From Paenibacillus sp. AN1007 (GTDB taxonomy: Bacteria > Bacillota > Bacilli > Paenibacillales > Paenibacillaceae), in contig NZ_CP159992.1 of NCBI RefSeq assembly GCF_040702995.1, forward strand, positions 4,365,501-4,429,500: a stretch of DNA of 64,000 nt. The letters are read 5' to 3'. The position numbers and the translations under genes are program-made. Each line of letters starts with the position of its first letter. Within the stretch, counting starts at the first letter, position 1. A model generated the notes under the pieces. It searched no databases and was not told the DNA's origin. It saw nothing but the letters and a program-made list of their open reading frames with translations. Of the stretch, positions 1 through 64,000 are shown in pieces.

Positions 1-589
1 AGCGGATGTCTGTGATGACCAGATTGTTGGTCAATGGGCGATGAAGCTTCTTCAACGTTTGAATGGCCCGATTACTGCTGGTTCCGATTACAATCCGGTC
101 GGGGTTCAGCGTATCCTTGATCGCCGATCCTTCACGCAGAAACTCGGGAACCGAGGCCATGTCGAAGGGCTGAGAAGATATGCTGCGAATGAGATCACGA
201 ATACGGTCATTGGTACCTACAGGGACGGTGCTTTTGGTCACGATTATTTTGTAGCTTTCGATGTGGGTCCCGATTTCGTACGCTGCCTGCTCTACATAAC
301 TCAGGTTGGCCTCGCCATTAGGAAGAGATGGAGTGCCTACCGCAATAAATACAATGTCCGCCTGGTGTACTGCCTCACCGATCTTGGAAGTGAAGGATAA
401 TTTGCCTGCCTGCATATTGGAGGTCATCAACTCTTGAAGACCAGGTTCGTAGATGGGCACGACGCCCTTGTTCAGCATCTCTACTTTGTCCTCATTGTTG
501 TCTACACAGATGACCTGATTGCCGATCTCCGAAAAGCATACCCCCGATACAAGACCTACGTATCCCGTTCCAATCACCGCAATATTCAT
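1..589 (-). CDS. ugd: UDP-glucose 6-dehydrogenase (partial, C-terminus beyond window)
   Basis: This enzyme oxidises UDP-glucose to UDP-glucuronate with two NAD+, supplying a sugar precursor for the exopolysaccharide made by this operon. The visible 196 residues begin MNIAVIGTGYVGLVSG, the Rossmann GxGYVG nucleotide-binding motif of the UDP-glucose/GDP-mannose dehydrogenase family. They continue with the family segment VPEFLREGSAI and PDRIVIG near the window edge. The ATG overlaps the TGA of the upstream mannose-1-phosphate guanylyltransferase gene (ATGA), so translation is probably coupled. The remaining half, including the catalytic cysteine, lies outside the window. Together with the UDP-xylose synthase-like gene at 10061-11023 it implies a UDP-Glc to UDP-GlcA to UDP-Xyl route. 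Confidence 0.93.
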   Translation of the reverse strand, partial: MNIAVIGTGYVGLVSGVCFSEIGNQVICVDNNEDKVEMLNKGVVPIYEPGLQELMTSNMQAGKLSFTSKIGEAVHQADIVFIAVGTPSLPNGEANLSYVEQAAYEIGTHIESYKIIVTKSTVPVGTNDRIRDLIRSISSQPFDMASVPEFLREGSAIKDTLNPDRIVIGTSSNRAIQTLKKLHRPLTNNLVITDIR

Positions 590-1974
590 CTTGTTTTCCT
601 CCAATTCACGCAATTTTGTAAAATATCCTGCCACTCCATCTCAACGCGCACGATATCCTCTTCTACCAGTTCTCGGCCCATCTGCACCTCGATAATTTCG
701 AGTTCTGTCACTGCCTTTACACTGTGTTTCCCGCCTGCAGGAATCACAACGACATCCCCCTGATGAAGTGGCCTCAGCTCACCATCCAGAATGAACTCAC
801 CTCGACCCGAGACAACGGTCCAAACTTCATTTCGCTCGAGATGGTACTGATAAGAAAAGTTTTTATTTGGCTCGATGATAATGCGCTTGGTTAGTACCTC
901 TTCTCCTTTGACATTGCGTGTATAATCCAGAACCTTGTAACAGCCCCAGCGGCGTTCCTCATACATAGGTCGCTCAGCGCTATCCTTCAGCACCTCTTTA
1001 ATCTGCGGACTTGCCTCTTTCTCACTAACGAGAATCCCGTCAGGACTTGCCGCGACGATAAGATTGGATACGCCCAGCACACATACCGGAATGTTTAATT
1101 CATTGATCAGATGTGTATTGACGGTACTGTTCGTCATGACACCTTTGCCTACAATATGGGTGCTCATCTCGTCCGTCAGTGTGTTCCATGTGCCCAGGTC
1201 TTTCCAATATCCTTCATACGGTGTGACGACAATATGACGAGCCTTCTCCACCACCTGGTAATCAAAGCTGATTTTCTGCAATCTGCCGTACTGCTTCAGC
1301 ATTTCTTCATATTGAATGGGCAGCTCCAGTGAAATCAGCAGATTGATTAGATAATTCAGCTTGAATGCAAAAACCCCGCAATTCCAAAGGGCAGATTGTT
1401 CAATCATCTCTGCCGCTTCAGCTTCACGGGGTTTCTCATGAAAACGGGATACTTTGGTGTAACGCTCGGATTGCTTGGTTTCAAGCTGCTCTGGAATGAT
1501 ATATCCATACTTCTCGGAAGGATACGTCGGTTTTACTCCAATTAAGGCCAGTTCTGCACCGGACTCGTGCAGCACGCTCTCCAGCTCTGTAACTTTATAA
1601 AAAAAGGATTCGTCCACGTAGGGATCAACGGGAAGCATCACGACCGTTTCATTTAAGCCGGCTCCCTGCACGGAGTATAGATATACGGCTGCCAAAGCAA
1701 TGGCAGGAAAGGTGTCCCTGCGTTCAGGCTCCACAACCAGATCTACGTCATAACCCAGCTGGCTTCTCAAAATTTCCACCTGAGGTTTGCTCGTTGCAAT
1801 CACTGCCTGCCCACCAAGCCCTGTACGTTCCAGCTGCCTCCATACGCGCTGTACCATCGATTCCGTCTGTCCATCTTCACCTTCAAGTACTTTCAAAAAT
1901 TGCTTGGACCTTGTGTCGTTGGACAACGGCCATAACCTTTTGCCCGATCCGCCGGATAGAAGTACAATTCTCAA
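586..1974 (-). CDS. manC: mannose-1-phosphate guanylyltransferase with C-terminal cupin (ManC type)
   Basis: The 462-residue protein makes GDP-mannose from mannose-1-phosphate and GTP. The N-terminal nucleotidyltransferase domain carries LSGGSGKRLWPLS near residues 6-18 and the FHEKP signature near 178-182. A C-terminal cupin of the mannose-6-phosphate isomerase type II family lies around 370-450 (EVWTVVSGRGEFILDGE, VVIPAGGKHSV). This layout fits the bifunctional PMI/GMP family, but isomerase activity is not proven by sequence. I chose the TTG at 1974 because GGAG lies 8 bases upstream and it gives the usual MRIVLLSGG start. A GTG three codons earlier abuts the GGAG. It lies between the pyruvyl transferase and ugd genes and overlaps ugd by 4 bases. 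Confidence 0.92.
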   Translation of the reverse strand: MRIVLLSGGSGKRLWPLSNDTRSKQFLKVLEGEDGQTESMVQRVWRQLERTGLGGQAVIATSKPQVEILRSQLGYDVDLVVEPERRDTFPAIALAAVYLYSVQGAGLNETVVMLPVDPYVDESFFYKVTELESVLHESGAELALIGVKPTYPSEKYGYIIPEQLETKQSERYTKVSRFHEKPREAEAAEMIEQSALWNCGVFAFKLNYLINLLISLELPIQYEEMLKQYGRLQKISFDYQVVEKARHIVVTPYEGYWKDLGTWNTLTDEMSTHIVGKGVMTNSTVNTHLINELNIPVCVLGVSNLIVAASPDGILVSEKEASPQIKEVLKDSAERPMYEERRWGCYKVLDYTRNVKGEEVLTKRIIIEPNKNFSYQYHLERNEVWTVVSGRGEFILDGELRPLHQGDVVVIPAGGKHSVKAVTELEIIEVQMGRELVEEDIVRVEMEWQDILQNCVNWRKTR

Positions 1975-2003
1975 AGCAACCACTCCAATTCGTGTATTCG
2001 GCT

Positions 2004-3005
2004 TTAGACTGTTATTGTTTGTTTCTCTCTGTAATTCGGCTTCACAGATATGCTTCCAGATATGGTTTCAGCCAGATTTGCCGTGTTAACTTTATGCGTC
2101 CAGAGATGATAGTAACCGGAATTTTTACCATAGGAGTTGTCAATAAGCACATTGGGTTTGGCCATCAAACAGGACAGAATATGTCCGTGCAATCGGGAGG
2201 TATAAATGGTTTCGTATTTGGCAAAACGACGAATTGCCTTATTGACCAAATAATCGCTGTACAGCCTCCATCCTAACTGAAGCAGTTTGCTTCCTTTCAT
2301 TCTACGAAGCCCGCCTCCTGCCCACTGCACCAGTTTTCTCTCGTACCTGTTATACAGTGTATGCCAATCCAGCGTATTGTCCTGCATCTGGGAAGCGACA
2401 GCAGCTTGTTCATCGCCTGCTTCAATATCCATTCGTAGAAAGTTTAACCTCTCCTTACTTGGTGATCCCTTGAACGGAATAGGCCACAGTTGGTGTGCCA
2501 TATCAGGCATTAATCTCGCCTTACAATTCGGGAAATGATCGGATATAAGCTGAAATGATTTCTCATCTCTAAGGTATAGATGAAGATCTTTATGTTTATT
2601 AAAAATAGAGACGGTCTGTCGCAAAGCTTCTTCACTTTGGTAATAGACAGTCTGCGGCAGCAGTACGATCCGATGATGCGGATAATTTTCCACTATTTTT
2701 TCCCGCAAGTTCTGATGCATTACGTACAAATCACCGAAGTTTCCTCCTCCGTGCAAAACAAGGATATGATCACGAGGAATGTCCATTCGCTCGTCAAAAT
2801 CATACACGCTGAACCGCTGGATCACTTGAATTTGATTATCCTTGAAAAAGGCCTCTGTTCCTTTCATGATCAAAAGGTCGCCGCAATTACTATGAACGGG
2901 ATAATCGATATAATAAACTTTTGAACGCGGAGGAATGACCTCCAAGATCTGTTCAAGACGCTGTTTCAATTCACTCATGGGATGAATCTGCTGCACGTTC
3001 GGCAT
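2004..3005 (-). CDS. polysaccharide pyruvyl transferase family protein
   Basis: This 333-residue protein belongs to the polysaccharide pyruvyl transferase family (PF04230; CsaB, EpsO and EpsI relatives). The family transfers pyruvate from phosphoenolpyruvate to a sugar as a ketal, adding negative charge to the polymer. Visible hallmarks are the N-terminal YYIDYPVHSNCGDLLIMKG near residue 32, GGGNFGD near residue 85, and the C-terminal SRLHGHILSCLMAKPNVLID. The ATG at 3005 has AAAGGAG about 9 bases upstream, better than the internal ATG at 2978. The gene overlaps the end of the flippase gene by 35 bases. The acceptor sugar cannot be read from sequence. Confidence 0.88.
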   Translation of the reverse strand: MPNVQQIHPMSELKQRLEQILEVIPPRSKVYYIDYPVHSNCGDLLIMKGTEAFFKDNQIQVIQRFSVYDFDERMDIPRDHILVLHGGGNFGDLYVMHQNLREKIVENYPHHRIVLLPQTVYYQSEEALRQTVSIFNKHKDLHLYLRDEKSFQLISDHFPNCKARLMPDMAHQLWPIPFKGSPSKERLNFLRMDIEAGDEQAAVASQMQDNTLDWHTLYNRYERKLVQWAGGGLRRMKGSKLLQLGWRLYSDYLVNKAIRRFAKYETIYTSRLHGHILSCLMAKPNVLIDNSYGKNSGYYHLWTHKVNTANLAETISGSISVKPNYREKQTITV

Positions 3006-4356
3006 CTTTCCCGGCTCCTTTGAATGGATTTTTCTCTCTGAATTTTCTTCTCAGAAATACGATATCTTCTTTGTTGTAGAGCATGCGGCGCATAGGAAGT
3101 TTGAATAGGAGGGAAATCGAGATCAAAGACATCAAAATCCGGACCATCGCCCCCGCTAACAATGCCACGCCGATCCCATTAAGACCGAATGTTGGTGTAA
3201 GTATAAAAAATAACGTAACTGTCACAGCCAGCGCACATATCTGCCTTAACAGAATAACACCTGGCCGCCCAAGCGCATTGAACGCCGAAGCGAGAATCCA
3301 TGAACCTCCACCAATGATGCATTCAAACGAAAGTAAATAAAATACTGTACTTGCTTGCAAAAATTCTTCGCCATAGAAAAGACCGATAAAATAACGCCCG
3401 ATAAACATGCTTGGTACAACAATTAGAGTCATTAGAAAAATACTGATCCGAAAAGCTCTGCCCACTAACGACAAAACCTGGTCTTTATCCTTGCCAGCGA
3501 CTTTTGGGAAAATGACGTTTGCGATCGCATTTTGAACAACATCGAACATTCTGGACAGCGCAAAAACCACTGAATACAAACCGAAATCACGCGGAGTAAG
3601 CAGTGTGATGATAATAATCTTGTCAAACTGCGTATAAAGCGTTCCGAGAAGCTCAACGCCATATACGCGAACACCGTAGTTGAAGAGCTCCATACCGGCT
3701 TTGAATTGGCGGAACAGCGTACCAACCGACTCAAAAATATGAGTTCGCATCATGTACATGTACATGCCTAATACGATTAGTGTCGAAATCAGACTTGTCA
3801 CTACAGCACGTTCGACTGTCAATGTACCGGAAATCCACAATATAAGCAGACCAATCAAGTTAAAGCAAGGTACAAGCAGACGTGAAAGATTATAAATAAT
3901 GAATCGTTCAGTTCCCTGTGCAGATGCCGCAAGAACACCCATAAGCAGCAGCAGAGGAACCATGAGCACTGTATACCACTGAGCCAGAACTATAATCGAT
4001 TCCGAATACCCGCCCAGCCAAAAGGATACCCCATACCAGCTAATACATCCTACAATTACACTAATGGGTACCTGGATCGCAAAACTCATACCGATATACG
4101 TCGACAGCTGATGCTGATTTCTTTTTACATTAAAGATCAATGAAGTCGGCAGCCCCAAAGCTGCGAGCCCCGACAGAAAAGATGGCCAGAACAAAACCGC
4201 CGCCAGTTCACCTCTTCCCTCTGCCCCAAACATGCGAGCTGTCAGAATGGAGGTAAGCGTCGTTACGGCCATAATCAAAATATTAGCGAAACTCGTCATA
4301 AGAATCGTATGGAGCAAACCAAACTGCCGAGTTGAGGGAGCTGCGACGCTGCTCAT
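2971..4356 (-). CDS. oligosaccharide flippase (Wzx-like)
   Basis: The 461-residue integral membrane protein resembles the MATE/MVF-superfamily polysaccharide flippases that move undecaprenyl-linked repeat units to the outer face of the membrane. Hydrophobic segments run almost continuously from residue 15 to about 425, enough for 12-14 helices. A basic tail (RRKFREKNPFK) follows. Its ATG overlaps the TAA of the upstream GT2 gene (TAATG), so coupling is likely. With the polymerase at 7557-8861 it defines a Wzx/Wzy-dependent pathway. Confidence 0.88.
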   Translation of the reverse strand: MSSVAAPSTRQFGLLHTILMTSFANILIMAVTTLTSILTARMFGAEGRGELAAVLFWPSFLSGLAALGLPTSLIFNVKRNQHQLSTYIGMSFAIQVPISVIVGCISWYGVSFWLGGYSESIIVLAQWYTVLMVPLLLLMGVLAASAQGTERFIIYNLSRLLVPCFNLIGLLILWISGTLTVERAVVTSLISTLIVLGMYMYMMRTHIFESVGTLFRQFKAGMELFNYGVRVYGVELLGTLYTQFDKIIIITLLTPRDFGLYSVVFALSRMFDVVQNAIANVIFPKVAGKDKDQVLSLVGRAFRISIFLMTLIVVPSMFIGRYFIGLFYGEEFLQASTVFYLLSFECIIGGGSWILASAFNALGRPGVILLRQICALAVTVTLFFILTPTFGLNGIGVALLAGAMVRILMSLISISLLFKLPMRRMLYNKEDIVFLRRKFREKNPFKGAGKDAERAADSSHE

Positions 4357-5252
4357 TAGACATTCATTCCTTTACTTTTACGAAAAGTCCCAACGATACT
4401 CCCATTCCGATAAACGATTTTAGCTAACCCCTTGGTGACTTTTTTGACGTTCGTCATGGAAACGATGATATAGACGCATGCTAGAATGATAACCAACAGA
4501 TGCTTGAAGATTCCGCTTGAATTTTTCTGCTGTAAAGCTGCATCACTGATTCCCTGCCAATAGACTCTGCGCAGCAACCAGCGTCGATTAAGCCTGCTTT
4601 TTGAAATCTTGTGTTCAACCGCTGCGTATGGATTGTAATAAATCTTATATTTTGCTCGAACACGTCCGATGAGATCCGTTTCTTCACCAGACAATAGATT
4701 TTTTCCTATTCGCCCCAAATCCGTTCTGAATGGCTCAATTTCCTTAAATATACTCTTTCTGAAAGAAACGTTCGCTCCAAATGGAATATGGGGATCACTC
4801 ATCTCTACGATTTCGTTCGAAAAGTCCAAAATGGAGTACATACTCACAAAATCGTCCGGTATCCAATCCGGCTTTCCGCCTTCCCATATGGGAGTAATCT
4901 TTCCCCCTACACATCCTATGGCAGCATCCATATCAAATATTTTCACGACTTCTCTAATCCATGACGTTGAAGCCAAGGCATCATCATCCAGAAACATGAC
5001 AATTTCCCCTTCTGCTTCTTCAATTGCCCTATTCCTTGCGAAGGATAGTCCCAATCGAGACTCGTATACATAACGTACATGTGCAGGGAAATCCATAGAC
5101 TCAAATAATACTTTGGTATGATCCGTGGAACAGTTATCAATGACCAGAATTTCATAGGATGCAGCATCGGTATCGCCTTTCAACAGACTTTCGATCGCCT
5201 GCATCGTATCACTGCCTCGGTTATGTGTGCAAATGGCTACAGATGCCCTCAT
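4356..5252 (-). CDS. glycosyltransferase family 2
   Basis: A 298-residue GT-A fold glycosyltransferase likely to add one sugar to the lipid-linked exopolysaccharide repeat unit on the cytoplasmic face. The N-terminus MRASVAICTHNRGS is the nucleotide-sugar binding strand, and FLDDDALAS near residue 92 holds the DXD-type metal site. A downstream GEETDLIGR is the usual acceptor-side acidic motif. Two hydrophobic stretches near residues 248-265 suggest membrane association. The ATG has GAGGTGAG upstream. Donor and acceptor are unknown. Confidence 0.87.
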   Translation of the reverse strand: MRASVAICTHNRGSDTMQAIESLLKGDTDAASYEILVIDNCSTDHTKVLFESMDFPAHVRYVYESRLGLSFARNRAIEEAEGEIVMFLDDDALASTSWIREVVKIFDMDAAIGCVGGKITPIWEGGKPDWIPDDFVSMYSILDFSNEIVEMSDPHIPFGANVSFRKSIFKEIEPFRTDLGRIGKNLLSGEETDLIGRVRAKYKIYYNPYAAVEHKISKSRLNRRWLLRRVYWQGISDAALQQKNSSGIFKHLLVIILACVYIIVSMTNVKKVTKGLAKIVYRNGSIVGTFRKSKGMNV

Positions 5253-5294
5253 GTTCTCACCTCAGACTTGCCGTTTTTTTCTTGAAATACTCCG

Positions 5295-6377
5295 TTATAC
5301 TGCATTCATAATGATGTTAATCGTATCTTTGGCACATTTATTCCAGGAAAAGAAGGAAGAGTGTTCCTTACCCTTGGCGGATAATTGCTGCACCAGTTCC
5401 GGATTAGATGAAATTTCCACCAATCGCGAAGCTGCCTCTTGAGGCTGATGGGGATCAAAATATAAACCGACCTCTCCGCAAACTTCAGGAATAGACCCTC
5501 TGGAGGAGACAATTACCGGGCATCCTAATGCCATTGCTTCGAGTGGGGGTAATCCAAAACCTTCATACAATGAGGGGAATATGAAACCTGCTGCATTTTC
5601 GTAAAGTGCCTTAAGTTCCTCATCCGATACATATCCCACCCATTGAACAGCCTCTGATTCATCCTGAATATGACTGCTGAAGACCTTGCTGTTTTGTGAG
5701 CCAACAATGACGACATTCAGGTTCTGAGCCTTTACTTCAGGTAAAATTTCGAATATCAGCTTGAAATTTTTATAGGGGTTCATCGTGCTTACAGCCAAAA
5801 CGTATGGTGATTCAATGCCATATTTCTCAAGCGTACCTTGAGCCGCCTGCCTTTCATGAATATGATCAATGCCCAGATGCGTAACGGAAACTTTTTGTGC
5901 AGCAATTTTACAATGTTGAATCAACTCTCCCTTGGAGAAGTTGGATACGGTGATCACCCGTTTAGAGATTTTCCCCAAACGTACAGTCAAAAACTGATAC
6001 CATGAGCGAAAAGCAAACGAAAATGCGTTAGGGTAACTGAAGACAGATGCATCATGAATGGTGACCACCTGATTACGTTTAAACGCCGGACCAGTATTGC
6101 ACAGGTTAATTAACAGTCCACCCTTGGAATAGAACGGAAGTTCAAACTGTTCCCATGCATGCCCCTTGAGTTTCCCGACGCTCCGATGACGAATATGTTT
6201 TAAATCCAAATGAGTGAGTACATTGGTTGGAGAAAGCAAACAGAACTCATACTTCGTGCCGTCAACTTCTCCGCAATCAATGAGTTTATCGATTTCTTTC
6301 ATGAGTTCGATGGCATACCGCTGCACTCCCGTAACGGTCTGAGTCAAAAAGCGAGCATTAATGTATATCGTATTCAT
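5295..6377 (-). CDS. glycosyltransferase family 4
   Basis: A 360-residue GT-B glycosyltransferase of the GT4 (RfaG-like) group. The N-terminal domain starts [20 protein letters not shown], and the C-terminal donor domain has the EX7E-type motif in [20 protein letters not shown] place the start at the ATG at 6377. The earlier ATG at 6395 begins with the GGAG that serves as Shine-Dalgarno for the second ATG. The gene overlaps the end of the upstream GT4 gene by 20 bases. It probably extends the exopolysaccharide repeat unit; donor specificity cannot be assigned. Confidence 0.87.
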
Positions 6378-7548
6378 GTTTAGGTGACTCTCCATTCCTG
6401 TTATAGTTTTCAGAGCGTGAGGTAAGTGTGCCGTGCTGAAGCGTTACATTCACATTGCGAGCTTCATAATACAAGCTGACAAATTCTTCATTCATCCGAT
6501 CCGCACTGAACTTTTCCACAAATATACTTCGTCCGATTTCTCCCATTTCAGTTAGTTTCTTCTTATTCAGTCGTCTCAATATGTGCACCAATTCCTCGGG
6601 CTGATCGAGATCAAAAATGTATCCATTAACTTCATGCGATACCAGTTCCGGCAAGGAGGCACGGCTGCTCGATATAACCGCTTTACGATTCTTCATTGCT
6701 TCGAGTGCAACCAGCGGAAGCCCTTCCCATCTAGATGGCATAATAACGGCATCACATTGCTGGTAATACAGGTCAATCGAAGCGTTGTCCACCCACCCTA
6801 GACGTACGACATTCTCCGGAAATGTCCACTCGTTTTTTTCAAGCACACTGTCTCCGATCACATACAATTGGGTCAGGTCCTGAAGATCCGGATATTGGGC
6901 GAGTACATCCAGAAGCACATCCAATCCCTTCTGACGATCATATCGGCCAACAAATAAAAGCCGGATTACGTTATCTCCTTTTACAGGATCGAGGAGAACT
7001 GAAGTGTTGGATTCTGATGGAGGTCTTGAATTTCTCTCTCGCAAACCACTATATACGAATCTGGATTTGGTAGATGACATGCCTAAACGTACGGATTGTT
7101 CCAATTCATATTTTGAAATATTAATAATAAAATCCGTCTTGAACTCCAACATCTTCTCGATCATGTAGTAAGCCTTTTTCAGCCTAGGTTTGGTATCCAT
7201 TAAAAAAGACCACCCGTGGGAACAATAAAATACACTGGCTTTTGGGGGGAAAACAAAAAATAAGCTCCTTGCCAGCATCCCTGCAAAAGAGCTGTGGATA
7301 TGAATGATATCCGGTTGAATACGTTGAATCGCTTTGCGAATGCAGTTCATGGCCGACAAGAAATACTTGGGATGACGTCTATACTCGTAACGCAGGATAT
7401 GATCCGGGTCCAAGTCAAAATCAGAGGCTGAATTGTAGTCGCTCATCATTAGATACACATCGAAAAATTGACTTTGATACGCTGCTAGTTCGTTTAGATA
7501 GGTTGCTACGCCACCAACAACGTATTCTCCTATATGCAAAACCTTCAT
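6358..7548 (-). CDS. glycosyltransferase family 4
   Basis: A 396-residue GT-B glycosyltransferase. It starts MKVLHIGEYVVGGVATYLNEL, with the glycine-rich loop of GT4 enzymes. The C-terminal domain carries LLFVGRYDRQKGLDVLLD and the EX7E-type site in SRWEGLPLVALEAMKN. The ATG at 7548 has AGGTGAGG 8 bases upstream; the longer reading frame beginning at 7626 overlaps the polymerase gene and lacks family similarity. It sits directly after the polymerase gene. Its sugar donor is not predictable. Confidence 0.87.
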   Translation of the reverse strand: MKVLHIGEYVVGGVATYLNELAAYQSQFFDVYLMMSDYNSASDFDLDPDHILRYEYRRHPKYFLSAMNCIRKAIQRIQPDIIHIHSSFAGMLARSLFFVFPPKASVFYCSHGWSFLMDTKPRLKKAYYMIEKMLEFKTDFIINISKYELEQSVRLGMSSTKSRFVYSGLRERNSRPPSESNTSVLLDPVKGDNVIRLLFVGRYDRQKGLDVLLDVLAQYPDLQDLTQLYVIGDSVLEKNEWTFPENVVRLGWVDNASIDLYYQQCDAVIMPSRWEGLPLVALEAMKNRKAVISSSRASLPELVSHEVNGYIFDLDQPEELVHILRRLNKKKLTEMGEIGRSIFVEKFSADRMNEEFVSLYYEARNVNVTLQHGTLTSRSENYNRNGESPKHEYDIH

Positions 7549-7556
7549 GAATACCC

Positions 7557-8861
7557 TCACCTGCTTTGTATTGGTATTTCGTCTACATCCCTTTGTTGAT
7601 ATAGTGCCATGCCAACAACCAGCCATATGGATACATTGCCTGGGAACAGCTCCAGTACATTTGTAGTAAAACTGGCTGCTGCCGCACCCATTAACAGTGC
7701 AATGGCCATCTGAGGCAATCTCATGGCATCGGCTGCGGGAAGACTTATCATTCGTTTATGAAGGCATGCCGCCATCCATGCAAACAAAACAACCAGATAA
7801 ATAATACCGATCCAACCGATCTGTTCATAGAATGAAAAGTACTGGTTGTCTACCGGGTAATCACGAGATTCCAAACCAAGCATATGGGTTCGGCGGCTGG
7901 CTGCACCTACCGCGCCGATTCCGTTCCCAATCACGCCGTTCATTGTAAATGGAGATGTCAAATAAGATCCCCAGCTCTGAAATCGTACTAACATAGAATT
8001 GATGGAAAGCAGATTATAGTTCTCCATTAAACGAAATCCAAACACGACTGCTCCCGGCAGCAGTAGGAACACACCGGACAGCAGCAGCATATTATTACGA
8101 TTGTATTTGCGAACACGGAGAACAAATGTCACGATCTGATAGATGATCCAGAAGACCAAAGCAGATCGGATCGTGGATAAAAGCAGGAAGCTGAAAACCA
8201 GCAAACGGATAAACATCTGAAATAAACGATATTTTTCTGCTGTTCGGACTTTTTCAGCAATTAGTCCTGTTATCAACAGAGCATATGCATAGCTATCCGG
8301 AGACACCGTGATGGAATTCAGACGAGGAACTCCTTCCAGATAATGCTTGATGTTTACACCATAAACAAAACCTAACGAAATAAGCTTATCAATCCCTAGA
8401 GAATATTGGATCAGCCAGCCTGTAATTAACAGAAAAAGAATGATTAGATTGGTTCTGGCAAATGTATAGATCGCCTTTTTTTCAGCTATATACATTCCGG
8501 CAAATAACATTAACATAGGCAAAAAAGTAACCTTCACTCCGTACACCCACGAGACGATGCTCCCGCCCAGAAGAAGATTCATAGAACCTATGAATAATAT
8601 CGAACTAAACAGGAACAGAAACAAAACGATGAAATTAGGCTGACCGCGATACAGCCTGCTCATACCAACTACAGCTAACAAAAGCATTCCGACGTCCTTA
8701 AGTGAGCGAAACACAATGTTATCCACATAGACCGATACCAGGCCGTAAAACGACAGATACACCAGCAAAACGTAAAACATAACCTGATATGCTGATCCCT
8801 TTGATTCGACATACGAAGTGATATATACAGGTTTGCCTCTATTCATGGAAATCGTCTGCAT
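7557..8861 (-). CDS. O-antigen polymerase/ligase-like membrane protein (Wzy)
   Basis: A 434-residue polytopic membrane protein with about 11 hydrophobic segments, first near residue 27, and a large hydrophilic loop around residues 300-345. This is the topology of the Wzy/WaaL (PF04932) family. In this context it probably polymerises exopolysaccharide repeat units outside the membrane. The start is the ATG at 8861 with GGAGG 6 bases upstream; the 22 codons before it overlap the previous gene. Neighbours on both sides are GT4 genes. Ligase versus polymerase function is inferred from the operon. Confidence 0.85.
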   Translation of the reverse strand: MQTISMNRGKPVYITSYVESKGSAYQVMFYVLLVYLSFYGLVSVYVDNIVFRSLKDVGMLLLAVVGMSRLYRGQPNFIVLFLFLFSSILFIGSMNLLLGGSIVSWVYGVKVTFLPMLMLFAGMYIAEKKAIYTFARTNLIILFLLITGWLIQYSLGIDKLISLGFVYGVNIKHYLEGVPRLNSITVSPDSYAYALLITGLIAEKVRTAEKYRLFQMFIRLLVFSFLLLSTIRSALVFWIIYQIVTFVLRVRKYNRNNMLLLSGVFLLLPGAVVFGFRLMENYNLLSINSMLVRFQSWGSYLTSPFTMNGVIGNGIGAVGAASRRTHMLGLESRDYPVDNQYFSFYEQIGWIGIIYLVVLFAWMAACLHKRMISLPAADAMRLPQMAIALLMGAAAASFTTNVLELFPGNVSIWLVVGMALYQQRDVDEIPIQSR

Positions 8862-8862
8862 C

Positions 8863-10056
8863 TTAACCTCCACACTCGATAAGCCTATCGTAAACATCCG
8901 CATGTTTTTGGAGCTGGTAAGATTCATTAAAAGTCAGGCTGTATTGATGGCATTGCTCCTTTAACGCCACCTTCTCGCTTTCACTCATATGAAAGTATTC
9001 CAGAATAGAACGGGTTATATCTTCTGAGCTATTAGGTTGAAACGAATATTTCTCCGTATTGAGCAGGATCTCGGCCATACCTCCAACCCGCGAGGCATAC
9101 ACCGGTGTACCCACTTGATAGGCTTCAATCACGACTAATCCAAAGGGTTCATTCCACGTAGAGGGAACAATGACCAGATCTACCGCTGCCATATATTTCA
9201 TGACATCCGTTTTGGGGATCTTACCCTTGAATTCAATACGATGATCCGGTAACGCACACTCTTTCAATGAATCCAACAATGGACCGTCACCAAAGATATA
9301 CAGTTTCTCGACAATGTCAGGACCAAGCGCCTTGACTGCACGAATCAGATAATGCACGCCCTTCACATCCGTGAGCTGTCCAAAATATCCGACGATCATC
9401 GGTCCGCTTGTATTCACCTTTTTCTCTTTATACCGTTCCGCGGCACATGGATTGTTATCAACAATGTTGTATATGACATGTTTCGTGGAGTTTTCAAATA
9501 GTCCTAGCGAGGTATGCGTACCCAGAATGTGATTGGAAACTCCAATAACCGATGCAGTCATGCGGCTGAACCTTTTGGAGATCAATCTATACATTTTGGA
9601 ATATGCAGGTATTTTTATTGGATCAATAAGAGCAAAATCATGAATGGTGTGTACTACAGGGATATTCAACTCGTGAGCAGCTCTCCACATGGCCAGACTT
9701 AGTCCAGCGAGGTTATGCGTATGCACCAGATCAGGTTTATGTTCGGTAAGATGCTTCTTAATATGCTGATACTGTCTGAAATTGAAAATATCTCGAACCC
9801 GCCACACGACCTTGTTTAGAACAGATGAATTTCTTCCATGTTCTCCAATCCAATACCGATTGTTATAGGGAAGGCGAATCACGTTGATTCCGTTTACGAT
9901 GTCGGTTCGGACCTGGCTGTCATTATGTCCACCAACCGTCATAACCTGTACTTCATATTGACGGTTTATCGTTTGGGCCAGGATCTGAGTAGAAACTTCC
10001 GCACCTCCAATCATATCCGGCGGGTACAGACTGTGGGCGATCATTATTTTGGCCAT
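8863..10056 (-). CDS. glycosyltransferase family 4
   Basis: A 397-residue GT4 enzyme starting MAKIMIAHSLYPPDMIGGAEVSTQ, with the GGAE loop typical of the N-terminal acceptor domain. It also carries HTHNLAGLSLAMWRAA and a C-terminal donor domain with IVPSTWNEPFGLVVIEAYQ, the EX7E motif. The ATG at 10056 overlaps the end of the upstream epimerase gene. A TTG at 10074 is an alternative with a poor ribosome binding site. It likely adds an early sugar to the repeat unit. Confidence 0.86.
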   Translation of the reverse strand: MAKIMIAHSLYPPDMIGGAEVSTQILAQTINRQYEVQVMTVGGHNDSQVRTDIVNGINVIRLPYNNRYWIGEHGRNSSVLNKVVWRVRDIFNFRQYQHIKKHLTEHKPDLVHTHNLAGLSLAMWRAAHELNIPVVHTIHDFALIDPIKIPAYSKMYRLISKRFSRMTASVIGVSNHILGTHTSLGLFENSTKHVIYNIVDNNPCAAERYKEKKVNTSGPMIVGYFGQLTDVKGVHYLIRAVKALGPDIVEKLYIFGDGPLLDSLKECALPDHRIEFKGKIPKTDVMKYMAAVDLVIVPSTWNEPFGLVVIEAYQVGTPVYASRVGGMAEILLNTEKYSFQPNSSEDITRSILEYFHMSESEKVALKEQCHQYSLTFNESYQLQKHADVYDRLIECGG

Positions 10057-10060
10057 GGGA

Positions 10061-11023
10061 TCAGATTGCCCCAAGCAGCATGGAACGATAATGTTGAATC
10101 ATTTGTCCCAGCCCCTCTTCCAGGCTGATTTTTGGTTCCCAATCCAGCAGTTCCTTCGCTTTATCAATCACCGGTCTTCTGACTTTCGGATCGTCTTGAG
10201 GCAAAGGCATATATACAATTTGACTTTCCGACTGTGTCAGCCTTTTGATCATGTGGGCTACTTCAACCACGCTGTATTCAGATGGATTACCTATGTTAAC
10301 GATTTCCCCCTCTGCCTGTTCCGACGCCATCAATTTCTCAAGGCCTTCGATATTGTCGTCTACGTAGCAGAATGACCGGGTCTGCGAACCATCACCATAC
10401 ACTGTAATATCCTGACCTGTAAGTGCCTGAGTAACAAAATTCGAGATGACTCTGCCATCATCGTTGCGTAGGCCTGCAGAATACGTGTTAAAAATACGGG
10501 CAACTCTTACAGCTACCTGATATTTTGTGTAGTATTCGTAACACAGCACTTCCCCCAAACGCTTGGACTCATCGTAGCAAGCTCGGGGGCCCCATGTATT
10601 CACATGCCCGCGATAACTCTCGGGTTGTGGATGGACCTCAGGATCCCCATAGGCCTCACTCGTACTGGAGTATAGGAATCGAGCTTTTTTATTGCGAGCC
10701 AGCTCCAGCATATGATAGGTCCCCTGCGTATTGACCCAGATTGTCTCTATCGAACTGGCTTGATAGAATTTGGGAGAAGCGGGTGATGCAAGATGATAGA
10801 TTTCCTCCACGGGTTCTTGATTCAGAAAATCGAGCGCCTCCCGGTTCGTAACATCGACTTCAGCAAAAGAAAAAAGGGGGCTTTTCGCCACCTCTCGCAA
10901 ATTGGAAATCATACCGGTGGAGAGATTATCCAACCCGGTTACCCGATGTCCTTTACTAATTAGAGATTTGACAAGATGCGATCCCAGGAATCCCGCTGCC
11001 CCCGTAACAACAATATGTTTCAA
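10061..11023 (-). CDS. uxs: UDP-glucuronate decarboxylase-like (UDP-xylose synthase) NAD-dependent epimerase
   Basis: A 320-residue short-chain dehydrogenase/reductase of the extended type. It has the TGAAGFLGSH nucleotide motif at residues 7-16, TSEAYGDPEVHPQ at about 121-133, and the YxxxK pair at about Tyr150/Lys154 within GPRACYDESKR. The segment EVHPQ..Y.GHVN..GPRACYDE is characteristic of UDP-glucuronic acid decarboxylases rather than plain 4-epimerases. It would convert UDP-GlcA (from Ugd of the same operon) to UDP-xylose. I chose the TTG at 11023, 9 bases after GGAGG; the ATG at 11032 directly touches the GGAGG. A 4,6-dehydratase-like role is the main alternative. Confidence 0.87.
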   Translation of the reverse strand: MKHIVVTGAAGFLGSHLVKSLISKGHRVTGLDNLSTGMISNLREVAKSPLFSFAEVDVTNREALDFLNQEPVEEIYHLASPASPKFYQASSIETIWVNTQGTYHMLELARNKKARFLYSSTSEAYGDPEVHPQPESYRGHVNTWGPRACYDESKRLGEVLCYEYYTKYQVAVRVARIFNTYSAGLRNDDGRVISNFVTQALTGQDITVYGDGSQTRSFCYVDDNIEGLEKLMASEQAEGEIVNIGNPSEYSVVEVAHMIKRLTQSESQIVYMPLPQDDPKVRRPVIDKAKELLDWEPKISLEEGLGQMIQHYRSMLLGAI

Positions 11024-11048
11024 TCCAATCATCCTCCAATTCAGCAGC

Positions 11049-11717
11049 TTAAAATGTATTGCTTTTAATCATGACACGTACCGTTCGAATGATAACTTTA
11101 AGATCCATGACCAAAGACATATTTAAGATATAATGAAAATCATATTGCAAGTTGTGGTGGATTGGCTCTTTACGTGCTTCGCTTACCTGCCACAGGCCGG
11201 TAATTCCCGGTTTTACGAGAAAACGTCTGCGTTCCAACTCGGTATAGTGCTGCTCCACGATCGTTTTCAGCTCAGGTCTTGGCCCGATAAAACTCATTTC
11301 TCCTTTGAGAATGTTGAGCAGCTGCGGTAATTCATCCAGACTCGTTTTTCGAAGAAATCGACCAACTCTTGTAATCCTCGGGTCCAGACTGCTCGTAGGA
11401 GAAACACTGTATTTGGGTGCATCTACATACATCGTTCTGAATTTATAAATACTGAACTTGACTCCATTTTTCCCATAACGGTCTTGGCGAAAAATGATAG
11501 AACCCTTCGAATCAACCTTAATCAATATAGATAACAGTATCATCACAGGCGAAACCGCAAGCAGCAGTATCGCGGCTGCTGTAACGTCGATTAGGGGTTT
11601 CCAAAAATTGGCGTATCCCCCGAGCCGCTGCGAATAAGTCTGGCCCAGAACAGCTGCACTTCCTTCTAGGGCCGCAGTTTCATGATTTACAACATATTCT
11701 GTTCCTGATAAATTCAC
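11049..11717 (-). CDS. undecaprenyl-phosphate sugar-1-phosphate transferase
   Basis: A 222-residue priming transferase of the bacterial sugar transferase family (PF02397). It moves a hexose-1-phosphate from a UDP-sugar to undecaprenyl phosphate. One hydrophobic helix/re-entrant segment lies at about residues 42-66. The cytoplasmic catalytic domain carries [41 protein letters not shown] and [11 protein letters not shown]. It is the short form, without the four extra helices of WcaJ. The GTG start at 11717 has GGAGGTGA upstream and overlaps the galU stop (GTGA). Confidence 0.92.
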
Positions 11718-12625
11718 AGATTATCACCTCCCGCCACTAACAGCCGTTGATTTGCCTGTTCTCTCATTAAAATTTCTTCAATTGAAGTGAGTACGGAGGC
11801 TCGAAGATCCGCATTATTCAATGCAAAATCAAGGGTAGTTAGAATATAACCCAGCTTCTCGCCAACATCGTAACGCGTGCCTTCAAAATCATAGGCATAC
11901 AGACCTTCCTCATTGTTCAACTTCTGCAATGCATCTGTCAGCTGTATTTCCCCACCAGCTCCAATATGCTGCTGCTCCAAATACTTAAATACATCAGGAG
12001 TCAGGATATATCGCCCCATAATCGCCAGATTGGACGGAGCCGAACCCAATGGCGGTTTTTCTACCATGCTGTTAACTGAAGACAATCGTCCTTCCGTGCA
12101 TAGAGGATCAATGATCCCATATCTATAGGTCTCGCTTGGGCTTACCGTCTTCACGCCCAGGACCGATTGTTGAACCGTCTCATACTGCTGAATCAGCTGC
12201 CGAGTGCAGGGGACATCCGAAACAACAATGTCATCACCAAGCAGCACGGCAAAAGGTTCGCTGCCTATAAAGTTTCGCGCGCACCAAACGGCATGTCCCA
12301 GACCCAACGGTTCCTTTTGTCTTATGTAATGAATGTCCACATTGGAGGATTTTTTGACTTCTTCAAGCAAAGAAAGTTTTCCTTTCTCAAGCAGGTTCTG
12401 CTCCAGCTCAAATGCACTGTCAAAATGATCCTCAATTGCACGTTTTCCCTTTCCCGTCACAATAATAATATCTTCAATACCTGAAGCGATGGCTTCTTCA
12501 ACAATGTATTGAATCGTTGGCTTATCAACGATAGGGAGCATTTCTTTAGGCATCGCCTTTGTGGCAGGCAAAAATCGGGTTCCCAGACCCGCCGCAGGAA
12601 TAATTGCTTTCCTAACTCTACTCAT
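11714..12625 (-). CDS. galU: UTP-glucose-1-phosphate uridylyltransferase
   Basis: A 303-residue enzyme making UDP-glucose from UTP and glucose-1-phosphate. The N-terminus carries [20 protein letters not shown] and [12 protein letters not shown], the GalU nucleotide-binding and lysine motifs. [14 protein letters not shown] and VLLGDDIV follow, and the length is normal. The start is the ATG at 12625 with AGGGTGG upstream; 20 codons of open frame before it lack similarity. It begins the biosynthetic part of the exopolysaccharide operon after a 230-base gap from the kinase gene. UDP-glucose would feed Ugd and the priming transferase. Confidence 0.94.
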
Positions 12626-12856
12626 AAATACCACCCTATCCTCTATTATTTTTATGAAATCAGAACCACATGACATCAAGAGCAAAAATATTGTTTTTAT
12701 TGGGCATTTAACCCTGCCTCACGTCACACCCTTGACGATTAACGTCTAAGGTACACTACCCACAGTGTGACCGAGTGCCTACCTTGATAAAGGTGTAGTA
12801 GACATGACCTTAAAATGGTAGATGAAGGGTCAACGTGATTCACGGTAAATGAGCTT

Positions 12857-13531
12857 CTATGCCTCCTCACCGTAACGTCTTTTGGATTGTTGGACATTAT
12901 TCAACGCCGCACCCAAAATACGTGCATTCACATGTTCCAAATAGCCCTTTGCTTTTTTTACAAGATCCTTTTTGACCTTGCCTGCACTGACAACAAGAAT
13001 GACGCCATCACATAGTGAGCTGATAATTAACGCATCCGTTACAGTCAAAACAGGTGGAGTGTCAAATAGAATGACATCATATTCCTCCTTTAGATCCTCA
13101 AGCAGTGCAAGCATTTTTCGTGAGCCGATCATTTCTGAAGGATTGGGTGGAATTGGACCAGAGGTCAGCACGTGTAAACCTTCAACAACCGTTTCCCGCA
13201 ACACTTCGGTTACCTGATATTGGCTTGATAACACGCTCGTTAATCCGATGTGATTTGGCACGTTAAACATTCGATGCAGCGCTGGTTTGCGCAAATCCGT
13301 ATCCATGAGCAATACTTTCTTCCCTTCTTGCGCATACGCTACAGCTAAATTTCCAATGGTTGTTGTTTTACCTTCACCCGAGACAGCAGAAGCGATCATT
13401 ATCGTTCTAATCTGACTATCAATCGAAGAAAATTGAATGTTAGTTCTTAATTTTCGATAAGCCTCTGACGAAACAGACTTTGGGTTAGCGACCGTAACGA
13501 GGTTGCCTTTGTCATTGGTTTGCCGTGACAT
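12857..13531 (-). CDS. CpsD/CapB-family bacterial tyrosine kinase (BY-kinase)
   Basis: A 224-residue soluble BY-kinase that autophosphorylates on tyrosine and controls polymer export. It has Walker A SGEGKTT near residue 51, Walker A' VLLMDTDLRKP near 76, and Walker B DVILFDTPP near 155. The C-terminal end is RRYGEEA, so only one tyrosine is visible instead of the usual cluster. The ATG at 13531 has AGGAG about 9 bases upstream; an ATG at 13540 abuts that site. It overlaps the modulator gene by 20 bases, matching the two-protein kinase design of Firmicutes (YwqC/YwqD, CpsC/CpsD). Confidence 0.92.
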   Translation of the reverse strand: MSRQTNDKGNLVTVANPKSVSSEAYRKLRTNIQFSSIDSQIRTIMIASAVSGEGKTTTIGNLAVAYAQEGKKVLLMDTDLRKPALHRMFNVPNHIGLTSVLSSQYQVTEVLRETVVEGLHVLTSGPIPPNPSEMIGSRKMLALLEDLKEEYDVILFDTPPVLTVTDALIISSLCDGVILVVSAGKVKKDLVKKAKGYLEHVNARILGAALNNVQQSKRRYGEEA

Positions 13532-14264
13532 ATTGTCCATCTCCTACTTTCTTTTGAGGTGTGGATGATTGTTTGGAAGGACGTGCCTCTTCTTTACGTA
13601 TTTTGGAGATGACTGCAAGAGCAGGTATTTCAAGTTCCTTCTCCAATTCATCTTCCGTTTTCAAGGTGTCATCCAAGTATTCCAATAAAAGGACAAAGCC
13701 GATAGCAAGCATTAATCCAACGAAGAAACTGATCAGGATATTCAGTGCGGGTTTAACATTGATAGGTTTGGAAAGTTCTGTAGGTTTGGCTTCACTAAGA
13801 ATCGTCACGTTATCGACCTTCATAATGACGGGGATTTGAGATTGAAATACCTTTGCGACTGCATTTACCGTTTTTGCCGCTTTCTCGGATGATATTCCTG
13901 AGGCGGTCAGGCTCATCACTTGGGATTCATTCGCGGTAGATACCCGAATGCTCTCACCCAATTGGTTGGCAGTCAGACCAAGATCGGGGTATGTAGTAAC
14001 GACTTTATCGAGGATAGCGGAAGATTTGATGATCTCCATGTAGGAACTGATTACTTTAATATTTGTTTGAATGGAGGAAATATCCAGGTTAGGCACACCG
14101 TTCGCGTTATAGACTTGATTCACAATTAATTTTGAATTTGCTTCATATATAGGTGTTGTAAAGAAGTAGCTTTTCACCCCCGCACCGATGCATGCAACCA
14201 GAACAAAAGCAGCGATAATCCAGATCCTTTTGCGCAGAATCCCCATGTACTCCTTCAATCCCAT
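13512..14264 (-). CDS. Wzz-type chain length modulator / kinase transmembrane activator (CpsC/YwqC family)
   Basis: A 250-residue membrane protein with helices at about residues 14-34 and 165-185 flanking an extracellular domain, the Wzz topology. The second helix is followed by a short cytoplasmic tail that in this family activates the BY-kinase. A proline-containing segment before the second helix (SKPINVKPALN) is the usual Wzz motif. The ATG at 14264 has GGAGG 7 bases upstream; a TTG at 14282 is the alternative. It lies directly between the phosphatase and kinase genes. Confidence 0.91.
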   Translation of the reverse strand: MGLKEYMGILRKRIWIIAAFVLVACIGAGVKSYFFTTPIYEANSKLIVNQVYNANGVPNLDISSIQTNIKVISSYMEIIKSSAILDKVVTTYPDLGLTANQLGESIRVSTANESQVMSLTASGISSEKAAKTVNAVAKVFQSQIPVIMKVDNVTILSEAKPTELSKPINVKPALNILISFFVGLMLAIGFVLLLEYLDDTLKTEDELEKELEIPALAVISKIRKEEARPSKQSSTPQKKVGDGQYVTANQ

Positions 14265-14265
14265 C

Positions 14266-15072
14266 TCATTTCCTCCATTCAACTTTGCTTTTCATCCGTT
14301 GAAACATGGGCAGCCCCTCAAAATAACGATAGCGTCTTCGAATAGGCGGCTTCTGCCCTTCCACCGTTTGGTTACACCACAACAAGGCTGCATTTTCCTT
14401 GAGAATCTGAACGACACTGTAATCGAACTTTCGAGCAATTAATCTATAGGCCCCGTTTAATTCAAATGTTCTCAGCCTCACATCATGTGCGTCTGATGAA
14501 ATGAAATGAAACCCGTTTTCTTTGCAAAAATGAAAACACCACTTCTGAACTTTTCGTCCGAAAAGCCCCGTGAAAGATTGAGCCGTAAGCTGACACAGTC
14601 CGCCTTGATTCAAATAATCGGACAACAGCATTGGCTTTTTCAAAATAACAAGGTTGCGCTCAGGATGAGCGATAATTGGGGTAATTCCCGCGATTCGCAG
14701 TTCATGCAGTATTTCGGGGAACTGTGAGGGAATATGACCAAAGGGCAGCTCCAGCAGCATGTAGCGGCTGCCTGCAAGTGTGCAGCACTTACCTGCATAC
14801 AAGTCTTCAATCAGTCTGTCGTGCACTCGGATCTCCTGTCCGGGTCTAACCTGCAAACGAATATTTCGTTTGGCGAGCTCTGCACGAAGCATATGAACAG
14901 CCTGATTCACTACCATTGGTTCATTGTGGTACTGTCCGTTCAGGTGATGCGGAGTTGCAATAATGGAGGTTATTCCTGAGGCTGCTGCCTTCTCAGCCAT
15001 CGCAACGGACTGCTCCATTCGAACAGGGCCATCATCCAGACCGGATAAAATGTGGCAGTGCATTTCAACCAT
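14266..15072 (-). CDS. PHP-family protein tyrosine phosphatase (CpsB/CapC/YwqE type)
   Basis: A 268-residue manganese-dependent tyrosine phosphatase of the PHP superfamily. It is expected to dephosphorylate the BY-kinase. Metal-ligand motifs are visible: EMHCHILSGLDDG at the N-terminus, TPHHLNGQYHN near residue 42, IAHPERN near 138, and SSDAHD near 198. The ATG at 15072 has GAGG 10 bases upstream. It is the first gene of the exopolysaccharide operon. The promoter region just upstream carries a tandem direct repeat. Confidence 0.92.
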   Translation of the reverse strand: MVEMHCHILSGLDDGPVRMEQSVAMAEKAAASGITSIIATPHHLNGQYHNEPMVVNQAVHMLRAELAKRNIRLQVRPGQEIRVHDRLIEDLYAGKCCTLAGSRYMLLELPFGHIPSQFPEILHELRIAGITPIIAHPERNLVILKKPMLLSDYLNQGGLCQLTAQSFTGLFGRKVQKWCFHFCKENGFHFISSDAHDVRLRTFELNGAYRLIARKFDYSVVQILKENAALLWCNQTVEGQKPPIRRRYRYFEGLPMFQRMKSKVEWRK

Positions 15073-15166
15073 ATCCAAACTTCCTCAATGTATGATCCTC
15101 CTCGCCTCTTTATTCATTGCGCAAATGCTTTTGGTGTTAAAGAACTAATGCATAACGCTATGAAAT

Positions 15167-15214
15167 ATAGTAAAATGGCGTTAAGTACATGCTTGTTCAG
15201 AAATTGTTCAGATT
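15167..15214 (-). promoter_or_regulatory. putative exopolysaccharide operon promoter with two 11-bp direct repeats
   Basis: On the minus strand a TACTAT -10-like hexamer (15167-15172) lies about 95 bases before the phosphatase ATG. The -35 position (15190-15195, CAAGCA) is poor. Two direct repeats, TTGTTCAG-containing on the plus strand at 15193-15203 and 15204-15214, are exactly 11 bp apart and overlap or abut the -35. A weak -35 with helically phased direct repeats is the pattern of OmpR-type activator control. The factor is unknown. Confidence 0.4.
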
Positions 15215-15223
15215 TAACCAACA

Positions 15224-15661
15224 CTATATGGTAAAATCGATGTAACGATAAGGTTTTGACTGAGGAGATGGGTCTGCCAACTTCTCATACGCAAAACGGG
15301 AAACTGCCTCAAATTCAACTTCAGTGAGCATTCTGTTTAACTGTCCAGTTATATATAGTGTCTGCTCTTTGTGAATATGCAAGTTCGAATGATACAATAT
15401 TAGCTCTCCAAAGGGCTGCTTCCACTGCAGCTTGGCATGAAGCCTGACGCATACACGGCTGTCTTCGACATCCAAACCTATTAGCATTTCTGATATTACC
15501 GGCAGGTTCAGGTCGCTCAGGAAAGTGATCGCTTGTGTGTCCATACCAAGTAACAGGACGGGACGTCTTTTGCGGTCTACCATTTTTCCATGAAACTCCT
15601 GAATGTACATATGGACATTTGGTTTGAGATCAGCCCATTCCTGAAGAAATTTTGAATTCAT
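15224..15661 (-). CDS. hypothetical protein, possibly PilZ-like beta-barrel
   Basis: I do not recognise this 145-residue protein. It starts MNSKFLQEWADLKPNVHMYI and is soluble, with alternating hydrophobic strands (VLLLGMDTQAITFL, VCVRLHAKLQW, ELILYHSNLHI) and a C-terminal helix. The strand pattern and size recall PilZ domains, but the RxxxR and D/NxSxxG motifs that bind cyclic di-GMP are not clear. The ATG at 15661 has AAAGGA upstream; longer readings to 15805 lack a ribosome binding site. It has its own sigma-A-like promoter with operator palindromes and lies between the regulator and the exopolysaccharide operon. Confidence 0.65.
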   Translation of the reverse strand: MNSKFLQEWADLKPNVHMYIQEFHGKMVDRKRRPVLLLGMDTQAITFLSDLNLPVISEMLIGLDVEDSRVCVRLHAKLQWKQPFGELILYHSNLHIHKEQTLYITGQLNRMLTEVEFEAVSRFAYEKLADPSPQSKPYRYIDFTI

Positions 15662-15765
15662 GATTTCATTCCTTTTAGAATGGATTAGTCTGCACGCACT
15701 GCCCCTGTTCCTCTCTGAAAGGTATAAAGCCAGGGCAATGTGGAAACACTTTAAATACTTCGAAT

Positions 15766-15780
15766 GATACATTTTGTAAC
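15766..15780. promoter_or_regulatory. operator-like palindrome, copy 1
   Basis: GATACATTTTGTAAC is an imperfect 15-bp palindrome. It matches copy 2 (15799-15813, read on the minus strand) at 13 of 15 positions, with centres 33 bp apart, about three helical turns. It lies just downstream of the predicted start of transcription of the hypothetical gene. Confidence 0.5.
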
Positions 15781-15791
15781 TCCATACGTTC

Positions 15792-15820
15792 AATTTACGA
15801 TACAAAACGTATCATGTCAA
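15792..15820 (-). promoter_or_regulatory. sigma-A-like promoter with operator palindrome in the spacer
   Basis: On the minus strand TTGACA (15820-15815) and TAAATT (15797-15792) are separated by 17 bases. The spacer holds GATACGTTTTGTATC (15813-15799), a near-perfect 15-bp palindrome. It should drive the hypothetical gene at 15224-15661. A repressor bound here would block RNA polymerase. The divergent XRE protein is the obvious candidate. Confidence 0.6.
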
Positions 15821-16000
15821 GCGGTATTTGGACATGGTTCTTTTGATTTACGACAATTTGAGCTGTCCTTAGACAGACCTATTTACAGGAGTATATGAGA
15901 CGAATGAGGCGTAGTACATTTGCAGGAAAACTTGCCCTGATCAAAGACTTGGCTCAGGATTGTTTCAATATATATGATGGTGTTCAGGGGGAAATAGCTT

Positions 16001-16369
16001 ATGAGCTACGGAAATCGCATTGCTGAATTAAGAGAACAGCGGGGACTTACTCAAGAAGAACTTGCGAACTCCATTCATATCACCAGAGCGGCTCTCTCCC
16101 ACTACGAGAAAAACCGGCGCAAACCGGATTTCGAGGTGTTAACACGACTTGCCGACATCTTCGATGTGTCCATTGATTATTTGATTGGACGTACGAAGCA
16201 GAGTGATATGGTCATGGATGAAGACGTGCGTGAATTCGTGGATGCTCTTGAATTATCGGATAAAGAAGTGTTGGAACGTTTTGATCTGATGATCGATGGT
16301 AAACCTCTAACGGAGGAAGAAGCTCGCCGCTTTATCGCTTTTGTGCGCATGGAGCGCAGTATGGATTAA
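16001..16369 (+). CDS. XRE-family transcriptional regulator
   Basis: A 122-residue DNA-binding protein. The helix-turn-helix spans residues 5-60 (RIAELREQRGLTQEELANSI, then ITRAALSHYEKNRRKPDFEV), and the DYLIGRT segment ends the domain. The C-terminal half is acidic and helical, probably for oligomerisation. The ATG has AGGGGGAAA upstream. It is divergent from the hypothetical gene and the exopolysaccharide operon. A pair of GATAC-type palindromes in the shared region suggests it controls this locus. Confidence 0.9.
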   Translation: MSYGNRIAELREQRGLTQEELANSIHITRAALSHYEKNRRKPDFEVLTRLADIFDVSIDYLIGRTKQSDMVMDEDVREFVDALELSDKEVLERFDLMIDGKPLTEEEARRFIAFVRMERSMD

Positions 16370-16390
16370 TCAGGAGCTTACCCGAAAAGA

Positions 16391-16436
16391 AAACCCAGTA
16401 TCCGAGTACATACTGCTCCGGGTTCTGGGCCTTTTT
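16391..16436 (+). terminator. rho-independent terminator of the XRE gene
   Basis: An imperfect stem (ACCCAG with CTGGG, extended by CCGAG with CTCCGG) is followed by TTTTT, 22 bases after the stop codon. Confidence 0.65.
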
Positions 16437-16476
16437 GTGTATCTTGAATTCCCTCCATTCTATGGTGTGTACTGGA

Positions 16477-16629
16477 TCAAGAACGCTTGATGTCGGAGGA
16501 AACGAAATGTTTCAAACGCTCCGGGTCGATTCCACATTGCAGCAAAACTTTCATGATGTCGATCTGGGTTGCTTCGACTGGTTCACCTGTCGGCTTAGAA
16601 TCGCCCATGTTTGGATGCTTCATCTTCAT
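16477..16629 (-). CDS. small hypothetical protein (50 aa)
   Basis: A 50-residue protein starting MKMKHPNMGDSKPTGEPVEA, with a helical IDIMKVLLQCGIDPERLKHF segment and a basic end. The ATG at 16629 has AGAGG 8 bases upstream; the frame is open to 16719 but without a better start. Composition and start are those of a real short gene. I do not recognise the family. It is convergent with the XRE gene and follows the gltB terminator. Confidence 0.55.
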   Translation of the reverse strand: MKMKHPNMGDSKPTGEPVEATQIDIMKVLLQCGIDPERLKHFVSSDIKRS

Positions 16630-16760
16630 TCCGCTAACCTCTCTTATCTTATACTTTCTCTGCACTCCAAAACTAAGCCTAATTATACTTGAGAACGTTC
16701 CTTGATGTTGTCGTCTCATGGCGATAACGTTTTTTGAGCGGGTTCTAATTTTGTCGAAAG

Positions 16761-16805
16761 CAAAAAGGAGCCTTATGACGCCGGGGTGGCGACCATAAAA
16801 GCTCC
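16761..16805 (-). terminator. rho-independent terminator of gltB
   Basis: On the minus strand a long stem (GGAGCTTTTATGG..CGCC pairing with GGCG.CATAAGGCTCC) is followed by TTTTTG. It lies about 40 bases after the gltB stop and separates gltB from the next small gene. Confidence 0.85.
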
Positions 16806-16842
16806 CTTTGTTTTATATCTTTTTGCAGCGATGAATAAAGAC

Positions 16843-19800
16843 TTAACCTCCGGTACGTGCAAGCTCACGCATATTGGCTTCAAATGCTGCAAGCAGAGCA
16901 GCTTCACCTGTCAGACCTGTCGCTTGTACGCGTTCGATCTGTTCCGTCATGCGTTTGAAGTCCTTTGGAATAACACGTACAAAATGATTCAGGGAATCCT
17001 GCCAATTATCCAGAATGCGCTGACCTGCAGCACTTCCCGTGAGCGCTGTGTGACGCTGAATCATACCGCGCAGATCTGCGCTCTCGGAAGCATCCTCGAT
17101 ACGCTCCAAAAGAACCATTTCCAGGTTGCAGCGCTGCAGGAATGTGCCGTTTGGATCGTACACGTAAGCAATACCTCCAGACATCCCTGCTGCGAAGTTA
17201 CGGCCTGTATCGCCCAGTACAACGACACGACCACCCGTCATATATTCGCAGCCATGATCGCCGACACCCTCAACGACCACTTTGGCACCCGAGTTACGTA
17301 CGGCAAAACGCTCTCCAGCAATTCCGCGAATGTACGCTTCACCACTCGTCGCACCATACAGTGCTGTGTTTCCGATAATAATGTTATTCTCTGCCTCAAA
17401 TGTTGCTTTTGGCGAAGGCATCACAATCAGTTTGCCTCCAGACAATCCTTTACCCACGTAGTCATTGGAGTCTCCTTCGACCGTGAGCGTCATGCCTTTT
17501 GGTACAAAAGCACCAAAGCTTTGTCCGGCAGAGCCGACAAACTTGAATTGAACGGTATCTTCAGGCAAACCGGCAAGGCCGTATTTGCGCGTAATCTCAC
17601 TACCCAGAATCGTACCGACTGCACGGTTAACGTTGGTAATTGGCAGTACGGCCTCGACCGGTTGACCGGATTCGATTGCCGGCTGTGCGAGTGGTACGAG
17701 CTGCTGCATATCCAGCGTCTCCTCCAGCTGGTGGTTCTGGTGCTGCGTACGATAACGTGCAGAACCTTCAGGCATCTCAGGCACGTGCAGCAGTACAGAC
17801 AGATCCACACCTTTTTTCTTCCAGTGGTCTACCGCTTCGACCGCTTCCAGACAGTCTGTGCGACCAACCATCTCCTGAATAGTACGGAAACCGAGTTCAG
17901 CCATAATCTCACGCATATCCTCCGCCACAAAACGCATGAAGTTCACGACATGTTCAGGATCACCCATGTAGTTTTTACGCAGCTCCGGATTTTGTGTTGC
18001 TACACCGACTGGACAAGTATCCATCTGACATACACGCATCATGATGCAGCCAAGTGCAACAAGTGGTGCAGTAGAGAAACCATATTCTTCCGCTCCAAGA
18101 AGTGCGGCAATCGCAAGATCGCGCCCGTTCAGCATTTTACCGTCTGTTTCAAGGACTACACGATCACGCAAATTGTTCAGCATCAGCGTTTGATGCGTTT
18201 CCGCCAGTCCCAGCTCCCATGGCATACCCGCATGACGGATTGAACCTTGTGGAGATGCGCCTGTACCGCCATCATATCCACTAACCAGGATAATGTCTGC
18301 ACGGCCTTTAGCTACACCGGCTGCAATCGTTCCAACGCCGACTTCCGATACCAGTTTCACGTTAATTTCGGCACGTGGATTGGCATTTTTCAAGTCGTAG
18401 ATCAACTCGGCCAAGTCCTCGATCGAATAAATATCGTGATGTGGTGGCGGTGAGATCAAACCTACGCCCGGCGTGGAACCGCGAACCTCAGCTACCCAAG
18501 GATACACTTTACGTCCCGGCAGCTGTCCGCCTTCACCCGGTTTAGCCCCTTGAGCCATCTTGATCTGAATCTCGTCCGCATTCACCAGGTAGTTGGATGT
18601 TACACCAAAACGTCCGGATGCAACCTGCTTGATCGCACTGCGGCGGGAATCCCCATTGCTGTCTTTAATGAAACGAGCCGGGTCTTCTCCGCCTTCACCT
18701 GTATTGGATTTACCACCCACACGGTTCATGGCGATCGCCAAGTCTTCGTGGGCTTCTTTACTAATCGAACCGAAGGACATCGCACCGGTTTTGAAACGAC
18801 GCATGATGTTTTCTACGGATTCTACTTCTTCCAATGGAATGGAAGCTCCTACCGGTTTCAGCTTCAGCATGGAACGAATGGTCAGCAGCTGATCATTCTC
18901 ACCCTGCACAAGTTTCGAGTACTTTTTGTACAGTTTATAATCTCCGGTACGTACGGCATGCTGCAGCGTGTGGATCGTTTGCGGGTTGAACAGATGCTCT
19001 TCGCCATCATTACGCCACTGGTATTCACCGCCGGAATCGAGCACTCGGTCATTGCCGTCTTTATCCGTGAAAGCACGGTTATGATGCGTGAGCGCTTCTG
19101 CGGCCACTTCCTCCAAGCCGATGCCTCCGATTCGGGAAGGTGTCCAAGTGAAGTAACGGTCAACGAAATCGGATTTCAGACCCACTGCTTCGAAGATTTG
19201 AGCACCGCGATACGACTGAATCGTGGAAATCCCCATTTTGGACAAAATTTTAATAACGCCTTTGGTTGCGGCTTTAATGTAATTCTTAACGGCTTTCTCA
19301 TGGGAGATACCGCGCAGCAGACCTTGCTGAATCATGTCATCCAGCGTTTCAAACGCCAGATAAGGGTTAACCGCACTAACGCCATAACCCAGAAGCAGTG
19401 CGTAGTGGTGAATATCACGCGGCTCTCCCGATTCGAGCAAAATGCTGACTTTGGTTCTTGTGCCCTGACGAATCAGGTGGTGATGCAGCCCTGCAACAGC
19501 AAGCAATGCAGGAATTGCGGCATTCTCGGCATCCACACCGCGGTCAGACAGGATCAAAATATTATGTCCCTTGTCGATAACACGGTCTGCTGCTTCAAAA
19601 AGCAGGTCCATCGCTTTACGCAGTCCTTCTGCTCCTTCAGCAGCAGTGAAGAAGATCGGGATCGTCATCGAGCGGAAGCCCGGACGACGTACGTGGCGAA
19701 TTTTTGCAAAGTCTTCATTAGATAATACCGGCGTATCCAGACGAATCTGGCGACAGCTCTCCGGTTCAGGGTTAAGCAGGTTCCGCTCCGGACCGATCGT

Positions 19801-21441
19801 TGTCGCTGTAGATGTAACAATCTCTTCGCGGATTGCGTCAATCGGCGGATTGGTTACCTGTGCAAACATCTGTTTAAAGTAGTTATACAGGCGCTGCGGA
19901 CGATCGGACAGAACGGCCAGCGGCGCATCATAACCCATGGAACCTGTTGCTTCCATTCCCGTGGATGCCATGGGCTCCAGCACTTTGCGCAGTTCTTCAA
20001 ACGTATAGCCGTAAGCCAGCTGAAGCTGGGTTACGTTATCATGTTTAGGGTCTGGCAGCTCCGGCGCTTCAGGCAGCTCGTTCAGATCCATCAAATGCTC
20101 TTCCAGCCATTCCTCATAAGGGTTCTCGGCTGCAATGATCGCTTTGACTTCTTCATCCGAGATAATGCGGCCCTCTTGGGTATCTACGAGCAGCATCCGT
20201 CCTGGACGAAGACGATCCTTATACAGGATGTCTTCCGGTGCGATATCCAGAACACCGACTTCGGAAGAAAGGATGATTCGGTCATCCTTCGTTACATAAT
20301 AACGGGCGGGACGCAAACCGTTACGGTCAAGCGTGGCACCAATCTGTAAACCGTCGGTAAATGCCATTGCAGCCGGGCCATCCCATGGCTCCATCATTGT
20401 GCTGTGATATTCATAGAAAGCTTTTTTCGCAGGGTCCATGCCTTCATCGGTGCTCCACGGCTCGGGAACCATCATCATCGCCACATGCGGCAGAGAGCGT
20501 CCGCTCAGATACAAAAACTCCAGCGTGTTATCGAACATTGCTGTATCCGAACCATCCGGATTAATAACCGGTTTTACTTTGGCAATATCATCGCCGAACA
20601 GTTCACTTTCGAACAAGGATTGACGCGCATGCATCCAGTTCACGTTACCACGCATCGTGTTGATCTCACCGTTGTGGATCATGAAGCGGTACGGGTGAGC
20701 CCGTTCCCAGCTTGGGAAGGTGTTCGTACTGAATCGGGAGTGCACGAGCGCAATGGCCGATTCAACCAGTTCTTCCTGCAGATCCAGATAGAACTTGCCT
20801 ACCTGTTCGGTGGTCAGCATGCCTTTGTAAACCACTTTGCGGCACGACAAGCTCGGCAGGTAGAACGATTCCCCCTCCGCCTCATCTGCGGAATAGCGAA
20901 TCGCGAGTTCGGCGCGTCTGCGAATAACATATAATTTGCGCTCAAATGCAAGCTCATCCTTCACTTCATCCGATCTTCCGATAAATACCTGACGTACATA
21001 AGGTTTCGCAGCCAGTGCCGAACGGCCCAGCATCTCATCATACGTAGGTACATCCCGGAAACCCAGGAAGATCTGTCCTTCTTCTTCAATAATGTTCTTC
21101 AAGCTCTCTTCATGTGCAGTCCGAACTGCTGGATCATGAGACAGGAACAGCATGCCTACGCCGTAGAAGCCCTGTTCAGGCAGTGCAAAACCGAGACGGT
21201 CTGCTTCCTTGGCAAAATAACGATGTGGAATCTGAATCAGGATCCCCGCTCCGTCGCCGGAGTTCGGTTCACTTCCCTGACCTCCGCGGTGCTCCATATT
21301 GCTGAGCATGGTCAGTGCCTGACTAACGATATCGTGTGAAGGTACTCCTTTGATGTTGGCAACAAAACCCATTCCGCATGCATCTTTTTCGAATTGTGGA
21401 TCGTACAGACCTTGTTTTGGAGGTAATCCGATGTGTCTCAT
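16843..21441 (-). CDS. gltB: glutamate synthase large subunit
   Basis: A 1532-residue GOGAT large subunit that makes glutamate from glutamine and 2-oxoglutarate. The short propeptide [21 protein letters not shown] precedes Cys22, the N-terminal glutaminase nucleophile (CGMGF). Order: class II amidotransferase domain, central domain, FMN-binding synthase domain ([20 protein letters not shown]), 3Fe-4S cysteines in [15 protein letters not shown], then the C-terminal beta-helix ([14 protein letters not shown]). The ATG at 21441 has AAGG upstream and gives the family N-terminus; 77 open codons before it are unlikely coding. No small subunit gene follows, only a terminator. Confidence 0.97.
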
Positions 21442-21731
21442 GGAACGCAACCTTTCTATAATGAAGTATTTCGGAAAGATCAAGAACATAGCAACAGGCA
21501 ACAATGAAACGGGAGGAGCCGGCATTTCGCTTGCGATAAGCCTGCCTGCTGAAATGAAGAGGTGACAGCTTCTTAGGATCAGCCATCGGTTATAAATCTG
21601 GTACTGCGGCAAAGGCCGCGACATTTGCGAGGGACTGACACCGATCATCCGGTAACAGCATGTATACAACAAGACGCAGTCGCTGGCACGACTACTCCTT
21701 GTGGAGCGACGTTTTTTGATATAGTTCTATT

Positions 21732-21760
21732 ATTTTAACACCGACCTAACATCAGCGCAA
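21732..21760 (-). promoter_or_regulatory. putative gltB promoter
   Basis: On the minus strand TTGCGC (21760-21755) and TAAAAT (21737-21732) are 17 bases apart. The -10 is good and the -35 weak, which fits an activator-dependent promoter. It would give a leader of about 285 bases. Confidence 0.45.
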
Positions 21761-21994
21761 TTTAAACTTTTTAATATCTCTGATAAGAAATGCTTTGCAG
21801 TACAGCTTTAGTGTGATGACGTTTAAAAACGTCTCTTTTTCGAATAATTATACACATTTTAAGGCAGAGCACAACTGATTTTAATTGCAGGTAAAAGAAA
21901 ATCGTTCCATATACAGCATGCGTTTGACCATATTTTCGCAATTTTCATACTCAAGCTTCCAATAAAGCTTTCTATTTTCATACAATCGTATACA

Positions 21995-22036
21995 AAATAG
22001 CCTGCAGCTCATTTTAGAGCCGCAGGCTATTTGCAC
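21995..22036 (-). terminator. rho-independent terminator of the YhgE gene
   Basis: On the minus strand the stem AAATAGCCTGC.GCTC pairs with GAGC.GCAGGCTATTT and is followed by TTTGTAT, about 90 bases after the YhgE stop. Confidence 0.8.
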
Positions 22037-22124
22037 TATTTGACTACTATATTGCATAATTCCGCTGCATATCTTTTAACTTTTTTTTTGCAAAAGTTGT
22101 CCGAAATGTCGTTTTGTTTCTCGA

Positions 22125-24407
22125 TTATACGGTCAAGGGCTGACCGGATTCTGCCACTTCAGCTTCTTTCTTCGGACGTCGGCCATTCCAGAGAAAGTAC
22201 GCCAGCGTCAGCAGAATGGATACACATGCGTAGATGCTCAGTATTCCTGCCTGATGCCACATGACATCAAAGTTACCGCTGGATACGACGGCTCTGAGGC
22301 CCATAATGCTGTGTGTCATCGGCAGCCACTCACTGATCGCCTGAAGCCATGAAGGAATCAGTTCTAGCGGGAATGTACCTGCACTCGCTGCAAGCTGGAA
22401 GACCAGAAGCAGGATGATAACATAACGTCCAGGCAGATCAAGCCAGGTCACCAGTGCCTGAACGATCAGCATGAAGGTCAGGCCCGTTATGATGGTAAAT
22501 AGATAGAACAACCCTGTACTGTGTGTTTCCAGTCCAAGCCCGTACAGCATAAAGCTTGCTACGATAACCGACTGGAATATGCTTACCGAACCAAACACAA
22601 GCGTACGGCTGACAAACCGATTCCAGCCTGACGCACCCGGTACGGACGTTTCACGCATTTTCAGAACAATAGTGGAGATCAGCGATCCCACAAACAAACC
22701 GATGGACAGGAAGAACGGTGTCATACCTGTTCCGTAGTTGCTTACGTTTTCCGCTTTATTCTCGGAGGAGCTGACCGGTTCTGCGAACATATTTACCACG
22801 TCATCCGTTTTCTTCACTTCGGATGTTTTCTTGGCTGCATCTTTCAGCTTGGTCGCCAGTTCACCGGAGCCGTCTTTCAGTTCAGAAAGGCCGTCAGCCA
22901 GTTTGCCCGCACCGTCTCCAAGCTGTTTGGAGCCGTCAGCCAGTGATGTAACACCGCCGCTGAGCTTACCAACACCGGTCTGCAGTGCCGTTGTGCCTGT
23001 ACCCAGCTGTTTCGCGCCTGCGGCCAGCTGTGTGCCGCCCGACGCCGCTTCACCCAGCTTGCTGCTGAACTGCTTCAAGCCGTCGGAGAGTTTCGCTCCG
23101 CCTTGGCTGAGTTGTCCAGCACCTGCGAGCAGCTGTTTCTGCCCATCTGCCAATTGAGATGCTCCGGCGAGAAGCTGCTGCTGCCCGTTATGCAGTTCGG
23201 ATGCCCCTGCAGCCAGCTGTTGATTTCCTTGATGAAGCTGATCCGCGCCCTGCGCCAGCTTCTGTTCGCTCTCATGCAGCTGTGCGCTGCCGTCAGCAAC
23301 AGCCTGGCTCGCCGCAATCAGCTTCTGTACATCTTCGCTTGCAGCCAGCTCGGGGCTGTTTGCAGCAAGCTGTTTCAGACCAGCAGCCACGCCCTGTGCC
23401 CCGTCAGCAACTTTACCGCTGCCATCCACAGCGGACTGCAGTCCACCTGCCAGTGTTCCACTCCCCTGTACTGCGGTCTGCAGTCCGTCAGACAGCTTGG
23501 CGCTGCCCTGCTCAGATGACTGCAGTCCAGCCTGCAGCTTGTTGGTGCCGTCTAATGAAGACTGAAGACCTGCCGCGAGTTGGCTGCTGCCGTCTTTCAA
23601 CTGGTCAGCACCGCTTTGAAGCTGACCCGTGGCTGCCTCATGGAGCTGCTGTAAACCCGATACCAGACTCGTTGTTCCAGTCTCCAGTTTCGAAGCACCG
23701 TTGTGCAGTGCATTAACACCATTACTTAATGGAGATAGTCCATCCTGAAGTTTCAACGTACCCGATGCAAGTTTAGCCAGATTATCCTTGAGCTTCACAG
23801 CGCCGTCATCGAGCTTGCCTGCTCCGCTTTTCAGATCTCCCGCACCATCGCCCGCTTCAGCCAAACCGTCTGATACCTCAGAGAATTTATCAAGCAGTGT
23901 CTCTGCGTAGGATTCTGTAACTTTGGCTGAAACTTTCGCTTTCAAATCCTTGATTGCCGTTTTACCGATCTGTGCCCCGACAAAGTTGTAATTGCCGTTT
24001 GGCTCATAGATCAAATCTGCTGGTGCAGGTTTATCATCGAGCAGTGTCGTTGCTTTCGATGAGAAGTTTTCCGGAATCGTAATCTGCATGTAATATTTGT
24101 CGTTCTGCATACCTTCCTGTGCCTTGGCAGCACTAACGAAATCCCATTTGAAATCTTCATTTTTCTTCAATTCATCAATAAGGTCCTTACCTACATGAAG
24201 AGATTTACCTTCAAGCTCCGCACCTTTATCCAGATTGACAACAGCCACCGGCAGTTTATCCACATTACCGTAAGGGTCCCAGTAAGCTGCCAAATAAATG
24301 CCGCTGTACAGGATCGGTATAAATAGAATTGCAATGACAGGGATCAACACCTTCGGGTTTCTCACGGCTGATCCCAAATCCTTGAAAAACACGTTTAATG
24401 ATTTCAT
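22125..24407 (-). CDS. YhgE/Pip domain-containing membrane protein
   Basis: A 760-residue membrane protein. A helix lies at about residues 22-42, followed by the YhgE/Pip extracellular domain (YWDPYGNVDKLPVAVVNLDKG). A long repetitive region, about residues 190-540, has many LxxGxxxLxxG units. At least five C-terminal helices (575-745) of the ABC-2 permease type end it. The family includes phage infection protein and the putative YhgE exporters of Gram-positives; substrates are unsettled. The ATG has AAGGGGAG upstream. A palindrome shared with the tetR promoter lies 94 bases before the gene, so the neighbouring TetR protein probably represses it. Confidence 0.9.
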   Translation of the reverse strand: MKSLNVFFKDLGSAVRNPKVLIPVIAILFIPILYSGIYLAAYWDPYGNVDKLPVAVVNLDKGAELEGKSLHVGKDLIDELKKNEDFKWDFVSAAKAQEGMQNDKYYMQITIPENFSSKATTLLDDKPAPADLIYEPNGNYNFVGAQIGKTAIKDLKAKVSAKVTESYAETLLDKFSEVSDGLAEAGDGAGDLKSGAGKLDDGAVKLKDNLAKLASGTLKLQDGLSPLSNGVNALHNGASKLETGTTSLVSGLQQLHEAATGQLQSGADQLKDGSSQLAAGLQSSLDGTNKLQAGLQSSEQGSAKLSDGLQTAVQGSGTLAGGLQSAVDGSGKVADGAQGVAAGLKQLAANSPELAASEDVQKLIAASQAVADGSAQLHESEQKLAQGADQLHQGNQQLAAGASELHNGQQQLLAGASQLADGQKQLLAGAGQLSQGGAKLSDGLKQFSSKLGEAASGGTQLAAGAKQLGTGTTALQTGVGKLSGGVTSLADGSKQLGDGAGKLADGLSELKDGSGELATKLKDAAKKTSEVKKTDDVVNMFAEPVSSSENKAENVSNYGTGMTPFFLSIGLFVGSLISTIVLKMRETSVPGASGWNRFVSRTLVFGSVSIFQSVIVASFMLYGLGLETHSTGLFYLFTIITGLTFMLIVQALVTWLDLPGRYVIILLLVFQLAASAGTFPLELIPSWLQAISEWLPMTHSIMGLRAVVSSGNFDVMWHQAGILSIYACVSILLTLAYFLWNGRRPKKEAEVAESGQPLTV

Positions 24408-24500
24408 GTTATTTTCTCCCCTTAATCTCTCTGCCGACAGCAGGAATATCCAATATGAAAACAGAATGAAAATCTCTGGAATTTTTACCGAAATACGTGA

Positions 24501-24523
24501 TGACCATTTCTCTCAAACGGTCA
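24501..24523. promoter_or_regulatory. TetR operator-like inverted repeat upstream of YhgE
   Basis: TGACC-N13-GGTCA, with inner ATTT and AAAC extending the symmetry. The same TGACC-N13-GGTCA spacing occurs at 25266-25288 before the tetR gene. Confidence 0.65.
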
Positions 24524-24531
24524 GTCCAGAG

Positions 24532-24561
24532 CAAAAAACAAACTTGTCCTTAGACAAGTTT
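24532..24561 (-). terminator. rho-independent terminator of the tetR gene
   Basis: On the minus strand AAACTTGTC-TAAG-GACAAGTTT is followed by GTTTTTTG, about 50 bases after the tetR stop. Confidence 0.8.
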
Positions 24562-24609
24562 CATATATAACGCGTTGTGTTCATGACCTTTGACGTCCTG
24601 CACGTCCTC

Positions 24610-25206
24610 TCACAGACCTTCGGCTGATTGGATGGCCGCAATGCCTTCCATTAGGAAAAGACGAAAGTAGTTCTTGATTTCTTCTTTGCTAAGCGGCTCA
24701 TGGTGCTTGCTCCAGTCTGAGGTTAGTGCGATGTACAGACGAATCATCATAAAAGAAACCACTTGCGGATTGCAATCGCGGATTTCTCCGCTATCTCTTG
24801 CTTTCTCCAATTCACGGGCCAGAAAATCCGTAATGACTTTCTCTACTTTTTCAAGACCCTCTTTGGCCTGAAGCGTTCCGAAATCCTTCAATTCCTGAGA
24901 CAGTTTAACGAGCAGTTCATGATCACGGCGGAATTCCAGCAGCGCGTCCAGCACGCGAAACAAGTTATCAAAGAATGCACTCTCCTGATGAACTTCGCGC
25001 TGCGCGATATTTTTCATCTCCTGAATGACTTCCACCAGAATCTGATCAAACAGCTGTTCCTTATTCGTAAAAAAAGTATAAATCGTGCCTTTGCCCACAT
25101 TGGCGATCTTGGCAACTTGATCCATCGTGGTCGCTTTGTATCCAAACATGGCAAACGACTGGGCGGCTGCATGAATGACCTGCTGTCTCCTGTCGATCGG
25201 AGCCAT
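24610..25206 (-). CDS. TetR/AcrR-family transcriptional regulator
   Basis: A 198-residue repressor. The N-terminal helix-turn-helix (residues 5-55) has QQVIHAAAQSFAMFGYKATT, MDQVAKIANVGKGTIYTFF and TNKEQLF. The helical C-terminal ligand domain is typical in length. The ATG at 25206 has AAGGAGG upstream; the earlier ATG at 25227 lies before that site. It lies upstream of the YhgE gene on the same strand, separated by its own terminator. Both genes carry the same palindrome, so autoregulation and control of YhgE are inferred. The inducer is unknown. Confidence 0.92.
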   Translation of the reverse strand: MAPIDRRQQVIHAAAQSFAMFGYKATTMDQVAKIANVGKGTIYTFFTNKEQLFDQILVEVIQEMKNIAQREVHQESAFFDNLFRVLDALLEFRRDHELLVKLSQELKDFGTLQAKEGLEKVEKVITDFLARELEKARDSGEIRDCNPQVVSFMMIRLYIALTSDWSKHHEPLSKEEIKNYFRLFLMEGIAAIQSAEGL

Positions 25207-25617
25207 CTTATCTCCTCCTTGCTTCATATCAAATGTGATGAGTGATTCAATCGCTCTTCTTCGAATGACCAGAAATACAAAACGGTCATTTGGTCAAAAA
25301 CTACAATATCACCTTGAAAATAAGATTGCAAGCCTAACAATAAAAAAATGTATTAATATTTTTTAACCGAAATGCAGTGGAAACTGTCCGCTTCGTCGTC
25401 TATAGTGTAAGATGACTTAAACAATCCGCACATAACTGAAGTTTGCTGTCTCAAAACTCGGTGTACCGTGTAAATATTGTTTGGATGAAACATGATTCGG
25501 TGTTTTACTGTATATTCATGTAGTAACAAACCTAGCAGGACTATCCTACTTAAAACTTACGAATGCTGTTTTTATTCCATTTTAAATTAACTCAAACTTA
25601 TGAATAAAGGTGAACTC
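25207..25617. other. divergent intergenic region between tetR and the UgtP-like gene
   Basis: This 411-base gap holds the TetR operator (25266-25288), and then AT-rich sequence leading to the plus-strand glycosyltransferase gene. A small palindrome CGGTGTACCG lies near 25461-25470. TGAAAC at 25487 followed by TGTATA resembles, but does not match, extracytoplasmic sigma promoters. No gene seen. Confidence 0.5.
25266..25288. promoter_or_regulatory. TetR operator-like inverted repeat upstream of tetR
   Basis: TGACC-N13-GGTCA followed 3 bases later by a further GGTCA (25292-25296). It has the same spacing as the repeat before the YhgE gene and lies about 60 bases before the tetR start. Confidence 0.65.
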
Positions 25618-26832
25618 ATGCGAAAACCAAGAGTGCTCTTATTATCAGAAGGATTCGGTACTGGTCACACACAGGCAGCTCATGCCTTGGCACATGGTAT
25701 CAAAAAAGTTAGTCCCCATGTTCACAGCCGCGTTATTGAACTTGGGAAATTTTTGAATCCGACCGTCGCTCCGCTGATCTTTTCTGCATATCGAAAGACA
25801 CTATCGGTTCAACCCAAACTTGTCAGCCTGTTGTACCGCACACAGTACAACAAATCGTTAAACGGCTTAACCAAACTGGCGTTGCACCGTATTTTTTACA
25901 CACAAACGGCGCAGGTCGTATCCCAGTTGAAGCCGGATATCGTGATCTGCACTCATCCGTTTCCCAATGCGGTCATTTCCAGGCTTAAACGTCAAGGCCT
26001 GAATATCCCGCTGTATACGTTGATCACGGATTACGATGTACATGGAACGTGGATCAACCCTGAGGTAAACAAATATCTGGTTTCCACGCCTCAAGTCAAA
26101 GCTATGCTTGAGATTCGAGGTATCCCCTCTTCACAAATCCAGATTACAGGAATCCCTGTGCATCCTGATTTCTGGGAAGCCGGCGACAAAGTCAAACTGA
26201 GAGAAGAGATGGGACTGAAAAACATGCCGACGGCGCTGCTGATGGGCGGCGGCTGGGGACTTTCTTTTGAAGAGGATCATATGAAAGCTCTCGCATCATG
26301 GGCAGATCGGGTACAGTTAGTCTTTTGTCTTGGAAGCAACCAGAAAATGATAGACAAAATGAAGGAAATCCCCTGCTTCCAGCACCCAAATATACGTATT
26401 TTGGGCTACACCAGGGAAGTCAGCAAACTCATGGATGTCTCTGATGTTCTCATCACTAAACCCGGAGGCATGACATGCACGGAGGCGATGGCTAAAGGTC
26501 TTCCGATGCTCTTTATCCCGCCACATCCAGGACAGGAAGAGGAGAACTGTGAGTATTTTGTACAAGCTGGATATGGAGAGATCATTCACTCGGCGGACGT
26601 CATAACCGATCGATTCCGGGAACTGTCTGAACACCAGTCTATGCAGGCTGGTCGTCCTCAGCGGCGAGTGCACCAATCCAGCCGTTCTTTGGCTTACGAT
26701 CCAACCTGCTGTGCTCAAGCCGTTCATGATTTACTGTTCCCTTCAAAGACTGAAGTCACAACAACGTCCCTGGAGCGCTTCTCAGCCGGAATTGCCACCA
26801 GACCCTTGTCTGGTACCAGACTACCTTTATAA
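25618..26832 (+). CDS. UgtP/MGDG synthase-like glycosyltransferase (GT28)
   Basis: A 404-residue GT28 protein related to processive diacylglycerol glucosyltransferases and plant MGDG synthases. The N-terminal MGDG_synth domain has LLLSEGFGTGHTQAAHAL at residues 6-23. The C-terminal donor domain has ITKPGGMTCTEAMAKGLP near residue 280 and the HPGQEEENCEYF motif. It probably glucosylates diacylglycerol for glycolipid or lipoteichoic acid anchors at the inner membrane face. A carotenoid or other lipid acceptor cannot be excluded. The ATG at 25618 has AAAGGTGA upstream; an earlier ATG at 25600 begins before that site. It is monocistronic with a strong terminator. Confidence 0.85.
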   Translation: MRKPRVLLLSEGFGTGHTQAAHALAHGIKKVSPHVHSRVIELGKFLNPTVAPLIFSAYRKTLSVQPKLVSLLYRTQYNKSLNGLTKLALHRIFYTQTAQVVSQLKPDIVICTHPFPNAVISRLKRQGLNIPLYTLITDYDVHGTWINPEVNKYLVSTPQVKAMLEIRGIPSSQIQITGIPVHPDFWEAGDKVKLREEMGLKNMPTALLMGGGWGLSFEEDHMKALASWADRVQLVFCLGSNQKMIDKMKEIPCFQHPNIRILGYTREVSKLMDVSDVLITKPGGMTCTEAMAKGLPMLFIPPHPGQEEENCEYFVQAGYGEIIHSADVITDRFRELSEHQSMQAGRPQRRVHQSSRSLAYDPTCCAQAVHDLLFPSKTEVTTTSLERFSAGIATRPLSGTRLPL

Positions 26833-26916
26833 CGCCTCTAGCCCACCTTAGAGTTCGTCTGAGTCTATGATTAACATTACACAATCCATCTAGATGTTAA
26901 TCTGGACTCCAATAAT

Positions 26917-26955
26917 AAAAAGGTTCCCCTTCATGCAGCGAAGGGGAACCTTTTT
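26917..26955. terminator. strong bidirectional terminator
   Basis: AAAAAGGTTCCCCTTC pairs with GAAGGGGAACCTTTTT across a 7-base loop. It has A and T tracts on both sides and lies between the convergent UgtP-like and SleB-like genes. Confidence 0.93.
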
Positions 26956-27119
26956 GAATTCTGCTCAATTTTATCGAATATTCTGCCAAAAAAATGGGTA
27001 AATTACAGATAGATATTTACTCAAAAATGACGAAATAAAACTGCTTCCCAGAATTTTCAGGGCTCATGCGGCACTCACATAGTTAACTACCCTGCCTGTT
27101 TGCAGAATTTTAAGGTCTT

Positions 27120-27977
27120 TTACTTGTAAAAAGTATGATGACCAATCGTTTGTACTTCTTTCTTCGTGCGGGCCACGGTCAGATCGTCAGCAAGTGTCAA
27201 TGATAAGAAATAATACGTATCATCAGAGACTTCCTTCTGTCCGTTCAGTGCAGCATTGACTGCCTTGATGCTGTCTTCATTCGGTGTTACCCGTTTGAGA
27301 CGTCCATTCGCCACAGGACTGAACTGGGATTTCTGATAGATGACCTTGTAAATGGTATCGGGAAAATTGGCTGACCGCAGCCGGTTCAAGACAACGTTGG
27401 CCACAGCCACTTTGCCTTTGTACGGTTCGCCTTCCGCCTCTGCCATGACAATTTTTTGCAGCAGAAACAGCTCTTTATCGGACACACTGTATGACCAGGT
27501 TGCGAGTTTTGCATCTTCCTGATTTAGAAGTTTGGTCCGCGTAAAGTAAAGTTTTTGGGGGGGAGTTGACATCGCAGCCGCTGCTTTGGCATGTTCCAAT
27601 TTGGCCAGTTTCAGGGCAGCTTCTTTCTTCGCTTTGGCGTCAGCTATAGCTTTTGCTTTTTGCTTGGCCGCAGCTTTCTTTTGCTCCTGCTCTTCCTGAG
27701 CATTCAAAAGCCAGTTTTTGGCTGGCAGTGCATTCGTCCACGCAGCGGTCTGCACAGACGAGTCAGCAGATAGACTTGTCCCGTCTTCCGTCATTCGCCT
27801 CTGCTCTTGCGGCAATGATGAGTTATTATGAGCCGAAGACGCAAGCTCCGTCATTTGTTTACTTTCACTCGCTTGATACCATTTCCCAGTCGCCTGAACG
27901 ACATTTACCCCCACTATACATACAAGCAGCACAGATAACATCGGTGCTACCCAACGATTCTTACTTATAATTTCCAT
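27120..27977 (-). CDS. cell wall hydrolase, SleB family
   Basis: A 285-residue exported protein. A single hydrophobic helix at about residues 10-30 acts as signal anchor. A lysine/alanine-rich coiled segment follows at about 100-140 (KKAAAKQKAKAIADAKAKKE). The C-terminal catalytic domain of the SleB/CwlJ type starts near 165 (LLQKIVMAEAEGEPYKGKVA, VANVVLNRL, SQFSPV). The family cleaves peptidoglycan, in SleB as a lytic transglycosylase acting in spore germination. Glu in AEAEGE is the likely catalytic residue. The ATG at 27977 has AGGAGG 8 bases upstream. The coiled linker is unlike SleB of germination, so a vegetative role is possible. Confidence 0.88.
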   Translation of the reverse strand: MEIISKNRWVAPMLSVLLVCIVGVNVVQATGKWYQASESKQMTELASSAHNNSSLPQEQRRMTEDGTSLSADSSVQTAAWTNALPAKNWLLNAQEEQEQKKAAAKQKAKAIADAKAKKEAALKLAKLEHAKAAAAMSTPPQKLYFTRTKLLNQEDAKLATWSYSVSDKELFLLQKIVMAEAEGEPYKGKVAVANVVLNRLRSANFPDTIYKVIYQKSQFSPVANGRLKRVTPNEDSIKAVNAALNGQKEVSDDTYYFLSLTLADDLTVARTKKEVQTIGHHTFYK

Positions 27978-28107
27978 TCGAAGATTCCTCCTGTCCAAAC
28001 AATTCCCTAATCTAAGTAACCCAAAAAAAAGAATTTGAATAACGTTGGCTAATATTACATAGGGATAAACACAATGTCAATGTGAGTTTATGGTATAAAA
28101 AAGTTTT

Positions 28108-28716
28108 TCAGGAAAATGAAAACGTATCCAGCACCTCATACATTGGCGTTTGTCCAAGCCTCGTCACATAAAGTACAAAACCTTCTACAGACCATGAATT
28201 ACCATGGGAAGCATATTCTGTAATGATCTCGGAAACACCATGTTTGTCCATACCTGGAAGGGATCCAAGATATTTTCGAGCTGCAGTAACATGTGGACGA
28301 TATGGTCTTAACTCGGCCTCAAAACCTAAGGGTCTGGTGACCTCTACTATACGTTTTTGCAATTGATGCAAGCGCTCCAAATCTCCGCTAACACCTCTCC
28401 ATAGAACCTTGGTTGCTTCTTCCAGACCAAATGTCCCCCATGCAGCAAACTCCAGGTCAAATGCATGAAATTCGGCAGCAGCAGCGTGCAGCGCAGCACG
28501 AAGGTGACCGACATCACTCATCAACGTATCTCCCAGAAATTGCAAAGTTATATGATAATCCCTATGGTCTGTCCATTTGCGAAAATCAAGCTTATTCCGT
28601 AATAGCTGCGTCTGCATATGAAGAGACTGTTGAACGGATTCAGGTAGACGCAGAGCAATAAACAGACGTTCACGTCTGGATGCATGTTCTTGAAGTATTC
28701 GGGAATTCACCGGCAT
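28108..28716 (-). CDS. thpR: RNA 2',3'-cyclic phosphodiesterase (LigT/ThpR family)
   Basis: A 202-residue 2H phosphoesterase that opens 2',3'-cyclic phosphate ends on RNA. Both HxT motifs are present: HITLQFLGD near residue 56 and HVTAARKY near 138. The N-terminal RRERLFIALRLPESVQ is the typical start of the family. The ATG at 28716 has GAGAGGTG 5 bases upstream; the frame before it lacks similarity. It stands alone and is divergent from the hydroxyacid dehydrogenase gene. Confidence 0.88.
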   Translation of the reverse strand: MPVNSRILQEHASRRERLFIALRLPESVQQSLHMQTQLLRNKLDFRKWTDHRDYHITLQFLGDTLMSDVGHLRAALHAAAAEFHAFDLEFAAWGTFGLEEATKVLWRGVSGDLERLHQLQKRIVEVTRPLGFEAELRPYRPHVTAARKYLGSLPGMDKHGVSEIITEYASHGNSWSVEGFVLYVTRLGQTPMYEVLDTFSFS

Positions 28717-28909
28717 ACACCTCTCTAAAGTTCGCTCTATTATTCCATATTTATGCATATCATTTCAAGATGGGTATATATAGAGTGACACACGATATGG
28801 ATTTTGCATATCAGACTTCATTCCTGCATTTACCGTGCTTGTGCACATCATGTACTGAATCTGCTACACTTGAAATGACTAATTCATTCGCTCAGGAGGA
28901 ACAGACACT

Positions 28910-29866
28910 ATGGGTAAAATCGTATGTTTTCCATCTTTATCCGAAGAACAGCAGCAGCAAATACAGCAGGCCGCACCAGGATACACCATTAAAGTAGGTA
29001 AAGCCAAGGACCTGGACCCTGCCGAATTAAAAGAAGCCGAAATCATACTGGGCTGGTCTCCCCTTGTTACCGAACATGCCTTGAAACAGGACAGCCCTCT
29101 GAAATGGATTCAGGTCTGGTCAGCCGGTGTTGATAATCTCCCGTTTGCGGAGCTGCAGCATAAAAATATTCAAGTTACCAGCGCCAACGGGGTTCACGCC
29201 ATCCCTATTACAGAGATCATTCTGGGCATGATGTTATCCCACAGCCGTTGGTTGAGACAAGCTATGCTGCATCAGCAGCAGGCTGAATGGAAAAACCCGG
29301 GCAGGGCGCTGCCAGAGCTTCATGGCAAAACGGCCGTCATTGTCGGGGTTGGCGAGATCGGGACAGAAACTGCCCGTGTACTAAAGGCCCTTGGGATGCG
29401 TACGATCGGGGTACGACGTTCTGGAAAAGACGTACCTCATGTTGACCATATGTACGATATGTCTGGACTATATGAAGCTCTTGGCCAAGGCGACTATGTT
29501 ATTAATATTTTGCCGCTGACCGATGAAACCCGTCATATTTATAATCAGGATGCATTCGACCATTTCAAGACAGACGCATGTTTTGTGAATGTTGGTCGGG
29601 GGCCAAGCGTGAATACAGAAGCATTACTGCATGCCCTCGGCAGCGAAAAAATCGCATTCGCTGCTCTGGACGTATTTGAAGAGGAACCTCTTCCGGCAGA
29701 CCACCCGCTCTGGAGCATGGACAATGTGTTGGTCACACCCCATATCGCAGGAAGCACAGAACAATATACAGCCCGTGCCCTCGATATTTTCATCCAAAAC
29801 TTGAAAGCGTACGTGGCTGGTAAAACTCTTCCGCTCAACCTTGTCGATTATAGTCATAAATATTAA
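28910..29866 (+). CDS. D-2-hydroxyacid dehydrogenase
   Basis: A 318-residue NAD(P)-dependent dehydrogenase that reduces 2-oxoacids to D-2-hydroxyacids. The nucleotide motif GVGEIG lies near residue 144. The catalytic Arg is in NVGRGPSVNT near 230, the Glu in VFEEEPLP near 260, and the His in TPHIAGS near 280. The ATG has CAGGAGGA upstream. The gene is alone, bounded by a strong terminator. The substrate (glyoxylate, hydroxypyruvate or other) is not predictable. Confidence 0.9.
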   Translation: MGKIVCFPSLSEEQQQQIQQAAPGYTIKVGKAKDLDPAELKEAEIILGWSPLVTEHALKQDSPLKWIQVWSAGVDNLPFAELQHKNIQVTSANGVHAIPITEIILGMMLSHSRWLRQAMLHQQQAEWKNPGRALPELHGKTAVIVGVGEIGTETARVLKALGMRTIGVRRSGKDVPHVDHMYDMSGLYEALGQGDYVINILPLTDETRHIYNQDAFDHFKTDACFVNVGRGPSVNTEALLHALGSEKIAFAALDVFEEEPLPADHPLWSMDNVLVTPHIAGSTEQYTARALDIFIQNLKAYVAGKTLPLNLVDYSHKY

Positions 29867-29928
29867 CACAAACACCCGTTCCCATGCAACACGATTCATA
29901 TGAGTACAGCTGCATCACATAACACAAC

Positions 29929-29979
29929 AAAACACTCCACTAGGGAAACATTCTATTTACCCTAGTGGAGTGTTTATTA
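29929..29979. terminator. bidirectional terminator
   Basis: A 15-bp perfect stem, AACACTCCACTAGGG with its complement, and a 14-base loop. T and A runs flank it. It lies between the convergent dehydrogenase and methyltransferase genes. Confidence 0.9.
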
Positions 29980-29996
29980 TGCACATGATCGTATCA

Positions 29997-30959
29997 TTAC
30001 ATACATACCCAGACATGGCGTATAAATGAGCCTTTTTGTACAGGTACATACTGTTCTATCGACCAGCCGGCTGTCAGCAGGTGCTCCTGCACCCACTCTG
30101 TAGAAACAACAACAGCTCGTCCGGATAACTTGCGTAATTTCACCAGCATTGCTCGCTGTTCCTGCTCGGGAAGAACAGAGCAAAGGTTATAGGGCATGTC
30201 GAATACTGCCGAATCATATTCACCTTCCAAACTCTTCATATCCCCCAAAGTTATCCGATCAGGATCATATCCAAAGTAGTGTAAATTGGTACGAGCCCCA
30301 CGTACAGCAAGTGCATTAAGATCATTACCTTTCGTATCAATCCCCATGGATAAAGCTTCAATAACCACTGTCCCCATTCCGCAGCACGGATCAAGCAAGC
30401 GATGATTCCGAACCTCTGGAACCGCAATATTCACCAGTGCTCTAGCCAAAGTAACTCCAAATCCTGTGGAGTAATTTTGAGGTTTTTGCTGATGTACCTG
30501 CCACGACTTGTCGGATTCTGTCCACTGACCGAAGATCCATTTTCCCTTCGTTTTAATTAGGCCGAAAGTCACTTCAGGTTTCTTCATCTGCGCTGTTCCA
30601 ACGATGCACATCCCTATCTCTCTTTCAAGCTTTCGTGCCTGATCATAGTCTGGGGGATGATCTCCCGCTTTCAGACAAATCACTTTAAACGTCTCATCCT
30701 GCGTCAGACGGATTTCACGAGCTATAGGAAGCAGTTCAGTGACAGAGTCACCTTCCCCCAGTACATCCAGCCGTCCATGAATAAACGGACTTCTCCCCGG
30801 CGGGATACAGCGTTCAGACCAAACGTAAGAACCACTGTCCGAATACACCATTGAAGCCGATGCGAGCAGCGCGCTCAGTTCAAGCTGGCATAATTGTCGT
30901 TCATTCTCATGACAGGCATACGTGTATACATATTTCACCGGAACCATAACTTTTCTCAT
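29997..30959 (-). CDS. TRM11/UPF0020-like SAM-dependent RNA methyltransferase
   Basis: A 320-residue protein. The C-terminal Rossmann methyltransferase domain starts near residue 185, with LLDPCCGMGTVVIEALSMG as the SAM-binding loop. FDMPYNLC at about 258 stands in place of the usual D/N-P-P-Y/F catalytic motif (here D-M-P-Y). The N-terminal half resembles the THUMP-like portion of Trm11/TrmG10 proteins, which methylate a tRNA guanosine. The ATG has GGGAG just upstream; an ATG four codons later is possible. The substitution of the first proline is common in this group, so activity is not excluded. The exact substrate is unknown. Confidence 0.82.
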   Translation of the reverse strand: MRKVMVPVKYVYTYACHENERQLCQLELSALLASASMVYSDSGSYVWSERCIPPGRSPFIHGRLDVLGEGDSVTELLPIAREIRLTQDETFKVICLKAGDHPPDYDQARKLEREIGMCIVGTAQMKKPEVTFGLIKTKGKWIFGQWTESDKSWQVHQQKPQNYSTGFGVTLARALVNIAVPEVRNHRLLDPCCGMGTVVIEALSMGIDTKGNDLNALAVRGARTNLHYFGYDPDRITLGDMKSLEGEYDSAVFDMPYNLCSVLPEQEQRAMLVKLRKLSGRAVVVSTEWVQEHLLTAGWSIEQYVPVQKGSFIRHVWVCM

Positions 30960-31301
30960 TCTCCCATCTACCTTATGCTCGAAATCTATATCACCAGATG
31001 GATTAATCCGGCTTCATTTCACTTTTCTTAAATCTGTTTCTTAAATCTGTTTAAATTCAGGTTTACTTTCATCGATAAGCGCTGTAGGTAGTTATTGTAT
31101 CCAATGCCAAGCTGAGAATCAACGACGCCGAAATATACCTTCGCTTTCATATGAGAACACAGCAAAAAAATAAGGATTCCCCGCATGGGAATCCCTATTG
31201 CTGCATGTTTTTTAGGACCTGATACTAAACGGAACATGATACGTTAAATTTGTCAATTCAAACAATTGTTTTACCTTGTTTCTTCTATTATATAGAAAAG
31301 G
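30960..31301. other. intergenic region with a tandem repeat and terminator
   Basis: This 342-base gap holds the chemoreceptor terminator (31163-31199). It also has a perfect tandem copy of the 13-mer CTTAAATCTGTTT at 31027-31052, about 70 bases before the methyltransferase start. A 69-codon open frame at 31028-31237 overlaps both and was not accepted. Confidence 0.55.
31163..31199 (-). terminator. rho-independent terminator of the chemoreceptor gene
   Basis: On the minus strand GGGATTCCC and GGGAATCC form a stem followed by TTATTTTTTT, about 100 bases after the stop. Confidence 0.8.
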
Positions 31302-33014
31302 TTATACTTTCAATTTTTCAATCGATGCAAGAAGATCGTCGGACATTTCTTTCAGGGTCTGAATGTTGCTGCTGATCGCCTCCATCGAGCCTACCTGTTC
31401 CTCTGCCGAAGCAGATACTTCTTCCACACTTGCAGCGGATTGCTCGGACACCGCAGAGATCTGCTGGCTGAAGTCATTCATTCGACCACTGCTCTCTTCC
31501 ATACCTGCGAGTCCTTGCGACATCGTTCCGATCACCTCTACCATACTTTCAACCGATGTATTGATCGTTTTGAACAGCTGACCTGAAGCAGATACCCGTT
31601 CCTGTCCCAGTTCCGTCTCCTGCACACCCAAACGCAGCTCGTTCACTACTCCTTGGGAATCCTGCTGAATATCCTGAGTAATGGTTGTGATCTCTTCAAC
31701 CGATTCCTGAACAGCTTCGGACAATTTCCGAACCTCGGATGCCACAACAGCAAAACCACGTCCGCTCTCTCCAGCCCGTGCCGCTTCAATCGAAGCGTTC
31801 AGCGCCAGCAGGTTAGTCTGGCGGGCGATATCATGAATCACCAGGACCAGCTTGGAGATATCTTCATTTTTGCGATTCAGCTGTTCCATTTTGCTCATCG
31901 AGGACGACACAGCGCTGGCAATCTGCTGCATCTGCTGTACCGATTCCTCCATGGCTTCACGTCCACTCTGCCCCTGCTCCAGCACTTGATTGGACATGGA
32001 ACGAAGCTGGTTCCCCTGCTCGGCATGTTTCTGAATATGATCATTCAGTTCATCCACGGTGCGAGCCGACTCGACAGCGGTCTGAGCCTGACTTTCGGCC
32101 GCCTTGGCAGACTCCTCCATCGTGATCGCAATCTGTTGACTGCCGATCTTGACTTCTTCAGAAGCGATGGCTAATTCGTTGCTTTGACGATTTACCGTTT
32201 CGGCTACACGCCTTACATTTAGCACCATGGCAGTGAGATTAGCCTTCATCTCATTGACTGCTTTGGCCAAGGCACCGACCTCATCTTCATGTTTGGTGTG
32301 CACATCCTGTACGTTCAACTGACCTTCCGCGATCAATTTAACAGCACTGATGACACGAAGCAGCGGTTTGACCACCTGTGTACGAATAATCGGTACAAAT
32401 ACGGCCGTGATGAGAATCATCGCAAGCACACCTATAATGACAAACAATCGGCCATCCTGAACAGAACGAATCGTTTTCGCTGCCGAGATGTCTGATTGCT
32501 GCTGATTGTAATTAACGAGAAAATCCAGATTCACCTGCATGGTATCAAAGGATTCTGCCCCTTTATCAGCTACTTCTTTGGCGAGCTGCGTCTCTCCTTC
32601 GTCACTCAACCGAATCGCCTGAGTGTTGATTTTCAGATATGCTTCCCACTTCTGTTTAAACTCCGACCAATGTTTCGCTTCTTCCGCAGACTTTTGCTGT
32701 TTATCATAAATAGTCATAGCCTGTGATGTTTCACGAATAAATTTGGTACGCTCTTCATTAATCTTGGGTCTGTCGGATGTGTCTGCATCAAAGTAACGAT
32801 AGCTTAGAGACAAAATATGCTCCGTTGTATAGTTCAATCGGTTAATCTCTTGAATAGATGGCATCCAGTTACCTGTAATATCATTTGTGTTGGTCTCAAT
32901 CGAATTCATTCGGCCAATGATGGTAACGCTTAAAATAATCAAACAGAGGATTAACAAGTAAAACGCGATGCTGATACGCAGACCGATACTCTTGATTTTA
33001 AATCTGCTGAACAT
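31302..33014 (-). CDS. methyl-accepting chemotaxis protein
   Basis: A 570-residue transmembrane chemoreceptor. Helix 1 spans about residues 12-34 and helix 2 about 190-210. They flank a four-helix-bundle sensor domain (4[25 protein letters not shown] onward). A HAMP domain follows at about 212-265. The signalling domain has the conserved hairpin tip [20 protein letters not shown] and [16 protein letters not shown] near residue 395. It controls CheA through CheW. The ATG is preceded by AGGGGGAAA. The ligand is unknown. Confidence 0.95.
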
Positions 33015-33354
33015 ATGATTTCCCCCTCATAACAACTTTCTCCACATTTACAACTTAGTACTATTTTCGCAAATAAACCCATCTATTGGCCCCTTGCAAA
33101 TCAAACTCGTCTATATTATATCTGCACAATTGCCGTAAAGTATTATAGCATTCTTTGATCAGTAAGCGCTGTAATTCGTGAAAATTTGTTGAAATTTATC
33201 GAAATGAAAAGAACTGCAGCATCCGGCAACGTTCAGATCTGCAGCTCTTGGTCTCTAACATATGATAGATTGCTAGTTTGATCATCTTTCATTTGATACG
33301 ACCATGTCGATTTCACAACATCCGACTCATTAAGTTTATCATGAAAAAAACGAT
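33015..33354. other. intergenic region upstream of the chemoreceptor gene
   Basis: This 340-base gap holds the terminator of the monooxygenase gene (33205-33249) and the chemoreceptor promoter region. A minus-strand TATAAT lies near 33115-33120, without a clear -35. No gene seen. Confidence 0.5.
33205..33249 (-). terminator. rho-independent terminator downstream of the monooxygenase gene
   Basis: On the minus strand GAGCTGCAG and CTGCAGTTC pair across a 19-base loop and are followed by TTTTC. Confidence 0.7.
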
Positions 33355-34434
33355 TCATTGCTGTTCACTCAAGCCCTCCATCAGCAATCGATAAGATTCC
33401 AGTCTCCGCTCATAATCAGGTCCAGCCGTGACCACGAGTATGCGGTTCGTCCTCAGTCGCTGACCCAACTCTCGGATATAACGCCATACTTGTTCGGGTG
33501 TCCCGACAACCTGCCGAAGTGCATCGTTATCTCCTGCCTGTGACGTATTATTATAAGGGGCAGTTTGGGTAGTGTCCTCTCGGATTGGATACACTTCCTG
33601 TTCCTTCTTACGTCGTTCCGCCATCTCACGACTCCACGTTAAAGCCTCGTCTTCAGATGCTGCACATAATACCCGGATGGCCACCATCACTTCTGGTTCC
33701 TTCAGCCGGGCACTTGGCACGAAGTCTTTCCGATAACGCTGTACCGCCTCCACTCCATCGGAATCACTCATAAATTGACCAAATACATACCCCATACCAA
33801 ACTGTGCGGCGTATGCTGCACTTTTGACATTGGTCCCCAGCATCCATAGGGATAACGGAATATCGGGGATTGGACGCGCTGTAACCGGAACATTCTCATA
33901 CGTATACCGGTCTTCCAAGAGCTCGGTCAGGGAAGCAAGTGCGGCAGGAAGAGTCGCAACATGCTGCAGGTAGTTGCCGCTGAGTGCCATTGCTGCATGC
34001 GGCCCTCCGCCAGGAGCTCGTCCCAGGCCAAGCTCGATGCGGCCCGGATAGAGTGAAGCCAGCAGGCGGAACGACTCCGCAACCTTAAGCGGGCTGTAGT
34101 GCGGAAGCAGAACGGCGCCTGATCCAAGCTGTATCGATTCGGTTCTGGCACCTATATGTGCCAGCAGCACCTCAGGAGCAGCAGAGGCAAGCTCATCCAT
34201 ATCATGATGCTCAGACGTCCAGTACCGGGTATATCCCCATACTTCAGCACGTTGAGCCAGAAGGACAGCCTGCTGGAGAGCCTGTTCAGCAGAAGCGTCA
34301 TTCAGCCTGGGAACAAGGTCCAGCACACCCAGACTGAATTTCCCCTCCGCATTGTCTCCAGCGTTCTGGCCAGCACTTTTACCATTATATTTACTACAAC
34401 TTTCACTTAAGTTTTCGCTAAAGTTAGCAGTCAA
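33355..34434 (-). CDS. LLM-class flavin-dependent oxidoreductase
   Basis: A 359-residue bacterial luciferase-like monooxygenase using reduced flavin. The conserved core starts near residue 33 (FSLGVLDLVPRLNDASAEQA). It has TRYWTSEHHDMDELASAAPE, LGSGAVLLPHYSPLKVAESF and GRIELGLGRAPGG. A polar N-terminal extension of about 32 residues is unusual. The TTG at 34434 has AAAGGAG 9 bases upstream. It lies 38 bases after the dGTPase-like gene, probably in one operon. The substrate is unknown. Confidence 0.88.
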   Translation of the reverse strand: MTANFSENLSESCSKYNGKSAGQNAGDNAEGKFSLGVLDLVPRLNDASAEQALQQAVLLAQRAEVWGYTRYWTSEHHDMDELASAAPEVLLAHIGARTESIQLGSGAVLLPHYSPLKVAESFRLLASLYPGRIELGLGRAPGGGPHAAMALSGNYLQHVATLPAALASLTELLEDRYTYENVPVTARPIPDIPLSLWMLGTNVKSAAYAAQFGMGYVFGQFMSDSDGVEAVQRYRKDFVPSARLKEPEVMVAIRVLCAASEDEALTWSREMAERRKKEQEVYPIREDTTQTAPYNNTSQAGDNDALRQVVGTPEQVWRYIRELGQRLRTNRILVVTAGPDYERRLESYRLLMEGLSEQQ

Positions 34435-34472
34435 CTCCTACAACTCCTTTGCCGCTGCTCGTCTCTCTTCTA

Positions 34473-35888
34473 TTAATCCAGATCATAGATCGAACCGACC
34501 TTCAGACCGTAAAGTTCATTGTAGATCTTCTCGGCAAACGCATCGGTCATCCCTGCTATATAATCAATCACCATATGCTCCCAAGTCCAGATGGGCTGTG
34601 CTTTCGCTTGATCTTTCTCGTATCGCTGCAGCCAATCAGAAGGAATGATGGATTTTGATGTTTCCGGATCCAGAAAGGCATCCCACAACCGTTTAATCAT
34701 CCATTCACTGCGTTTCTGCAGCCGCTGTACGCGCAGATCCCGGATCATCGTCACCCAGGCGAAGCTCTTGAGCACACTCACCGTGCGCAGCATGTCGAGG
34801 TCTTCCGCGCCTTCCCGGACGAAGGTTACCTTTTTCCAGTCCCCGTCATCAATTACACCAAGACTGCCTACGAAAAGGCTGACCCAATACGCTTTCACCT
34901 CACGACGGGTACGGGAGTAATCGTGCTCACAGAAAGGCATCTTCTCATTCCAGATGCGTAGAAATGACGCAAGCACCTCTTCTACTTTTGCCGCGATCGC
35001 TTCTCTTGTCCAGCCCTTCCAGAACAGATCCTCCAGTGTGGTGATTTTGTCGACGATAAGCCGGTTGATATGTTGGTCCTGCAGGAAATGCTCATGCACC
35101 TCGATTTTGCCAGCTTTGATGCCATCCTCCAGATCATGTGCAGAATATGCGATGTCATCGCAGAGGTCCATCAGCTGGGCCTCGAGTGTTTTCTTGCCTG
35201 CCGGGATGTTCCATCGGTCCCGAATCTCGCGGATGTACTGCCATTCATGATGGTACATGCCTTTTTTGCTTTCGGTGCCTGGATAGGGATACTTGTTGAT
35301 CCCCAGCAGAACGGCATCGGACAGGTTCAGTCCGTCAATATCCTCACGTTTCTCCAAATACATAATGAGCCGGAAGTTATGTGCGTTCCCTTCAAAATGC
35401 TCGTATTTGCGCTTCAGCTCCGCTCGTACATCGGATTCCGCCTTAGGGGTTTTCGCTGCACGGCTTTTCTTCATAATCTTCTTGGTCTCGCTGTTAATCA
35501 GATCATCCAGGATACCGTCCAGCACCTCTTCCCCTTTATGTCCAAAAGGAGGATGGCCGAAATCATGTGCGATTGCTGCACATTCTACAACTTCCGAGTC
35601 GATGATCAGTCCTGGACTCTCCGCCTGGCTCCAGTCTACCTCCGGGTAATGCCGTAACAGACTTCTGGCCGCTTCTCGTGCAATCTGCGCCACCTCAAGG
35701 GAATGAGTTAGACGTGTCCGATAATAATCACCGGTTCCGGCCCCGAATACCTGTGATTTGCCCTGCAGTCTGCGGAAAGTCGGTGAATGAATCAATCTGG
35801 AATAGTCACGTTCGTATGCTGCACGCGAGCCCTCCAGCTTCGTAAGTTCAGGATATTGTCTATGTTCTCTCAGATCGTTCCATTGCAT
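34473..35888 (-). CDS. deoxyguanosinetriphosphate triphosphohydrolase-like protein
   Basis: A 471-residue HD-domain enzyme of the dGTPase family, which splits dNTPs into nucleosides and triphosphate. Metal ligands are visible: His in RLTHSLEVAQIARE near residue 59, His-Asp in AIAHDFGHPPFGHKGE near 108, and Asp in LCDDIAYSAHDLEDG near 225. The start MQWNDLREHRQYPE is typical; the ATG at 35888 has AGGAG 9 bases upstream. Family members balance dNTP pools, and some restrict phage. Here it stands upstream of a luciferase-like gene, with no defence genes nearby. Confidence 0.92.
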   Translation of the reverse strand: MQWNDLREHRQYPELTKLEGSRAAYERDYSRLIHSPTFRRLQGKSQVFGAGTGDYYRTRLTHSLEVAQIAREAARSLLRHYPEVDWSQAESPGLIIDSEVVECAAIAHDFGHPPFGHKGEEVLDGILDDLINSETKKIMKKSRAAKTPKAESDVRAELKRKYEHFEGNAHNFRLIMYLEKREDIDGLNLSDAVLLGINKYPYPGTESKKGMYHHEWQYIREIRDRWNIPAGKKTLEAQLMDLCDDIAYSAHDLEDGIKAGKIEVHEHFLQDQHINRLIVDKITTLEDLFWKGWTREAIAAKVEEVLASFLRIWNEKMPFCEHDYSRTRREVKAYWVSLFVGSLGVIDDGDWKKVTFVREGAEDLDMLRTVSVLKSFAWVTMIRDLRVQRLQKRSEWMIKRLWDAFLDPETSKSIIPSDWLQRYEKDQAKAQPIWTWEHMVIDYIAGMTDAFAEKIYNELYGLKVGSIYDLD

Positions 35889-36315
35889 GTGGATCACTCC
35901 TAGCCGATTGTCTCTATTTTGAGTGATTATACACAACATCTGCGGTTTCGAAAAGCAAAATCCGTCTGTCATGTTAACTCTTCTCACATCAACTGATGAT
36001 GTACAGCCTCTCTCTGTATATTATACCCGCAAGATTATCCTCTGTGCATCGGATTAAAGTGCTGCGCTGTGCTGCAGAGGAGACGGCTGTACACAGATAC
36101 GAATGGAATGAAGCCAGAACGCTGAGAAATGGAGCTCCTACGAATGCTCGTACTGCGCCACACTTGCGACCAGATTTCAGAACATTCCATGAAAAAGAAC
36201 CCGGCAGGCACATCATGTCCTGTCGGGCTCAGTCTCAAAGTATAGTTTTAAATACCAACGTATCGGTCCGTATGACCATGCAGCACTCACATTTTCATAC
36301 CCTTTCCTTCCAGAC
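35889..36315. other. intergenic region between dGTPase-like gene and htpG
   Basis: This 427-base gap holds the htpG terminator (36190-36232) and the unmarked promoter region of the dGTPase-like gene. Several short open frames on both strands overlap each other and lack ribosome binding sites. No gene accepted. Confidence 0.5.
36190..36232 (-). terminator. rho-independent terminator of htpG
   Basis: On the minus strand GAGCCCGACAGG pairs with CCTGCCGGGTTC and is followed by TTTTTC, about 85 bases after the stop. Confidence 0.85.
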
Positions 36316-38199
36316 CTACACCATCACCTTACAGATATCGTTTGTAAACTCAACAGGGTCCTGAATCGGTAATCCTTCAATCAGCAGTGCCTGATGATAC
36401 AGCAGGCTGGTGTACAAGCTCAACTTTTCCTTATCCTGTGCAAAAGCTTCCTTCAGCGATTTGAACACATCGTGGTTCACGTTAATCTCCAGCACTTTGT
36501 CAGCTTGTACATCGCCGCTGTTCGGCATCGCTTTTAACACTTTTTCCATCTCGATCGTCAGTTCGCCCTCGGTGGACAAACATACCGGATGGCTGCGGAG
36601 GCGCTTGGAGGCTTTCACCGCTTTAACTTTGCCTTCCAGCTGTGCCTGCATCGCTTCAAACAATTCCTTGTTGTCATTGTCCTGCGCATCGGTCTCTTCT
36701 TTCTCCGCGCTGTCTTCAATGCCCAGGTCACCGCTGGAGATCGATTTAAATTCTTTTTCCTTATAGTTCATAATCATCTTGATTGCGAACTCATCGATAT
36801 CGTCGGTGAAGTAAAGCACCTCATAGCCTTTTTCGAGTACTCCTTCGATCTGCGGAAGCTTCTCGATCCGGCTGATGGATTCACCTGCGGCATAATAGAT
36901 ATATTTCTGATCTTCCGGCATTCTGGAGACGTATTCGTCCAGGCTGACCAGCTTATTCTCTTTCGAGGACGTGAACAGCAGCAGATCCTGCAGTGTATCC
37001 TTATTTACGCCATAATCACTGTACACGCCGTACTTCAGCTGACGACCAAAAGCTTGATAGAACTTCTCGTAGTTCTCCCGTTCGTCTTTGAGCAGGCTCT
37101 GCAGCTGGCTCTTGATTTTGTTTTTGATGTTCTTCGCGATCAGGCTGAGCTGACGGTCATGCTGCAGCATCTCACGAGAGATATTCAAAGACAGATCCTC
37201 CGAATCCACCATCCCTTTAACAAAACCGAAGTAATCCGGCAGCAGGTCGCCGCACTTGTCCATAATCAATACCCCGTTGGAGTACAGCTCCAGACCTTTT
37301 TCATACTCCTTGGTGTAGTAGTCAAACGGCGTGTTCTCCGGGATAAACAAAATCGCATTGTATACCACAGCGCCATCCGCGCTGATATGAAGATGCTTCA
37401 GCGGTTTGTCGAAACCGTACCGTTTCTCCATATAGAAATTGGTATAGTCTTCTTCGGTGAGCTCGCTTTTATTTTTACGCCAGATTGGCACCATGCTGTT
37501 CACGGTTTGTTCTTCCTTGTATTCCTCAAACTCGTTCTCCGTACCTTCCTTCGGACGCTGGCTGGTCACATCCATTTTGATCGGATAACGAATGAAGTCA
37601 GAGTATTTCTTGATGATCGATCTCAGGCGATACTCTTCCAAAAACTCGTCATAGGAGTCTTCTTCGGTATTTTGTTTGATCGTCAAAACGATCTCTGTCC
37701 CTACGCTGTCTTTCTCAGCGGGTGTGATCGTGTATCCATCCGCGCCTTCGGATTCCCATCTCCAGGCCTCGTCGCTGCCAAGCGTTTTACTCGTTACCGT
37801 CAGCTTGTCCGCTACCATAAATGCGGAGTAGAAACCAACCCCGAATTGACCGATGATGTTATGGCCATCTTTGGCTTCGTTTTCTTTTTTGAACGCCAGG
37901 GAACCACTTTTCGCAATCACACCCAGGTTGTTCTCCAGCTCTTCCTGCGTCATACCAATCCCGGTATCGGTGATCGTGAGCGTGCGGTTCTGCTTGTCGA
38001 TCGTAAGTTTGATGAAATAGTCCTCTTTATTAAAAACGAGCGTGTCGTCGGTTAGAGCTTTGTAATATATTTTGTCGATAGCGTCACTGGAATTGGAGAT
38101 CAATTCTCTGAGGAAAATTTCCTTTTGGGTGTAAATGGAGTTAATCATCATATCCAGCAAACGTTTGGATTCCGCCTGAAATTCTTTTTTAATCGCCAT
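36316..38199 (-). CDS. htpG: molecular chaperone HtpG (Hsp90)
   Basis: A 627-residue cytosolic Hsp90. The GHKL ATPase domain has [16 protein letters not shown] near residue 28, DTGIGMT near 80, and [17 protein letters not shown] near 117. The middle domain has the catalytic-loop arginine region [14 protein letters not shown], and the C-terminal dimerisation domain is complete. The ATG at 38199 has AAAGGAG upstream. It is monocistronic. A perfect CIRCE sits at the promoter, so HrcA control is expected, unlike B. subtilis htpG, which is not a CIRCE gene. Confidence 0.97.
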
Positions 38200-38290
38200 G
38201 AATGAAATGCTCCTTTCAAATTTGGGTATCAAATGATCCTGTCCACAAACACAAAATCATTCCATATGTAATGGTAACTTCGCTTATTTG

Positions 38291-38317
38291 TTAGCACTCA
38301 AATAGCCAGAGTGCTAA
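38291..38317. promoter_or_regulatory. CIRCE element (HrcA operator)
   Basis: TTAGCACTC-N9-GAGTGCTAA, a perfect match to the CIRCE consensus. It lies just downstream of the htpG -10 and about 92 bases before the start codon. Confidence 0.96.
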
Positions 38318-38328
38318 ACCCTTCTTTT

Positions 38329-38358
38329 TATATAACATATGGGAAAATTGGGTGTCAA
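38329..38358 (-). promoter_or_regulatory. sigma-A promoter of htpG
   Basis: On the minus strand a perfect TTGACA (38358-38353) is followed after 17-18 bases by TTATAT/TATATA (38335-38329). The CIRCE lies 12 bases downstream, where HrcA would block initiation. Confidence 0.85.
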
Positions 38359-38467
38359 TATAAAGATGGTTATTTTCACAAAATGATGGATTTCCGCTCG
38401 CAGGCTGATGCTCCATCTCTAGCTGTATGACCTCTCTTCACAGTTTAACGCACTTGCTCGATCAACA

Positions 38468-38496
38468 CAAAAACCGTCTCAAAATTTGGGACGGTG
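38468..38496 (-). terminator. rho-independent terminator of the dipeptide transporter operon
   Basis: On the minus strand ACCGTC and GACGGT form a stem around an AT-rich loop followed by TTTTTG, about 97 bases after the dppC-like stop. Confidence 0.75.
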
Positions 38497-38592
38497 TGGA
38501 GTGCGGTTGAATGGTAACGAACAGCTTACAGGCGCAATTCACAAGAACGCTATTATATTTCAGCCCCGCCTGTATTTTAACATTTCTGCTCC

Positions 38593-39492
38593 CTACTTTT
38601 TTGCCATCTTGGGGTCGAGTGTGTCACGCAGGCCATCGCCCATCAGATTAAAGCCAAGCACAGTCAGCATGATCGAAAGGCCCGGGAAAATTAGTGTCCA
38701 TGGAGCCTTTTGAATAAACTGGCGGGAGTCTGACAGCATTTTGCCCCATTCCGGGTCGGGAGGCTGCGCTCCCATGCCTAGAAATCCAAGTGCGGCTGCC
38801 TCGATAATCGCTGTGCCGATTCCGAGTGTACCCTGCACAATGAGAGGCGTTAGGCTGTTTGGTAAAATGTGCCGAAACAAGATGCGTCCGTTTCCCGCTC
38901 CCAGCGTTCGTGCCGATGTAATAAATTCCTCCTGTCGTAAGCTGAGCACCCGGGACCGCACCAGCCGCCCATATGTAGGAACATTCACAATCGCAATAGC
39001 AAGCAGCGCATTTTGCAAAGATGGGCCTAGTATGGCAACGATGGCAATGGCCAGCAAAATACCCGGAAAGGCCAGCAGAATATCGAACAAACGCGAGATC
39101 ATCATGTCAGCCCATTTTCCATAAAATCCGGCGATTAATCCCAATAGCGCTCCTGCAATAATGGAACCGATAACCGAGAAAAAACCAACCCACAAAGATA
39201 TTCGTGCCCCATGCAGTACACGGGAAAACACATCCCGACCCAGGTCATCCGTTCCAAACCAGTGCTCCGCCGAAGGAGCTTGAAGCCGATCCTGCAGCAC
39301 CTGTTCTTTGTAGTCATATGGCGCGATGTATGGTGCCAGGAAAGCCAGCACGATGAAAAAAACGATAATGATCAAGCCTGCCAGCGCAAGCCGATTTCGC
39401 CGAAACGTTCTCCATGCCTCACGCCAGGGGCCAGATCTATTCATTCGCACCGCGTCAACGCTTTGTCCGGTATTGGTCGACAATTTGGCCAT
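38593..39492 (-). CDS. dipeptide/oligopeptide ABC transporter permease (DppC/OppC type)
   Basis: A 299-residue inner membrane permease with six helices. The first is at about residues 33-55. The N-terminal OppC_N region and a BPD_transp_1 domain with GAGNGRILFRHILPNSLTP, the EAA-loop that contacts the ATPase, are visible. The start is the ATG at 39492 with AAAGGAG upstream. It is the last gene of the operon, after the substrate-binding protein and the other permease. A terminator follows with no ATPase gene. Confidence 0.93.
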   Translation of the reverse strand: MAKLSTNTGQSVDAVRMNRSGPWREAWRTFRRNRLALAGLIIIVFFIVLAFLAPYIAPYDYKEQVLQDRLQAPSAEHWFGTDDLGRDVFSRVLHGARISLWVGFFSVIGSIIAGALLGLIAGFYGKWADMMISRLFDILLAFPGILLAIAIVAILGPSLQNALLAIAIVNVPTYGRLVRSRVLSLRQEEFITSARTLGAGNGRILFRHILPNSLTPLIVQGTLGIGTAIIEAAALGFLGMGAQPPDPEWGKMLSDSRQFIQKAPWTLIFPGLSIMLTVLGFNLMGDGLRDTLDPKMAKK

Positions 39493-39620
39493 ACAGGTTC
39501 TCCTTTGCTGAACTTGAATAAGGTTGAAAGATGAAGAGTTCACTTGATCTAAGAAGTACACAGATGCACAGATTCAAGCTGCTTTCCTGTCTTTCCGTGT
39601 TTCCCCGCAGCTCTGTCTCT

Positions 39621-40625
39621 TTACTTGTAACTGATCCTCGGATCAAAAACAGCATAAAGCAGATCCACAATCAGATTGATCAATACAAAAAAGAAAGCCA
39701 CGATCAGGATTCCACTCTGAATCACAGGATAATCCCGTGAACTAATCGCTTCATATATATAACGCCCTACACCCGGCCAGGCAAAAATCGTTTCCGTCAG
39801 CACCGCGCCACCCAGCAGAGATCCAGTTTGGATGCCGATGACAGTCAACACAGGGATAAATGCATTTTTCAAAGCATGTCCATATACAACAAAAAACGGC
39901 CCTAATCCTTTCGCCTTGGCGGTACGAATATAATCGGAACTCATCACTTCCAGCATGCTGGAACGGGTCATCCGCGCAATAACCGCCATCGGGATGGTAC
40001 CGAGCGCCACACTTGGCAGAATCAGATGTTTTGTCACCGTCCACAGCTGATCCCAGCGGCCTGCAAGCATCGTATCCAGTACGTATAAACCAGTGATTGC
40101 GTCAACCGGATCACGCGCATTCATTCGTCCAATCGAAGGGAGCCACTGCAGCTTGTTCGCGAACAGCCACTGTTCCATCAGACCGAGCCAGAAGATCGGC
40201 ATGGATACCCCCACAAGAGCAATCACCATACAGCAGTAATCAAACCAGGAGTTGTGCTTCCATGCGCTGACAATCCCTGCATTGACGCCAATAACGACAG
40301 CAAACAGCATACTTGCCATGGTAAGTTCAAGCGTTGCTGTCAGATAAGGTGCAATTTCCTGGGCAATAGGCACTTTGGTGCGAATGGAAGTGCCCAGATC
40401 CCCTTTGAGCAGATCGCCCAGATAGGCGAAATACTGCTGTAACCAGGGTTTGTCCAGTCCGAGTTGGTCCCGAAGGGCCTGTTTGGACTGCTCGGTTGCT
40501 TTTTGCCCCAGAATCGTCTCTGCCGGATCACCTGGTATCGCATGAATGATCGAAAAAACGATTAATGTCATCCCCAGCAAAACGGGTAACAGTACCAGCA
40601 CGCGTTTGACAATATAACTGTTCAA
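39621..40625 (-). CDS. dipeptide/oligopeptide ABC transporter permease (DppB/OppB type)
   Basis: A 334-residue permease. The first helix (RVLVLLPVLLGMTLIVFSII) is followed by IPGDPAETILG and LDKPWLQQYFAYLGDLLKGD, the DppB hallmark. The later EAA-type loop is YGHALKNAFIPVLTVIG. I chose the TTG at 40625 because AGGTGATC precedes it and the protein then starts at the first helix as in the family. An ATG at 40658 and longer frames are possible. It forms a heterodimer with the DppC-type permease. Confidence 0.92.
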   Translation of the reverse strand: MNSYIVKRVLVLLPVLLGMTLIVFSIIHAIPGDPAETILGQKATEQSKQALRDQLGLDKPWLQQYFAYLGDLLKGDLGTSIRTKVPIAQEIAPYLTATLELTMASMLFAVVIGVNAGIVSAWKHNSWFDYCCMVIALVGVSMPIFWLGLMEQWLFANKLQWLPSIGRMNARDPVDAITGLYVLDTMLAGRWDQLWTVTKHLILPSVALGTIPMAVIARMTRSSMLEVMSSDYIRTAKAKGLGPFFVVYGHALKNAFIPVLTVIGIQTGSLLGGAVLTETIFAWPGVGRYIYEAISSRDYPVIQSGILIVAFFFVLINLIVDLLYAVFDPRISYK

Positions 40626-40802
40626 TTCCAGATCACCTGCCCTAAACGTACGTATCATGCATGTCTTCAGATCTTCAGATAAGAGAAAACGCACCAGCGA
40701 ATACGTATGCTTTGGATCGTTATCTCCAGATGCAGCTTCCGCCAAGCATTACATGTCCGCCAGCGCGTTCCGGTTCAATTCTTACTCAGAACCGCAAAAC
40801 CA

Positions 40803-42458
40803 TTATTCAAAGTAAGCACCTGCGTACGATTCGCTTCCGAGCGGAGAAGGTACAAACCCTTTCAAGTTCGCTTTACCAGCCAAGATCGGCGTTGTATGCA
40901 CAAGCGGAATCCAGGGTGCATCTTCCTTGATGATCACTTGGGCCTGTTTGTACAGCTCGGCACGTTTGTCCTGATCCGTCTCTTTCTGCGCATCTGTCAG
41001 CAGCACATGCAGATCCTCATTCACATAGAAGCTGCGGTTGTTGCCCGGAATGGCATCTTTGTCCAAAAGGGTATACAGGAAGTTATCCGGGTCTCCGTTG
41101 TCCCCTGTCCAGCCAAGCATGTAGATATCGTCCTTCTCCCCGGCTTTGGCATCGTCCAGATAAGTCGCCCACTCGGGGGATTCGATGTTTGTTTTCACGC
41201 CAATTTTCTCGAAATCTGCCTGAATCGCTTCCGCTATCTTCTTGCCATCTGGCATGTACGGACGAGATACCGGCATGGCATAAAATGTCACCGGATCAGG
41301 CAGCCCGTCAGGGAAGCCGGCTTCGGCGAGTAACGCTTTTGCTTTTTCCAGATCATAGGTGTAATCTTCAATCGAATCATTGTAGCCCCATAACGTAGGC
41401 GGCATCGGGTTCACGGCAGGCTTGGCCTGGCCGGCAAAAAAGGCATCGATGAGTGCTTGTTTGTTAACGGCATGGTTGAGGGCTTGTCTGACTTTGACAT
41501 TATCAAACGGTTTTTTCTTAAAATTAAAGCCGATATACGCCACGTTGAACGGTGGACGTTCAATCTTCTGCAGCTCGCTGCTGCTCTCCAGAATGCTCAG
41601 ATCATCCGGGTTCAGGTCTTCCATGACATCAATCTCGCCATTCTGCAGCGCATTGAAACGGGCCGTGTTATCCGGGATGGAGCGCACGATCACCTTGTTC
41701 AGCTTCGGCAGTCCTTCCTTCCAGTAGTCCGCGTTTTTCTCCAGGGTAATGGAGTCGTTCCGCTTCCACTCTTTGAATACAAATGGACCGGTGCCTACGG
41801 GCTCGCTCTTAAAGTTTTCTTTTTTCTCCTGAATCGCCTTTGGACTGCCTATGCCAAACGGGGTCATCGCAATGTTTTGCAGGAAAGGTGCCTGCGGCTG
41901 GTTTAAAGTAAACTCAACCGTTGTTTCATCGAGCGCCTTCACTTCCTTGATCACGCGTCCGTCCTCCGGCCCAAACATCGAATCATAGTAATCGAAGGAA
42001 TCTCCTTCGAATTTATATTCACTTGCCGGATCACTCCAGCGATTAAAATTGAAAACGACCGCATCCGCATTGAAGTCGGTACCGTCATGGAACTTCACCC
42101 CGGATTTCAGCTTAAACACATACTTGAGCCCGTCCGCGGAAATTTCCCAACTCTCGGCCAGCCCCGGCACAACCTCGGTTTCGCCCTCCTTGTAATCCAG
42201 AAGGGAATCAAATACCTGATGCCCAATCTTCAGGGATTCCCCATCGGTCACAATGGCTGGATCAAGCGCTACCGAGTCTCCGCCGCGTCCCATAATCATC
42301 GTATCCTGGGCAGCTGTTTCCGCCTTGGGATCACTACCTTCCGCAGGTGCTGGCTTGCCCTCGCCGCCCTCATTGCTGCTGGTGCAGCCGGACAGCACAA
42401 GTACCGTACTCAGTGCCAAAGTTAATAAACCGGACATCCATTTTTTTCTCATTCGCAT
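40803..42458 (-). CDS. dipeptide/oligopeptide-binding lipoprotein (SBP family 5)
   Basis: A 551-residue substrate-binding lipoprotein. The signal peptide MRMRKKWMSGLLTLALSTVL ends in the lipobox LSGC, with Cys at about residue 25. A disordered SNEGGEGKPAPAEG linker follows. The SBP_bac_5 fold then runs to the end (VFDSLLDYKEGETEVVPGLA, KSGVKFHDGTDFNADAVVFN). It hands peptides or another solute to the two permeases downstream. The ATG has AAGGGTG 8 bases upstream. Peptide specificity is inferred from family only. Confidence 0.94.
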   Translation of the reverse strand: MRMRKKWMSGLLTLALSTVLVLSGCTSSNEGGEGKPAPAEGSDPKAETAAQDTMIMGRGGDSVALDPAIVTDGESLKIGHQVFDSLLDYKEGETEVVPGLAESWEISADGLKYVFKLKSGVKFHDGTDFNADAVVFNFNRWSDPASEYKFEGDSFDYYDSMFGPEDGRVIKEVKALDETTVEFTLNQPQAPFLQNIAMTPFGIGSPKAIQEKKENFKSEPVGTGPFVFKEWKRNDSITLEKNADYWKEGLPKLNKVIVRSIPDNTARFNALQNGEIDVMEDLNPDDLSILESSSELQKIERPPFNVAYIGFNFKKKPFDNVKVRQALNHAVNKQALIDAFFAGQAKPAVNPMPPTLWGYNDSIEDYTYDLEKAKALLAEAGFPDGLPDPVTFYAMPVSRPYMPDGKKIAEAIQADFEKIGVKTNIESPEWATYLDDAKAGEKDDIYMLGWTGDNGDPDNFLYTLLDKDAIPGNNRSFYVNEDLHVLLTDAQKETDQDKRAELYKQAQVIIKEDAPWIPLVHTTPILAGKANLKGFVPSPLGSESYAGAYFE

Positions 42459-43254
42459 ACGTACAACACCCTTCCCTGACTCATAATGTGTGTAATGCCT
42501 GCATGAAAAAACGGCAGCTCTGGCAGTCTGTACAATGATGTTAATGGTGATGCTGGTCAGTCATCCGATGATTTTTCGTCGGTCGTAAGCATTGGAAAAC
42601 TTGTATCATCTATTAAAGGCTTTAACTGCCTCTGATACCTGTGTTAGAGTGTTGAGCGCAGAGAGGTGGTTCAACCACCATAACCAAGCGGGAGAATGCA
42701 GTAGAACGTACAATTAAAAACAAATATCAAAGGTCTAAATAGATAAAATGAAATAACAGCTGTATAACCTGCGGGACCAGCCATTAGAAAAGACAACAGC
42801 AAAGTGGACAGCGATCAGCGAGCTGTAAGAAGTAAGCAGCGAACCTTATGCAGCAGTACGCAGTAAGCTTCTTTTAATTCTCTTAATCAGACTCAGCTTA
42901 GGTCCTCTATTAAGCATTCCTATTTCAGTGGATCACAAAGAAAGGCTCGGACCTAATTAAACTAAGGTCAATTATTCTCAGTGCATTTTGCTTGAACTGG
43001 GCAGTAAGAGTGAGTTTGTTTTTCGTGAGGTGTCATGCTGATAGAATTACGGATAGATAAGAATAGAACAGAACGACGCTACAATAACTTACAATGTTAT
43101 AGTTTTGTCATGATGAGGAGGATTCTGTAATTAAATCGTGGTAGAAAATATTTTCGTGTAACTTACTTTACATCACATTTACCAAATAGACAAGAGATTT
43201 ACAGACATATGTTTTAAGCGACCTAATACACGTTATTTTTACTGACATTATGTA

Positions 43255-43303
43255 TAAAAAAGGAACACAGATCGACAATAACCGCCGTGTTCCTTCCTGT
43301 TTT
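43255..43303. terminator. orphan terminator-like hairpin
   Basis: AAGGAACAC pairs with GTGTTCCTT across an 18-base loop. On the minus strand it is followed by TTTTTATA, and on the plus strand by a more distant TTTTT. No gene ends here on either strand. Confidence 0.6.
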
Positions 43304-43433
43304 TCTCCAGATTCAGATCTGTTCTATTTCTACAGATGATTCATTATGACTTAACCATAAACAGATCAAATGTTTACCCGTAAGTATGTCAGCAAATGTT
43401 TAAACGAACAGACAGTTAAGCACAATACTACAT

Positions 43434-43462
43434 TTGAAAACCGTTCTATATAATGATAAAAT
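43434..43462 (+). promoter_or_regulatory. sigma-A promoter of the XRE-cupin/ybaK pair
   Basis: TTGAAA (43434-43439) and TAAAAT (43457-43462) are 17 bases apart. A perfect TATAAT also lies at 43465-43470. The ribosome binding site of the gene follows within 30 bases. Confidence 0.6.
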
Positions 43463-43498
43463 TGTATAATATAATGAACAAAAAGGGGGTGTGCCTAC

Positions 43499-44056
43499 TT
43501 GGATGCTATACACATCAGGATAGGGAACAACCTGCATCGTATTAGAAAACATAGGCAGTTAAGCTTAGATAAGCTTGCTAATTTAACAAAGGTTAGTAAA
43601 GGTATGCTTCATCAAATTGAGCGAGGAGAAACGCAGCCCACCGTAACAACCGTGTGGAAAATTGCTACGGGACTCAATATTTCGTTTTCGTCTCTACTTA
43701 AAGAGGATGAGGCAGTAGTATCCATTGCAGCTCGAAAAGAAATTCCGGATTTAACAGAAGACAATGGAAATTGTAGAGTATACTTACTGTTTCCGTTTGA
43801 CCCCCAAACCCGTATTGAAATGTTCACGATTATTCTTAGTCCTACTTGTAACTATGTTTCACTCCCACACAATGATGGGGTTCAAGAGTACATTACAGTT
43901 ATCTCTGGAGTGTTTAATCTACAGATTAAGGATGAAATATATGCCTTACAAGAAGGACAGGCTATACGATTCGCAGGCAATGTCGAACACCGTTATATCA
44001 ATAAATCGGACGAAGATGTGACAATCCAGGTTGTTATGTATTATGCGGAATCTTAA
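43499..44056 (+). CDS. XRE-family regulator with C-terminal cupin sensor
   Basis: A 185-residue regulator. The helix-turn-helix (residues 5-62) has NLHRIRKHRQLSLDKLANLT and KVSKGMLHQIERGETQPTVT. The cupin_2 domain (about 105-183) has LPHNDGVQEYITVISGVFNL and the late EHRYIN histidine. This layout is common in regulators of amino acid or polyamine metabolism. The TTG at 43499 has AAGGGGGTG upstream. It is followed by a YbaK-like gene with 30 bases between, so the pair is likely co-transcribed. Both are AT-rich relative to the surroundings. Confidence 0.9.
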   Translation: MDAIHIRIGNNLHRIRKHRQLSLDKLANLTKVSKGMLHQIERGETQPTVTTVWKIATGLNISFSSLLKEDEAVVSIAARKEIPDLTEDNGNCRVYLLFPFDPQTRIEMFTIILSPTCNYVSLPHNDGVQEYITVISGVFNLQIKDEIYALQEGQAIRFAGNVEHRYINKSDEDVTIQVVMYYAES

Positions 44057-44086
44057 TTGCTTGTGATCATTAAGGAGGGATACACG

Positions 44087-44566
44087 TTGACAAGTCAACT
44101 TAAAGATAGTGCACAACAGTTTCAAAACAAACTAATAGAGTTGGGATATGCAAATAAAGTTATAGAACTACCTGACAGCACACGAACTGCACAGGAAGCT
44201 GCCGATACGATAGGCTGCGAGGTTTCACATATAGCTAAGTCAATTATCTTTCGACTCAAAAGTAACGATAAACCCTTATTGGTTATAGCCAGTGGAGTAA
44301 ATCGAATTAATGAACAACAAATTAACACCCACGTGAATGACAGTTTAGGAAAAGCTGACGCTGATTTTGTACGTGAACACACAGGGTTTGTTATTGGAGG
44401 CGTACCACCTTTAGGACATATAGAGTCCCTCATCACTCTTATTGATGAAGACTTGTTACAATTTAGAGAGATATGGGCTGCTGCCGGACACCCAAAAGCA
44501 GTGTTTCAATTAACACCCGAAGAATTAGTGCAAATGACAAAAGGACAAGTAATCTGTGTAAAATAA
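44087..44566 (+). CDS. YbaK/EbsC-family aminoacyl-tRNA deacylase-like protein
   Basis: A 159-residue YbaK/ProX-type protein. The family hydrolyses mischarged tRNAs such as Cys-tRNAPro. Visible features are TAQEAADTIGCEVSHIAKSI, the lysine in the conserved AKSI.F motif, VIASGVNRIN, and the glycine-rich GFVIGGVPPLGH. The TTG at 44087 has AAGGAGGG upstream, giving a normal family length; a frame starting at 44057 is possible but precedes that site. It probably forms an operon with the XRE-cupin gene. Confidence 0.9.
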   Translation: MTSQLKDSAQQFQNKLIELGYANKVIELPDSTRTAQEAADTIGCEVSHIAKSIIFRLKSNDKPLLVIASGVNRINEQQINTHVNDSLGKADADFVREHTGFVIGGVPPLGHIESLITLIDEDLLQFREIWAAAGHPKAVFQLTPEELVQMTKGQVICVK

Positions 44567-44701
44567 ACTTGTGTTAACTTTCTGTCATTTCATTAACGGG
44601 ACACGATAGCTCAATACATTCAAGTGAAATCAATCGTAATAGTGATTAGCTTCTTTGACTTTCAAGATTTCATTTGTGTTTGTAGATGGGTGAATTGGAA
44701 G

Positions 44702-44729
44702 CATAAGTTTGCCAAACGGCAAACTTATG
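44702..44729. repeat. perfect 12-bp inverted repeat at the edge of the phage region
   Basis: CATAAGTTTGCC-AAAC-GGCAAACTTATG. It lies between the convergent ybaK-like and endolysin genes. No T-run follows on either strand, so it is not a standard terminator. It marks the left border of the phage-derived genes. Confidence 0.75.
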
Positions 44730-44749
44730 GGTTAAGTCTCACATATCAT

Positions 44750-45694
44750 TTACTTTTTAAATAAACCTCTGCGGTGCATTACGGTAATGAAACGATAGAA
44801 ATCGTAACTCGCTCCGTTATCGATGCTGAACAGCGGATTTTTGGCATCATAGGCCAGCGCGGCCTCCACGGCAGCTTTCGCCCATACCGGAACTTCCATC
44901 TGCTGACGTGCCTGCAAACGGTCAACCTGTGCTTTGAGCGCTTCAAACGCGGCTTTTTCTTCAACTGTCATCGGTTCGCCCCCTTTCGGTGGTTCAGCTG
45001 GCGGATTTGGATTCGGGTTTGTCGGATTGGTTGGATTTGTCGGGTTTGGGGCTGCTGCCGTGTATCTCGCTCTGAGCTGCTGCGCTGTTCCCTCGAATTC
45101 GTTCATATCCACATTGCCGCTGATTCCGTTCACCCTGCCCGAGTCCGTGTACTGCCAGAACGTCCAGCGCTTCCATGCTGTCTGTTCATCAGGCACACGT
45201 GTACTGCTGTACCGAGCGATCCACAGATCGTAAGAACCCAGGGAAGCATCAAAGTTTCTGGCAAATGCGTTGCCTGTGTATATGATCGGTTTCACACCTG
45301 TCAGACGCTGTAATTCCGTTAAAAAGGCTTTGGCCACCGTGTTTATCTGTGCTTTGCTCAGATTACCGGGGTTGTTCTCATAGTCCAGAACGGGCGGCAG
45401 CTGTAAGGCTTTGGCTCCCCCGACTTTGTTCAGCGTATTGGCATAATGCGCCGCTTCAGCCTTCGCGATCTCGACAGACGTTCCGCGGAAGAAATGATAG
45501 GTTCCTACCATCATGCCCGCCGCCAGCGCACCCGTTACATTTCCCTGAAAATTCGGATCGATATACGTCCGCCCTTCGGTTGCCTTGATAAACACAAACG
45601 TCATGCCGCTTGCCTTCACCTTGGCCCAGTCAATACTGCCCTGGTACCGGGAGACGTCAATGCCCTGCGTGTTGCCCGGGGTTCTATTTTGCAA
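44750..45694 (-). CDS. GH25 lysozyme (phage endolysin)
   Basis: A 314-residue muramidase that cleaves peptidoglycan for lysis. The GH25 domain spans about residues 8-205: GIDVSRYQGSIDWAKVKASG, FIKATEG, PPVLDYENN (catalytic Asp-Tyr-Glu) and WTFWQYTDSGRVNGISGNVD. A low-complexity linker of PTN and PNP repeats follows near 217-240. The C-terminal region (PVWAKAAVEAALAYD, SYDFYRFITVMHRRG) is probably wall-binding. No signal peptide is present, so it needs the holin. The TTG at 45694 has AAGGGTG upstream. Confidence 0.93.
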   Translation of the reverse strand: MQNRTPGNTQGIDVSRYQGSIDWAKVKASGMTFVFIKATEGRTYIDPNFQGNVTGALAAGMMVGTYHFFRGTSVEIAKAEAAHYANTLNKVGGAKALQLPPVLDYENNPGNLSKAQINTVAKAFLTELQRLTGVKPIIYTGNAFARNFDASLGSYDLWIARYSSTRVPDEQTAWKRWTFWQYTDSGRVNGISGNVDMNEFEGTAQQLRARYTAAAPNPTNPTNPTNPNPNPPAEPPKGGEPMTVEEKAAFEALKAQVDRLQARQQMEVPVWAKAAVEAALAYDAKNPLFSIDNGASYDFYRFITVMHRRGLFKK

Positions 45695-45852
45695 ATTCTC
45701 ACACCCTTTATGCGGCTGCTGCCGTTTGTATATAGTTAATGCGGACGGGTTAGGAACTGCTTGTGTGCGTGTCCCTTAATGAAGCAAAGAAAATGAATGA
45801 ACGTATTATGTCCACAGGAGTCGAATAATGACGGTTTGCAGACAATTCAAGA

Positions 45853-45890
45853 ACAAAATAACCTGGAGAGACGCAAGTCTCCCTAGGTTA
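45853..45890 (-). terminator. terminator between holin and endolysin genes
   Basis: On the minus strand AACCT.GGGAGA and TCTC.CCAGGTT form an imperfect stem followed by ATTTTGTT, about 60 bases after the holin stop. It would reduce read-through into the endolysin gene. Confidence 0.6.
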
Positions 45891-45951
45891 CTTTAAGCTC
45901 ATGTTGTCGAAGTCCAGCTCCACCTATCTGTAAAATAATAACTTGCAGCAT

Positions 45952-46449
45952 CTATTGTTTCTTTACATCATCTTGGGCTGCTGGCAGTTCTGTTTCATCC
46001 GGTTCGGTTTGTGAAAAAGAATCTTTGGTATACGAAGAAAGGTTACCGGGGGATTCCCCGGCTCCTCCCTTCCCCTTCAGCACCTCGATCGCCTGCCGAA
46101 TGGCTGGCGGAATCGGTGCACCCAGCTTGCCCCCATTTTCGATGATCGACAACAGCTCATTGGCGATATAAAAAAAGGCGACCGCATCTCTGAACAAATG
46201 TCCGTCTCCCAGAACACCGTCCACCAGATGAGCCACCGATACCATTGCAAATATAAATACCTTCCGTGCGATCCCGAACATCCCGACATTACTTTCAAGC
46301 TTACCCGTCATCCCCGCTGCGGCGATGCCGGTTAAGTAGTCAAGGATGACGAACACGAGCAATACGCCGAGCACCCCTGACCATCCTCCGAAGAAGTAGG
46401 ATGCCGCCGAGCTACCAACTGCCATGATCCATTTACCTACTGTCTCCAA
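45952..46449 (-). CDS. phage holin (holin_4_1/TcdE-like)
   Basis: A 165-residue membrane protein of the toxin-secretion/phage lysis holin family (PF05105). Three or so hydrophobic segments cover about residues 12-100: the first has SSAASYFFGGWSGVLGVLLV, then VILDYLTGIAAAGMTGKLES, then FAMVSVAHLVDGVLG, and FFYIANELLSIIENGGKLG closes the domain. The C-terminal tail is charged and disordered. I place the start at the TTG at 46449 because GGAGGAAG precedes it. It opens the membrane for the endolysin. Confidence 0.9.
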   Translation of the reverse strand: METVGKWIMAVGSSAASYFFGGWSGVLGVLLVFVILDYLTGIAAAGMTGKLESNVGMFGIARKVFIFAMVSVAHLVDGVLGDGHLFRDAVAFFYIANELLSIIENGGKLGAPIPPAIRQAIEVLKGKGGAGESPGNLSSYTKDSFSQTEPDETELPAAQDDVKKQ

Positions 46450-46535
46450 ACCGCTTCCTCCATCCGAATATAATATGAAAAGCCCTCTGACCACTCCAGA
46501 GGGCATAATAAAAGCGCACCATTTAGGTACGCCGA

Positions 46536-46694
46536 TTAGATTCCTTCAGTTTTCTCTAAAATGTAATCCTCTACTGCCTGTCGATAATCAGGATTAGTAA
46601 TATCATCAAGTAAGTACACCTGACCAGTTTTCGGGTTCATGCCCTTATTTAAAATTCGCTCAGCAGCAATCCTTACTACAACTTCGTTTACCAT
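46536..46694 (-). CDS. small phage protein (52 aa)
   Basis: A 52-residue protein starting MVNEVVVRIAAERILNKGMN, followed by PKTGQVYLLDDITNPDYRQA and an acidic end. The ATG overlaps the stop of the preceding gene (TGATG), and GGGAGGGA lies upstream. The pattern, a helix then PKTG then NPxYRxAV, recurs in small genes between tail fibre and holin in Gram-positive phages. The function is unknown. Confidence 0.8.
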   Translation of the reverse strand: MVNEVVVRIAAERILNKGMNPKTGQVYLLDDITNPDYRQAVEDYILEKTEGI

Positions 46695-46978
46695 CACAAA
46701 ATCCCTCCCGTAGTTTCGTTGGTTAATAGCAGTAACTGGTCTTCTAGTTCCTTCATTTTCTCTTCAGGAGTCAATTCAGGACGAATCCTTTTTATAACTG
46801 GCTTTTTGGTTTCTGGATCAATCTTCTCTACATAATAGATGTTAAGATCGATCTCATCATATTTCAAATCAACGTAATCCAGTTTCTTAATTTCGTTTCG
46901 CGGCGAACCATCACCGGGCATGTAAGAAAGTACAATCTCACCATCTTGGTCATATATGATTCTCATACCTGTTTGCAT
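46694..46978 (-). CDS. hypothetical phage protein (94 aa)
   Basis: A 94-residue protein starting MQTGMRIIYDQDGEIVLSYM, with an acidic middle and a C-terminal coiled helix (PEEKMKELEDQLLLL). The ATG at 46978 has AAGGAGGTGACA upstream, decisive against the longer frame to 47083. It lies between fibre genes and the small protein before the holin. Such proteins are common at this position in PBSX-type tails; I cannot name a function. Confidence 0.75.
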   Translation of the reverse strand: MQTGMRIIYDQDGEIVLSYMPGDGSPRNEIKKLDYVDLKYDEIDLNIYYVEKIDPETKKPVIKRIRPELTPEEKMKELEDQLLLLTNETTGGIL

Positions 46979-47064
46979 TGTACTGTCACCTCCTTCCCCT
47001 ATCTCTATATATTGCGAACACTTGCCAAAAGAAACGTTAAGTAATGACATTAATTCTGAAAATA

Positions 47065-47475
47065 TCAGACGTAAGCTTTCCAAGTGTAATTTGCACCTGA
47101 AACGTTGACGGGAATTCTAAATCCCGATGAATTGATATAAGCGGTATCGTCTCTAGAAGATAACTCGGCTAGTGAATTTCCGGTGAAGAAAAGGACAAAA
47201 AAATTACCGTTACTATTTTTAAGACCTCTGATTAACATCGCTCTTGTGCCAGTGCCGAAGCTGGCGATTACAATGTTTGGTACTGTTGATCCAAAAGGAT
47301 AGTCTACTTTTAGAAATGGCAATAAACCATTGCTAGTATCATCTACAAAACGATAAGTTTGCATCAAGCTGGTATCGTTCGTCAATGTCCCAGAAGCAAT
47401 TAACTCTAAATCTGCGTTTTTATCGAATCCATCTATTCCGTAATTGTTCAACGAGTAGTTATCTATCCCTGGCAT
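47065..47475 (-). CDS. hypothetical phage tail/fibre-associated protein (136 aa)
   Basis: A 136-residue protein rich in beta strands (ASGTLTNDTSLMQTYRFVDD, FFVLFFTGNS, SGFRIPVNVSGANYTWKAYV). The ATG has AAGAGGTGACA upstream and overlaps the stop of the preceding gene (TAATG). AT-rich compared with the baseplate genes, as is usual for host-range modules. Probably a distal fibre or receptor-binding component; no family recognised. Confidence 0.65.
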   Translation of the reverse strand: MPGIDNYSLNNYGIDGFDKNADLELIASGTLTNDTSLMQTYRFVDDTSNGLLPFLKVDYPFGSTVPNIVIASFGTGTRAMLIRGLKNSNGNFFVLFFTGNSLAELSSRDDTAYINSSGFRIPVNVSGANYTWKAYV

Positions 47476-47783
47476 TATGTCACCTCTTTACCGCTGATAA
47501 ATACTGATACTGCGCCAGCAGGAGTGCATGAAAATTGAATAGTCTCCCCTGCGTTAATTATCTGATCTAAGAACGGGATAGTTATCGTGTCATTCCCTTT
47601 AATTTGGTGGTCAAATATGATATACCACCCTGCTATTACCATTCTAAATGTAGCGGCAGTGGTTGTCATATTGCATACACTAACCGCCTTTATCATTGCT
47701 AATGCACCAGCAGGAACGGTGTATGAAGTTGTCAGTGACGATGTTGGGACTCCTCTATAAAACCTTTTTGCTATTGTAGCCAT
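47475..47783 (-). CDS. hypothetical phage tail/fibre-associated protein (102 aa)
   Basis: A 102-residue beta-rich protein starting MATIAKRFYRGVPTSSLTTS, then YTVPAGALAMIKAVSVCNMT. The pattern YTVPAG..A.IK...V.N.T is seen in small adhesin-like tail proteins of phages. It sits between the short fibre gene and the 136-residue protein, with coupled stop/start. Function inferred only from position. Confidence 0.65.
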   Translation of the reverse strand: MATIAKRFYRGVPTSSLTTSYTVPAGALAMIKAVSVCNMTTTAATFRMVIAGWYIIFDHQIKGNDTITIPFLDQIINAGETIQFSCTPAGAVSVFISGKEVT

Positions 47784-48185
47784 CTATAACGCCCCCCATA
47801 GGTCCGATTCATCAAATTTTGCATCAGTGTAAGTTTTAGCATTTGACTGTGCTGTATCAGCCTTTGTTGTGGCATCTGACGCAGCAGTTGATATTGCATT
47901 TTGACGAGCGAGATTTACTGCATTAAGCGTTGCTGCAACTGTCTGTTCAGAGCTGTTTATTTCGTTTCCTAATCTGGTCTTACCTTTGACCATAAGGGAT
48001 GCATCTGGAATATCGTTTTCCCTTATCACTCGGCGTAACATTTCTACTTCATCCTTTGTTGCCACGCTCTCATCAATCTTCTCCCAGTTCTGATCCAAAT
48101 ACTTATCCAGATCAAAATAGGTCGTTGATGGCGAGGAACGATCAATTTTATTCAGCCCTAGATTGGGTGTCTTTGGTTCATTCAT
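47784..48185 (-). CDS. short phage tail fibre protein (133 aa)
   Basis: A 133-residue protein with the N-terminus PKTPNLGLNKIDRSSPSTTY and YLDQNWEKIDESVA, typical of baseplate-attached fibres. It has one Phage_fiber_2-like unit (EQTVAATLNAV) and a C-terminal coiled-coil-like alanine/serine region. The 437-residue fibre of the upstream module shares the same unit (SETVAATEKAV). It ends without a receptor-binding tip, which the two following small proteins may supply. RBS GGAGGTGG upstream. Confidence 0.75.
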   Translation of the reverse strand: MNEPKTPNLGLNKIDRSSPSTTYFDLDKYLDQNWEKIDESVATKDEVEMLRRVIRENDIPDASLMVKGKTRLGNEINSSEQTVAATLNAVNLARQNAISTAASDATTKADTAQSNAKTYTDAKFDESDLWGAL

Positions 48186-48731
48186 TTATGCTCCACCTCC
48201 TGCGAATTTATCCTGCCGAATTTGTTCAATTTCATTCAAGGTCATGCTCTCTACCTCGGCGATGGTCAAATATCTCAGACGGTACTCTACCATCATATGG
48301 GCGGGTTTAATATCTTCGATCGCATTCTTCAGATCGTCCAGATTAGGCGGCAATCCCCACGTATCGATAAAACGGATCAAGATACGGTACTTCCCTGAAT
48401 CGACCGACACATCAATGCCCCCATTTTCGTACGCTTGGGCAACGTTCTTAAGCATGGAGCCTGAGACTTTGCCGCTGCCGCGCATTTTGGAGATGATGAC
48501 GGATCGGCGCTGATCGTCCGGTTTGGCCCGGTTGATCGGAATCTGCAAATCCCGTTCATATCGCTGCAACGCCCAGGTTGCTGATTCCGGGTAAAACTGC
48601 TGCAGTACATCTTCTACCCCAGCAGCAAGCTGGTCTAATGCTGCGCCTTCCGTCTGCGTCAGAAGCTGCATCTCCAGCACATTTTCATAGAGCGGAGGCA
48701 GCAGATTCATTAATACATCCGCTTTACTCAC
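48186..48731 (-). CDS. baseplate protein XkdU/YmfQ-like (DUF2313), module A
   Basis: A 181-residue tail assembly protein of the YmfQ/DUF2313 family. It has LMNLLPPLYENVLEMQLLTQ, ATWALQRYERDLQIPI, DQRRSVIISKMRGSGKVSGS, and LPPNLDDLKNAIEDIKPAHM. The GTG at 48731 has GAAGGTGA upstream and overlaps the baseplate J stop (GTGA). It connects baseplate and fibres. Its counterpart in the other module is at 58853-59443. Confidence 0.88.
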   Translation of the reverse strand: MSKADVLMNLLPPLYENVLEMQLLTQTEGAALDQLAAGVEDVLQQFYPESATWALQRYERDLQIPINRAKPDDQRRSVIISKMRGSGKVSGSMLKNVAQAYENGGIDVSVDSGKYRILIRFIDTWGLPPNLDDLKNAIEDIKPAHMMVEYRLRYLTIAEVESMTLNEIEQIRQDKFAGGGA

Positions 48732-49786
48732 GTCACCTTCACCGTCCCCAGCACAGCGACAGCTCCCGGTGCAATCTCCAGATTGGACATGCCGCCGTTG
48801 ACCAGCAGATTGCTGTAATCGATCACAGGCGGAATATCCAGAATGACATTGGCAATCCTTGTCCAACGAACGAGCGGATCAGCAAAAGCCAGTTCTTTCA
48901 GATATGCCGTCACCCCCGTCTCAATCAAAGATTCCACGCCTTCATACGTTGATCCTGAAGCGAGTGTAACCTGTACTTCGATATCAATGGGGACTTCTTC
49001 CGCCCCCACAACTGTGACAACAGGGCCTATGGGGGCGGCCCCTTCGCCCATGCCATCCTGCGTAGGATCGATATACTGCTGCACGGCCTCAATGATGCCC
49101 TCAGCAGGAGCATGCATCTCATTATTGAGCAAAGCCACCTTAACCGTGCCCGGACCATTCCACAGCGGAAATGCCTTCGCTTTGCCAACTCCGGAATTTT
49201 CCCGCGCCCACAGCTCATATTGATACTTGTTCGCACTTGTGACCGGGCGAGAAACTTTGTCCTGATAACGATCATACAGAGCTTGATCGGTCTCCTCGTC
49301 TTCCCCTGGAACCAACAATTTGTTTAATTCGGCGGTGGTCAGTCCTGCAATGTAATCAATGGGTAACAGTGTCCCGGTGTACTCATTGCCTTCCGCACCA
49401 GCAACCTCACTTTCGAGCAAAAATTGCCCTGCGGTGATCCGCTCCACAGCTCTATATACTCGTTCGCCTGTCGAAAAACGGCTTTCCAGCGGAACATCCA
49501 CAGGTTTGCCCGCATTATCTCGAAAGCTTGCAGACCAACGCGCCTTCGTAGGCGGTTTGCGGGTAATGCCTGACCACGCTACCGCGCGATCCAGATACTC
49601 ACCCGAAGCGGTATCCGCAAATTTCAGATTGGCGTTGATATCCAATTCAATATACATCTGGGCCATCTCCACCGCTGCTGGAGCGAGGGCATCATAGATG
49701 ATGCTGCCTTCCCGCTTGTCCACGCCATCCGGAACCTTGTCCAACATCCGGGTCAATATGACTTCAAATGTTTCCTGTTCATACAT
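48728..49786 (-). CDS. baseplate J-like protein (XkdT), module A
   Basis: A 352-residue baseplate wedge protein of the Baseplate_J family (PF04865). The N-terminus MYEQETFEVILTRMLDKVPD and EGSIIYDALAPAAVEMAQMY are diagnostic, and the IDYSNLLVNGG and AVLGTVKVT end matches XkdT. It overlaps the DUF2634 gene by 8 bases. Contractile tails need it for sheath attachment. The module B copy is at 59635-60774. Confidence 0.92.
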   Translation of the reverse strand: MYEQETFEVILTRMLDKVPDGVDKREGSIIYDALAPAAVEMAQMYIELDINANLKFADTASGEYLDRAVAWSGITRKPPTKARWSASFRDNAGKPVDVPLESRFSTGERVYRAVERITAGQFLLESEVAGAEGNEYTGTLLPIDYIAGLTTAELNKLLVPGEDEETDQALYDRYQDKVSRPVTSANKYQYELWARENSGVGKAKAFPLWNGPGTVKVALLNNEMHAPAEGIIEAVQQYIDPTQDGMGEGAAPIGPVVTVVGAEEVPIDIEVQVTLASGSTYEGVESLIETGVTAYLKELAFADPLVRWTRIANVILDIPPVIDYSNLLVNGGMSNLEIAPGAVAVLGTVKVT

Positions 49787-50192
49787 TCATGTTCACCTCC
49801 GTCTCCTGTCTGAAGCTTCCGAAATCCGTTGTTACGGTAAAAGAAACCTTGACTCCATCCGGCTCATGGACAAAATGAAATTCGGTGACTTCCGAAATTC
49901 GGTCGTCTGGAAGAAGTGCTTCCTGAATCCAGCGTTCCAGTTCGGATTCAACCATGGATTTCCCGGAAATACCTTCCCAAGACCATTCCATGCCGTAATC
50001 AGGCGAATAAATCAGATGTTCATAACGACGTGTGGACAAAACTTTGTACACTGCCTGTTTAACTGCCTCTTTTCCGTCTAACTGAAGCCTTCCAATGCGC
50101 TGCCCTGAAGCCTGAAGCACATAAGTTAGACTCGGAAGCACCGAAACTTCTTCCTGATCTTCTCCACCTATTTGAGAACCTTGAGGAATCAT
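49779..50192 (-). CDS. XkdS-like baseplate protein (DUF2634), module A
   Basis: A 137-residue gp25/DUF2634-type protein with LPSLTYVLQASGQRIGRLQL, GKEAVKQAVYKVLSTRRYEH and LIYSPDYGMEWSWEGISGKS. The family contributes to the baseplate of PBSX-like contractile tails. It overlaps XkdR by 4 bases (ATGA) and baseplate J by 8. Confidence 0.9.
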   Translation of the reverse strand: MIPQGSQIGGEDQEEVSVLPSLTYVLQASGQRIGRLQLDGKEAVKQAVYKVLSTRRYEHLIYSPDYGMEWSWEGISGKSMVESELERWIQEALLPDDRISEVTEFHFVHEPDGVKVSFTVTTDFGSFRQETEVNMNV

Positions 50193-50446
50193 GGCTTCAC
50201 CAGCCGATCCAATACAACATAACTGTCCCCACCCTGTACACGCAGCAACAAAGCCGAGTCTCCCATCATCCAGCTTTTTTGGGCTACCGATTCCGTGAGT
50301 ACGAGAAAAGGGTCACTCAGTGCAAGCCGCTGCTCCACGGTGATCTCCAAAGGCTGCGTGTTCGTCACGCTTCCGTACATAATCTGTACGGGTGACTTGG
50401 CATCTACAGCGGCCACCGCCGCTTTTTTAATCACATCAAGCATCAT
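50189..50446 (-). CDS. XkdR-like protein (DUF2577), module A
   Basis: An 85-residue DUF2577 protein starting MMLDVIKKAAVAAVDAKSPV. The SDPFLVLTESVAQKSWMMGD and LLLRVQGGDSYVVLDRL strands are typical. It belongs to the baseplate hub region in PBSX. Much shorter than the 136-residue counterpart in module B. Confidence 0.88.
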   Translation of the reverse strand: MMLDVIKKAAVAAVDAKSPVQIMYGSVTNTQPLEITVEQRLALSDPFLVLTESVAQKSWMMGDSALLLRVQGGDSYVVLDRLVKP

Positions 50447-50452
50447 TACTGG

Positions 50453-51462
50453 TTACACCACCTTCAAATCCAGTGACATTGTGTGCACACCCCCCTGTAC
50501 CTTGTGCGTACACTCGTCCACCAGAAAATATTGATTGATCTTCAATTCATCGATCTGAATGTTGACGAAACTTCCGGCTCTCACCTTGAAATCGCCAAGA
50601 GCATCGACTTTCAACGTCTGTGTCTCCCGGTTACGCAGGGTCATCAGCGTTTTCAGCATGTCATCAATCTGACCTTGATTCAGACCATCGTCCGCTTTTT
50701 GGTACAAAAAAGCAGCCCCCATCGACGGATGCTGCCTGAATCCTGATGCACAAACGTTTCCCGTTTGCCCGTATCCTTGTTATCCCGATACAACTTGATT
50801 TTGTTATAGGTCTGCTCGTCAATCGACCTTGTGTAACTGTAATCCGTAAGCAGGCTGTGATCCCCAATGACAAAGCCATAGGGCATCTCTTCTACGTCCC
50901 GAAGGGTAAGCCTGCCGAAATCATCGTAAAAGATATAGTTTTTACCGCCATAAATCAGCGTCCGATCCAAAGCTTCACAGATCATATCCATCAGCTTTTT
51001 ATTATCAAAAAGCATACGTGGAATGACATACTTGGGCTGCTTCAACTCACCCGTTTTCAGCTGAAAATCCGCTGCAATACGCTTGATCACATCCGCCGCT
51101 GTGGCGTTAACAAACTGATACGTCTGATTCGCGGTGAGATAACGTGTCTGGTCATAGGCTTTGATCTTCACACTCTCGTCCTTGCTGCTGTCCACTGAGA
51201 AAACATATCCATAGAATATACCTTCTTTCCCATGAGAGTATCGTACAACATATCCATTCTCGTAACTAAATTTCCGATTCTGAAATATGCTGCCCTTAAT
51301 CAACGTAAATTCGAGAGAGGATGGCTTGCCGATTCGAGAGGTTTTATACGAAATATCGCCAGCAATATCGCTGATGTCCCAGATGTTACCTTGTTTGTCA
51401 TCCAACAACAGCTCTTCCTTCTCAATCAATTTCCGGTTGTCCAGATGGATCACCTGCTGCAT
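50453..51462 (-). pseudogene. XkdQ-like hub protein, frameshifted (module A)
   Basis: The first part (to about residue 260) matches XkdQ: LIEKEELLLDDKQGNIWDIS, TSRIGKPSSLEF, then VEEMPYGFVIGDHSLLTDYS and KRETFVHQDSGSIRRWG. The frame then breaks at a run of six T (minus strand, 50711-50706). The expected continuation YQKADDGLNQGQIDDMLKTL to HTMSLDLKVV lies in the -1 frame and ends at 50453. The ATG at 51462 has AAAGGAGGGA upstream. One missing T, a sequencing error, or -1 slippage on CTTTTTTG would all explain it. The intact counterpart in module B is a single frame of 329 residues. Confidence 0.8.
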
Positions 51463-51475
51463 ATCGTCCCTCCTT

Positions 51476-52174
51476 TCACGGAAGCTTAATAACAAGTCCA
51501 ACGGGCAGCTTCTTGAGCTGTGCGTCTTTGATGCCATTCAGCTTCTGCAGCTCTTTCCAGCGTGCTCCGTCACCCAGATGAGCTTTGGCGACAGACCACA
51601 GGGAGTCTCCAGCTTTCAGCGTGACGGTCTTGGGTTTTACTTTTTCATTCGGCCGAGAGGCTTTGGTTTTCATTTTCGAAGCCGCAGTCTTGTTCTGACT
51701 GTTCTTCACAGGTTCTACTTTTTTCGCGGCATAAAAAACATACTGCTTCAGCTTGAGATCATACTGAATATCCCCTACCGTACCCGCTGTCTCCTTCCAA
51801 TCAAAGCTCTCGATGGAGACAGCCATGTTGACCGTATATCTTGCACTGGAAAAGATCAGCCTGACGGGTCGTCCTGTCTGCATCCAGCGGATGATATCCT
51901 TCACATACTCATAGGGATCACGGTATAACTCTTTCGGGGCTCCGGGGTCTCTAGCGTCGTATTTGTAATGATATGGACTGTAATCAGCCGGAAAAATACC
52001 GCTGAAGCTTACTTCACGAAGTTTTGGGGACTTGATCACATTGATCTCCCCTAGACGGCTAACGTTAAACGTACTTCCGTCCCCTGCATCTGAAAACTCA
52101 ATACTCTCCGGTATAACCGGGAAATAAATATATTCCGCACGGTTGTTAAAGCTTAACTGAATCGAATAGTCCAC
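51476..52174 (-). CDS. LysM domain tail protein (XkdP-like), module A
   Basis: A 232-residue protein with an N-terminal XkdP/gp53-type domain (YFPVIPESIEF, LGEINVIKSPKLREVSFSGI) and a lysine-rich linker. The C-terminal LysM (about 182-230) contains TLKAGDSLWSVAKAHLGDGA and RWKELQKLNGI. It links the tape measure or tail tube end to the hub. The GTG at 52174 directly follows the tape measure stop. Confidence 0.9.
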   Translation of the reverse strand: MDYSIQLSFNNRAEYIYFPVIPESIEFSDAGDGSTFNVSRLGEINVIKSPKLREVSFSGIFPADYSPYHYKYDARDPGAPKELYRDPYEYVKDIIRWMQTGRPVRLIFSSARYTVNMAVSIESFDWKETAGTVGDIQYDLKLKQYVFYAAKKVEPVKNSQNKTAASKMKTKASRPNEKVKPKTVTLKAGDSLWSVAKAHLGDGARWKELQKLNGIKDAQLKKLPVGLVIKLP

Positions 52175-54157
52175 TTATCCATACACCCCCTGGGCACTGG
52201 AAACGATCTGACTGTTCAGTCCATCGGTAATTTTACTAATAATACTGTCTACATCATGACCACTATTTATATCACCTGTCGTCACCTGCACCGTTGGTGT
52301 CAGACTGACGAAGCGCTGGGTCGCCTGCATCTCGGCAAGCTCACGCATCAGTTTCAGATCCTCGCTCGTTACGTCCACGGTGCCGTCCACATCACCGATT
52401 TTGTCCACCTGTCCGATATTGTTAATCTTGTTGAGGTTACTCATATTGTTCATGTTTGTGGGGGCAGGTGCTGTTGGTATGGATGGCATGGGAGGAGTTT
52501 TGGGGTTCGCACTCTTGCCGAAACCGTTCCCGAATCCACCAGGCAAATTTGTGTCTATAGAGTTTGGATTGGGCATAGAAGGTATTTTTGAAAATAACTT
52601 TTTTGATACATCCTGTCCATTATCAAGTACCTTGGGATCGAACTCTCCGTTCATCCGCTTCATATGGAATACATCTTTATCACTCTGAGGCTCCATTAAT
52701 TTAATAGTGTCCATCCATCCCTTGACGTTTTTGCCCACGATGTTGATATCAGATTCGGACAAGACTGCCAAATTCGTGCCAAAAGTATCGTTGATAAAGG
52801 AAGCCACTTTACCAATTGCCCCCATTGCTTTCCCAAGAAACCCCTCGATCCCTACTATAATATTGTAAAATGTCTGCAATGCGAACATTCCTAAATCATA
52901 GAGCAGTTTTTTCCCTGCATAGATCGGGGCATTAAACACATTTGCTATGAAATCTGCGAAGATAGCGAAGCCATTCCACATGTTCGCAATCACTACTCTT
53001 ACCATCTCTCCAAGCAGCATAAATGTACCGATAATTACTCCTAAAATCTCGGTTCCTGATACGCCCATCATGTTCAAGATACCAATGACTGCTGCGATGG
53101 CAGCAATGGCAAGCAGAATCGGCCAATTCAGCAATAACCAAGCAGCAGCGAGACTATAAACTTGGGCAATGACCAAAGCCAGAACTACAATCGCTAACGC
53201 CATCAGGATCGGCTGAATAATATCCCAGTTCTGCTGAATTACAGCAGCGATATACAAGATACCATCGACCAGCATCTTCAGTGCGTTAGCAGCTACCATA
53301 AATGCATTGCTGATCCATTCAATTATGCCCGTAAATTCTCCATTGGCAAAAGCTTCATTCAATCGATCTAATAGAGGTGTCAGAGCCATGAGGGCTGCCT
53401 GTCCAATCTGACCAAGTACTCCATTGAATTGGTTTACAAGTGCATTCCACTTCTGGAGAGGTGAATCCAGCATGGTTTCGAAAGCTTGTTGGGTGTAGCC
53501 TTGCTTTTGCAAAATCACATCTAACTTCTGAATAAACCCGTCCAGATTGGATGCATCAATCGTCTGCTGCAGCCCTGCCCCGTTTAACACTCCTTCTGGA
53601 ATATTAAAAGACTTAGCCAGATCACCATTATCTCCATTCATGGCGGCAACTAAGGCTCCTGCTGCGTCTGACATGTTTTTGCCATCTGGAGATAACATGC
53701 TCATCCGTTTAGCCATATCCCGCAGCTTGTCCATCTGATCTGTATTCTGTGCATATGGGATAAGGGACAGTGCACCTTGTAAACCATCCGTTACATTCTG
53801 TCCACTCTTGAATCCTTCTGCTCGATAACGATTAAATATCGTCTCTCCCTGAGCATCATCGCCTGCTGCAGCCATATACCGATGCTTCAGGTCCTCCTCC
53901 TGTGCTGCCGGGGACAGAACGGCTTGTCCTGCTGACTTGATCATGCCAATCCAGGCTCTGACTCGCTGAGCCCCTTCAGCAAAAGCCGCATTCACTTTAG
54001 CCTGCTCCTGAGATACCTCTCGAAGCAGATTACCTGCAGCAGCAATGCTGTTCAAACGCGCAGAGCTAAACGCAGTACTGATCGCCGCAGGCATCCGTTG
54101 AAATTGCTGAATCATTCGGTTGGACATGACATATAACCTTGCAAACATGGCATACAT
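52175..54157 (-). CDS. tail tape measure protein, module A
   Basis: A 660-residue tape measure protein, setting tail length. The N-terminal half is helical (RVRAWIGMIKSAGQAVLSPA, AAGDDAQGETIFNRYRAEGF). Long hydrophobic stretches lie at about 265-400. The tail is Pro/Asn-rich (SIDTNLPGGFGNGFGKSANP), with a C-terminal LTPTVQVTTGDINS. It follows the chaperone genes as in all tailed phages. The ATG has AAGGAGGGA about 12 bases upstream. At this length the tail would be moderately short for a contractile tail. Confidence 0.9.
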   Translation of the reverse strand: MYAMFARLYVMSNRMIQQFQRMPAAISTAFSSARLNSIAAAGNLLREVSQEQAKVNAAFAEGAQRVRAWIGMIKSAGQAVLSPAAQEEDLKHRYMAAAGDDAQGETIFNRYRAEGFKSGQNVTDGLQGALSLIPYAQNTDQMDKLRDMAKRMSMLSPDGKNMSDAAGALVAAMNGDNGDLAKSFNIPEGVLNGAGLQQTIDASNLDGFIQKLDVILQKQGYTQQAFETMLDSPLQKWNALVNQFNGVLGQIGQAALMALTPLLDRLNEAFANGEFTGIIEWISNAFMVAANALKMLVDGILYIAAVIQQNWDIIQPILMALAIVVLALVIAQVYSLAAAWLLLNWPILLAIAAIAAVIGILNMMGVSGTEILGVIIGTFMLLGEMVRVVIANMWNGFAIFADFIANVFNAPIYAGKKLLYDLGMFALQTFYNIIVGIEGFLGKAMGAIGKVASFINDTFGTNLAVLSESDINIVGKNVKGWMDTIKLMEPQSDKDVFHMKRMNGEFDPKVLDNGQDVSKKLFSKIPSMPNPNSIDTNLPGGFGNGFGKSANPKTPPMPSIPTAPAPTNMNNMSNLNKINNIGQVDKIGDVDGTVDVTSEDLKLMRELAEMQATQRFVSLTPTVQVTTGDINSGHDVDSIISKITDGLNSQIVSSAQGVYG

Positions 54158-54181
54158 ACTTTCATTTCCCTCCTTCCTTCA

Positions 54182-54364
54182 TTATTTCTTCCGAGTGCGG
54201 CTTCTCGCCCGCTCTTTCTTCTCTTCCTCCACCCGGACCTGGATCATCGCATAGATCGCGGCCCTTTCTCGCATCGAGAAGGCCATTAGCTCATGCGGCA
54301 AAATCTTTAATTCATGGAGAGCGTAATACGCCAGATTGGCTTCGGAATCGCCCTCTTTGATTAG
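54182..54364 (-). CDS. frameshift extension of the tail assembly chaperone (-1 frame)
   Basis: A 60-codon open stretch in the -1 frame relative to the chaperone gene. It starts at the slippery site with LIKEGDSEANLAYYALHELK and ends in the basic tail RARSRTRKK. It lacks its own start codon and ribosome binding site near the 5' end. It ends 25 bases before the tape measure start. With the 140 residues of the upstream gene it makes a 200-residue product, analogous to lambda gpGT. The internal composition is clearly coding. Confidence 0.82.
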   Translation of the reverse strand, partial: LIKEGDSEANLAYYALHELKILPHELMAFSMRERAAIYAMIQVRVEEEKKERARSRTRKK

Positions 54365-54783
54365 TTTTTTACGTCATCCACCAGTTCGTTCATGTCCTGG
54401 TTAAAGCCATTCAATTTCTGAACTTGTTCCCCAAGCGAAGCAAACTCACCAGGCAGCAGCATTTTTCGCAAAAGCGATTCCGCACCCATCACGCCATAGG
54501 AACGCTGCAGTTCGGTATTTTTCAAATCCGGGTACACCACGCTTGCCGTCATCAGACGAGCCATGTAATCATTGGCATCAATGTCAGGTGTGTAAACGCC
54601 GTTCTTGCCTTTGATTTTGCGGGTAGCCGCCTTGCGGCATTCTTGGTTCTCATCCTCGGTCATGCTGCGCAGCTTCCACGCAATCGGCGCACCTTTGTCG
54701 TCTTTGAAACGAGGCGAGACGATAAATTCCTCCGTTGTATCTGCTGCCGCATTTTGTGCAAAAAACATACTCAATCCACTCAT
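54361..54783 (-). CDS. tail assembly chaperone (XkdN-like), module A
   Basis: A 140-residue XkdN-type chaperone that holds the tape measure during tail assembly. It has EEFIVSPRFKDDKGAPIAWK, LRSMTEDENQECRKAATRKI, and LLRKMLLPGEFASLGEQVQK. The stop is reached directly after the heptamer A AAA AAC (54370-54364). The ATG has AAGGAGGA upstream. The short product and a frameshifted longer form are both expected. Confidence 0.9.
   Translation of the reverse strand: MSGLSMFFAQNAAADTTEEFIVSPRFKDDKGAPIAWKLRSMTEDENQECRKAATRKIKGKNGVYTPDIDANDYMARLMTASVVYPDLKNTELQRSYGVMGAESLLRKMLLPGEFASLGEQVQKLNGFNQDMNELVDDVKN
54364..54370 (-). promoter_or_regulatory. programmed -1 frameshift slippery site
   Basis: The minus-strand heptamer A AAA AAC is in the canonical X XXY YYZ phase (GTA AAA AAC TAA). 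It is placed at the last two codons of the chaperone gene and followed by a long open -1 frame. Confidence 0.82.
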
Positions 54784-54803
54784 GTGTAGTTCCTCCTTCT
54801 AAG

Positions 54804-54838
54804 TTAAAACTCTTCGCCGCGTAGGGCGGCGAAAGAGT
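54804..54838 (-). terminator. intra-operon terminator after the tail tube gene
   Basis: On the minus strand ACTCTTTCGCCGC pairs with GCGGCGAAGAGT across a 5-base loop, followed by TTTTAAC. It lies in the 230-base gap between the tube and chaperone genes and would lower expression downstream of the abundant tube protein. Confidence 0.72.
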
Positions 54839-55013
54839 CATTGTGTGAGTTTATAAATACCGAGCAGCGCCGCATAAAGTTGAAGCGATACTCGAAGAAT
54901 TATGACACGCCAAATAGCCCGTAACACAGGCAGGCTGCACAGATTTCTTTTACAAAACCGATGCTCGATTGATCATTATTTCTCTTAGGATACGAGCTAT
55001 CCACGCATTGTGT

Positions 55014-55472
55014 TTACTTCGGCAAATTAAAAGATACAGGCATATCTACATCTTCAAATGTAAAGCTCACTTCTTCCTCCAGCGCCTCGGCCTCGGTATC
55101 CAGGGATGCCATGATCACACTGTCGAGGTTGACACCTTTGAGAGTCACGGTCTGTTTGCCAATGGTGGATGAAGGATCTTCGTTGGTTACTTCAATGTCA
55201 AAGTAGGTATCTACGCCATTTTGCATGTACTCGAGCATCAGTTCGCGGAAACGGGAAGTTGTATAGAAAATTGTCATGGAACCCGAGCCGGACCAGCCTG
55301 TTGCTTTGTGCTGCACGCCGCGGCGGCCCAATGTCTTGACCTCTGCCTTTTGCTTCTCCACCGTTGCTTCCAGCGTCTTCACATAGAACATCTCTTCCGT
55401 TTGTCCATTAATCGTTGCGTATGCGCGGCCCTCCTGGCCGGAGATCGTATCGCTTGCTTTCAGAAATGCCAT
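55014..55472 (-). CDS. phage tail tube protein (XkdM-like), module A
   Basis: A 152-residue tail tube protein of the XkdM/DUF2001 family. It has GQEGRAYATINGQTEEMFYV, KTLGRRGVQHKATGWSGSGS, FRELMLEYMQNGVDTYFDIE and VTLKGVNLDSVIMASLDTEA. It polymerises into the inner tube. It follows the sheath gene with 1 base between. The hairpin terminator after it fits high expression. Confidence 0.92.
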   Translation of the reverse strand: MAFLKASDTISGQEGRAYATINGQTEEMFYVKTLEATVEKQKAEVKTLGRRGVQHKATGWSGSGSMTIFYTTSRFRELMLEYMQNGVDTYFDIEVTNEDPSSTIGKQTVTLKGVNLDSVIMASLDTEAEALEEEVSFTFEDVDMPVSFNLPK

Positions 55473-55473
55473 C

Positions 55474-56788
55474 TTAAACCACCTTCACTTTCATGTATAC
55501 TTTTTCAACGGAATCCACAGGCTGCACCTGCACTTCGATCAAAATACTGTCGGTTTCACTGCCCGGAAGCACGGTAATGTCCGTTTTGGAATCAAAGTTT
55601 TGAATCGCTCCAATATCTTGAAGCTGCTTCAGATATGTGACACATTGGGAACGGAACAGGCTGCGTCCATCCTCGTTGTTGTTTACTTTACCGATGTAAT
55701 AGGATTCGAAAATACGTTTCATGTCGTTGGCGATGCCATCCAAAACACGGACCACACGGTTTTTGGCAAAATGGCGCGCCTTATCCGGTGTCACCGAACG
55801 TAAGGTATTCACATCCTGCTCAACCAGCGCACGGCCTGCTCGCTGTGAATACAAACTCCCCGTTACGCAGCGCCGTCTCTGTTTCGGTATGGGTCAACCG
55901 TCCGTTTACATCCACAGCATCGTCGTACGCCCGGAATGTCAAGGATTCGTTCAGATTAGCTCCTGCGGTTGCACCAGCAGTCCAAGCTACGGCTTGTTTC
56001 GGTGTAAGAGCTGTACCATCTGCAAGCACAACCCCATTTTTGACACTAATGACGCCTTCATGATCCGCAGCCGGGTAATTGGAAAGCACCAGCTGTACCT
56101 TCTTGCCCTCTGTATCACGTAAACGTCTGATATATGCAGTATAAACGGACTTCAGTGATGCATCGTCTGAGATCAGACCAACCGTGTTGAAATCAAGCAC
56201 CTCCAGTTTGCTTAGGAAATCGGCATGCTCTTGGTTCGTAGATGCGCCATCCTCTCCACCTGTTAGCGGAAGTGACGCAGTAGTTGTAAGTGTACCTTCG
56301 CCAGTGAAGGTGATAAATGCATTGGATTGCAGCTGACCGATGGTGGACACCGTCTGTTTGTGCACTTCTTTGCCAGCGAGCAAAGTAGATACATCGAATT
56401 GCTCTGGCTCATTCATATTGGCCGAAATAACAACTGCCAAATCGTTGCCGCGTACACCCCCATGCTGAGCAGTTACTGTAAGAGTGTCCAAAGCGGCCTT
56501 GGCCTTCGTCCCAGCATTAAGTCGATACAAAAGTAAGGTCTGTGCACGTTTTAAAGCTTCACGAACCAGCAGCAGTTGTGGTGCTGTCCAGTCGTAACCG
56601 AGTTTCGTTTGTACATCGTCACCTGCTTGTACCGTCAGGATTGTACCCGCTTGTCCCCAGGACAGAGGAAGTGCCAAAGCTGCGGTTCCCCGCTCTCCAA
56701 CCGTTCCGGGCAGTTTGCCCTCCGATGCAAAATTCATATATACGCCAGGGCGTACCTTATTTTGAGTTGTCCATGTTCCTCCAGCCAT
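55474..56788 (-). pseudogene. tail sheath protein (XkdK-like), frameshifted (module A)
   Basis: The first frame (55820-56788) starts MAGGTWTTQNKVRPGVYMNF, has the sheath core (LSNYPAADHEGVISVKNGVV), and reaches ETALRNGEFVFTAS before a short alien tail and a stop. The expected end, GRALVEQDVNTLRSVTPDKA to VQPVDSVEKVYMKVKVV, lies in the +1 frame from about 55845 to 55474. The break is within 55835-55850, with no homopolymer. Sheath normally needs both halves, so this copy looks inactivated unless the base call is wrong. Combined length (about 440 residues) is normal for XkdK. Confidence 0.85.
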
Positions 56789-57000
56789 TATTGTGCCTCC
56801 CCATTCATAAATTGTTGAATATGCTGCTGTGCTTCCTGCACGGTGTAAGTTTGCTGCTCCAACAGCAGCGCTGCCAGAATATCTTTCTCCAATCGGCTAA
56901 ACTGCCGGGCTTCGGCAAACTGTGCTTTGCTGTATTTGGTATCGTTATGCTGCTGATCTACCTCAAGGTTCTTTCGATCTGCTTCTTTCTTGGTGAACAT
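56788..57000 (-). CDS. small phage tail protein (70 aa)
   Basis: A 70-residue helical, charged protein starting MFTKKEADRKNLEVDQQHND, with KDILAALLLEQQTYTVQEAQ. The ATG at 57000 has AGGAGG 10 bases upstream; the longer frame to 57027 precedes that site. Its stop overlaps the sheath start (TAATG). Small genes at this site occur in PBSX-like clusters; the function is unknown. Confidence 0.72.
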   Translation of the reverse strand: MFTKKEADRKNLEVDQQHNDTKYSKAQFAEARQFSRLEKDILAALLLEQQTYTVQEAQQHIQQFMNGEAQ

Positions 57001-57057
57001 CGCGAGTGCGCCTCCTATTCCTTTCATAATAATTCCCCCTAAAATAAGTTCATCCTG

Positions 57058-57474
57058 TTATGTTAATTTCAAAGCAGTTGGCCGTTGTTCCAGCTGCTGC
57101 ATTGGACCGGAGGACCCCGACACTTTGGTGGTTCGCATCGTGTAATACACCCACAGTTTGGGTGTCTCCCCCCACGCTTTCCATCGCAGCTCCGTTGCCC
57201 GATAAGGTGTTCCGTCGACTTCAATGGTCTCCAGTGCTTCAAAGAGCTTGTCTGGCAATCCCTCTGGAATGCTGTTCTCATCCAGCCAACGGATCTCGAA
57301 GATATGAGACTGAACAAACCGATCACTGCGTTCACGAGTGAGTTTTGCTGTGATTAGACGGTAGCTTAGACCTTGATCTTCTGGGATGGCTTCATAGGCA
57401 GGAATGATTGGGATATCAATGAAATGATATGATAGTTTTGCAGCGATAGCAGTGGTTAATTGAGTTGTGGTCAT
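57058..57474 (-). CDS. phage tail terminator-like protein, module A
   Basis: A 138-residue protein (TTQLTTAIAAKLSYHFIDIP, PAYEAIPEDQGLSYRLITAK, RWLDENSIPEGLPDKLFEAL) with the length and position of the tail terminator (XkdJ/DUF6838-like) that precedes the sheath gene. It has GGAGGTGA upstream. It is the first gene of module A after the fibre gene of module B. Name given from context and pattern, so moderate certainty. Confidence 0.7.
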   Translation of the reverse strand: MTTTQLTTAIAAKLSYHFIDIPIIPAYEAIPEDQGLSYRLITAKLTRERSDRFVQSHIFEIRWLDENSIPEGLPDKLFEALETIEVDGTPYRATELRWKAWGETPKLWVYYTMRTTKVSGSSGPMQQLEQRPTALKLT

Positions 57475-57548
57475 GATTCACCTCCTTTTTTGCTGATTTC
57501 CATTCTAAACTTAAAAATATTATCTGTTCGACAATGATAAACCCACAT

Positions 57549-58853
57549 TTAATAGCCCCAAGCTTCCCAAAAAATCTGATTATATTGCCAATTGTAGTTA
57601 GTAACGCTAAACCCATTACTGCTTATTTTATTTTCTCGAATAGTACCTCCGAATCCAGACATTCCAGTACCATCAGTACTCGTATCTGGGGTGATAAAAC
57701 CGTAAACGCGATGAATAGCTTCATCAAAGAGAAAACAAACAGTGAATCTATCATCGTTATTAGCATAACGACCATACATTTTGACCATTTTAGGTCTGAA
57801 TGCGATCCCACTAACACTAACTCTTCCCTCAGAGGCATAAGTACTATCTCGAGTATACTTTGTAGTTTCAATCATACTGATTTTTTGGGCAAGTACGGCA
57901 TTCGAATCACTCGTCGTTGCCCGTACACCTTTAGCTGTTATCTGATTCGCTATGCTTTGTTTTTCAGATGTAGTCATACGTTCTAAAGCCCCTGTTACAC
58001 CAAAAAATGTTTTGTCTTTAGGCAAATTCCCAGCTATAAGATTAGGCTCACCTTTAATTATAATTGATGTCGTATATCGTCCTTCCGCTTTAATTTGGTC
58101 CACAACCCCTGGTACAACTGTTCCACCAGTTCCACGATCAGGAATAGTACCCGTTAAGCCATTTGCATTTGCATTGCTAAACGTTTTACCAGCTATTACG
58201 TCATCACTTGTTACATCTCCTGTTGCAAGAATTATTGATGATAATTTGGGAATAAGTTTATCCCATGATTCATTTGTGGTTGCTGATACGCCGACGGAGT
58301 TAAGCGCGGCAACCACTTCCGCTTTTCGCTCAACTCCAGCTTGAAAAGCTGCGCTCACCGCCTTCTCCGTCGCCGCCACCGTCTCGGACGTGCCGTCGGT
58401 CTTGTTGGACAGCTGTACTATCCCCGGTTCAGTCAATGATGCAGGCGGGATGGTTGCGTTTTGGAGTTCCTCCTGCAGCTGTTGAATTTCGTCCCTTGTA
58501 GGTACTTTTTTCCACGAACCCCATCCGAAATAGTAGTTGCGTTGAAAAACTTGTAAGTCACTCGGCTCGAAAGTTGTTAGAGTTTGGACGACACCAGCAT
58601 GTTTTTCTATCGTCAAATGAAAAGCTACACCTGTTGGAGAATTAGCTAAAGTTTCTACCGTGGCATTCTCCGGGCAATAATACTCCCCTTCTGTAATATA
58701 ACTATTAAGATCAGAGCCAGCAGATATAAGAATTGCTTCACGTGTCGCCACACCAGCATCAATCTTTTCAAAAATCCTGTTAATACTCTCCCGGGTCACA
58801 TTCTCGTTCCCCAAGGGAAGAGGTAATTTCAATCGATCCGTTTCTTTTGGCAT
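57549..58853 (-). CDS. phage tail fibre protein, module B
   Basis: A 434-residue fibre. The N-terminus has MPKETDRLKLPLPLGNENVT and RIFEKIDAGVAT, the baseplate attachment type. A Phage_fiber_2-like unit (LTEPGIVQLSNKTDGTSETV) lies near 140. Repeats of the tail-fibre type follow: DVIAGKTFSNANANGLTGTI near 220 and NLIAGNLPKDKTFFGVTGAL near 272. The C-terminal 110 residues form the likely receptor tip. The ATG at 58853 has GGAGG upstream and overlaps the stop of the previous gene (TAATG). It is AT-rich compared with the baseplate genes. Confidence 0.85.
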   Translation of the reverse strand: MPKETDRLKLPLPLGNENVTRESINRIFEKIDAGVATREAILISAGSDLNSYITEGEYYCPENATVETLANSPTGVAFHLTIEKHAGVVQTLTTFEPSDLQVFQRNYYFGWGSWKKVPTRDEIQQLQEELQNATIPPASLTEPGIVQLSNKTDGTSETVAATEKAVSAAFQAGVERKAEVVAALNSVGVSATTNESWDKLIPKLSSIILATGDVTSDDVIAGKTFSNANANGLTGTIPDRGTGGTVVPGVVDQIKAEGRYTTSIIIKGEPNLIAGNLPKDKTFFGVTGALERMTTSEKQSIANQITAKGVRATTSDSNAVLAQKISMIETTKYTRDSTYASEGRVSVSGIAFRPKMVKMYGRYANNDDRFTVCFLFDEAIHRVYGFITPDTSTDGTGMSGFGGTIRENKISSNGFSVTNYNWQYNQIFWEAWGY

Positions 58854-59443
58854 TACGCCCACACCTCCAGTTCATTCCACGTCAGGGACGCAGCATCAAG
58901 TTCATCCCAAGTTTTCTGCTTCTTGTCCAGATCGTCCCAGACCAGATAACGGTATTTATATTCCACAGCCATGTGGGCCGGCTTCAGCTCATCAATGGCT
59001 CGTTTCAGATCATCAATATTGGGCGGAATGCCCATGGTATCTACAAAGCTCACCGTAAAGCTCCACGCTTCAGGCTGAAAATTGACATCAACCTTGCCCC
59101 CGGCATACGCTTCAGCCACGTTAGCTACCTGCCTGCCCGAAAACTTGCCTGCCCCGCGCAGCTTCGACTCTACCACAGCACGCCGCTGCTCTACAGGTTT
59201 GAGACGATCCGTCTCTATGCCAAGCTCCTGCTCCCAAAAGTCCAGTCCCCACGTCGCCGTACGGACAAAAAACTGCTCCAGCGTCTCGTCCAGAGCCTGA
59301 TACAGCATATCTATCTCCGCACCTTTGGCCTGCATATCGGCCTGCATGACACGGGAAGTCTCATAGTACCGGGGCAAATAGGAGAACATCTCCCGGCCCT
59401 TCTCACTCGTCAGTCCAGCATGTACAGCAGAAGGAGCATTCAT
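58853..59443 (-). CDS. baseplate protein XkdU/YmfQ-like (DUF2313), module B
   Basis: A 196-residue YmfQ/DUF2313 protein with FSYLPRYYETSRVMQADMQA, ATWGLDFWEQELGIET, EQRRAVVESKLRGAGKFSGR and IPPNIDDLKRAIDELKPAHM. The extra C-terminal DDLDKKQKTWDELDAASLTW is a repeat-like helix. The ATG has AAGGAGGA upstream. It is related to, but clearly different from, the module A copy. Confidence 0.9.
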   Translation of the reverse strand: MNAPSAVHAGLTSEKGREMFSYLPRYYETSRVMQADMQAKGAEIDMLYQALDETLEQFFVRTATWGLDFWEQELGIETDRLKPVEQRRAVVESKLRGAGKFSGRQVANVAEAYAGGKVDVNFQPEAWSFTVSFVDTMGIPPNIDDLKRAIDELKPAHMAVEYKYRYLVWDDLDKKQKTWDELDAASLTWNELEVWA

Positions 59444-59642
59444 GTCCTGTGTCCTCCTTTCTATTCACATTCGAGGAAGAGGTACGCTCACGGGACTGCT
59501 GCGCCCGGAAATAACTTAATCCTGGTCCCAAATCTGCCTCGGCTCCGTCAAGCTTCTCCACCAAGGAATTCAGGACATTCACCAATGCCTGTCCATCCAT
59601 CTTGTCGACTGACCCCCTCACCTCTACCCCCACACTACTCAT
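59403..59642 (-). CDS. small hypothetical protein between baseplate genes (79 aa)
   Basis: A 79-codon frame starting MSSVGVEVRGSVDKMDGQAL, then VNVLNSLVEKLDGAEADLGP. The start overlaps the baseplate J stop. The helix-forming first 55 codons look coding; the end overlaps the next gene by 41 bases. No good ribosome binding site. There is no equivalent in module A. It may be a real small protein of this module. Confidence 0.42.
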   Translation of the reverse strand: MSSVGVEVRGSVDKMDGQALVNVLNSLVEKLDGAEADLGPGLSYFRAQQSRERTSSSNVNRKEDTGHECSFCCTCWTDE

Positions 59643-60774
59643 AGACATCCACCGTCCCCAGCACAGCCACCTGGCTGGCGGTCATCTCGATATTTTGGTC
59701 GCTGACATCGTTCACAGTCAGCTCCGAATAGTCGATAATCGGCGGAATGTCGAGTAGGATTGCGGCGATGCGGGTGTACCGCACGAGAGGGTCGGCAAAA
59801 GCAAGCTGCTTCAAATACGCGGTCACTCCGCGTTCGATTAATGCCCGGACATCTGCCAGCGCCGCATCACTTGCCAGCGTAAGCTTCACCTGAATGTTCA
59901 TCGGCACTTCCTCTGCCGGCATCACCGTCACGACAGGTCCAGCCGGGGCAGCACCTTCGCCCTGTCCATCCTGCGTCGGGTCAACATATTTTTGCACTGC
60001 AGCCACCAGATCTGAGCCTGCAGCACGCTTGTCCGTGTCCAGCAGATACAGTCCAACCGTACCCGGCCCCTGCCACAGCGGGATCACCCGCGCTGCCCCG
60101 ACGCCCGGCACTTCACTGGCCCACTGCACATACTGTGCCTTGTTGCCGCTTGTTCCCTGGTTGCGGACTTTGGCATAAAAGCGCTCCAGCAGCGCGGTAT
60201 CTGCCTCGATGTCCGCACCGCCCTTAATCACATCTGTGTTCACCACAGATGTTACGCCGCTTACCGGTGTAGACAGCACGGTTACGGTGCCTGCGGGTAC
60301 ATTGCTTTCTTTTCCGGCAGCGAGTGCTCTTATGCCTACAGTCCCGACACCATCCTCACCAAGCTCCACACGGCTCACGGTTTCATATTCCAGCGATGCT
60401 TCACCAGACACTTCGTCCGCAAGTGTAGCCACCACCGTTCCTGCTGGCACCACTTTACCCGGCTCACCCGTAAATTTCACTGTGCCCTGTGCTGCGACCG
60501 CCGCCCGGCGTGTAATGCCATGTTCCCCCGCCCGCAAGTCCAGCTCCTCCGAACGAAAATTCGGATCACGGCTTGCTGCCGTGCTGGCAAATCCACGCCG
60601 CAGCAGCTCCTGCGCCCACAATGCTGCTTCGGACAGCATAAAGGCTGCCGGAGCCTCTGCATCCCACAAAAACGAACCTTCCGACTTATCCAGATCCGCG
60701 GGTAGACGATCCAGCATACGCTGCATGATCTGTTCCTCCGTCTGGTCCTCCAAATAACGCGGAATCTCAGCCAT
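59635..60774 (-). CDS. baseplate J-like protein (XkdT), module B
   Basis: A 379-residue baseplate wedge protein. It has YLEDQTEEQIMQRMLDRLPA, EGSFLWDAEAPAAFMLSEAA, and the shared core ADPLVRYTRIAAILLDIPPI with an IDYSELTVNDV end. AGGTGA lies upstream. Module A's homologue (48728-49786) shares the same architecture but has a different middle domain. Confidence 0.92.
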   Translation of the reverse strand: MAEIPRYLEDQTEEQIMQRMLDRLPADLDKSEGSFLWDAEAPAAFMLSEAALWAQELLRRGFASTAASRDPNFRSEELDLRAGEHGITRRAAVAAQGTVKFTGEPGKVVPAGTVVATLADEVSGEASLEYETVSRVELGEDGVGTVGIRALAAGKESNVPAGTVTVLSTPVSGVTSVVNTDVIKGGADIEADTALLERFYAKVRNQGTSGNKAQYVQWASEVPGVGAARVIPLWQGPGTVGLYLLDTDKRAAGSDLVAAVQKYVDPTQDGQGEGAAPAGPVVTVMPAEEVPMNIQVKLTLASDAALADVRALIERGVTAYLKQLAFADPLVRYTRIAAILLDIPPIIDYSELTVNDVSDQNIEMTASQVAVLGTVDVYE

Positions 60775-60778
60775 CCCG

Positions 60779-61234
60779 TCAGATCACCTCACTTTCCAGA
60801 ATAAACGTCTCTTCCTGCACACTCATCACCCGGCACGAAAACCGGCACTGCTCCCGGTCCCAGTCAAAGGCAAACTGGTCCACCGCATCCGTACGCGGAT
60901 CCGCGAGGAGCGTTTCCGTCACCATCCGGGCAATCTCACTTTCCATCACACCGCGGCTGTCCCCCTGGCCCACCAGATCCTCCAGTTCCGAGCCATAGTC
61001 TCGGGAGTAGATCACATGTCTGTAACGCGGGGTTTTCACCGCCTTGATGCACCACTGGACCCACGCCTCATGTGCGTCTGCCGCAGCCACTTTGCCGCTT
61101 GGGGTCAGCACAAAATCACCGGCATCATAGTCGTAGCGCCAGCTCCGTCCAAAACGTACCTCCTCCGAAGCCGCACCCGACAAGTCCTCTTCATCTCCCC
61201 AGACCATACCCGTTTCCGGAAATAAACTAGGCAT
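60779..61234 (-). CDS. XkdS-like baseplate protein (DUF2634), module B
   Basis: A 151-residue protein with MPSLFPETGMVWGDEEDLSG, WVQWCIKAVKTPRYRHVIYS, RDYGSELEDLVGQGDSRGVM. Homologous to 49779-50192. I chose the ATG at 61234 with AAGGTGG about 9 bases upstream; a GTG at 61240 is close to it. Confidence 0.88.
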   Translation of the reverse strand: MPSLFPETGMVWGDEEDLSGAASEEVRFGRSWRYDYDAGDFVLTPSGKVAAADAHEAWVQWCIKAVKTPRYRHVIYSRDYGSELEDLVGQGDSRGVMESEIARMVTETLLADPRTDAVDQFAFDWDREQCRFSCRVMSVQEETFILESEVI

Positions 61235-61637
61235 GGGCACTCACCACCTTACACAGCACCACAATATCGTTACCGCCATTTACCCGCATCGCCAGCACAC
61301 GGTCCCCGGCCATCAGGCCTTTTCCCAAAGACCAAACCGCTTCTTCCACTTCCCCTTTTTGCAAAAGAAACCGTCCCGTGCTTGTCGTACCGCCGTTTGC
61401 CACGTCAGATATGCCGGAGATGGCGCCAGCCAGCTCGCGCTCCGGCAAATATAATGTCCCAGGCAGCTCGGCCACGAGATAATCCTGCACTTCGTGCTTG
61501 AAATCGTCCAGCTTCACACCGGACGCTGTCATCGTACCCAGCACCGCACCAAGGCCGCTCACCGCCTGGCGGGAATGGTTACTCATCGCTCCCCGCATCA
61601 CATCGGCAAAGTGCCCATACGGATCTTCTTTACTCAA
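61227..61637 (-). CDS. XkdR-like protein (DUF2577), module B
   Basis: A 136-residue DUF2577-type protein. It has DVMRGAMSNHSRQAVSGLGA, VLGTMTASGVKLDDFKHEVQ, and GLMAGDRVLAMRVNGGNDIV. The TTG at 61637 has GGAGGG upstream and overlaps XkdQ's stop. Longer than the 85-residue module A protein. Confidence 0.85.
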   Translation of the reverse strand: MSKEDPYGHFADVMRGAMSNHSRQAVSGLGAVLGTMTASGVKLDDFKHEVQDYLVAELPGTLYLPERELAGAISGISDVANGGTTSTGRFLLQKGEVEEAVWSLGKGLMAGDRVLAMRVNGGNDIVVLCKVVSAHA

Positions 61638-62619
61638 GGTAAACCCTCCTTTTTACCAGCTCCGCCGTACCGAGCTCCAGCGTCATTGTGCCCGGCCCAG
61701 CCGACAGATCACGGCTGACCGACATGACGATCAGCTTCAACCCTTTGAGCGTGACCGCGTCTCCGGCGCGAATGGTATTGATATCCGGGACCGAAACCGT
61801 AAATGTCTCCTGGATACCCGTCAGCTTGCTTTTTGCCAGCTTTTTGGCGGCGCCGGTTGTTTTCACCTGATCGTCCTCGATCAGTTTTTGCAGCGTACCC
61901 AGCTGTTCTGTATCCCCCTGCTCAATCGCCAGCACTTTCGAAGGCACCTCTTTGCCACTACCGCCAGATTCAGACGCAGCCATCACCTTTACTTTGGTGA
62001 CTGCCCCCTCCAGCGTACGCAGCTGCGTCAGATCGATCAGCCGATCCAAAGCATGCACCTTGGTATTGCTCCCTACCTTGAACAGCTGCAGCCCGCCGGG
62101 CGTCATCCGCGGATGGTACATCTCTCCCCCGGATTTAGCGGTTTCTTTGAGGTCGGCGAACATCATTGCAAAAATCGTCTGCGACCGGTACACCGCCTTG
62201 CCCAGCTTGGTCTTGATTTCCGGCATTGCAGCCAGAGGAATTTTCCATTCCTTGGCGTACGATTTAAGCCGCTGCACAGCGGTCTGATCCTTGGGAAAGA
62301 GGAATTCGTCCTCTGATTTTTCGAGATAAATCATCCGGTCGTAGACCGTGAGGGACAAGCGTTTTGTGCCGCTGTTTGAGCTTTCCATTTCCCAGATAAC
62401 TGCCGGATGCAGCAGATGTACCATTGATTTCTCGCCAAAAGGAACCCCGCTGATCCGTACCGGCATTCCCGGTGAAATCGCAGGCAGCCCGGAAGAAGCC
62501 GACACTGCCAGCCGAATGTTCGCCTGGTAGGCGATCTGATCCAGCGAATCCTTGAGTGTGATCGTCTCGACCAGGTTGGTGACATCATGCTTGTCATCGA
62601 CAATGACTTTGTAGGTCAT
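61630..62619 (-). CDS. XkdQ-like phage hub protein, module B
   Basis: A 329-residue intact hub protein (late control/YqbQ type). It has YKVIVDDKHDVTNLVETITL, SLTVYDRMIYLEKSEDEFLF, KSYAKEWKIPLAAMPEIKTK, and FTVSVPDINTIRAGDAVTLK. It lies between XkdP and XkdR with 4-base overlaps. Module A's XkdQ (50453-51462) is a distant homologue with a frameshift. Confidence 0.88.
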   Translation of the reverse strand: MTYKVIVDDKHDVTNLVETITLKDSLDQIAYQANIRLAVSASSGLPAISPGMPVRISGVPFGEKSMVHLLHPAVIWEMESSNSGTKRLSLTVYDRMIYLEKSEDEFLFPKDQTAVQRLKSYAKEWKIPLAAMPEIKTKLGKAVYRSQTIFAMMFADLKETAKSGGEMYHPRMTPGGLQLFKVGSNTKVHALDRLIDLTQLRTLEGAVTKVKVMAASESGGSGKEVPSKVLAIEQGDTEQLGTLQKLIEDDQVKTTGAAKKLAKSKLTGIQETFTVSVPDINTIRAGDAVTLKGLKLIVMSVSRDLSAGPGTMTLELGTAELVKRRVYLE

Positions 62620-63281
62620 GGCATCACCAGCTTTTGCCCCGGCTTGATCCGGTTCGGATCACTGCCGATCGTTTTGGCATTGAGCTTGTAAATCTCGTTC
62701 CATTTGGAACTGTTCCCCAGCTCAAGCTTCGCTATTTTTGACAGAGAATCCCCGGCTTTGACGGTATAGGTCCTGCTCGTCTTTTTCAGATCTGTTCGTG
62801 AACTAGACTTACTTGCGGCAGCCCCCGAACCCACCTTCTCCACTTTGGAATCCCGCCAGGTTCGCAGGGTCAGGTCAAAATAAATATCTCCCGTCTCTCC
62901 GCCGCGGAAGCTCGAATTAAGCGAAATCAGAAACACCGGCACATTCACTCCGGTCCCGGAAATGATGAAACGCAGCGGCTTTTTGGAGATCAGGAACGTA
63001 TTCAGCACATTCATCGCCACGCGCGGATCGGGAATGTCCGTCACCGTACAATAGGACTCGTCGTACTCTTTGGGAAAAAAAGAAGAGAAGGTGATCTCCT
63101 TCACCTTCTCCCCCTGCGCAAAATCAAATTCGCCATGCTCCAGCATCTGGATTGTTTCGTACCCCTTGGATCTGGAGATGTTGACCTCCTCCGGGTTGAC
63201 CGGAAATTGAAACGAAGTGCTGCCGTCCTTCAACGTGAACGACATTTGGTTAGGTCCAACTTCATCTTTAAGTACAGACAT
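62616..63281 (-). CDS. LysM domain tail protein (XkdP-like), module B
   Basis: A 221-residue protein with an XkdP-type N-terminal domain (SFTLKDGSTSFQFPVNPEEV, EGDFAQGEKV-like EHGEFDFAQGEKVKEITFSS). A Ser/Lys-rich linker and a C-terminal LysM follow (TYTVKAGDSLSKIAKLELGN, RIKPGQKLVMP). The ATG has AAAGGAGG upstream. It overlaps XkdQ by 4 bases. It corresponds to 51476-52174 in module A. Confidence 0.9.
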   Translation of the reverse strand: MSVLKDEVGPNQMSFTLKDGSTSFQFPVNPEEVNISRSKGYETIQMLEHGEFDFAQGEKVKEITFSSFFPKEYDESYCTVTDIPDPRVAMNVLNTFLISKKPLRFIISGTGVNVPVFLISLNSSFRGGETGDIYFDLTLRTWRDSKVEKVGSGAAASKSSSRTDLKKTSRTYTVKAGDSLSKIAKLELGNSSKWNEIYKLNAKTIGSDPNRIKPGQKLVMP

Positions 63282-63301
63282 ATCTGCGGCCTCCTTTCTG
63301 C

Positions 63302-64000
63302 TTAGGCCATAATCGTTTTGCGATTTTGCATCGCGCGGCGCAGCTCGTTAGTAATCCGCTGTCCCACCTGTTGACTTACAATATCGTAATCTATAGCGTT
63401 CTCGCGAACTGTCACTTGTACCGTTCCCGGCGCAATATGGACATCGATCTGGTTCGTTGTTTCGGTTTTGAAATCCTTGAGGTAACCCGCCAGACTGCCC
63501 ATCTGCTCTTCGGAAATGTGAACCGTCATCGGGGAAGCTTTACTATTCGATTGAGCGGTGTTATGAACGGCTATGGCTTGGGACTGCATCATACTGGCGC
63601 CCATCAAACCCGCGGAGGTTGATGTACCCAACTGATTATTCATGTAAGCTTCAGGACCAGTGATTGATAAAGCTGCCGGCCTGTATGGCGGCGGCATCTG
63701 CGGTGCTGCCGGCACGGAAGGCGATGAGGATGCTGCTGCAGGCGGAGCGGTCTGTTCTTCCTTTTTCGAACCGAAACCGAAGAAATTCGAGATGCCTTCT
63801 GTCAGCCCTTTTGTTTTCTCAGAAAAATAATCCGCTACTCCAGTTATTGCTTTACCTGCTCCCTCAGACGCTTTGGAAAAGAAGTTTCCGATATTCTGTA
63901 CTTTACTGCCAATCCAGCCGCCTGCTTCACTTCCCAACCAGCCTCCAACTGCACCCCCTACGTATGTTCCAATCACTGGTGAGATCAGCGTTCCCAGCGC
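63302..64000 (-). CDS. tail tape measure protein, C-terminal part (module B, partial)
   Basis: An open frame of 232 codons that runs off the right edge of the window. It is glycine-rich with amphipathic helices (GGAVGGWLGSEAGGWIGSKV, GNFFSKASEGAGKAITGVAD), has a Pro-rich linker, and a C-terminal DIVSQQVGQRITNELRRAMQ. It sits before XkdP as tape measures do in this family. The full start is not visible. Confidence 0.85.
   Translation of the reverse strand, partial: ALGTLISPVIGTYVGGAVGGWLGSEAGGWIGSKVQNIGNFFSKASEGAGKAITGVADYFSEKTKGLTEGISNFFGFGSKKEEQTAPPAAASSSPSVPAAPQMPPPYRPAALSITGPEAYMNNQLGTSTSAGLMGASMMQSQAIAVHNTAQSNSKASPMTVHISEEQMGSLAGYLKDFKTETTNQIDVHIAPGTVQVTVRENAIDYDIVSQQVGQRITNELRRAMQNRKTIMA

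Follow-up and report, generated by a model that had tools for sequence, protein, structure and literature searches.

Paenibacillus sp. AN1007, a strain of the Paenibacillus amylolyticus group, carries a locus of two contractile-tail modules and one lysis cassette that, judging from its sequence and from comparison with relatives, very probably is a double R-type tailocin that this group has domesticated and keeps at a fixed chromosomal site. The window that we analysed (64,000 nucleotides, G000:C1:4365501-4429500 of a genome assembled as a 6.64-Mb single contig) was joined to the next 38 kb for gene calling, with the numbering continued past the window end. The locus lies on the minus strand and runs from ~69.4 kb to 44.7 kb in the order leader, module B, module A, holin and GH25 lysin. 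Module B encodes a 331-aa terminator, a 66-aa protein, sheath, tube, XkdN, tape measure, XkdP, Q, R, S, T, U and fibre, and module A has the same gene set. Families in both modules were assigned by Pfam and PHROG searches, whose independent matches bear out the gene order and coordinates of the initial annotation as well as its description of two tandem contractile-tail modules sharing a single holin and a single GH25 lysin.

The initial annotation, made within the window, pointed to the right for a second sheath/tube set, and extension in that direction revealed the complete contractile-tail set of module B (sheath, tube, tape measure, baseplate and fibre) without head genes. Just past the window's right end (65257-69162) lie the genes for the tail terminator (68167-69162), the small protein (67886-68086) and, as identified by Pfam, the sheath (66423-67886), the tube (65846-66253) and the XkdN-like chaperone (65257-65691). 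The tape measure gene (590 aa, 63302-65074), assigned from its position and from weak PHROG tape-measure/tail matches, crosses the window end and is followed by XkdP (LysM, 62616-63281), XkdQ/YqbQ (61630-62619, PF24032), an XkdR-like protein of 136 aa (61227-61637, assigned by phrog_2403 and position), the sheath initiator XkdS (60779-61240, PF10934), the 379-aa baseplate J protein XkdT (59635-60774, PF04865), XkdU (Mu Gp48, 58853-59443, PF10076) and a 434-aa tail fibre whose tip varies among relatives (57549-58853, PF03406 and PHROG tail fibre families), all on the minus strand. The terminator has no Pfam match, and its AlphaFold model (mean pLDDT 80) matched the phiCD508 neck protein (9gb5_H) at E=8.6e-21, along with several tail terminators, in a fold search. 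Module B should therefore end in its own cap, as module A does. A plasmid search with part of the module B tape measure as query gave no match.

Module A follows on the same strand with a tail terminator (57058-57474, PF20765), a 70-aa protein (56788-57000, phrog_966), a sheath (55474-56788, PF04984 and PF17482 in different frames), a tube (55014-55472, PF09393), an XkdN-like chaperone (54361-54783, PF08890), a 660-aa tape measure protein (52175-54157, phrog_1068 at E=2.3e-82), XkdP (LysM, 51476-52174), XkdQ (50453-51462, PF24032 in two frames), an XkdR-like protein of 85 aa (50189-50446, PF10844), the sheath initiator XkdS (49779-50192, PF10934), the 352-aa baseplate J protein XkdT (48728-49786, PF04865), XkdU (48186-48710, PF10076) and three fibre ORFs recognized by PHROG (47784-48185, 47475-47783 and 47065-47475; together 47065-48185). 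Two small phage-type ORFs of 94 and 52 aa (46536-46978, phrog_1626 and phrog_1243) precede the shared holin (45952-46449, PF05105) and the shared GH25 endolysin (44750-45694, PF01183), again on the minus strand. The lengths given initially for the two XkdR-like and the two baseplate J proteins were borne out, and the claim that the modules are not a recent duplication holds because the sheaths of A and B are only ~35% identical. Terminator, sheath, tube, chaperone, tape measure, baseplate and fibres are encoded separately in A and in B, so that either module should assemble a contractile tail of its own with its own range of targets, and since module A sits between the fibre gene of B and the lysis genes, one holin/endolysin pair would free both kinds of particle.

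The absence of head and packaging genes noted in the window extends to the chromosomal flanks: the ORFs annotated in the interval that the YbaK-like gene (44.6 kb) and the DUF4127 gene (70 kb) enclose include no head, portal, terminase, packaging or integrase genes, and all encode tail, fibre, lysis or small unknown proteins. An AAA ATPase and cargo toxins of the eCIS Afp/PVC type are likewise missing from the annotated genes of the locus, and no peptidoglycan hydrolase domain was found in module A or module B. An HTH-cupin regulator gene and the YbaK-like gene (43499-44566, plus strand) adjoin the lysin gene, an arrangement shared, among the loci compared, only with G004 and G069.

Module A is complete by gene content, and its sheath and XkdQ genes are frameshifted. 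The sheath and XkdQ genes reported initially are thus present, the 322-aa sheath being the product of a truncated gene and XkdQ being split rather than intact. In the sheath gene, disrupted between ~55815 and 55854 by a two-base loss plus a substitution outside any homopolymer, the N-terminal domains are encoded in one frame and the C-terminal PF17482 domain in another (55474-55854); the other aligned copies from fixed loci all keep the gene in frame (21/21). XkdQ is one base short in a run of seven Ts and is split into ORFs 50680-51537 and 50453-50722, which match PF24032 positions 1-215 and 213-294; it is in frame in most relatives and broken at the same place in G005 and G054, two lower-quality assemblies. 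Programmed frameshifting was ruled out for both genes, as the frame is continuous in relatives. An initially elevated ratio suggestive of relaxed selection past the lesions vanished once only in-frame codons were compared by lineage, and by this measure neither relaxed selection nor an excess of amino-acid change was found downstream of either lesion, which argues that the lesions are recent or that one or both are errors. The position of the XkdQ lesion in a T run, where long reads typically err, its recurrence in the two lower-quality assemblies and the lack of excess amino-acid change would all fit assembly errors in one or both genes and two functional modules in AN1007; we consider this possible and on balance doubtful, because a comparison of ~80 genes over ~75 kb with each of two relatives returned these two as the only real split genes, both in module A (one further split was an antisense ORF inside the lysin gene), and because the sheath lesion is not of the homopolymer type. 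A sequencing error may account for the XkdQ lesion by itself. Provided that the assembly is correct, the two frameshifts mean that AN1007 at present would make a contractile particle from module B only.

Counting by sheath type over 75 congeneric genomes, we found the module B sheath in 65 (~69-100% identity; two are split). Modules B and A occur together in 28 of these 65 carriers, with the A-type sheath ~10-13 kb downstream, and module B occurs alone in 37/75; module A stands alone at the site in a single genome (G044), and nine have neither. The flanks are constant in the loci compared from the clade (a solute-binding-protein [SBP] gene downstream and DUF4127 upstream where within reach), relatives' loci have the same bounds as that of AN1007, and the site is occupied by B plus A, by B only or, in G044, by A only. 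In G010, G047, G048 and G060 we also noted short sheath-like proteins of ~350 aa; when matched to the B sheath, they leave out its residues ~97-209. Several further genera of the family also have B-type baseplate genes, and in G267 and G278, two genomes from another genus, B is followed by A and then by one holin. In phage records, relatives of the module B sheath and of the module A baseplate J protein were found only below 60% identity.

Trees of the two modules bear on their history. On the module B tree, in which G006 is the nearest relative of AN1007, single and double loci are mixed, requiring a minimum of 15 changes, and G021 retains a remnant of module A's terminator; module loss therefore appears to be common. 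All 22 fixed module A copies of the amylolyticus clade form one group (SH-aLRT 100), while module A of the other genus forms a separate group of unresolved placement among prophage tails, so the B plus A pairing may have arisen more than once. At five standalone A-type loci of other genomes, the tail genes directly follow genes that resemble capsid and connector genes, as judged by sequence and gene order alone, which suggests that module A derives from a PBSX-like prophage. We infer that module A was inserted after B, and the trees also fit an older pair with repeated loss. An intact holin gene lies between B and A, with none after A, in G010 and G011, and holin fragments lie between B and A in G042 and G021. 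Across these four genomes (loci L057-L060, L065 and L093) holin genes or pieces of them stand between B and A or after B, and these extra traces point to both modules having originally carried lysis genes of their own. Elsewhere in AN1007, and in contrast to the tailocin locus, a third sheath gene (at 1.14 Mb) is found downstream of a MuF-type head gene (PF04233, Pfam) in a run of phage ORFs; the region around it (G000:C1:1131329-1156000, L008-L009) resembles a separate prophage and combines contractile tail genes and this head gene with holin- and lysin-like ORFs of its own.

Strong purifying selection acts on both modules: most of their structural genes have dN/dS values of ~0.03-0.12, near that of the flanking SBP gene, and the core genes of both are intact in nearly all relatives. 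Pairwise divergences of A and B correlate, with Spearman coefficients of 0.68 for XkdT and 0.80 for the sheath over pairs that are not independent. The fibres vary: a short N-terminus of the module B fibre is conserved and the remainder largely or wholly lacks a counterpart in near relatives, the fibre tips show little or no similarity even between relatives with cores ~94% identical, and the fibre genes of module A are mostly not conserved. The pair of modules is kept by selection across many related species.

Ahead of module B, ~100 bases before its first gene, lies a structured leader of ~115 bases with a built-in terminator (69266-69380, minus strand, past the window). Its elements are, in order, GTAAGATTRTATYATCGG, the first half of a long stem, ACCGAA, a small and then a G+C-rich hairpin, a T run after the latter, GCGGT and the second half of the long stem. 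Folding of three leader sequences against shuffles gave z values of -4.0 to -5.9. From a MAFFT alignment RNAalifold retrieved just 9 pairs, a shortfall that probably reflects stem arms of differing length between clades, and pairing was instead judged by folding each sequence and by swapping arms. All 38 aligned sequences (38/38) formed 12-32 long-stem pairs when folded, the pairing energy of the arms was below that of all 100 shuffles in 33/38, and the sequences' own arms paired better on average than swapped ones (mean -20.2 versus -15.4 kcal/mol, with 22% of swaps better). A covariance model built on the leader core and run on the 75 congeneric genomes found the leader in 63, usually in two copies in the main clade, which precede the tail genes and DUF4127, respectively. 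The nine genomes that have no tail locus all lack it, as do G017, G023 and G074, whose module B is divergent. The AN1007 genome has only two significant copies, the second and weaker one preceding the DUF4127 gene (G000:C1:4437216-4437387). In the A-only locus of G044 (L111) two strong copies were seen, before a 195-aa ORF and before module A. A search of Rfam 15 over 901 bases gave the leader no match at E<=1, and upstream of module B, where the cluster starts, no convincing LexA/SOS box was found. We take the leader as a candidate switch for the cluster as a whole, with attenuator-like control, and its first conserved block possibly has a promoter or DNA-binding role. More tentatively, and with somewhat less than even confidence, we propose that the leader represents a new cis-acting RNA class that gates the tailocin cluster, its terminator stopping the transcript unless a factor allows readthrough; the DUF4127 gene, of unknown function, would then belong to the tailocin response, since the second copy precedes it.

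The initial annotation had offered a dual tailocin locus or fused prophage remnants as explanations, and the full second sheath/tube set, the lack of head genes between the chromosomal flanks, the constant position of the locus in dozens of species and the low dN/dS values favour the former over the latter. Two side-by-side prophage remnants in decay could account for the two frameshifts of AN1007 module A, for A-type tails lying downstream of capsid-like genes elsewhere and for the holin fragments (G042, G021) and intact holin genes (G010/G011) between B and A, yet we regard them as quite improbable given that site and gene order are constant across so many species and that both modules evolve under purifying selection with their core genes intact in nearly all relatives. 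Shared lysis genes and the co-occurrence of the modules in 28 genomes might also be read as the mark of a single kind of particle to which both modules contribute, or of a machine that does not kill and serves, for example, in DNA transfer or host interaction. Each module is self-sufficient, however, B stands alone in 37 genomes and A in G044 at the same site, and toxin cargo, an AAA ATPase and head genes are not seen, making this very improbable. In the double tailocin that we favour, module B would be an old tailocin of the family at the DUF4127-SBP site, and module A, kin to the tails of apparently complete PBSX-like prophages elsewhere in the genus, would have come to lie between B's fibre gene and the lysis genes; the leader with its internal terminator probably determines through readthrough whether transcription enters the cluster, and we infer that the particles would be co-released and would kill.

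The locus resembles PBSX of Bacillus subtilis in the Xkd gene order and families of its tail and baseplate, and it differs in having two modules and no head genes. PBSX is single-module, encodes a head and packages host DNA. Closer parallels exist in Pseudomonas: a single cluster of P. protegens CHA0 specifies two distinct R-tailocins, each with a tape measure of its own and both served by one lysis set, and the pair has been attributed to two prophages (PMC7815802); other Pseudomonas tailocin clusters encode one to four particles (PMC8319346). The Paenibacillus locus, known from its genes, likewise would specify two different contractile tailocins from a single cluster that has one lysis set and no head genes (PMC7815802), and it shares tape measures of different length, a fixed chromosomal hotspot and varying particle number among relatives (PMC7815802, PMC8319346). 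Unlike the Pseudomonas clusters, it resides in a Gram-positive host, uses PBSX-type (Xkd) tail genes, pairs a holin with one GH25 lysin, with no spanin seen and no adjacent regulator identified, and is preceded by a structured terminator leader. Diffocin of Clostridioides difficile is a contractile bacteriocin of a Gram-positive (PMC11329794), and the model of the B terminator resembles collar/terminator folds, the diffocin collar being among the weaker matches. The available part of the diffocin report mentions no second module and describes a hydrolase domain released on contraction (PMC11329794), in contrast to the two modules of the Paenibacillus locus, in which none was found. The Paenibacillus eCIS whose fibre has been studied (PMC12923769) is a different system, and we found no Paenibacillus locus of the present kind described in open-licence papers.

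By analogy, the locus would function like the double tailocins of Pseudomonas, and it has those features of a tailocin locus that can be tested in the sequence. Double tailocins with one lysis set, known in Pseudomonas, would here have a Gram-positive counterpart that is widespread in Paenibacillus, whose natural single- and double-module relatives allow the benefit of carrying two phage-tail weapons to be tested, and the leader provides a specific handle on how a tailocin cluster may be switched on.

Follow-up and report, generated by a model that had tools for sequence, protein, structure and literature searches.

A probable programmed -1 ribosomal frameshift cassette in the XkdN-like tail assembly chaperone gene of a Paenibacillus tail gene cluster

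Introduction

In phage lambda, the tail assembly chaperone gene lies between the genes for the tail tube and the tape measure protein, and its slippery heptamer reads G GGA AAG. That tail chaperones undergo -1 frameshifting, and what the lambda G and GT products do, is established, as set out in the available part of PMC5009743. A survey of frameshift clusters (PMC3711429), in the portion accessible to us, measured 6-7% in two genes from a tail chaperone cluster of the HK97-like kind. A predictor paper (PMC10885494), likewise available in part, states that 2,397 chaperone genes are annotated as joined across 3,679 phage genomes and refers to the work of Xu et al. on 28 phages.

XkdN (YqbN) of the Bacillus subtilis PBSX and skin elements belongs to the same Pfam family, PF08890, as the chaperone analysed here, and the family was detected in our B. 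subtilis control genome. The literature searched, which included few subscription papers, gave no account of frameshifting in XkdN, that of PBSX included, and the available part of a paper on tailocins does not mention frameshifting (PMC9406221). The mechanism as such is already known from lambda G/GT, and the signal in the XkdN family adds a new, mostly unannotated case. Here, we compare the chaperone gene of a Paenibacillus tail cluster with its relatives and conclude, from conserved sequence features, that it very probably carries a programmed -1 ribosomal frameshift cassette. The window referred to throughout is the whole 64,000-nucleotide stretch of Paenibacillus sp. AN1007 DNA that was analysed.

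Materials and methods

Relatives of the chaperone were gathered by similarity of the 0-frame protein or by the Pfam model, so that the collection was not selected for the slippery site. The collection comprised 61 loci on genome contigs, 30 loci in same-genus genomes, 11 phage records, 20 further Paenibacillus copies, 29 new loci across the phylum and 80 viral contigs, the last being mostly close relatives (75-99% identical). Loci from genome contigs and from genome searches overlap, and L001/L091/L095 and L002/L094 represent the window genome itself. Profile matches in all sets except the 80 viral contigs amounted to 154 PF08890-like ORFs, of which the 150 bearing the heptamer reduce to 132 distinct sequences; one fragment (L061) was missed by the profile, yet carries the heptamer. 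For the analysis of selection, L048 was dropped and sequences more than 95% identical were thinned, which left 47. The synonymous recodings used 73 sequences, obtained by thinning those more than 85% identical and those with short extensions while keeping L048; dropping L048 gives the set of 72.

Results

The chaperone gene sits between the genes for the tail tube and the tape measure protein (Table 1). Its ORF matches PF08890 (Phage_TAC_5) over the full length with 141.4 bits at a cut-off of 27 (E 2.1e-41, HMM), phrog_389 with E 2.9e-47 and the solved structure of B. subtilis YqbN (3klu) with E 2e-11, all of which bears out the tail assembly chaperone identity proposed in the sequence-only reading that preceded this analysis. 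The cluster encodes sheath, tube, baseplate J, sheath initiator, Gp48-like, YQBQ-like and LysM proteins, tail fibres, a holin and a GH25 lysozyme. Its flanks in the 6.64 Mb genome are chromosomal, with oligopeptide transport and HSP90 genes on one side and DUF4127, glyoxalase and FMN reductase genes on the other, and head or packaging genes were absent from the ORFs scanned, which covered part of the cluster and flank ORFs. Judged by its gene content, the carrier looks less like a phage than like a tailocin-type cluster made up of tail genes only.

Table 1. Features of the frameshift locus and of the surrounding tail genes (window positions unless stated otherwise).
Feature	Coordinates	Strand	Basis or remark
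XkdN-like tail assembly chaperone, 0-frame product (gpG-like), 140 aa	54361..54783	-	PF08890 (E 2e-41), phrog_389
Slippery heptamer A AAA AAC, X XXY YYZ in phase with the chaperone frame	54364..54370	-	direct reading
0-frame stop TAA abutting the heptamer	54361..54363	-	direct reading
Putative -1 frame extension (T-like domain), 60 codons plus stop, entered by frameshift	54182..54364	-	open frame
Spacer from heptamer to stem-loop, 8 nt including the 0-frame stop	54356..54363	-	alignment A1, columns 18-25
Predicted stimulatory stem-loop, outer stem GAGGGCG/CGCUCUC plus inner stem	54317..54355	-	RNAalifold consensus
Tape measure protein, 660 aa, directly downstream of the chaperone	52175..54157	-	phrog_1068, E 2e-82
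Tail tube protein (DUF2001, XkdM-like), upstream of the chaperone	55014..55472	-	PF09393, E 2e-49
Contractile sheath gene, broken (56788-55820 and 55854-55474)	55474..56788	-	PF04984 and related models
Second co-directional tail module (fibre, baseplate, sheath initiator, LysM, tape measure)	57549..64000	-	continues in L094 1-6387
Second-module chaperone, just past the window end	G000:C1:4430769-4431149		ends AAAAAAC TGA, 53-codon extension

The cluster comprises two tail modules. The second is likewise contractile and complete, with a separate set of sheath, tube, tape measure and PF08890 chaperone genes, the two chaperones being about 30% identical. PF08890 was found in 69 of 75 same-genus genomes, and 28 of the 75 carry a pair of copies on a single contig, separated by about 10.5-13 kb; counted among these 28 is one genome (G005) in which the second copy is broken. 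In the window genome, the first module has a sheath gene that falls into two frames near 55,820-55,854, while every listed relative covering this region has it in one frame. The split would be either a private lesion or an assembly error, and with the sheath broken the first module of the window strain may no longer build particles. A second programmed frameshift as the cause of the two sheath frames was considered and ruled out, since the relatives have one frame.

The 3' end of the chaperone ORF reads GAC GTA AAA AAC TAA on the minus strand. Direct reading thereby confirmed the in-phase A AAA AAC heptamer in GTA AAA AAC TAA on which the sequence-only reading had been built; its coordinates for the two frames together, 54182-54783, proved exact and lacked only the strand. 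From the C at 54364, the -1 frame stays open for 60 codons up to the stop at 54184-54182, and the 0-frame joined to this extension makes a fusion of 200 aa, both lengths as originally given. The extension has the sequence LIKEGDSEANLAYYALHELK...RTRKK, and EGDSEANLAYYALHELK is an example of a peptide lying within it. Trypsin would leave only NLIK as the fragment across the junction of the fusion, which is too short to be useful, and another protease is needed. AlphaFold2 (18 rows) folds the extension into three predicted helices with a mean pLDDT of 87, in keeping with its earlier description as helical and charged. A comparison of the extension with solved structures gave no match. The region 54185-54364 (-) matches phrog_10943, phrog_20560 and phrog_33439, all of unknown function, and these families may be chaperone frameshift extensions.

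The window contains 76 in-phase X XXY YYZ heptamers in 65 predicted genes (19,506 codons), and two of them are A AAA AAC. Simple arithmetic from these counts gives an expectation of about 0.07 for A AAA AAC at a distance of 30 nt or less from one of the 65 stops. In the window, no more than two heptamers, whatever their type, come that close to a stop: the one in the chaperone gene and the A AAA AAG of a gene for an oligopeptide permease (38593-39561, -), where the heptamer is in phase, 7 nt before the stop and followed by 44 open -1 codons; this permease gene end is probably due to chance.

Among the relatives, A AAA AAC lies within 60 nt of the stop in 150 of the 154 PF08890-like ORFs found by the profile search of the fetched loci. 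It directly precedes the stop in all 80 viral-contig relatives, each with 56-60 open codons behind. The codon before AAA AAC in the 132 distinct sequences is GTA (78), GCA (36), CTA (12), ATA (3), ACA (2) or TTA (1), so that the residue varies among five amino acids and the wobble base is A in 132 of 132. At other places in these ORFs, 25% of Val codons and 23% of Ala codons have A in the third position, and CTA makes up 4% of Leu codons. Each of the 72 non-redundant sequences has a run of exactly six A, always preceded by T or C and followed by C, and the stop abuts the heptamer in 127 of the 132 distinct ones (TAA 94, TGA 32, TAG 1).

Four ORFs were found without A AAA AAC. One (L145) has an in-phase A AAA AAG with the conserved extension behind it and its 0-frame stop further downstream. 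In Streptococcus phage EJ-1 (L099, 1498-2094), an extra base upstream of the site places chaperone and extension in one frame of 198 aa, which may be a natural fusion or a sequencing error. A locus from a metagenome-assembled genome labelled archaeal (L062, around 3411) keeps the extension and has no perfect heptamer; this could be due to slippage at another site, to an error or to phage DNA that was misbinned. The last (L125) is a broken gene. In L048, the heptamer is present and the extension is frame-broken.

Purifying selection acts on the extension in the -1 frame only, where pN/pS is 0.26 over 47 thinned sequences, as compared with 1.54 and 1.89 for the remaining two frames. Codons 1-20 of the -1 frame give a ratio of 0.183 and codons 21-52 one of 0.296, and the other frames range from 1.3 to 2.0 (n=47). 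Across 52 codons, the same 47 sequences contain no stop in the -1 frame, compared with averages of 3.9 in the 0 frame and 3.3 in the +1 frame, and the only usual start codon before -1 codon 19 is an ATG at codon 2 in two of them. The pattern of the extension is recognisable across 68 diverse sequences.

Downstream of the heptamer, RNAalifold predicted only one structure from the 47-sequence alignment, a stem-loop that starts 8 nt past the heptamer. In a slightly fuller version of the stem, 91.5% of 658 cells pair, and all slid registers drop to 37-58%. Double-change cells number 20 against a shuffled mean of 7.3, with none of 500 shuffles as high, although 19 of the 20 come from one third-codon-position pair (columns 40 and 52), so that the covariation is narrow. 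Folding energy dips sharply at the stem-loop site in the 47 close relatives and in 84 others. Compared with synonymous recodings, the 60 nt downstream of the site have a mean z of -2.50 (Wilcoxon p 8e-13, 73 non-redundant sequences), as opposed to -0.17 in a control window further on, and relatives achieve the stability of the hairpin with differing stem sequences. No clear excess stability was seen in 14 of the 73 extensions, including those of Lactobacillus phages KC5a and AQ113, and the window's own hairpin is moderate, with a z of -1.24 in one estimate and -1.87 in another. Spacers of 7-8 nt are the commonest (32 of 72 sequences).

Duplex energies with the 16S tail gave no sign of an upstream Shine-Dalgarno-like stimulator in the 47 close relatives, in none of which an immediately upstream segment reached -5 kcal/mol (background 19%). 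Upstream segments at this energy occur in 32% of the other 85 sequences, with a background of 18%, and as a general element this stimulator is unsupported by the duplex energies. An Rfam scan of the window returned only an epsC RNA (RF01735, 100 bits), located elsewhere at 12701-12810 (-).

Discussion

The proposal of a programmed -1 frameshift is supported by a site, an extension and a stem-loop that are conserved and under selection. Homologues lacking both slippery site and open extension had been named in advance as evidence that would speak against it; the relatives checked here retain them near-universally. In the proposed mechanism, most ribosomes would stop at the TAA right after A AAA AAC and release the 140-aa chaperone. 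In a minority, both tRNAs would slip back by one base on A AAA AAC, helped by the stem-loop 8 nt downstream, and these ribosomes would read 60 further codons to make the 200-aa fusion with its helical, basic tail. If the two products act as lambda gpG and gpGT do, the 140-aa protein would cover the tape measure protein and the rare 200-aa fusion would bring in the tail tube protein, so that tube assembly would be controlled by their ratio. The comparisons establish the identity of the gene, the signal, the open frame, selection on the -1 product and a conserved RNA hairpin; that ribosomes slip here, how efficiently they do so and what each form does, we infer.

Alternatively, the conserved -1 frame could encode a small protein of its own, with translation starting internally or reinitiating past the chaperone stop. 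ATG codons do occur within the -1 frame, at codon 27 in 41 of 47 sequences and at codon 40 in 46 of 47, and a short ORF inside the extension is annotated in three phages (PBP180 ORF21, Osiris gp024, Abouo gp18). However, it is codons 1-20 that are most constrained (pN/pS 0.18), in a stretch nearly free of starts before codon 19, which argues that ribosomes enter the -1 frame at or near the heptamer. Reinitiation would, moreover, leave the fixed wobble A, the heptamer and the hairpin unexplained, and we consider a separate protein very improbable. Accidental origin, in the form of an A-rich gene end followed by a -1 frame that happens to be open, is suggested by the permease gene in the window, which indicates that such ends can arise by chance. 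For the chaperone, this explanation is refuted by purifying selection in the -1 frame only, and near-universal conservation of the heptamer across divergent relatives makes it untenable.

Slippage could also take place during transcription, if RNA polymerase were to add an A within the A6 run; one extra A opens the same frame as a -1 slip of the ribosome, and the junction would then read VKKL instead of VKNL. Efficient transcriptional slippage usually needs longer runs, and none of the 72 non-redundant sequences departs from A6. Neither codon phase nor a stem-loop at 7-8 nt is required by a slipping polymerase, yet both are conserved, and we regard this mechanism as highly unlikely.

A programmed ribosomal frameshift would account for the treatment of these genes in public records. 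None of the 11 phage records opened joins both frames: three mark a short in-frame ORF within the extension, seven annotate nothing for it, and that of EJ-1 has one long frame. The frameshift would explain why the second half of the chaperone is missing or split in 10 of these 11 annotations, and would give a function to the three PHROG families that match the extension. The signal is also compact and open to simple tests in relatives of B. subtilis. As A AAA AAC is kept nearly without exception, the relation of frameshift rate to tail length or yield becomes measurable in a non-infectious tail particle.

It is tempting to take these observations further, in a proposal that we find conceivable, if somewhat short of probable. 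The XkdN cassette, consisting of A AAA AAC, an immediate stop, a 7-8-nt spacer, a stem-loop and a helical extension of about 50-65 codons, would be one ancient signal that is near letter-perfect across the phylum and has been retained in domesticated tail-only clusters. In many Paenibacillus, two such cassettes about 11 kb apart would set the chaperone ratio separately for two tail machines, and the near-invariance of A AAA AAC, as opposed to other slippery heptamers, would suggest that a specific frameshift rate has been selected.

The closest counterparts of the locus are found in phages and phage-derived elements. PBSX-like phage PBP180 resembles the window in having GCAAAAAACTAA and a 60-codon extension, and Clostridioides phage phiC2 has a homologous chaperone and extension with A AAA AAC and 65 extension codons. 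The XkdN-like protein of Streptococcus phage EJ-1 is homologous as well, but is recorded as a single frame. PBSX-like tailocins of Bacillales, such as that of Brevibacillus laterosporus, possess contractile tail genes including one for an XkdN protein, according to the available part of PMC9406221, whereas the window cluster has two tail modules side by side. From the gene order given in that part of the paper, our guess is that xkzB of B. subtilis 168 is a misannotated extension. The window cluster shares with lambda gpG/gpGT the order of tube, chaperone and tape measure genes. It differs in that the chaperone belongs to another family (PF08890), that the heptamer is A AAA AAC with the stop abutting it, that a clear stem-loop lies downstream, and that the cluster is contractile and apparently head-less.
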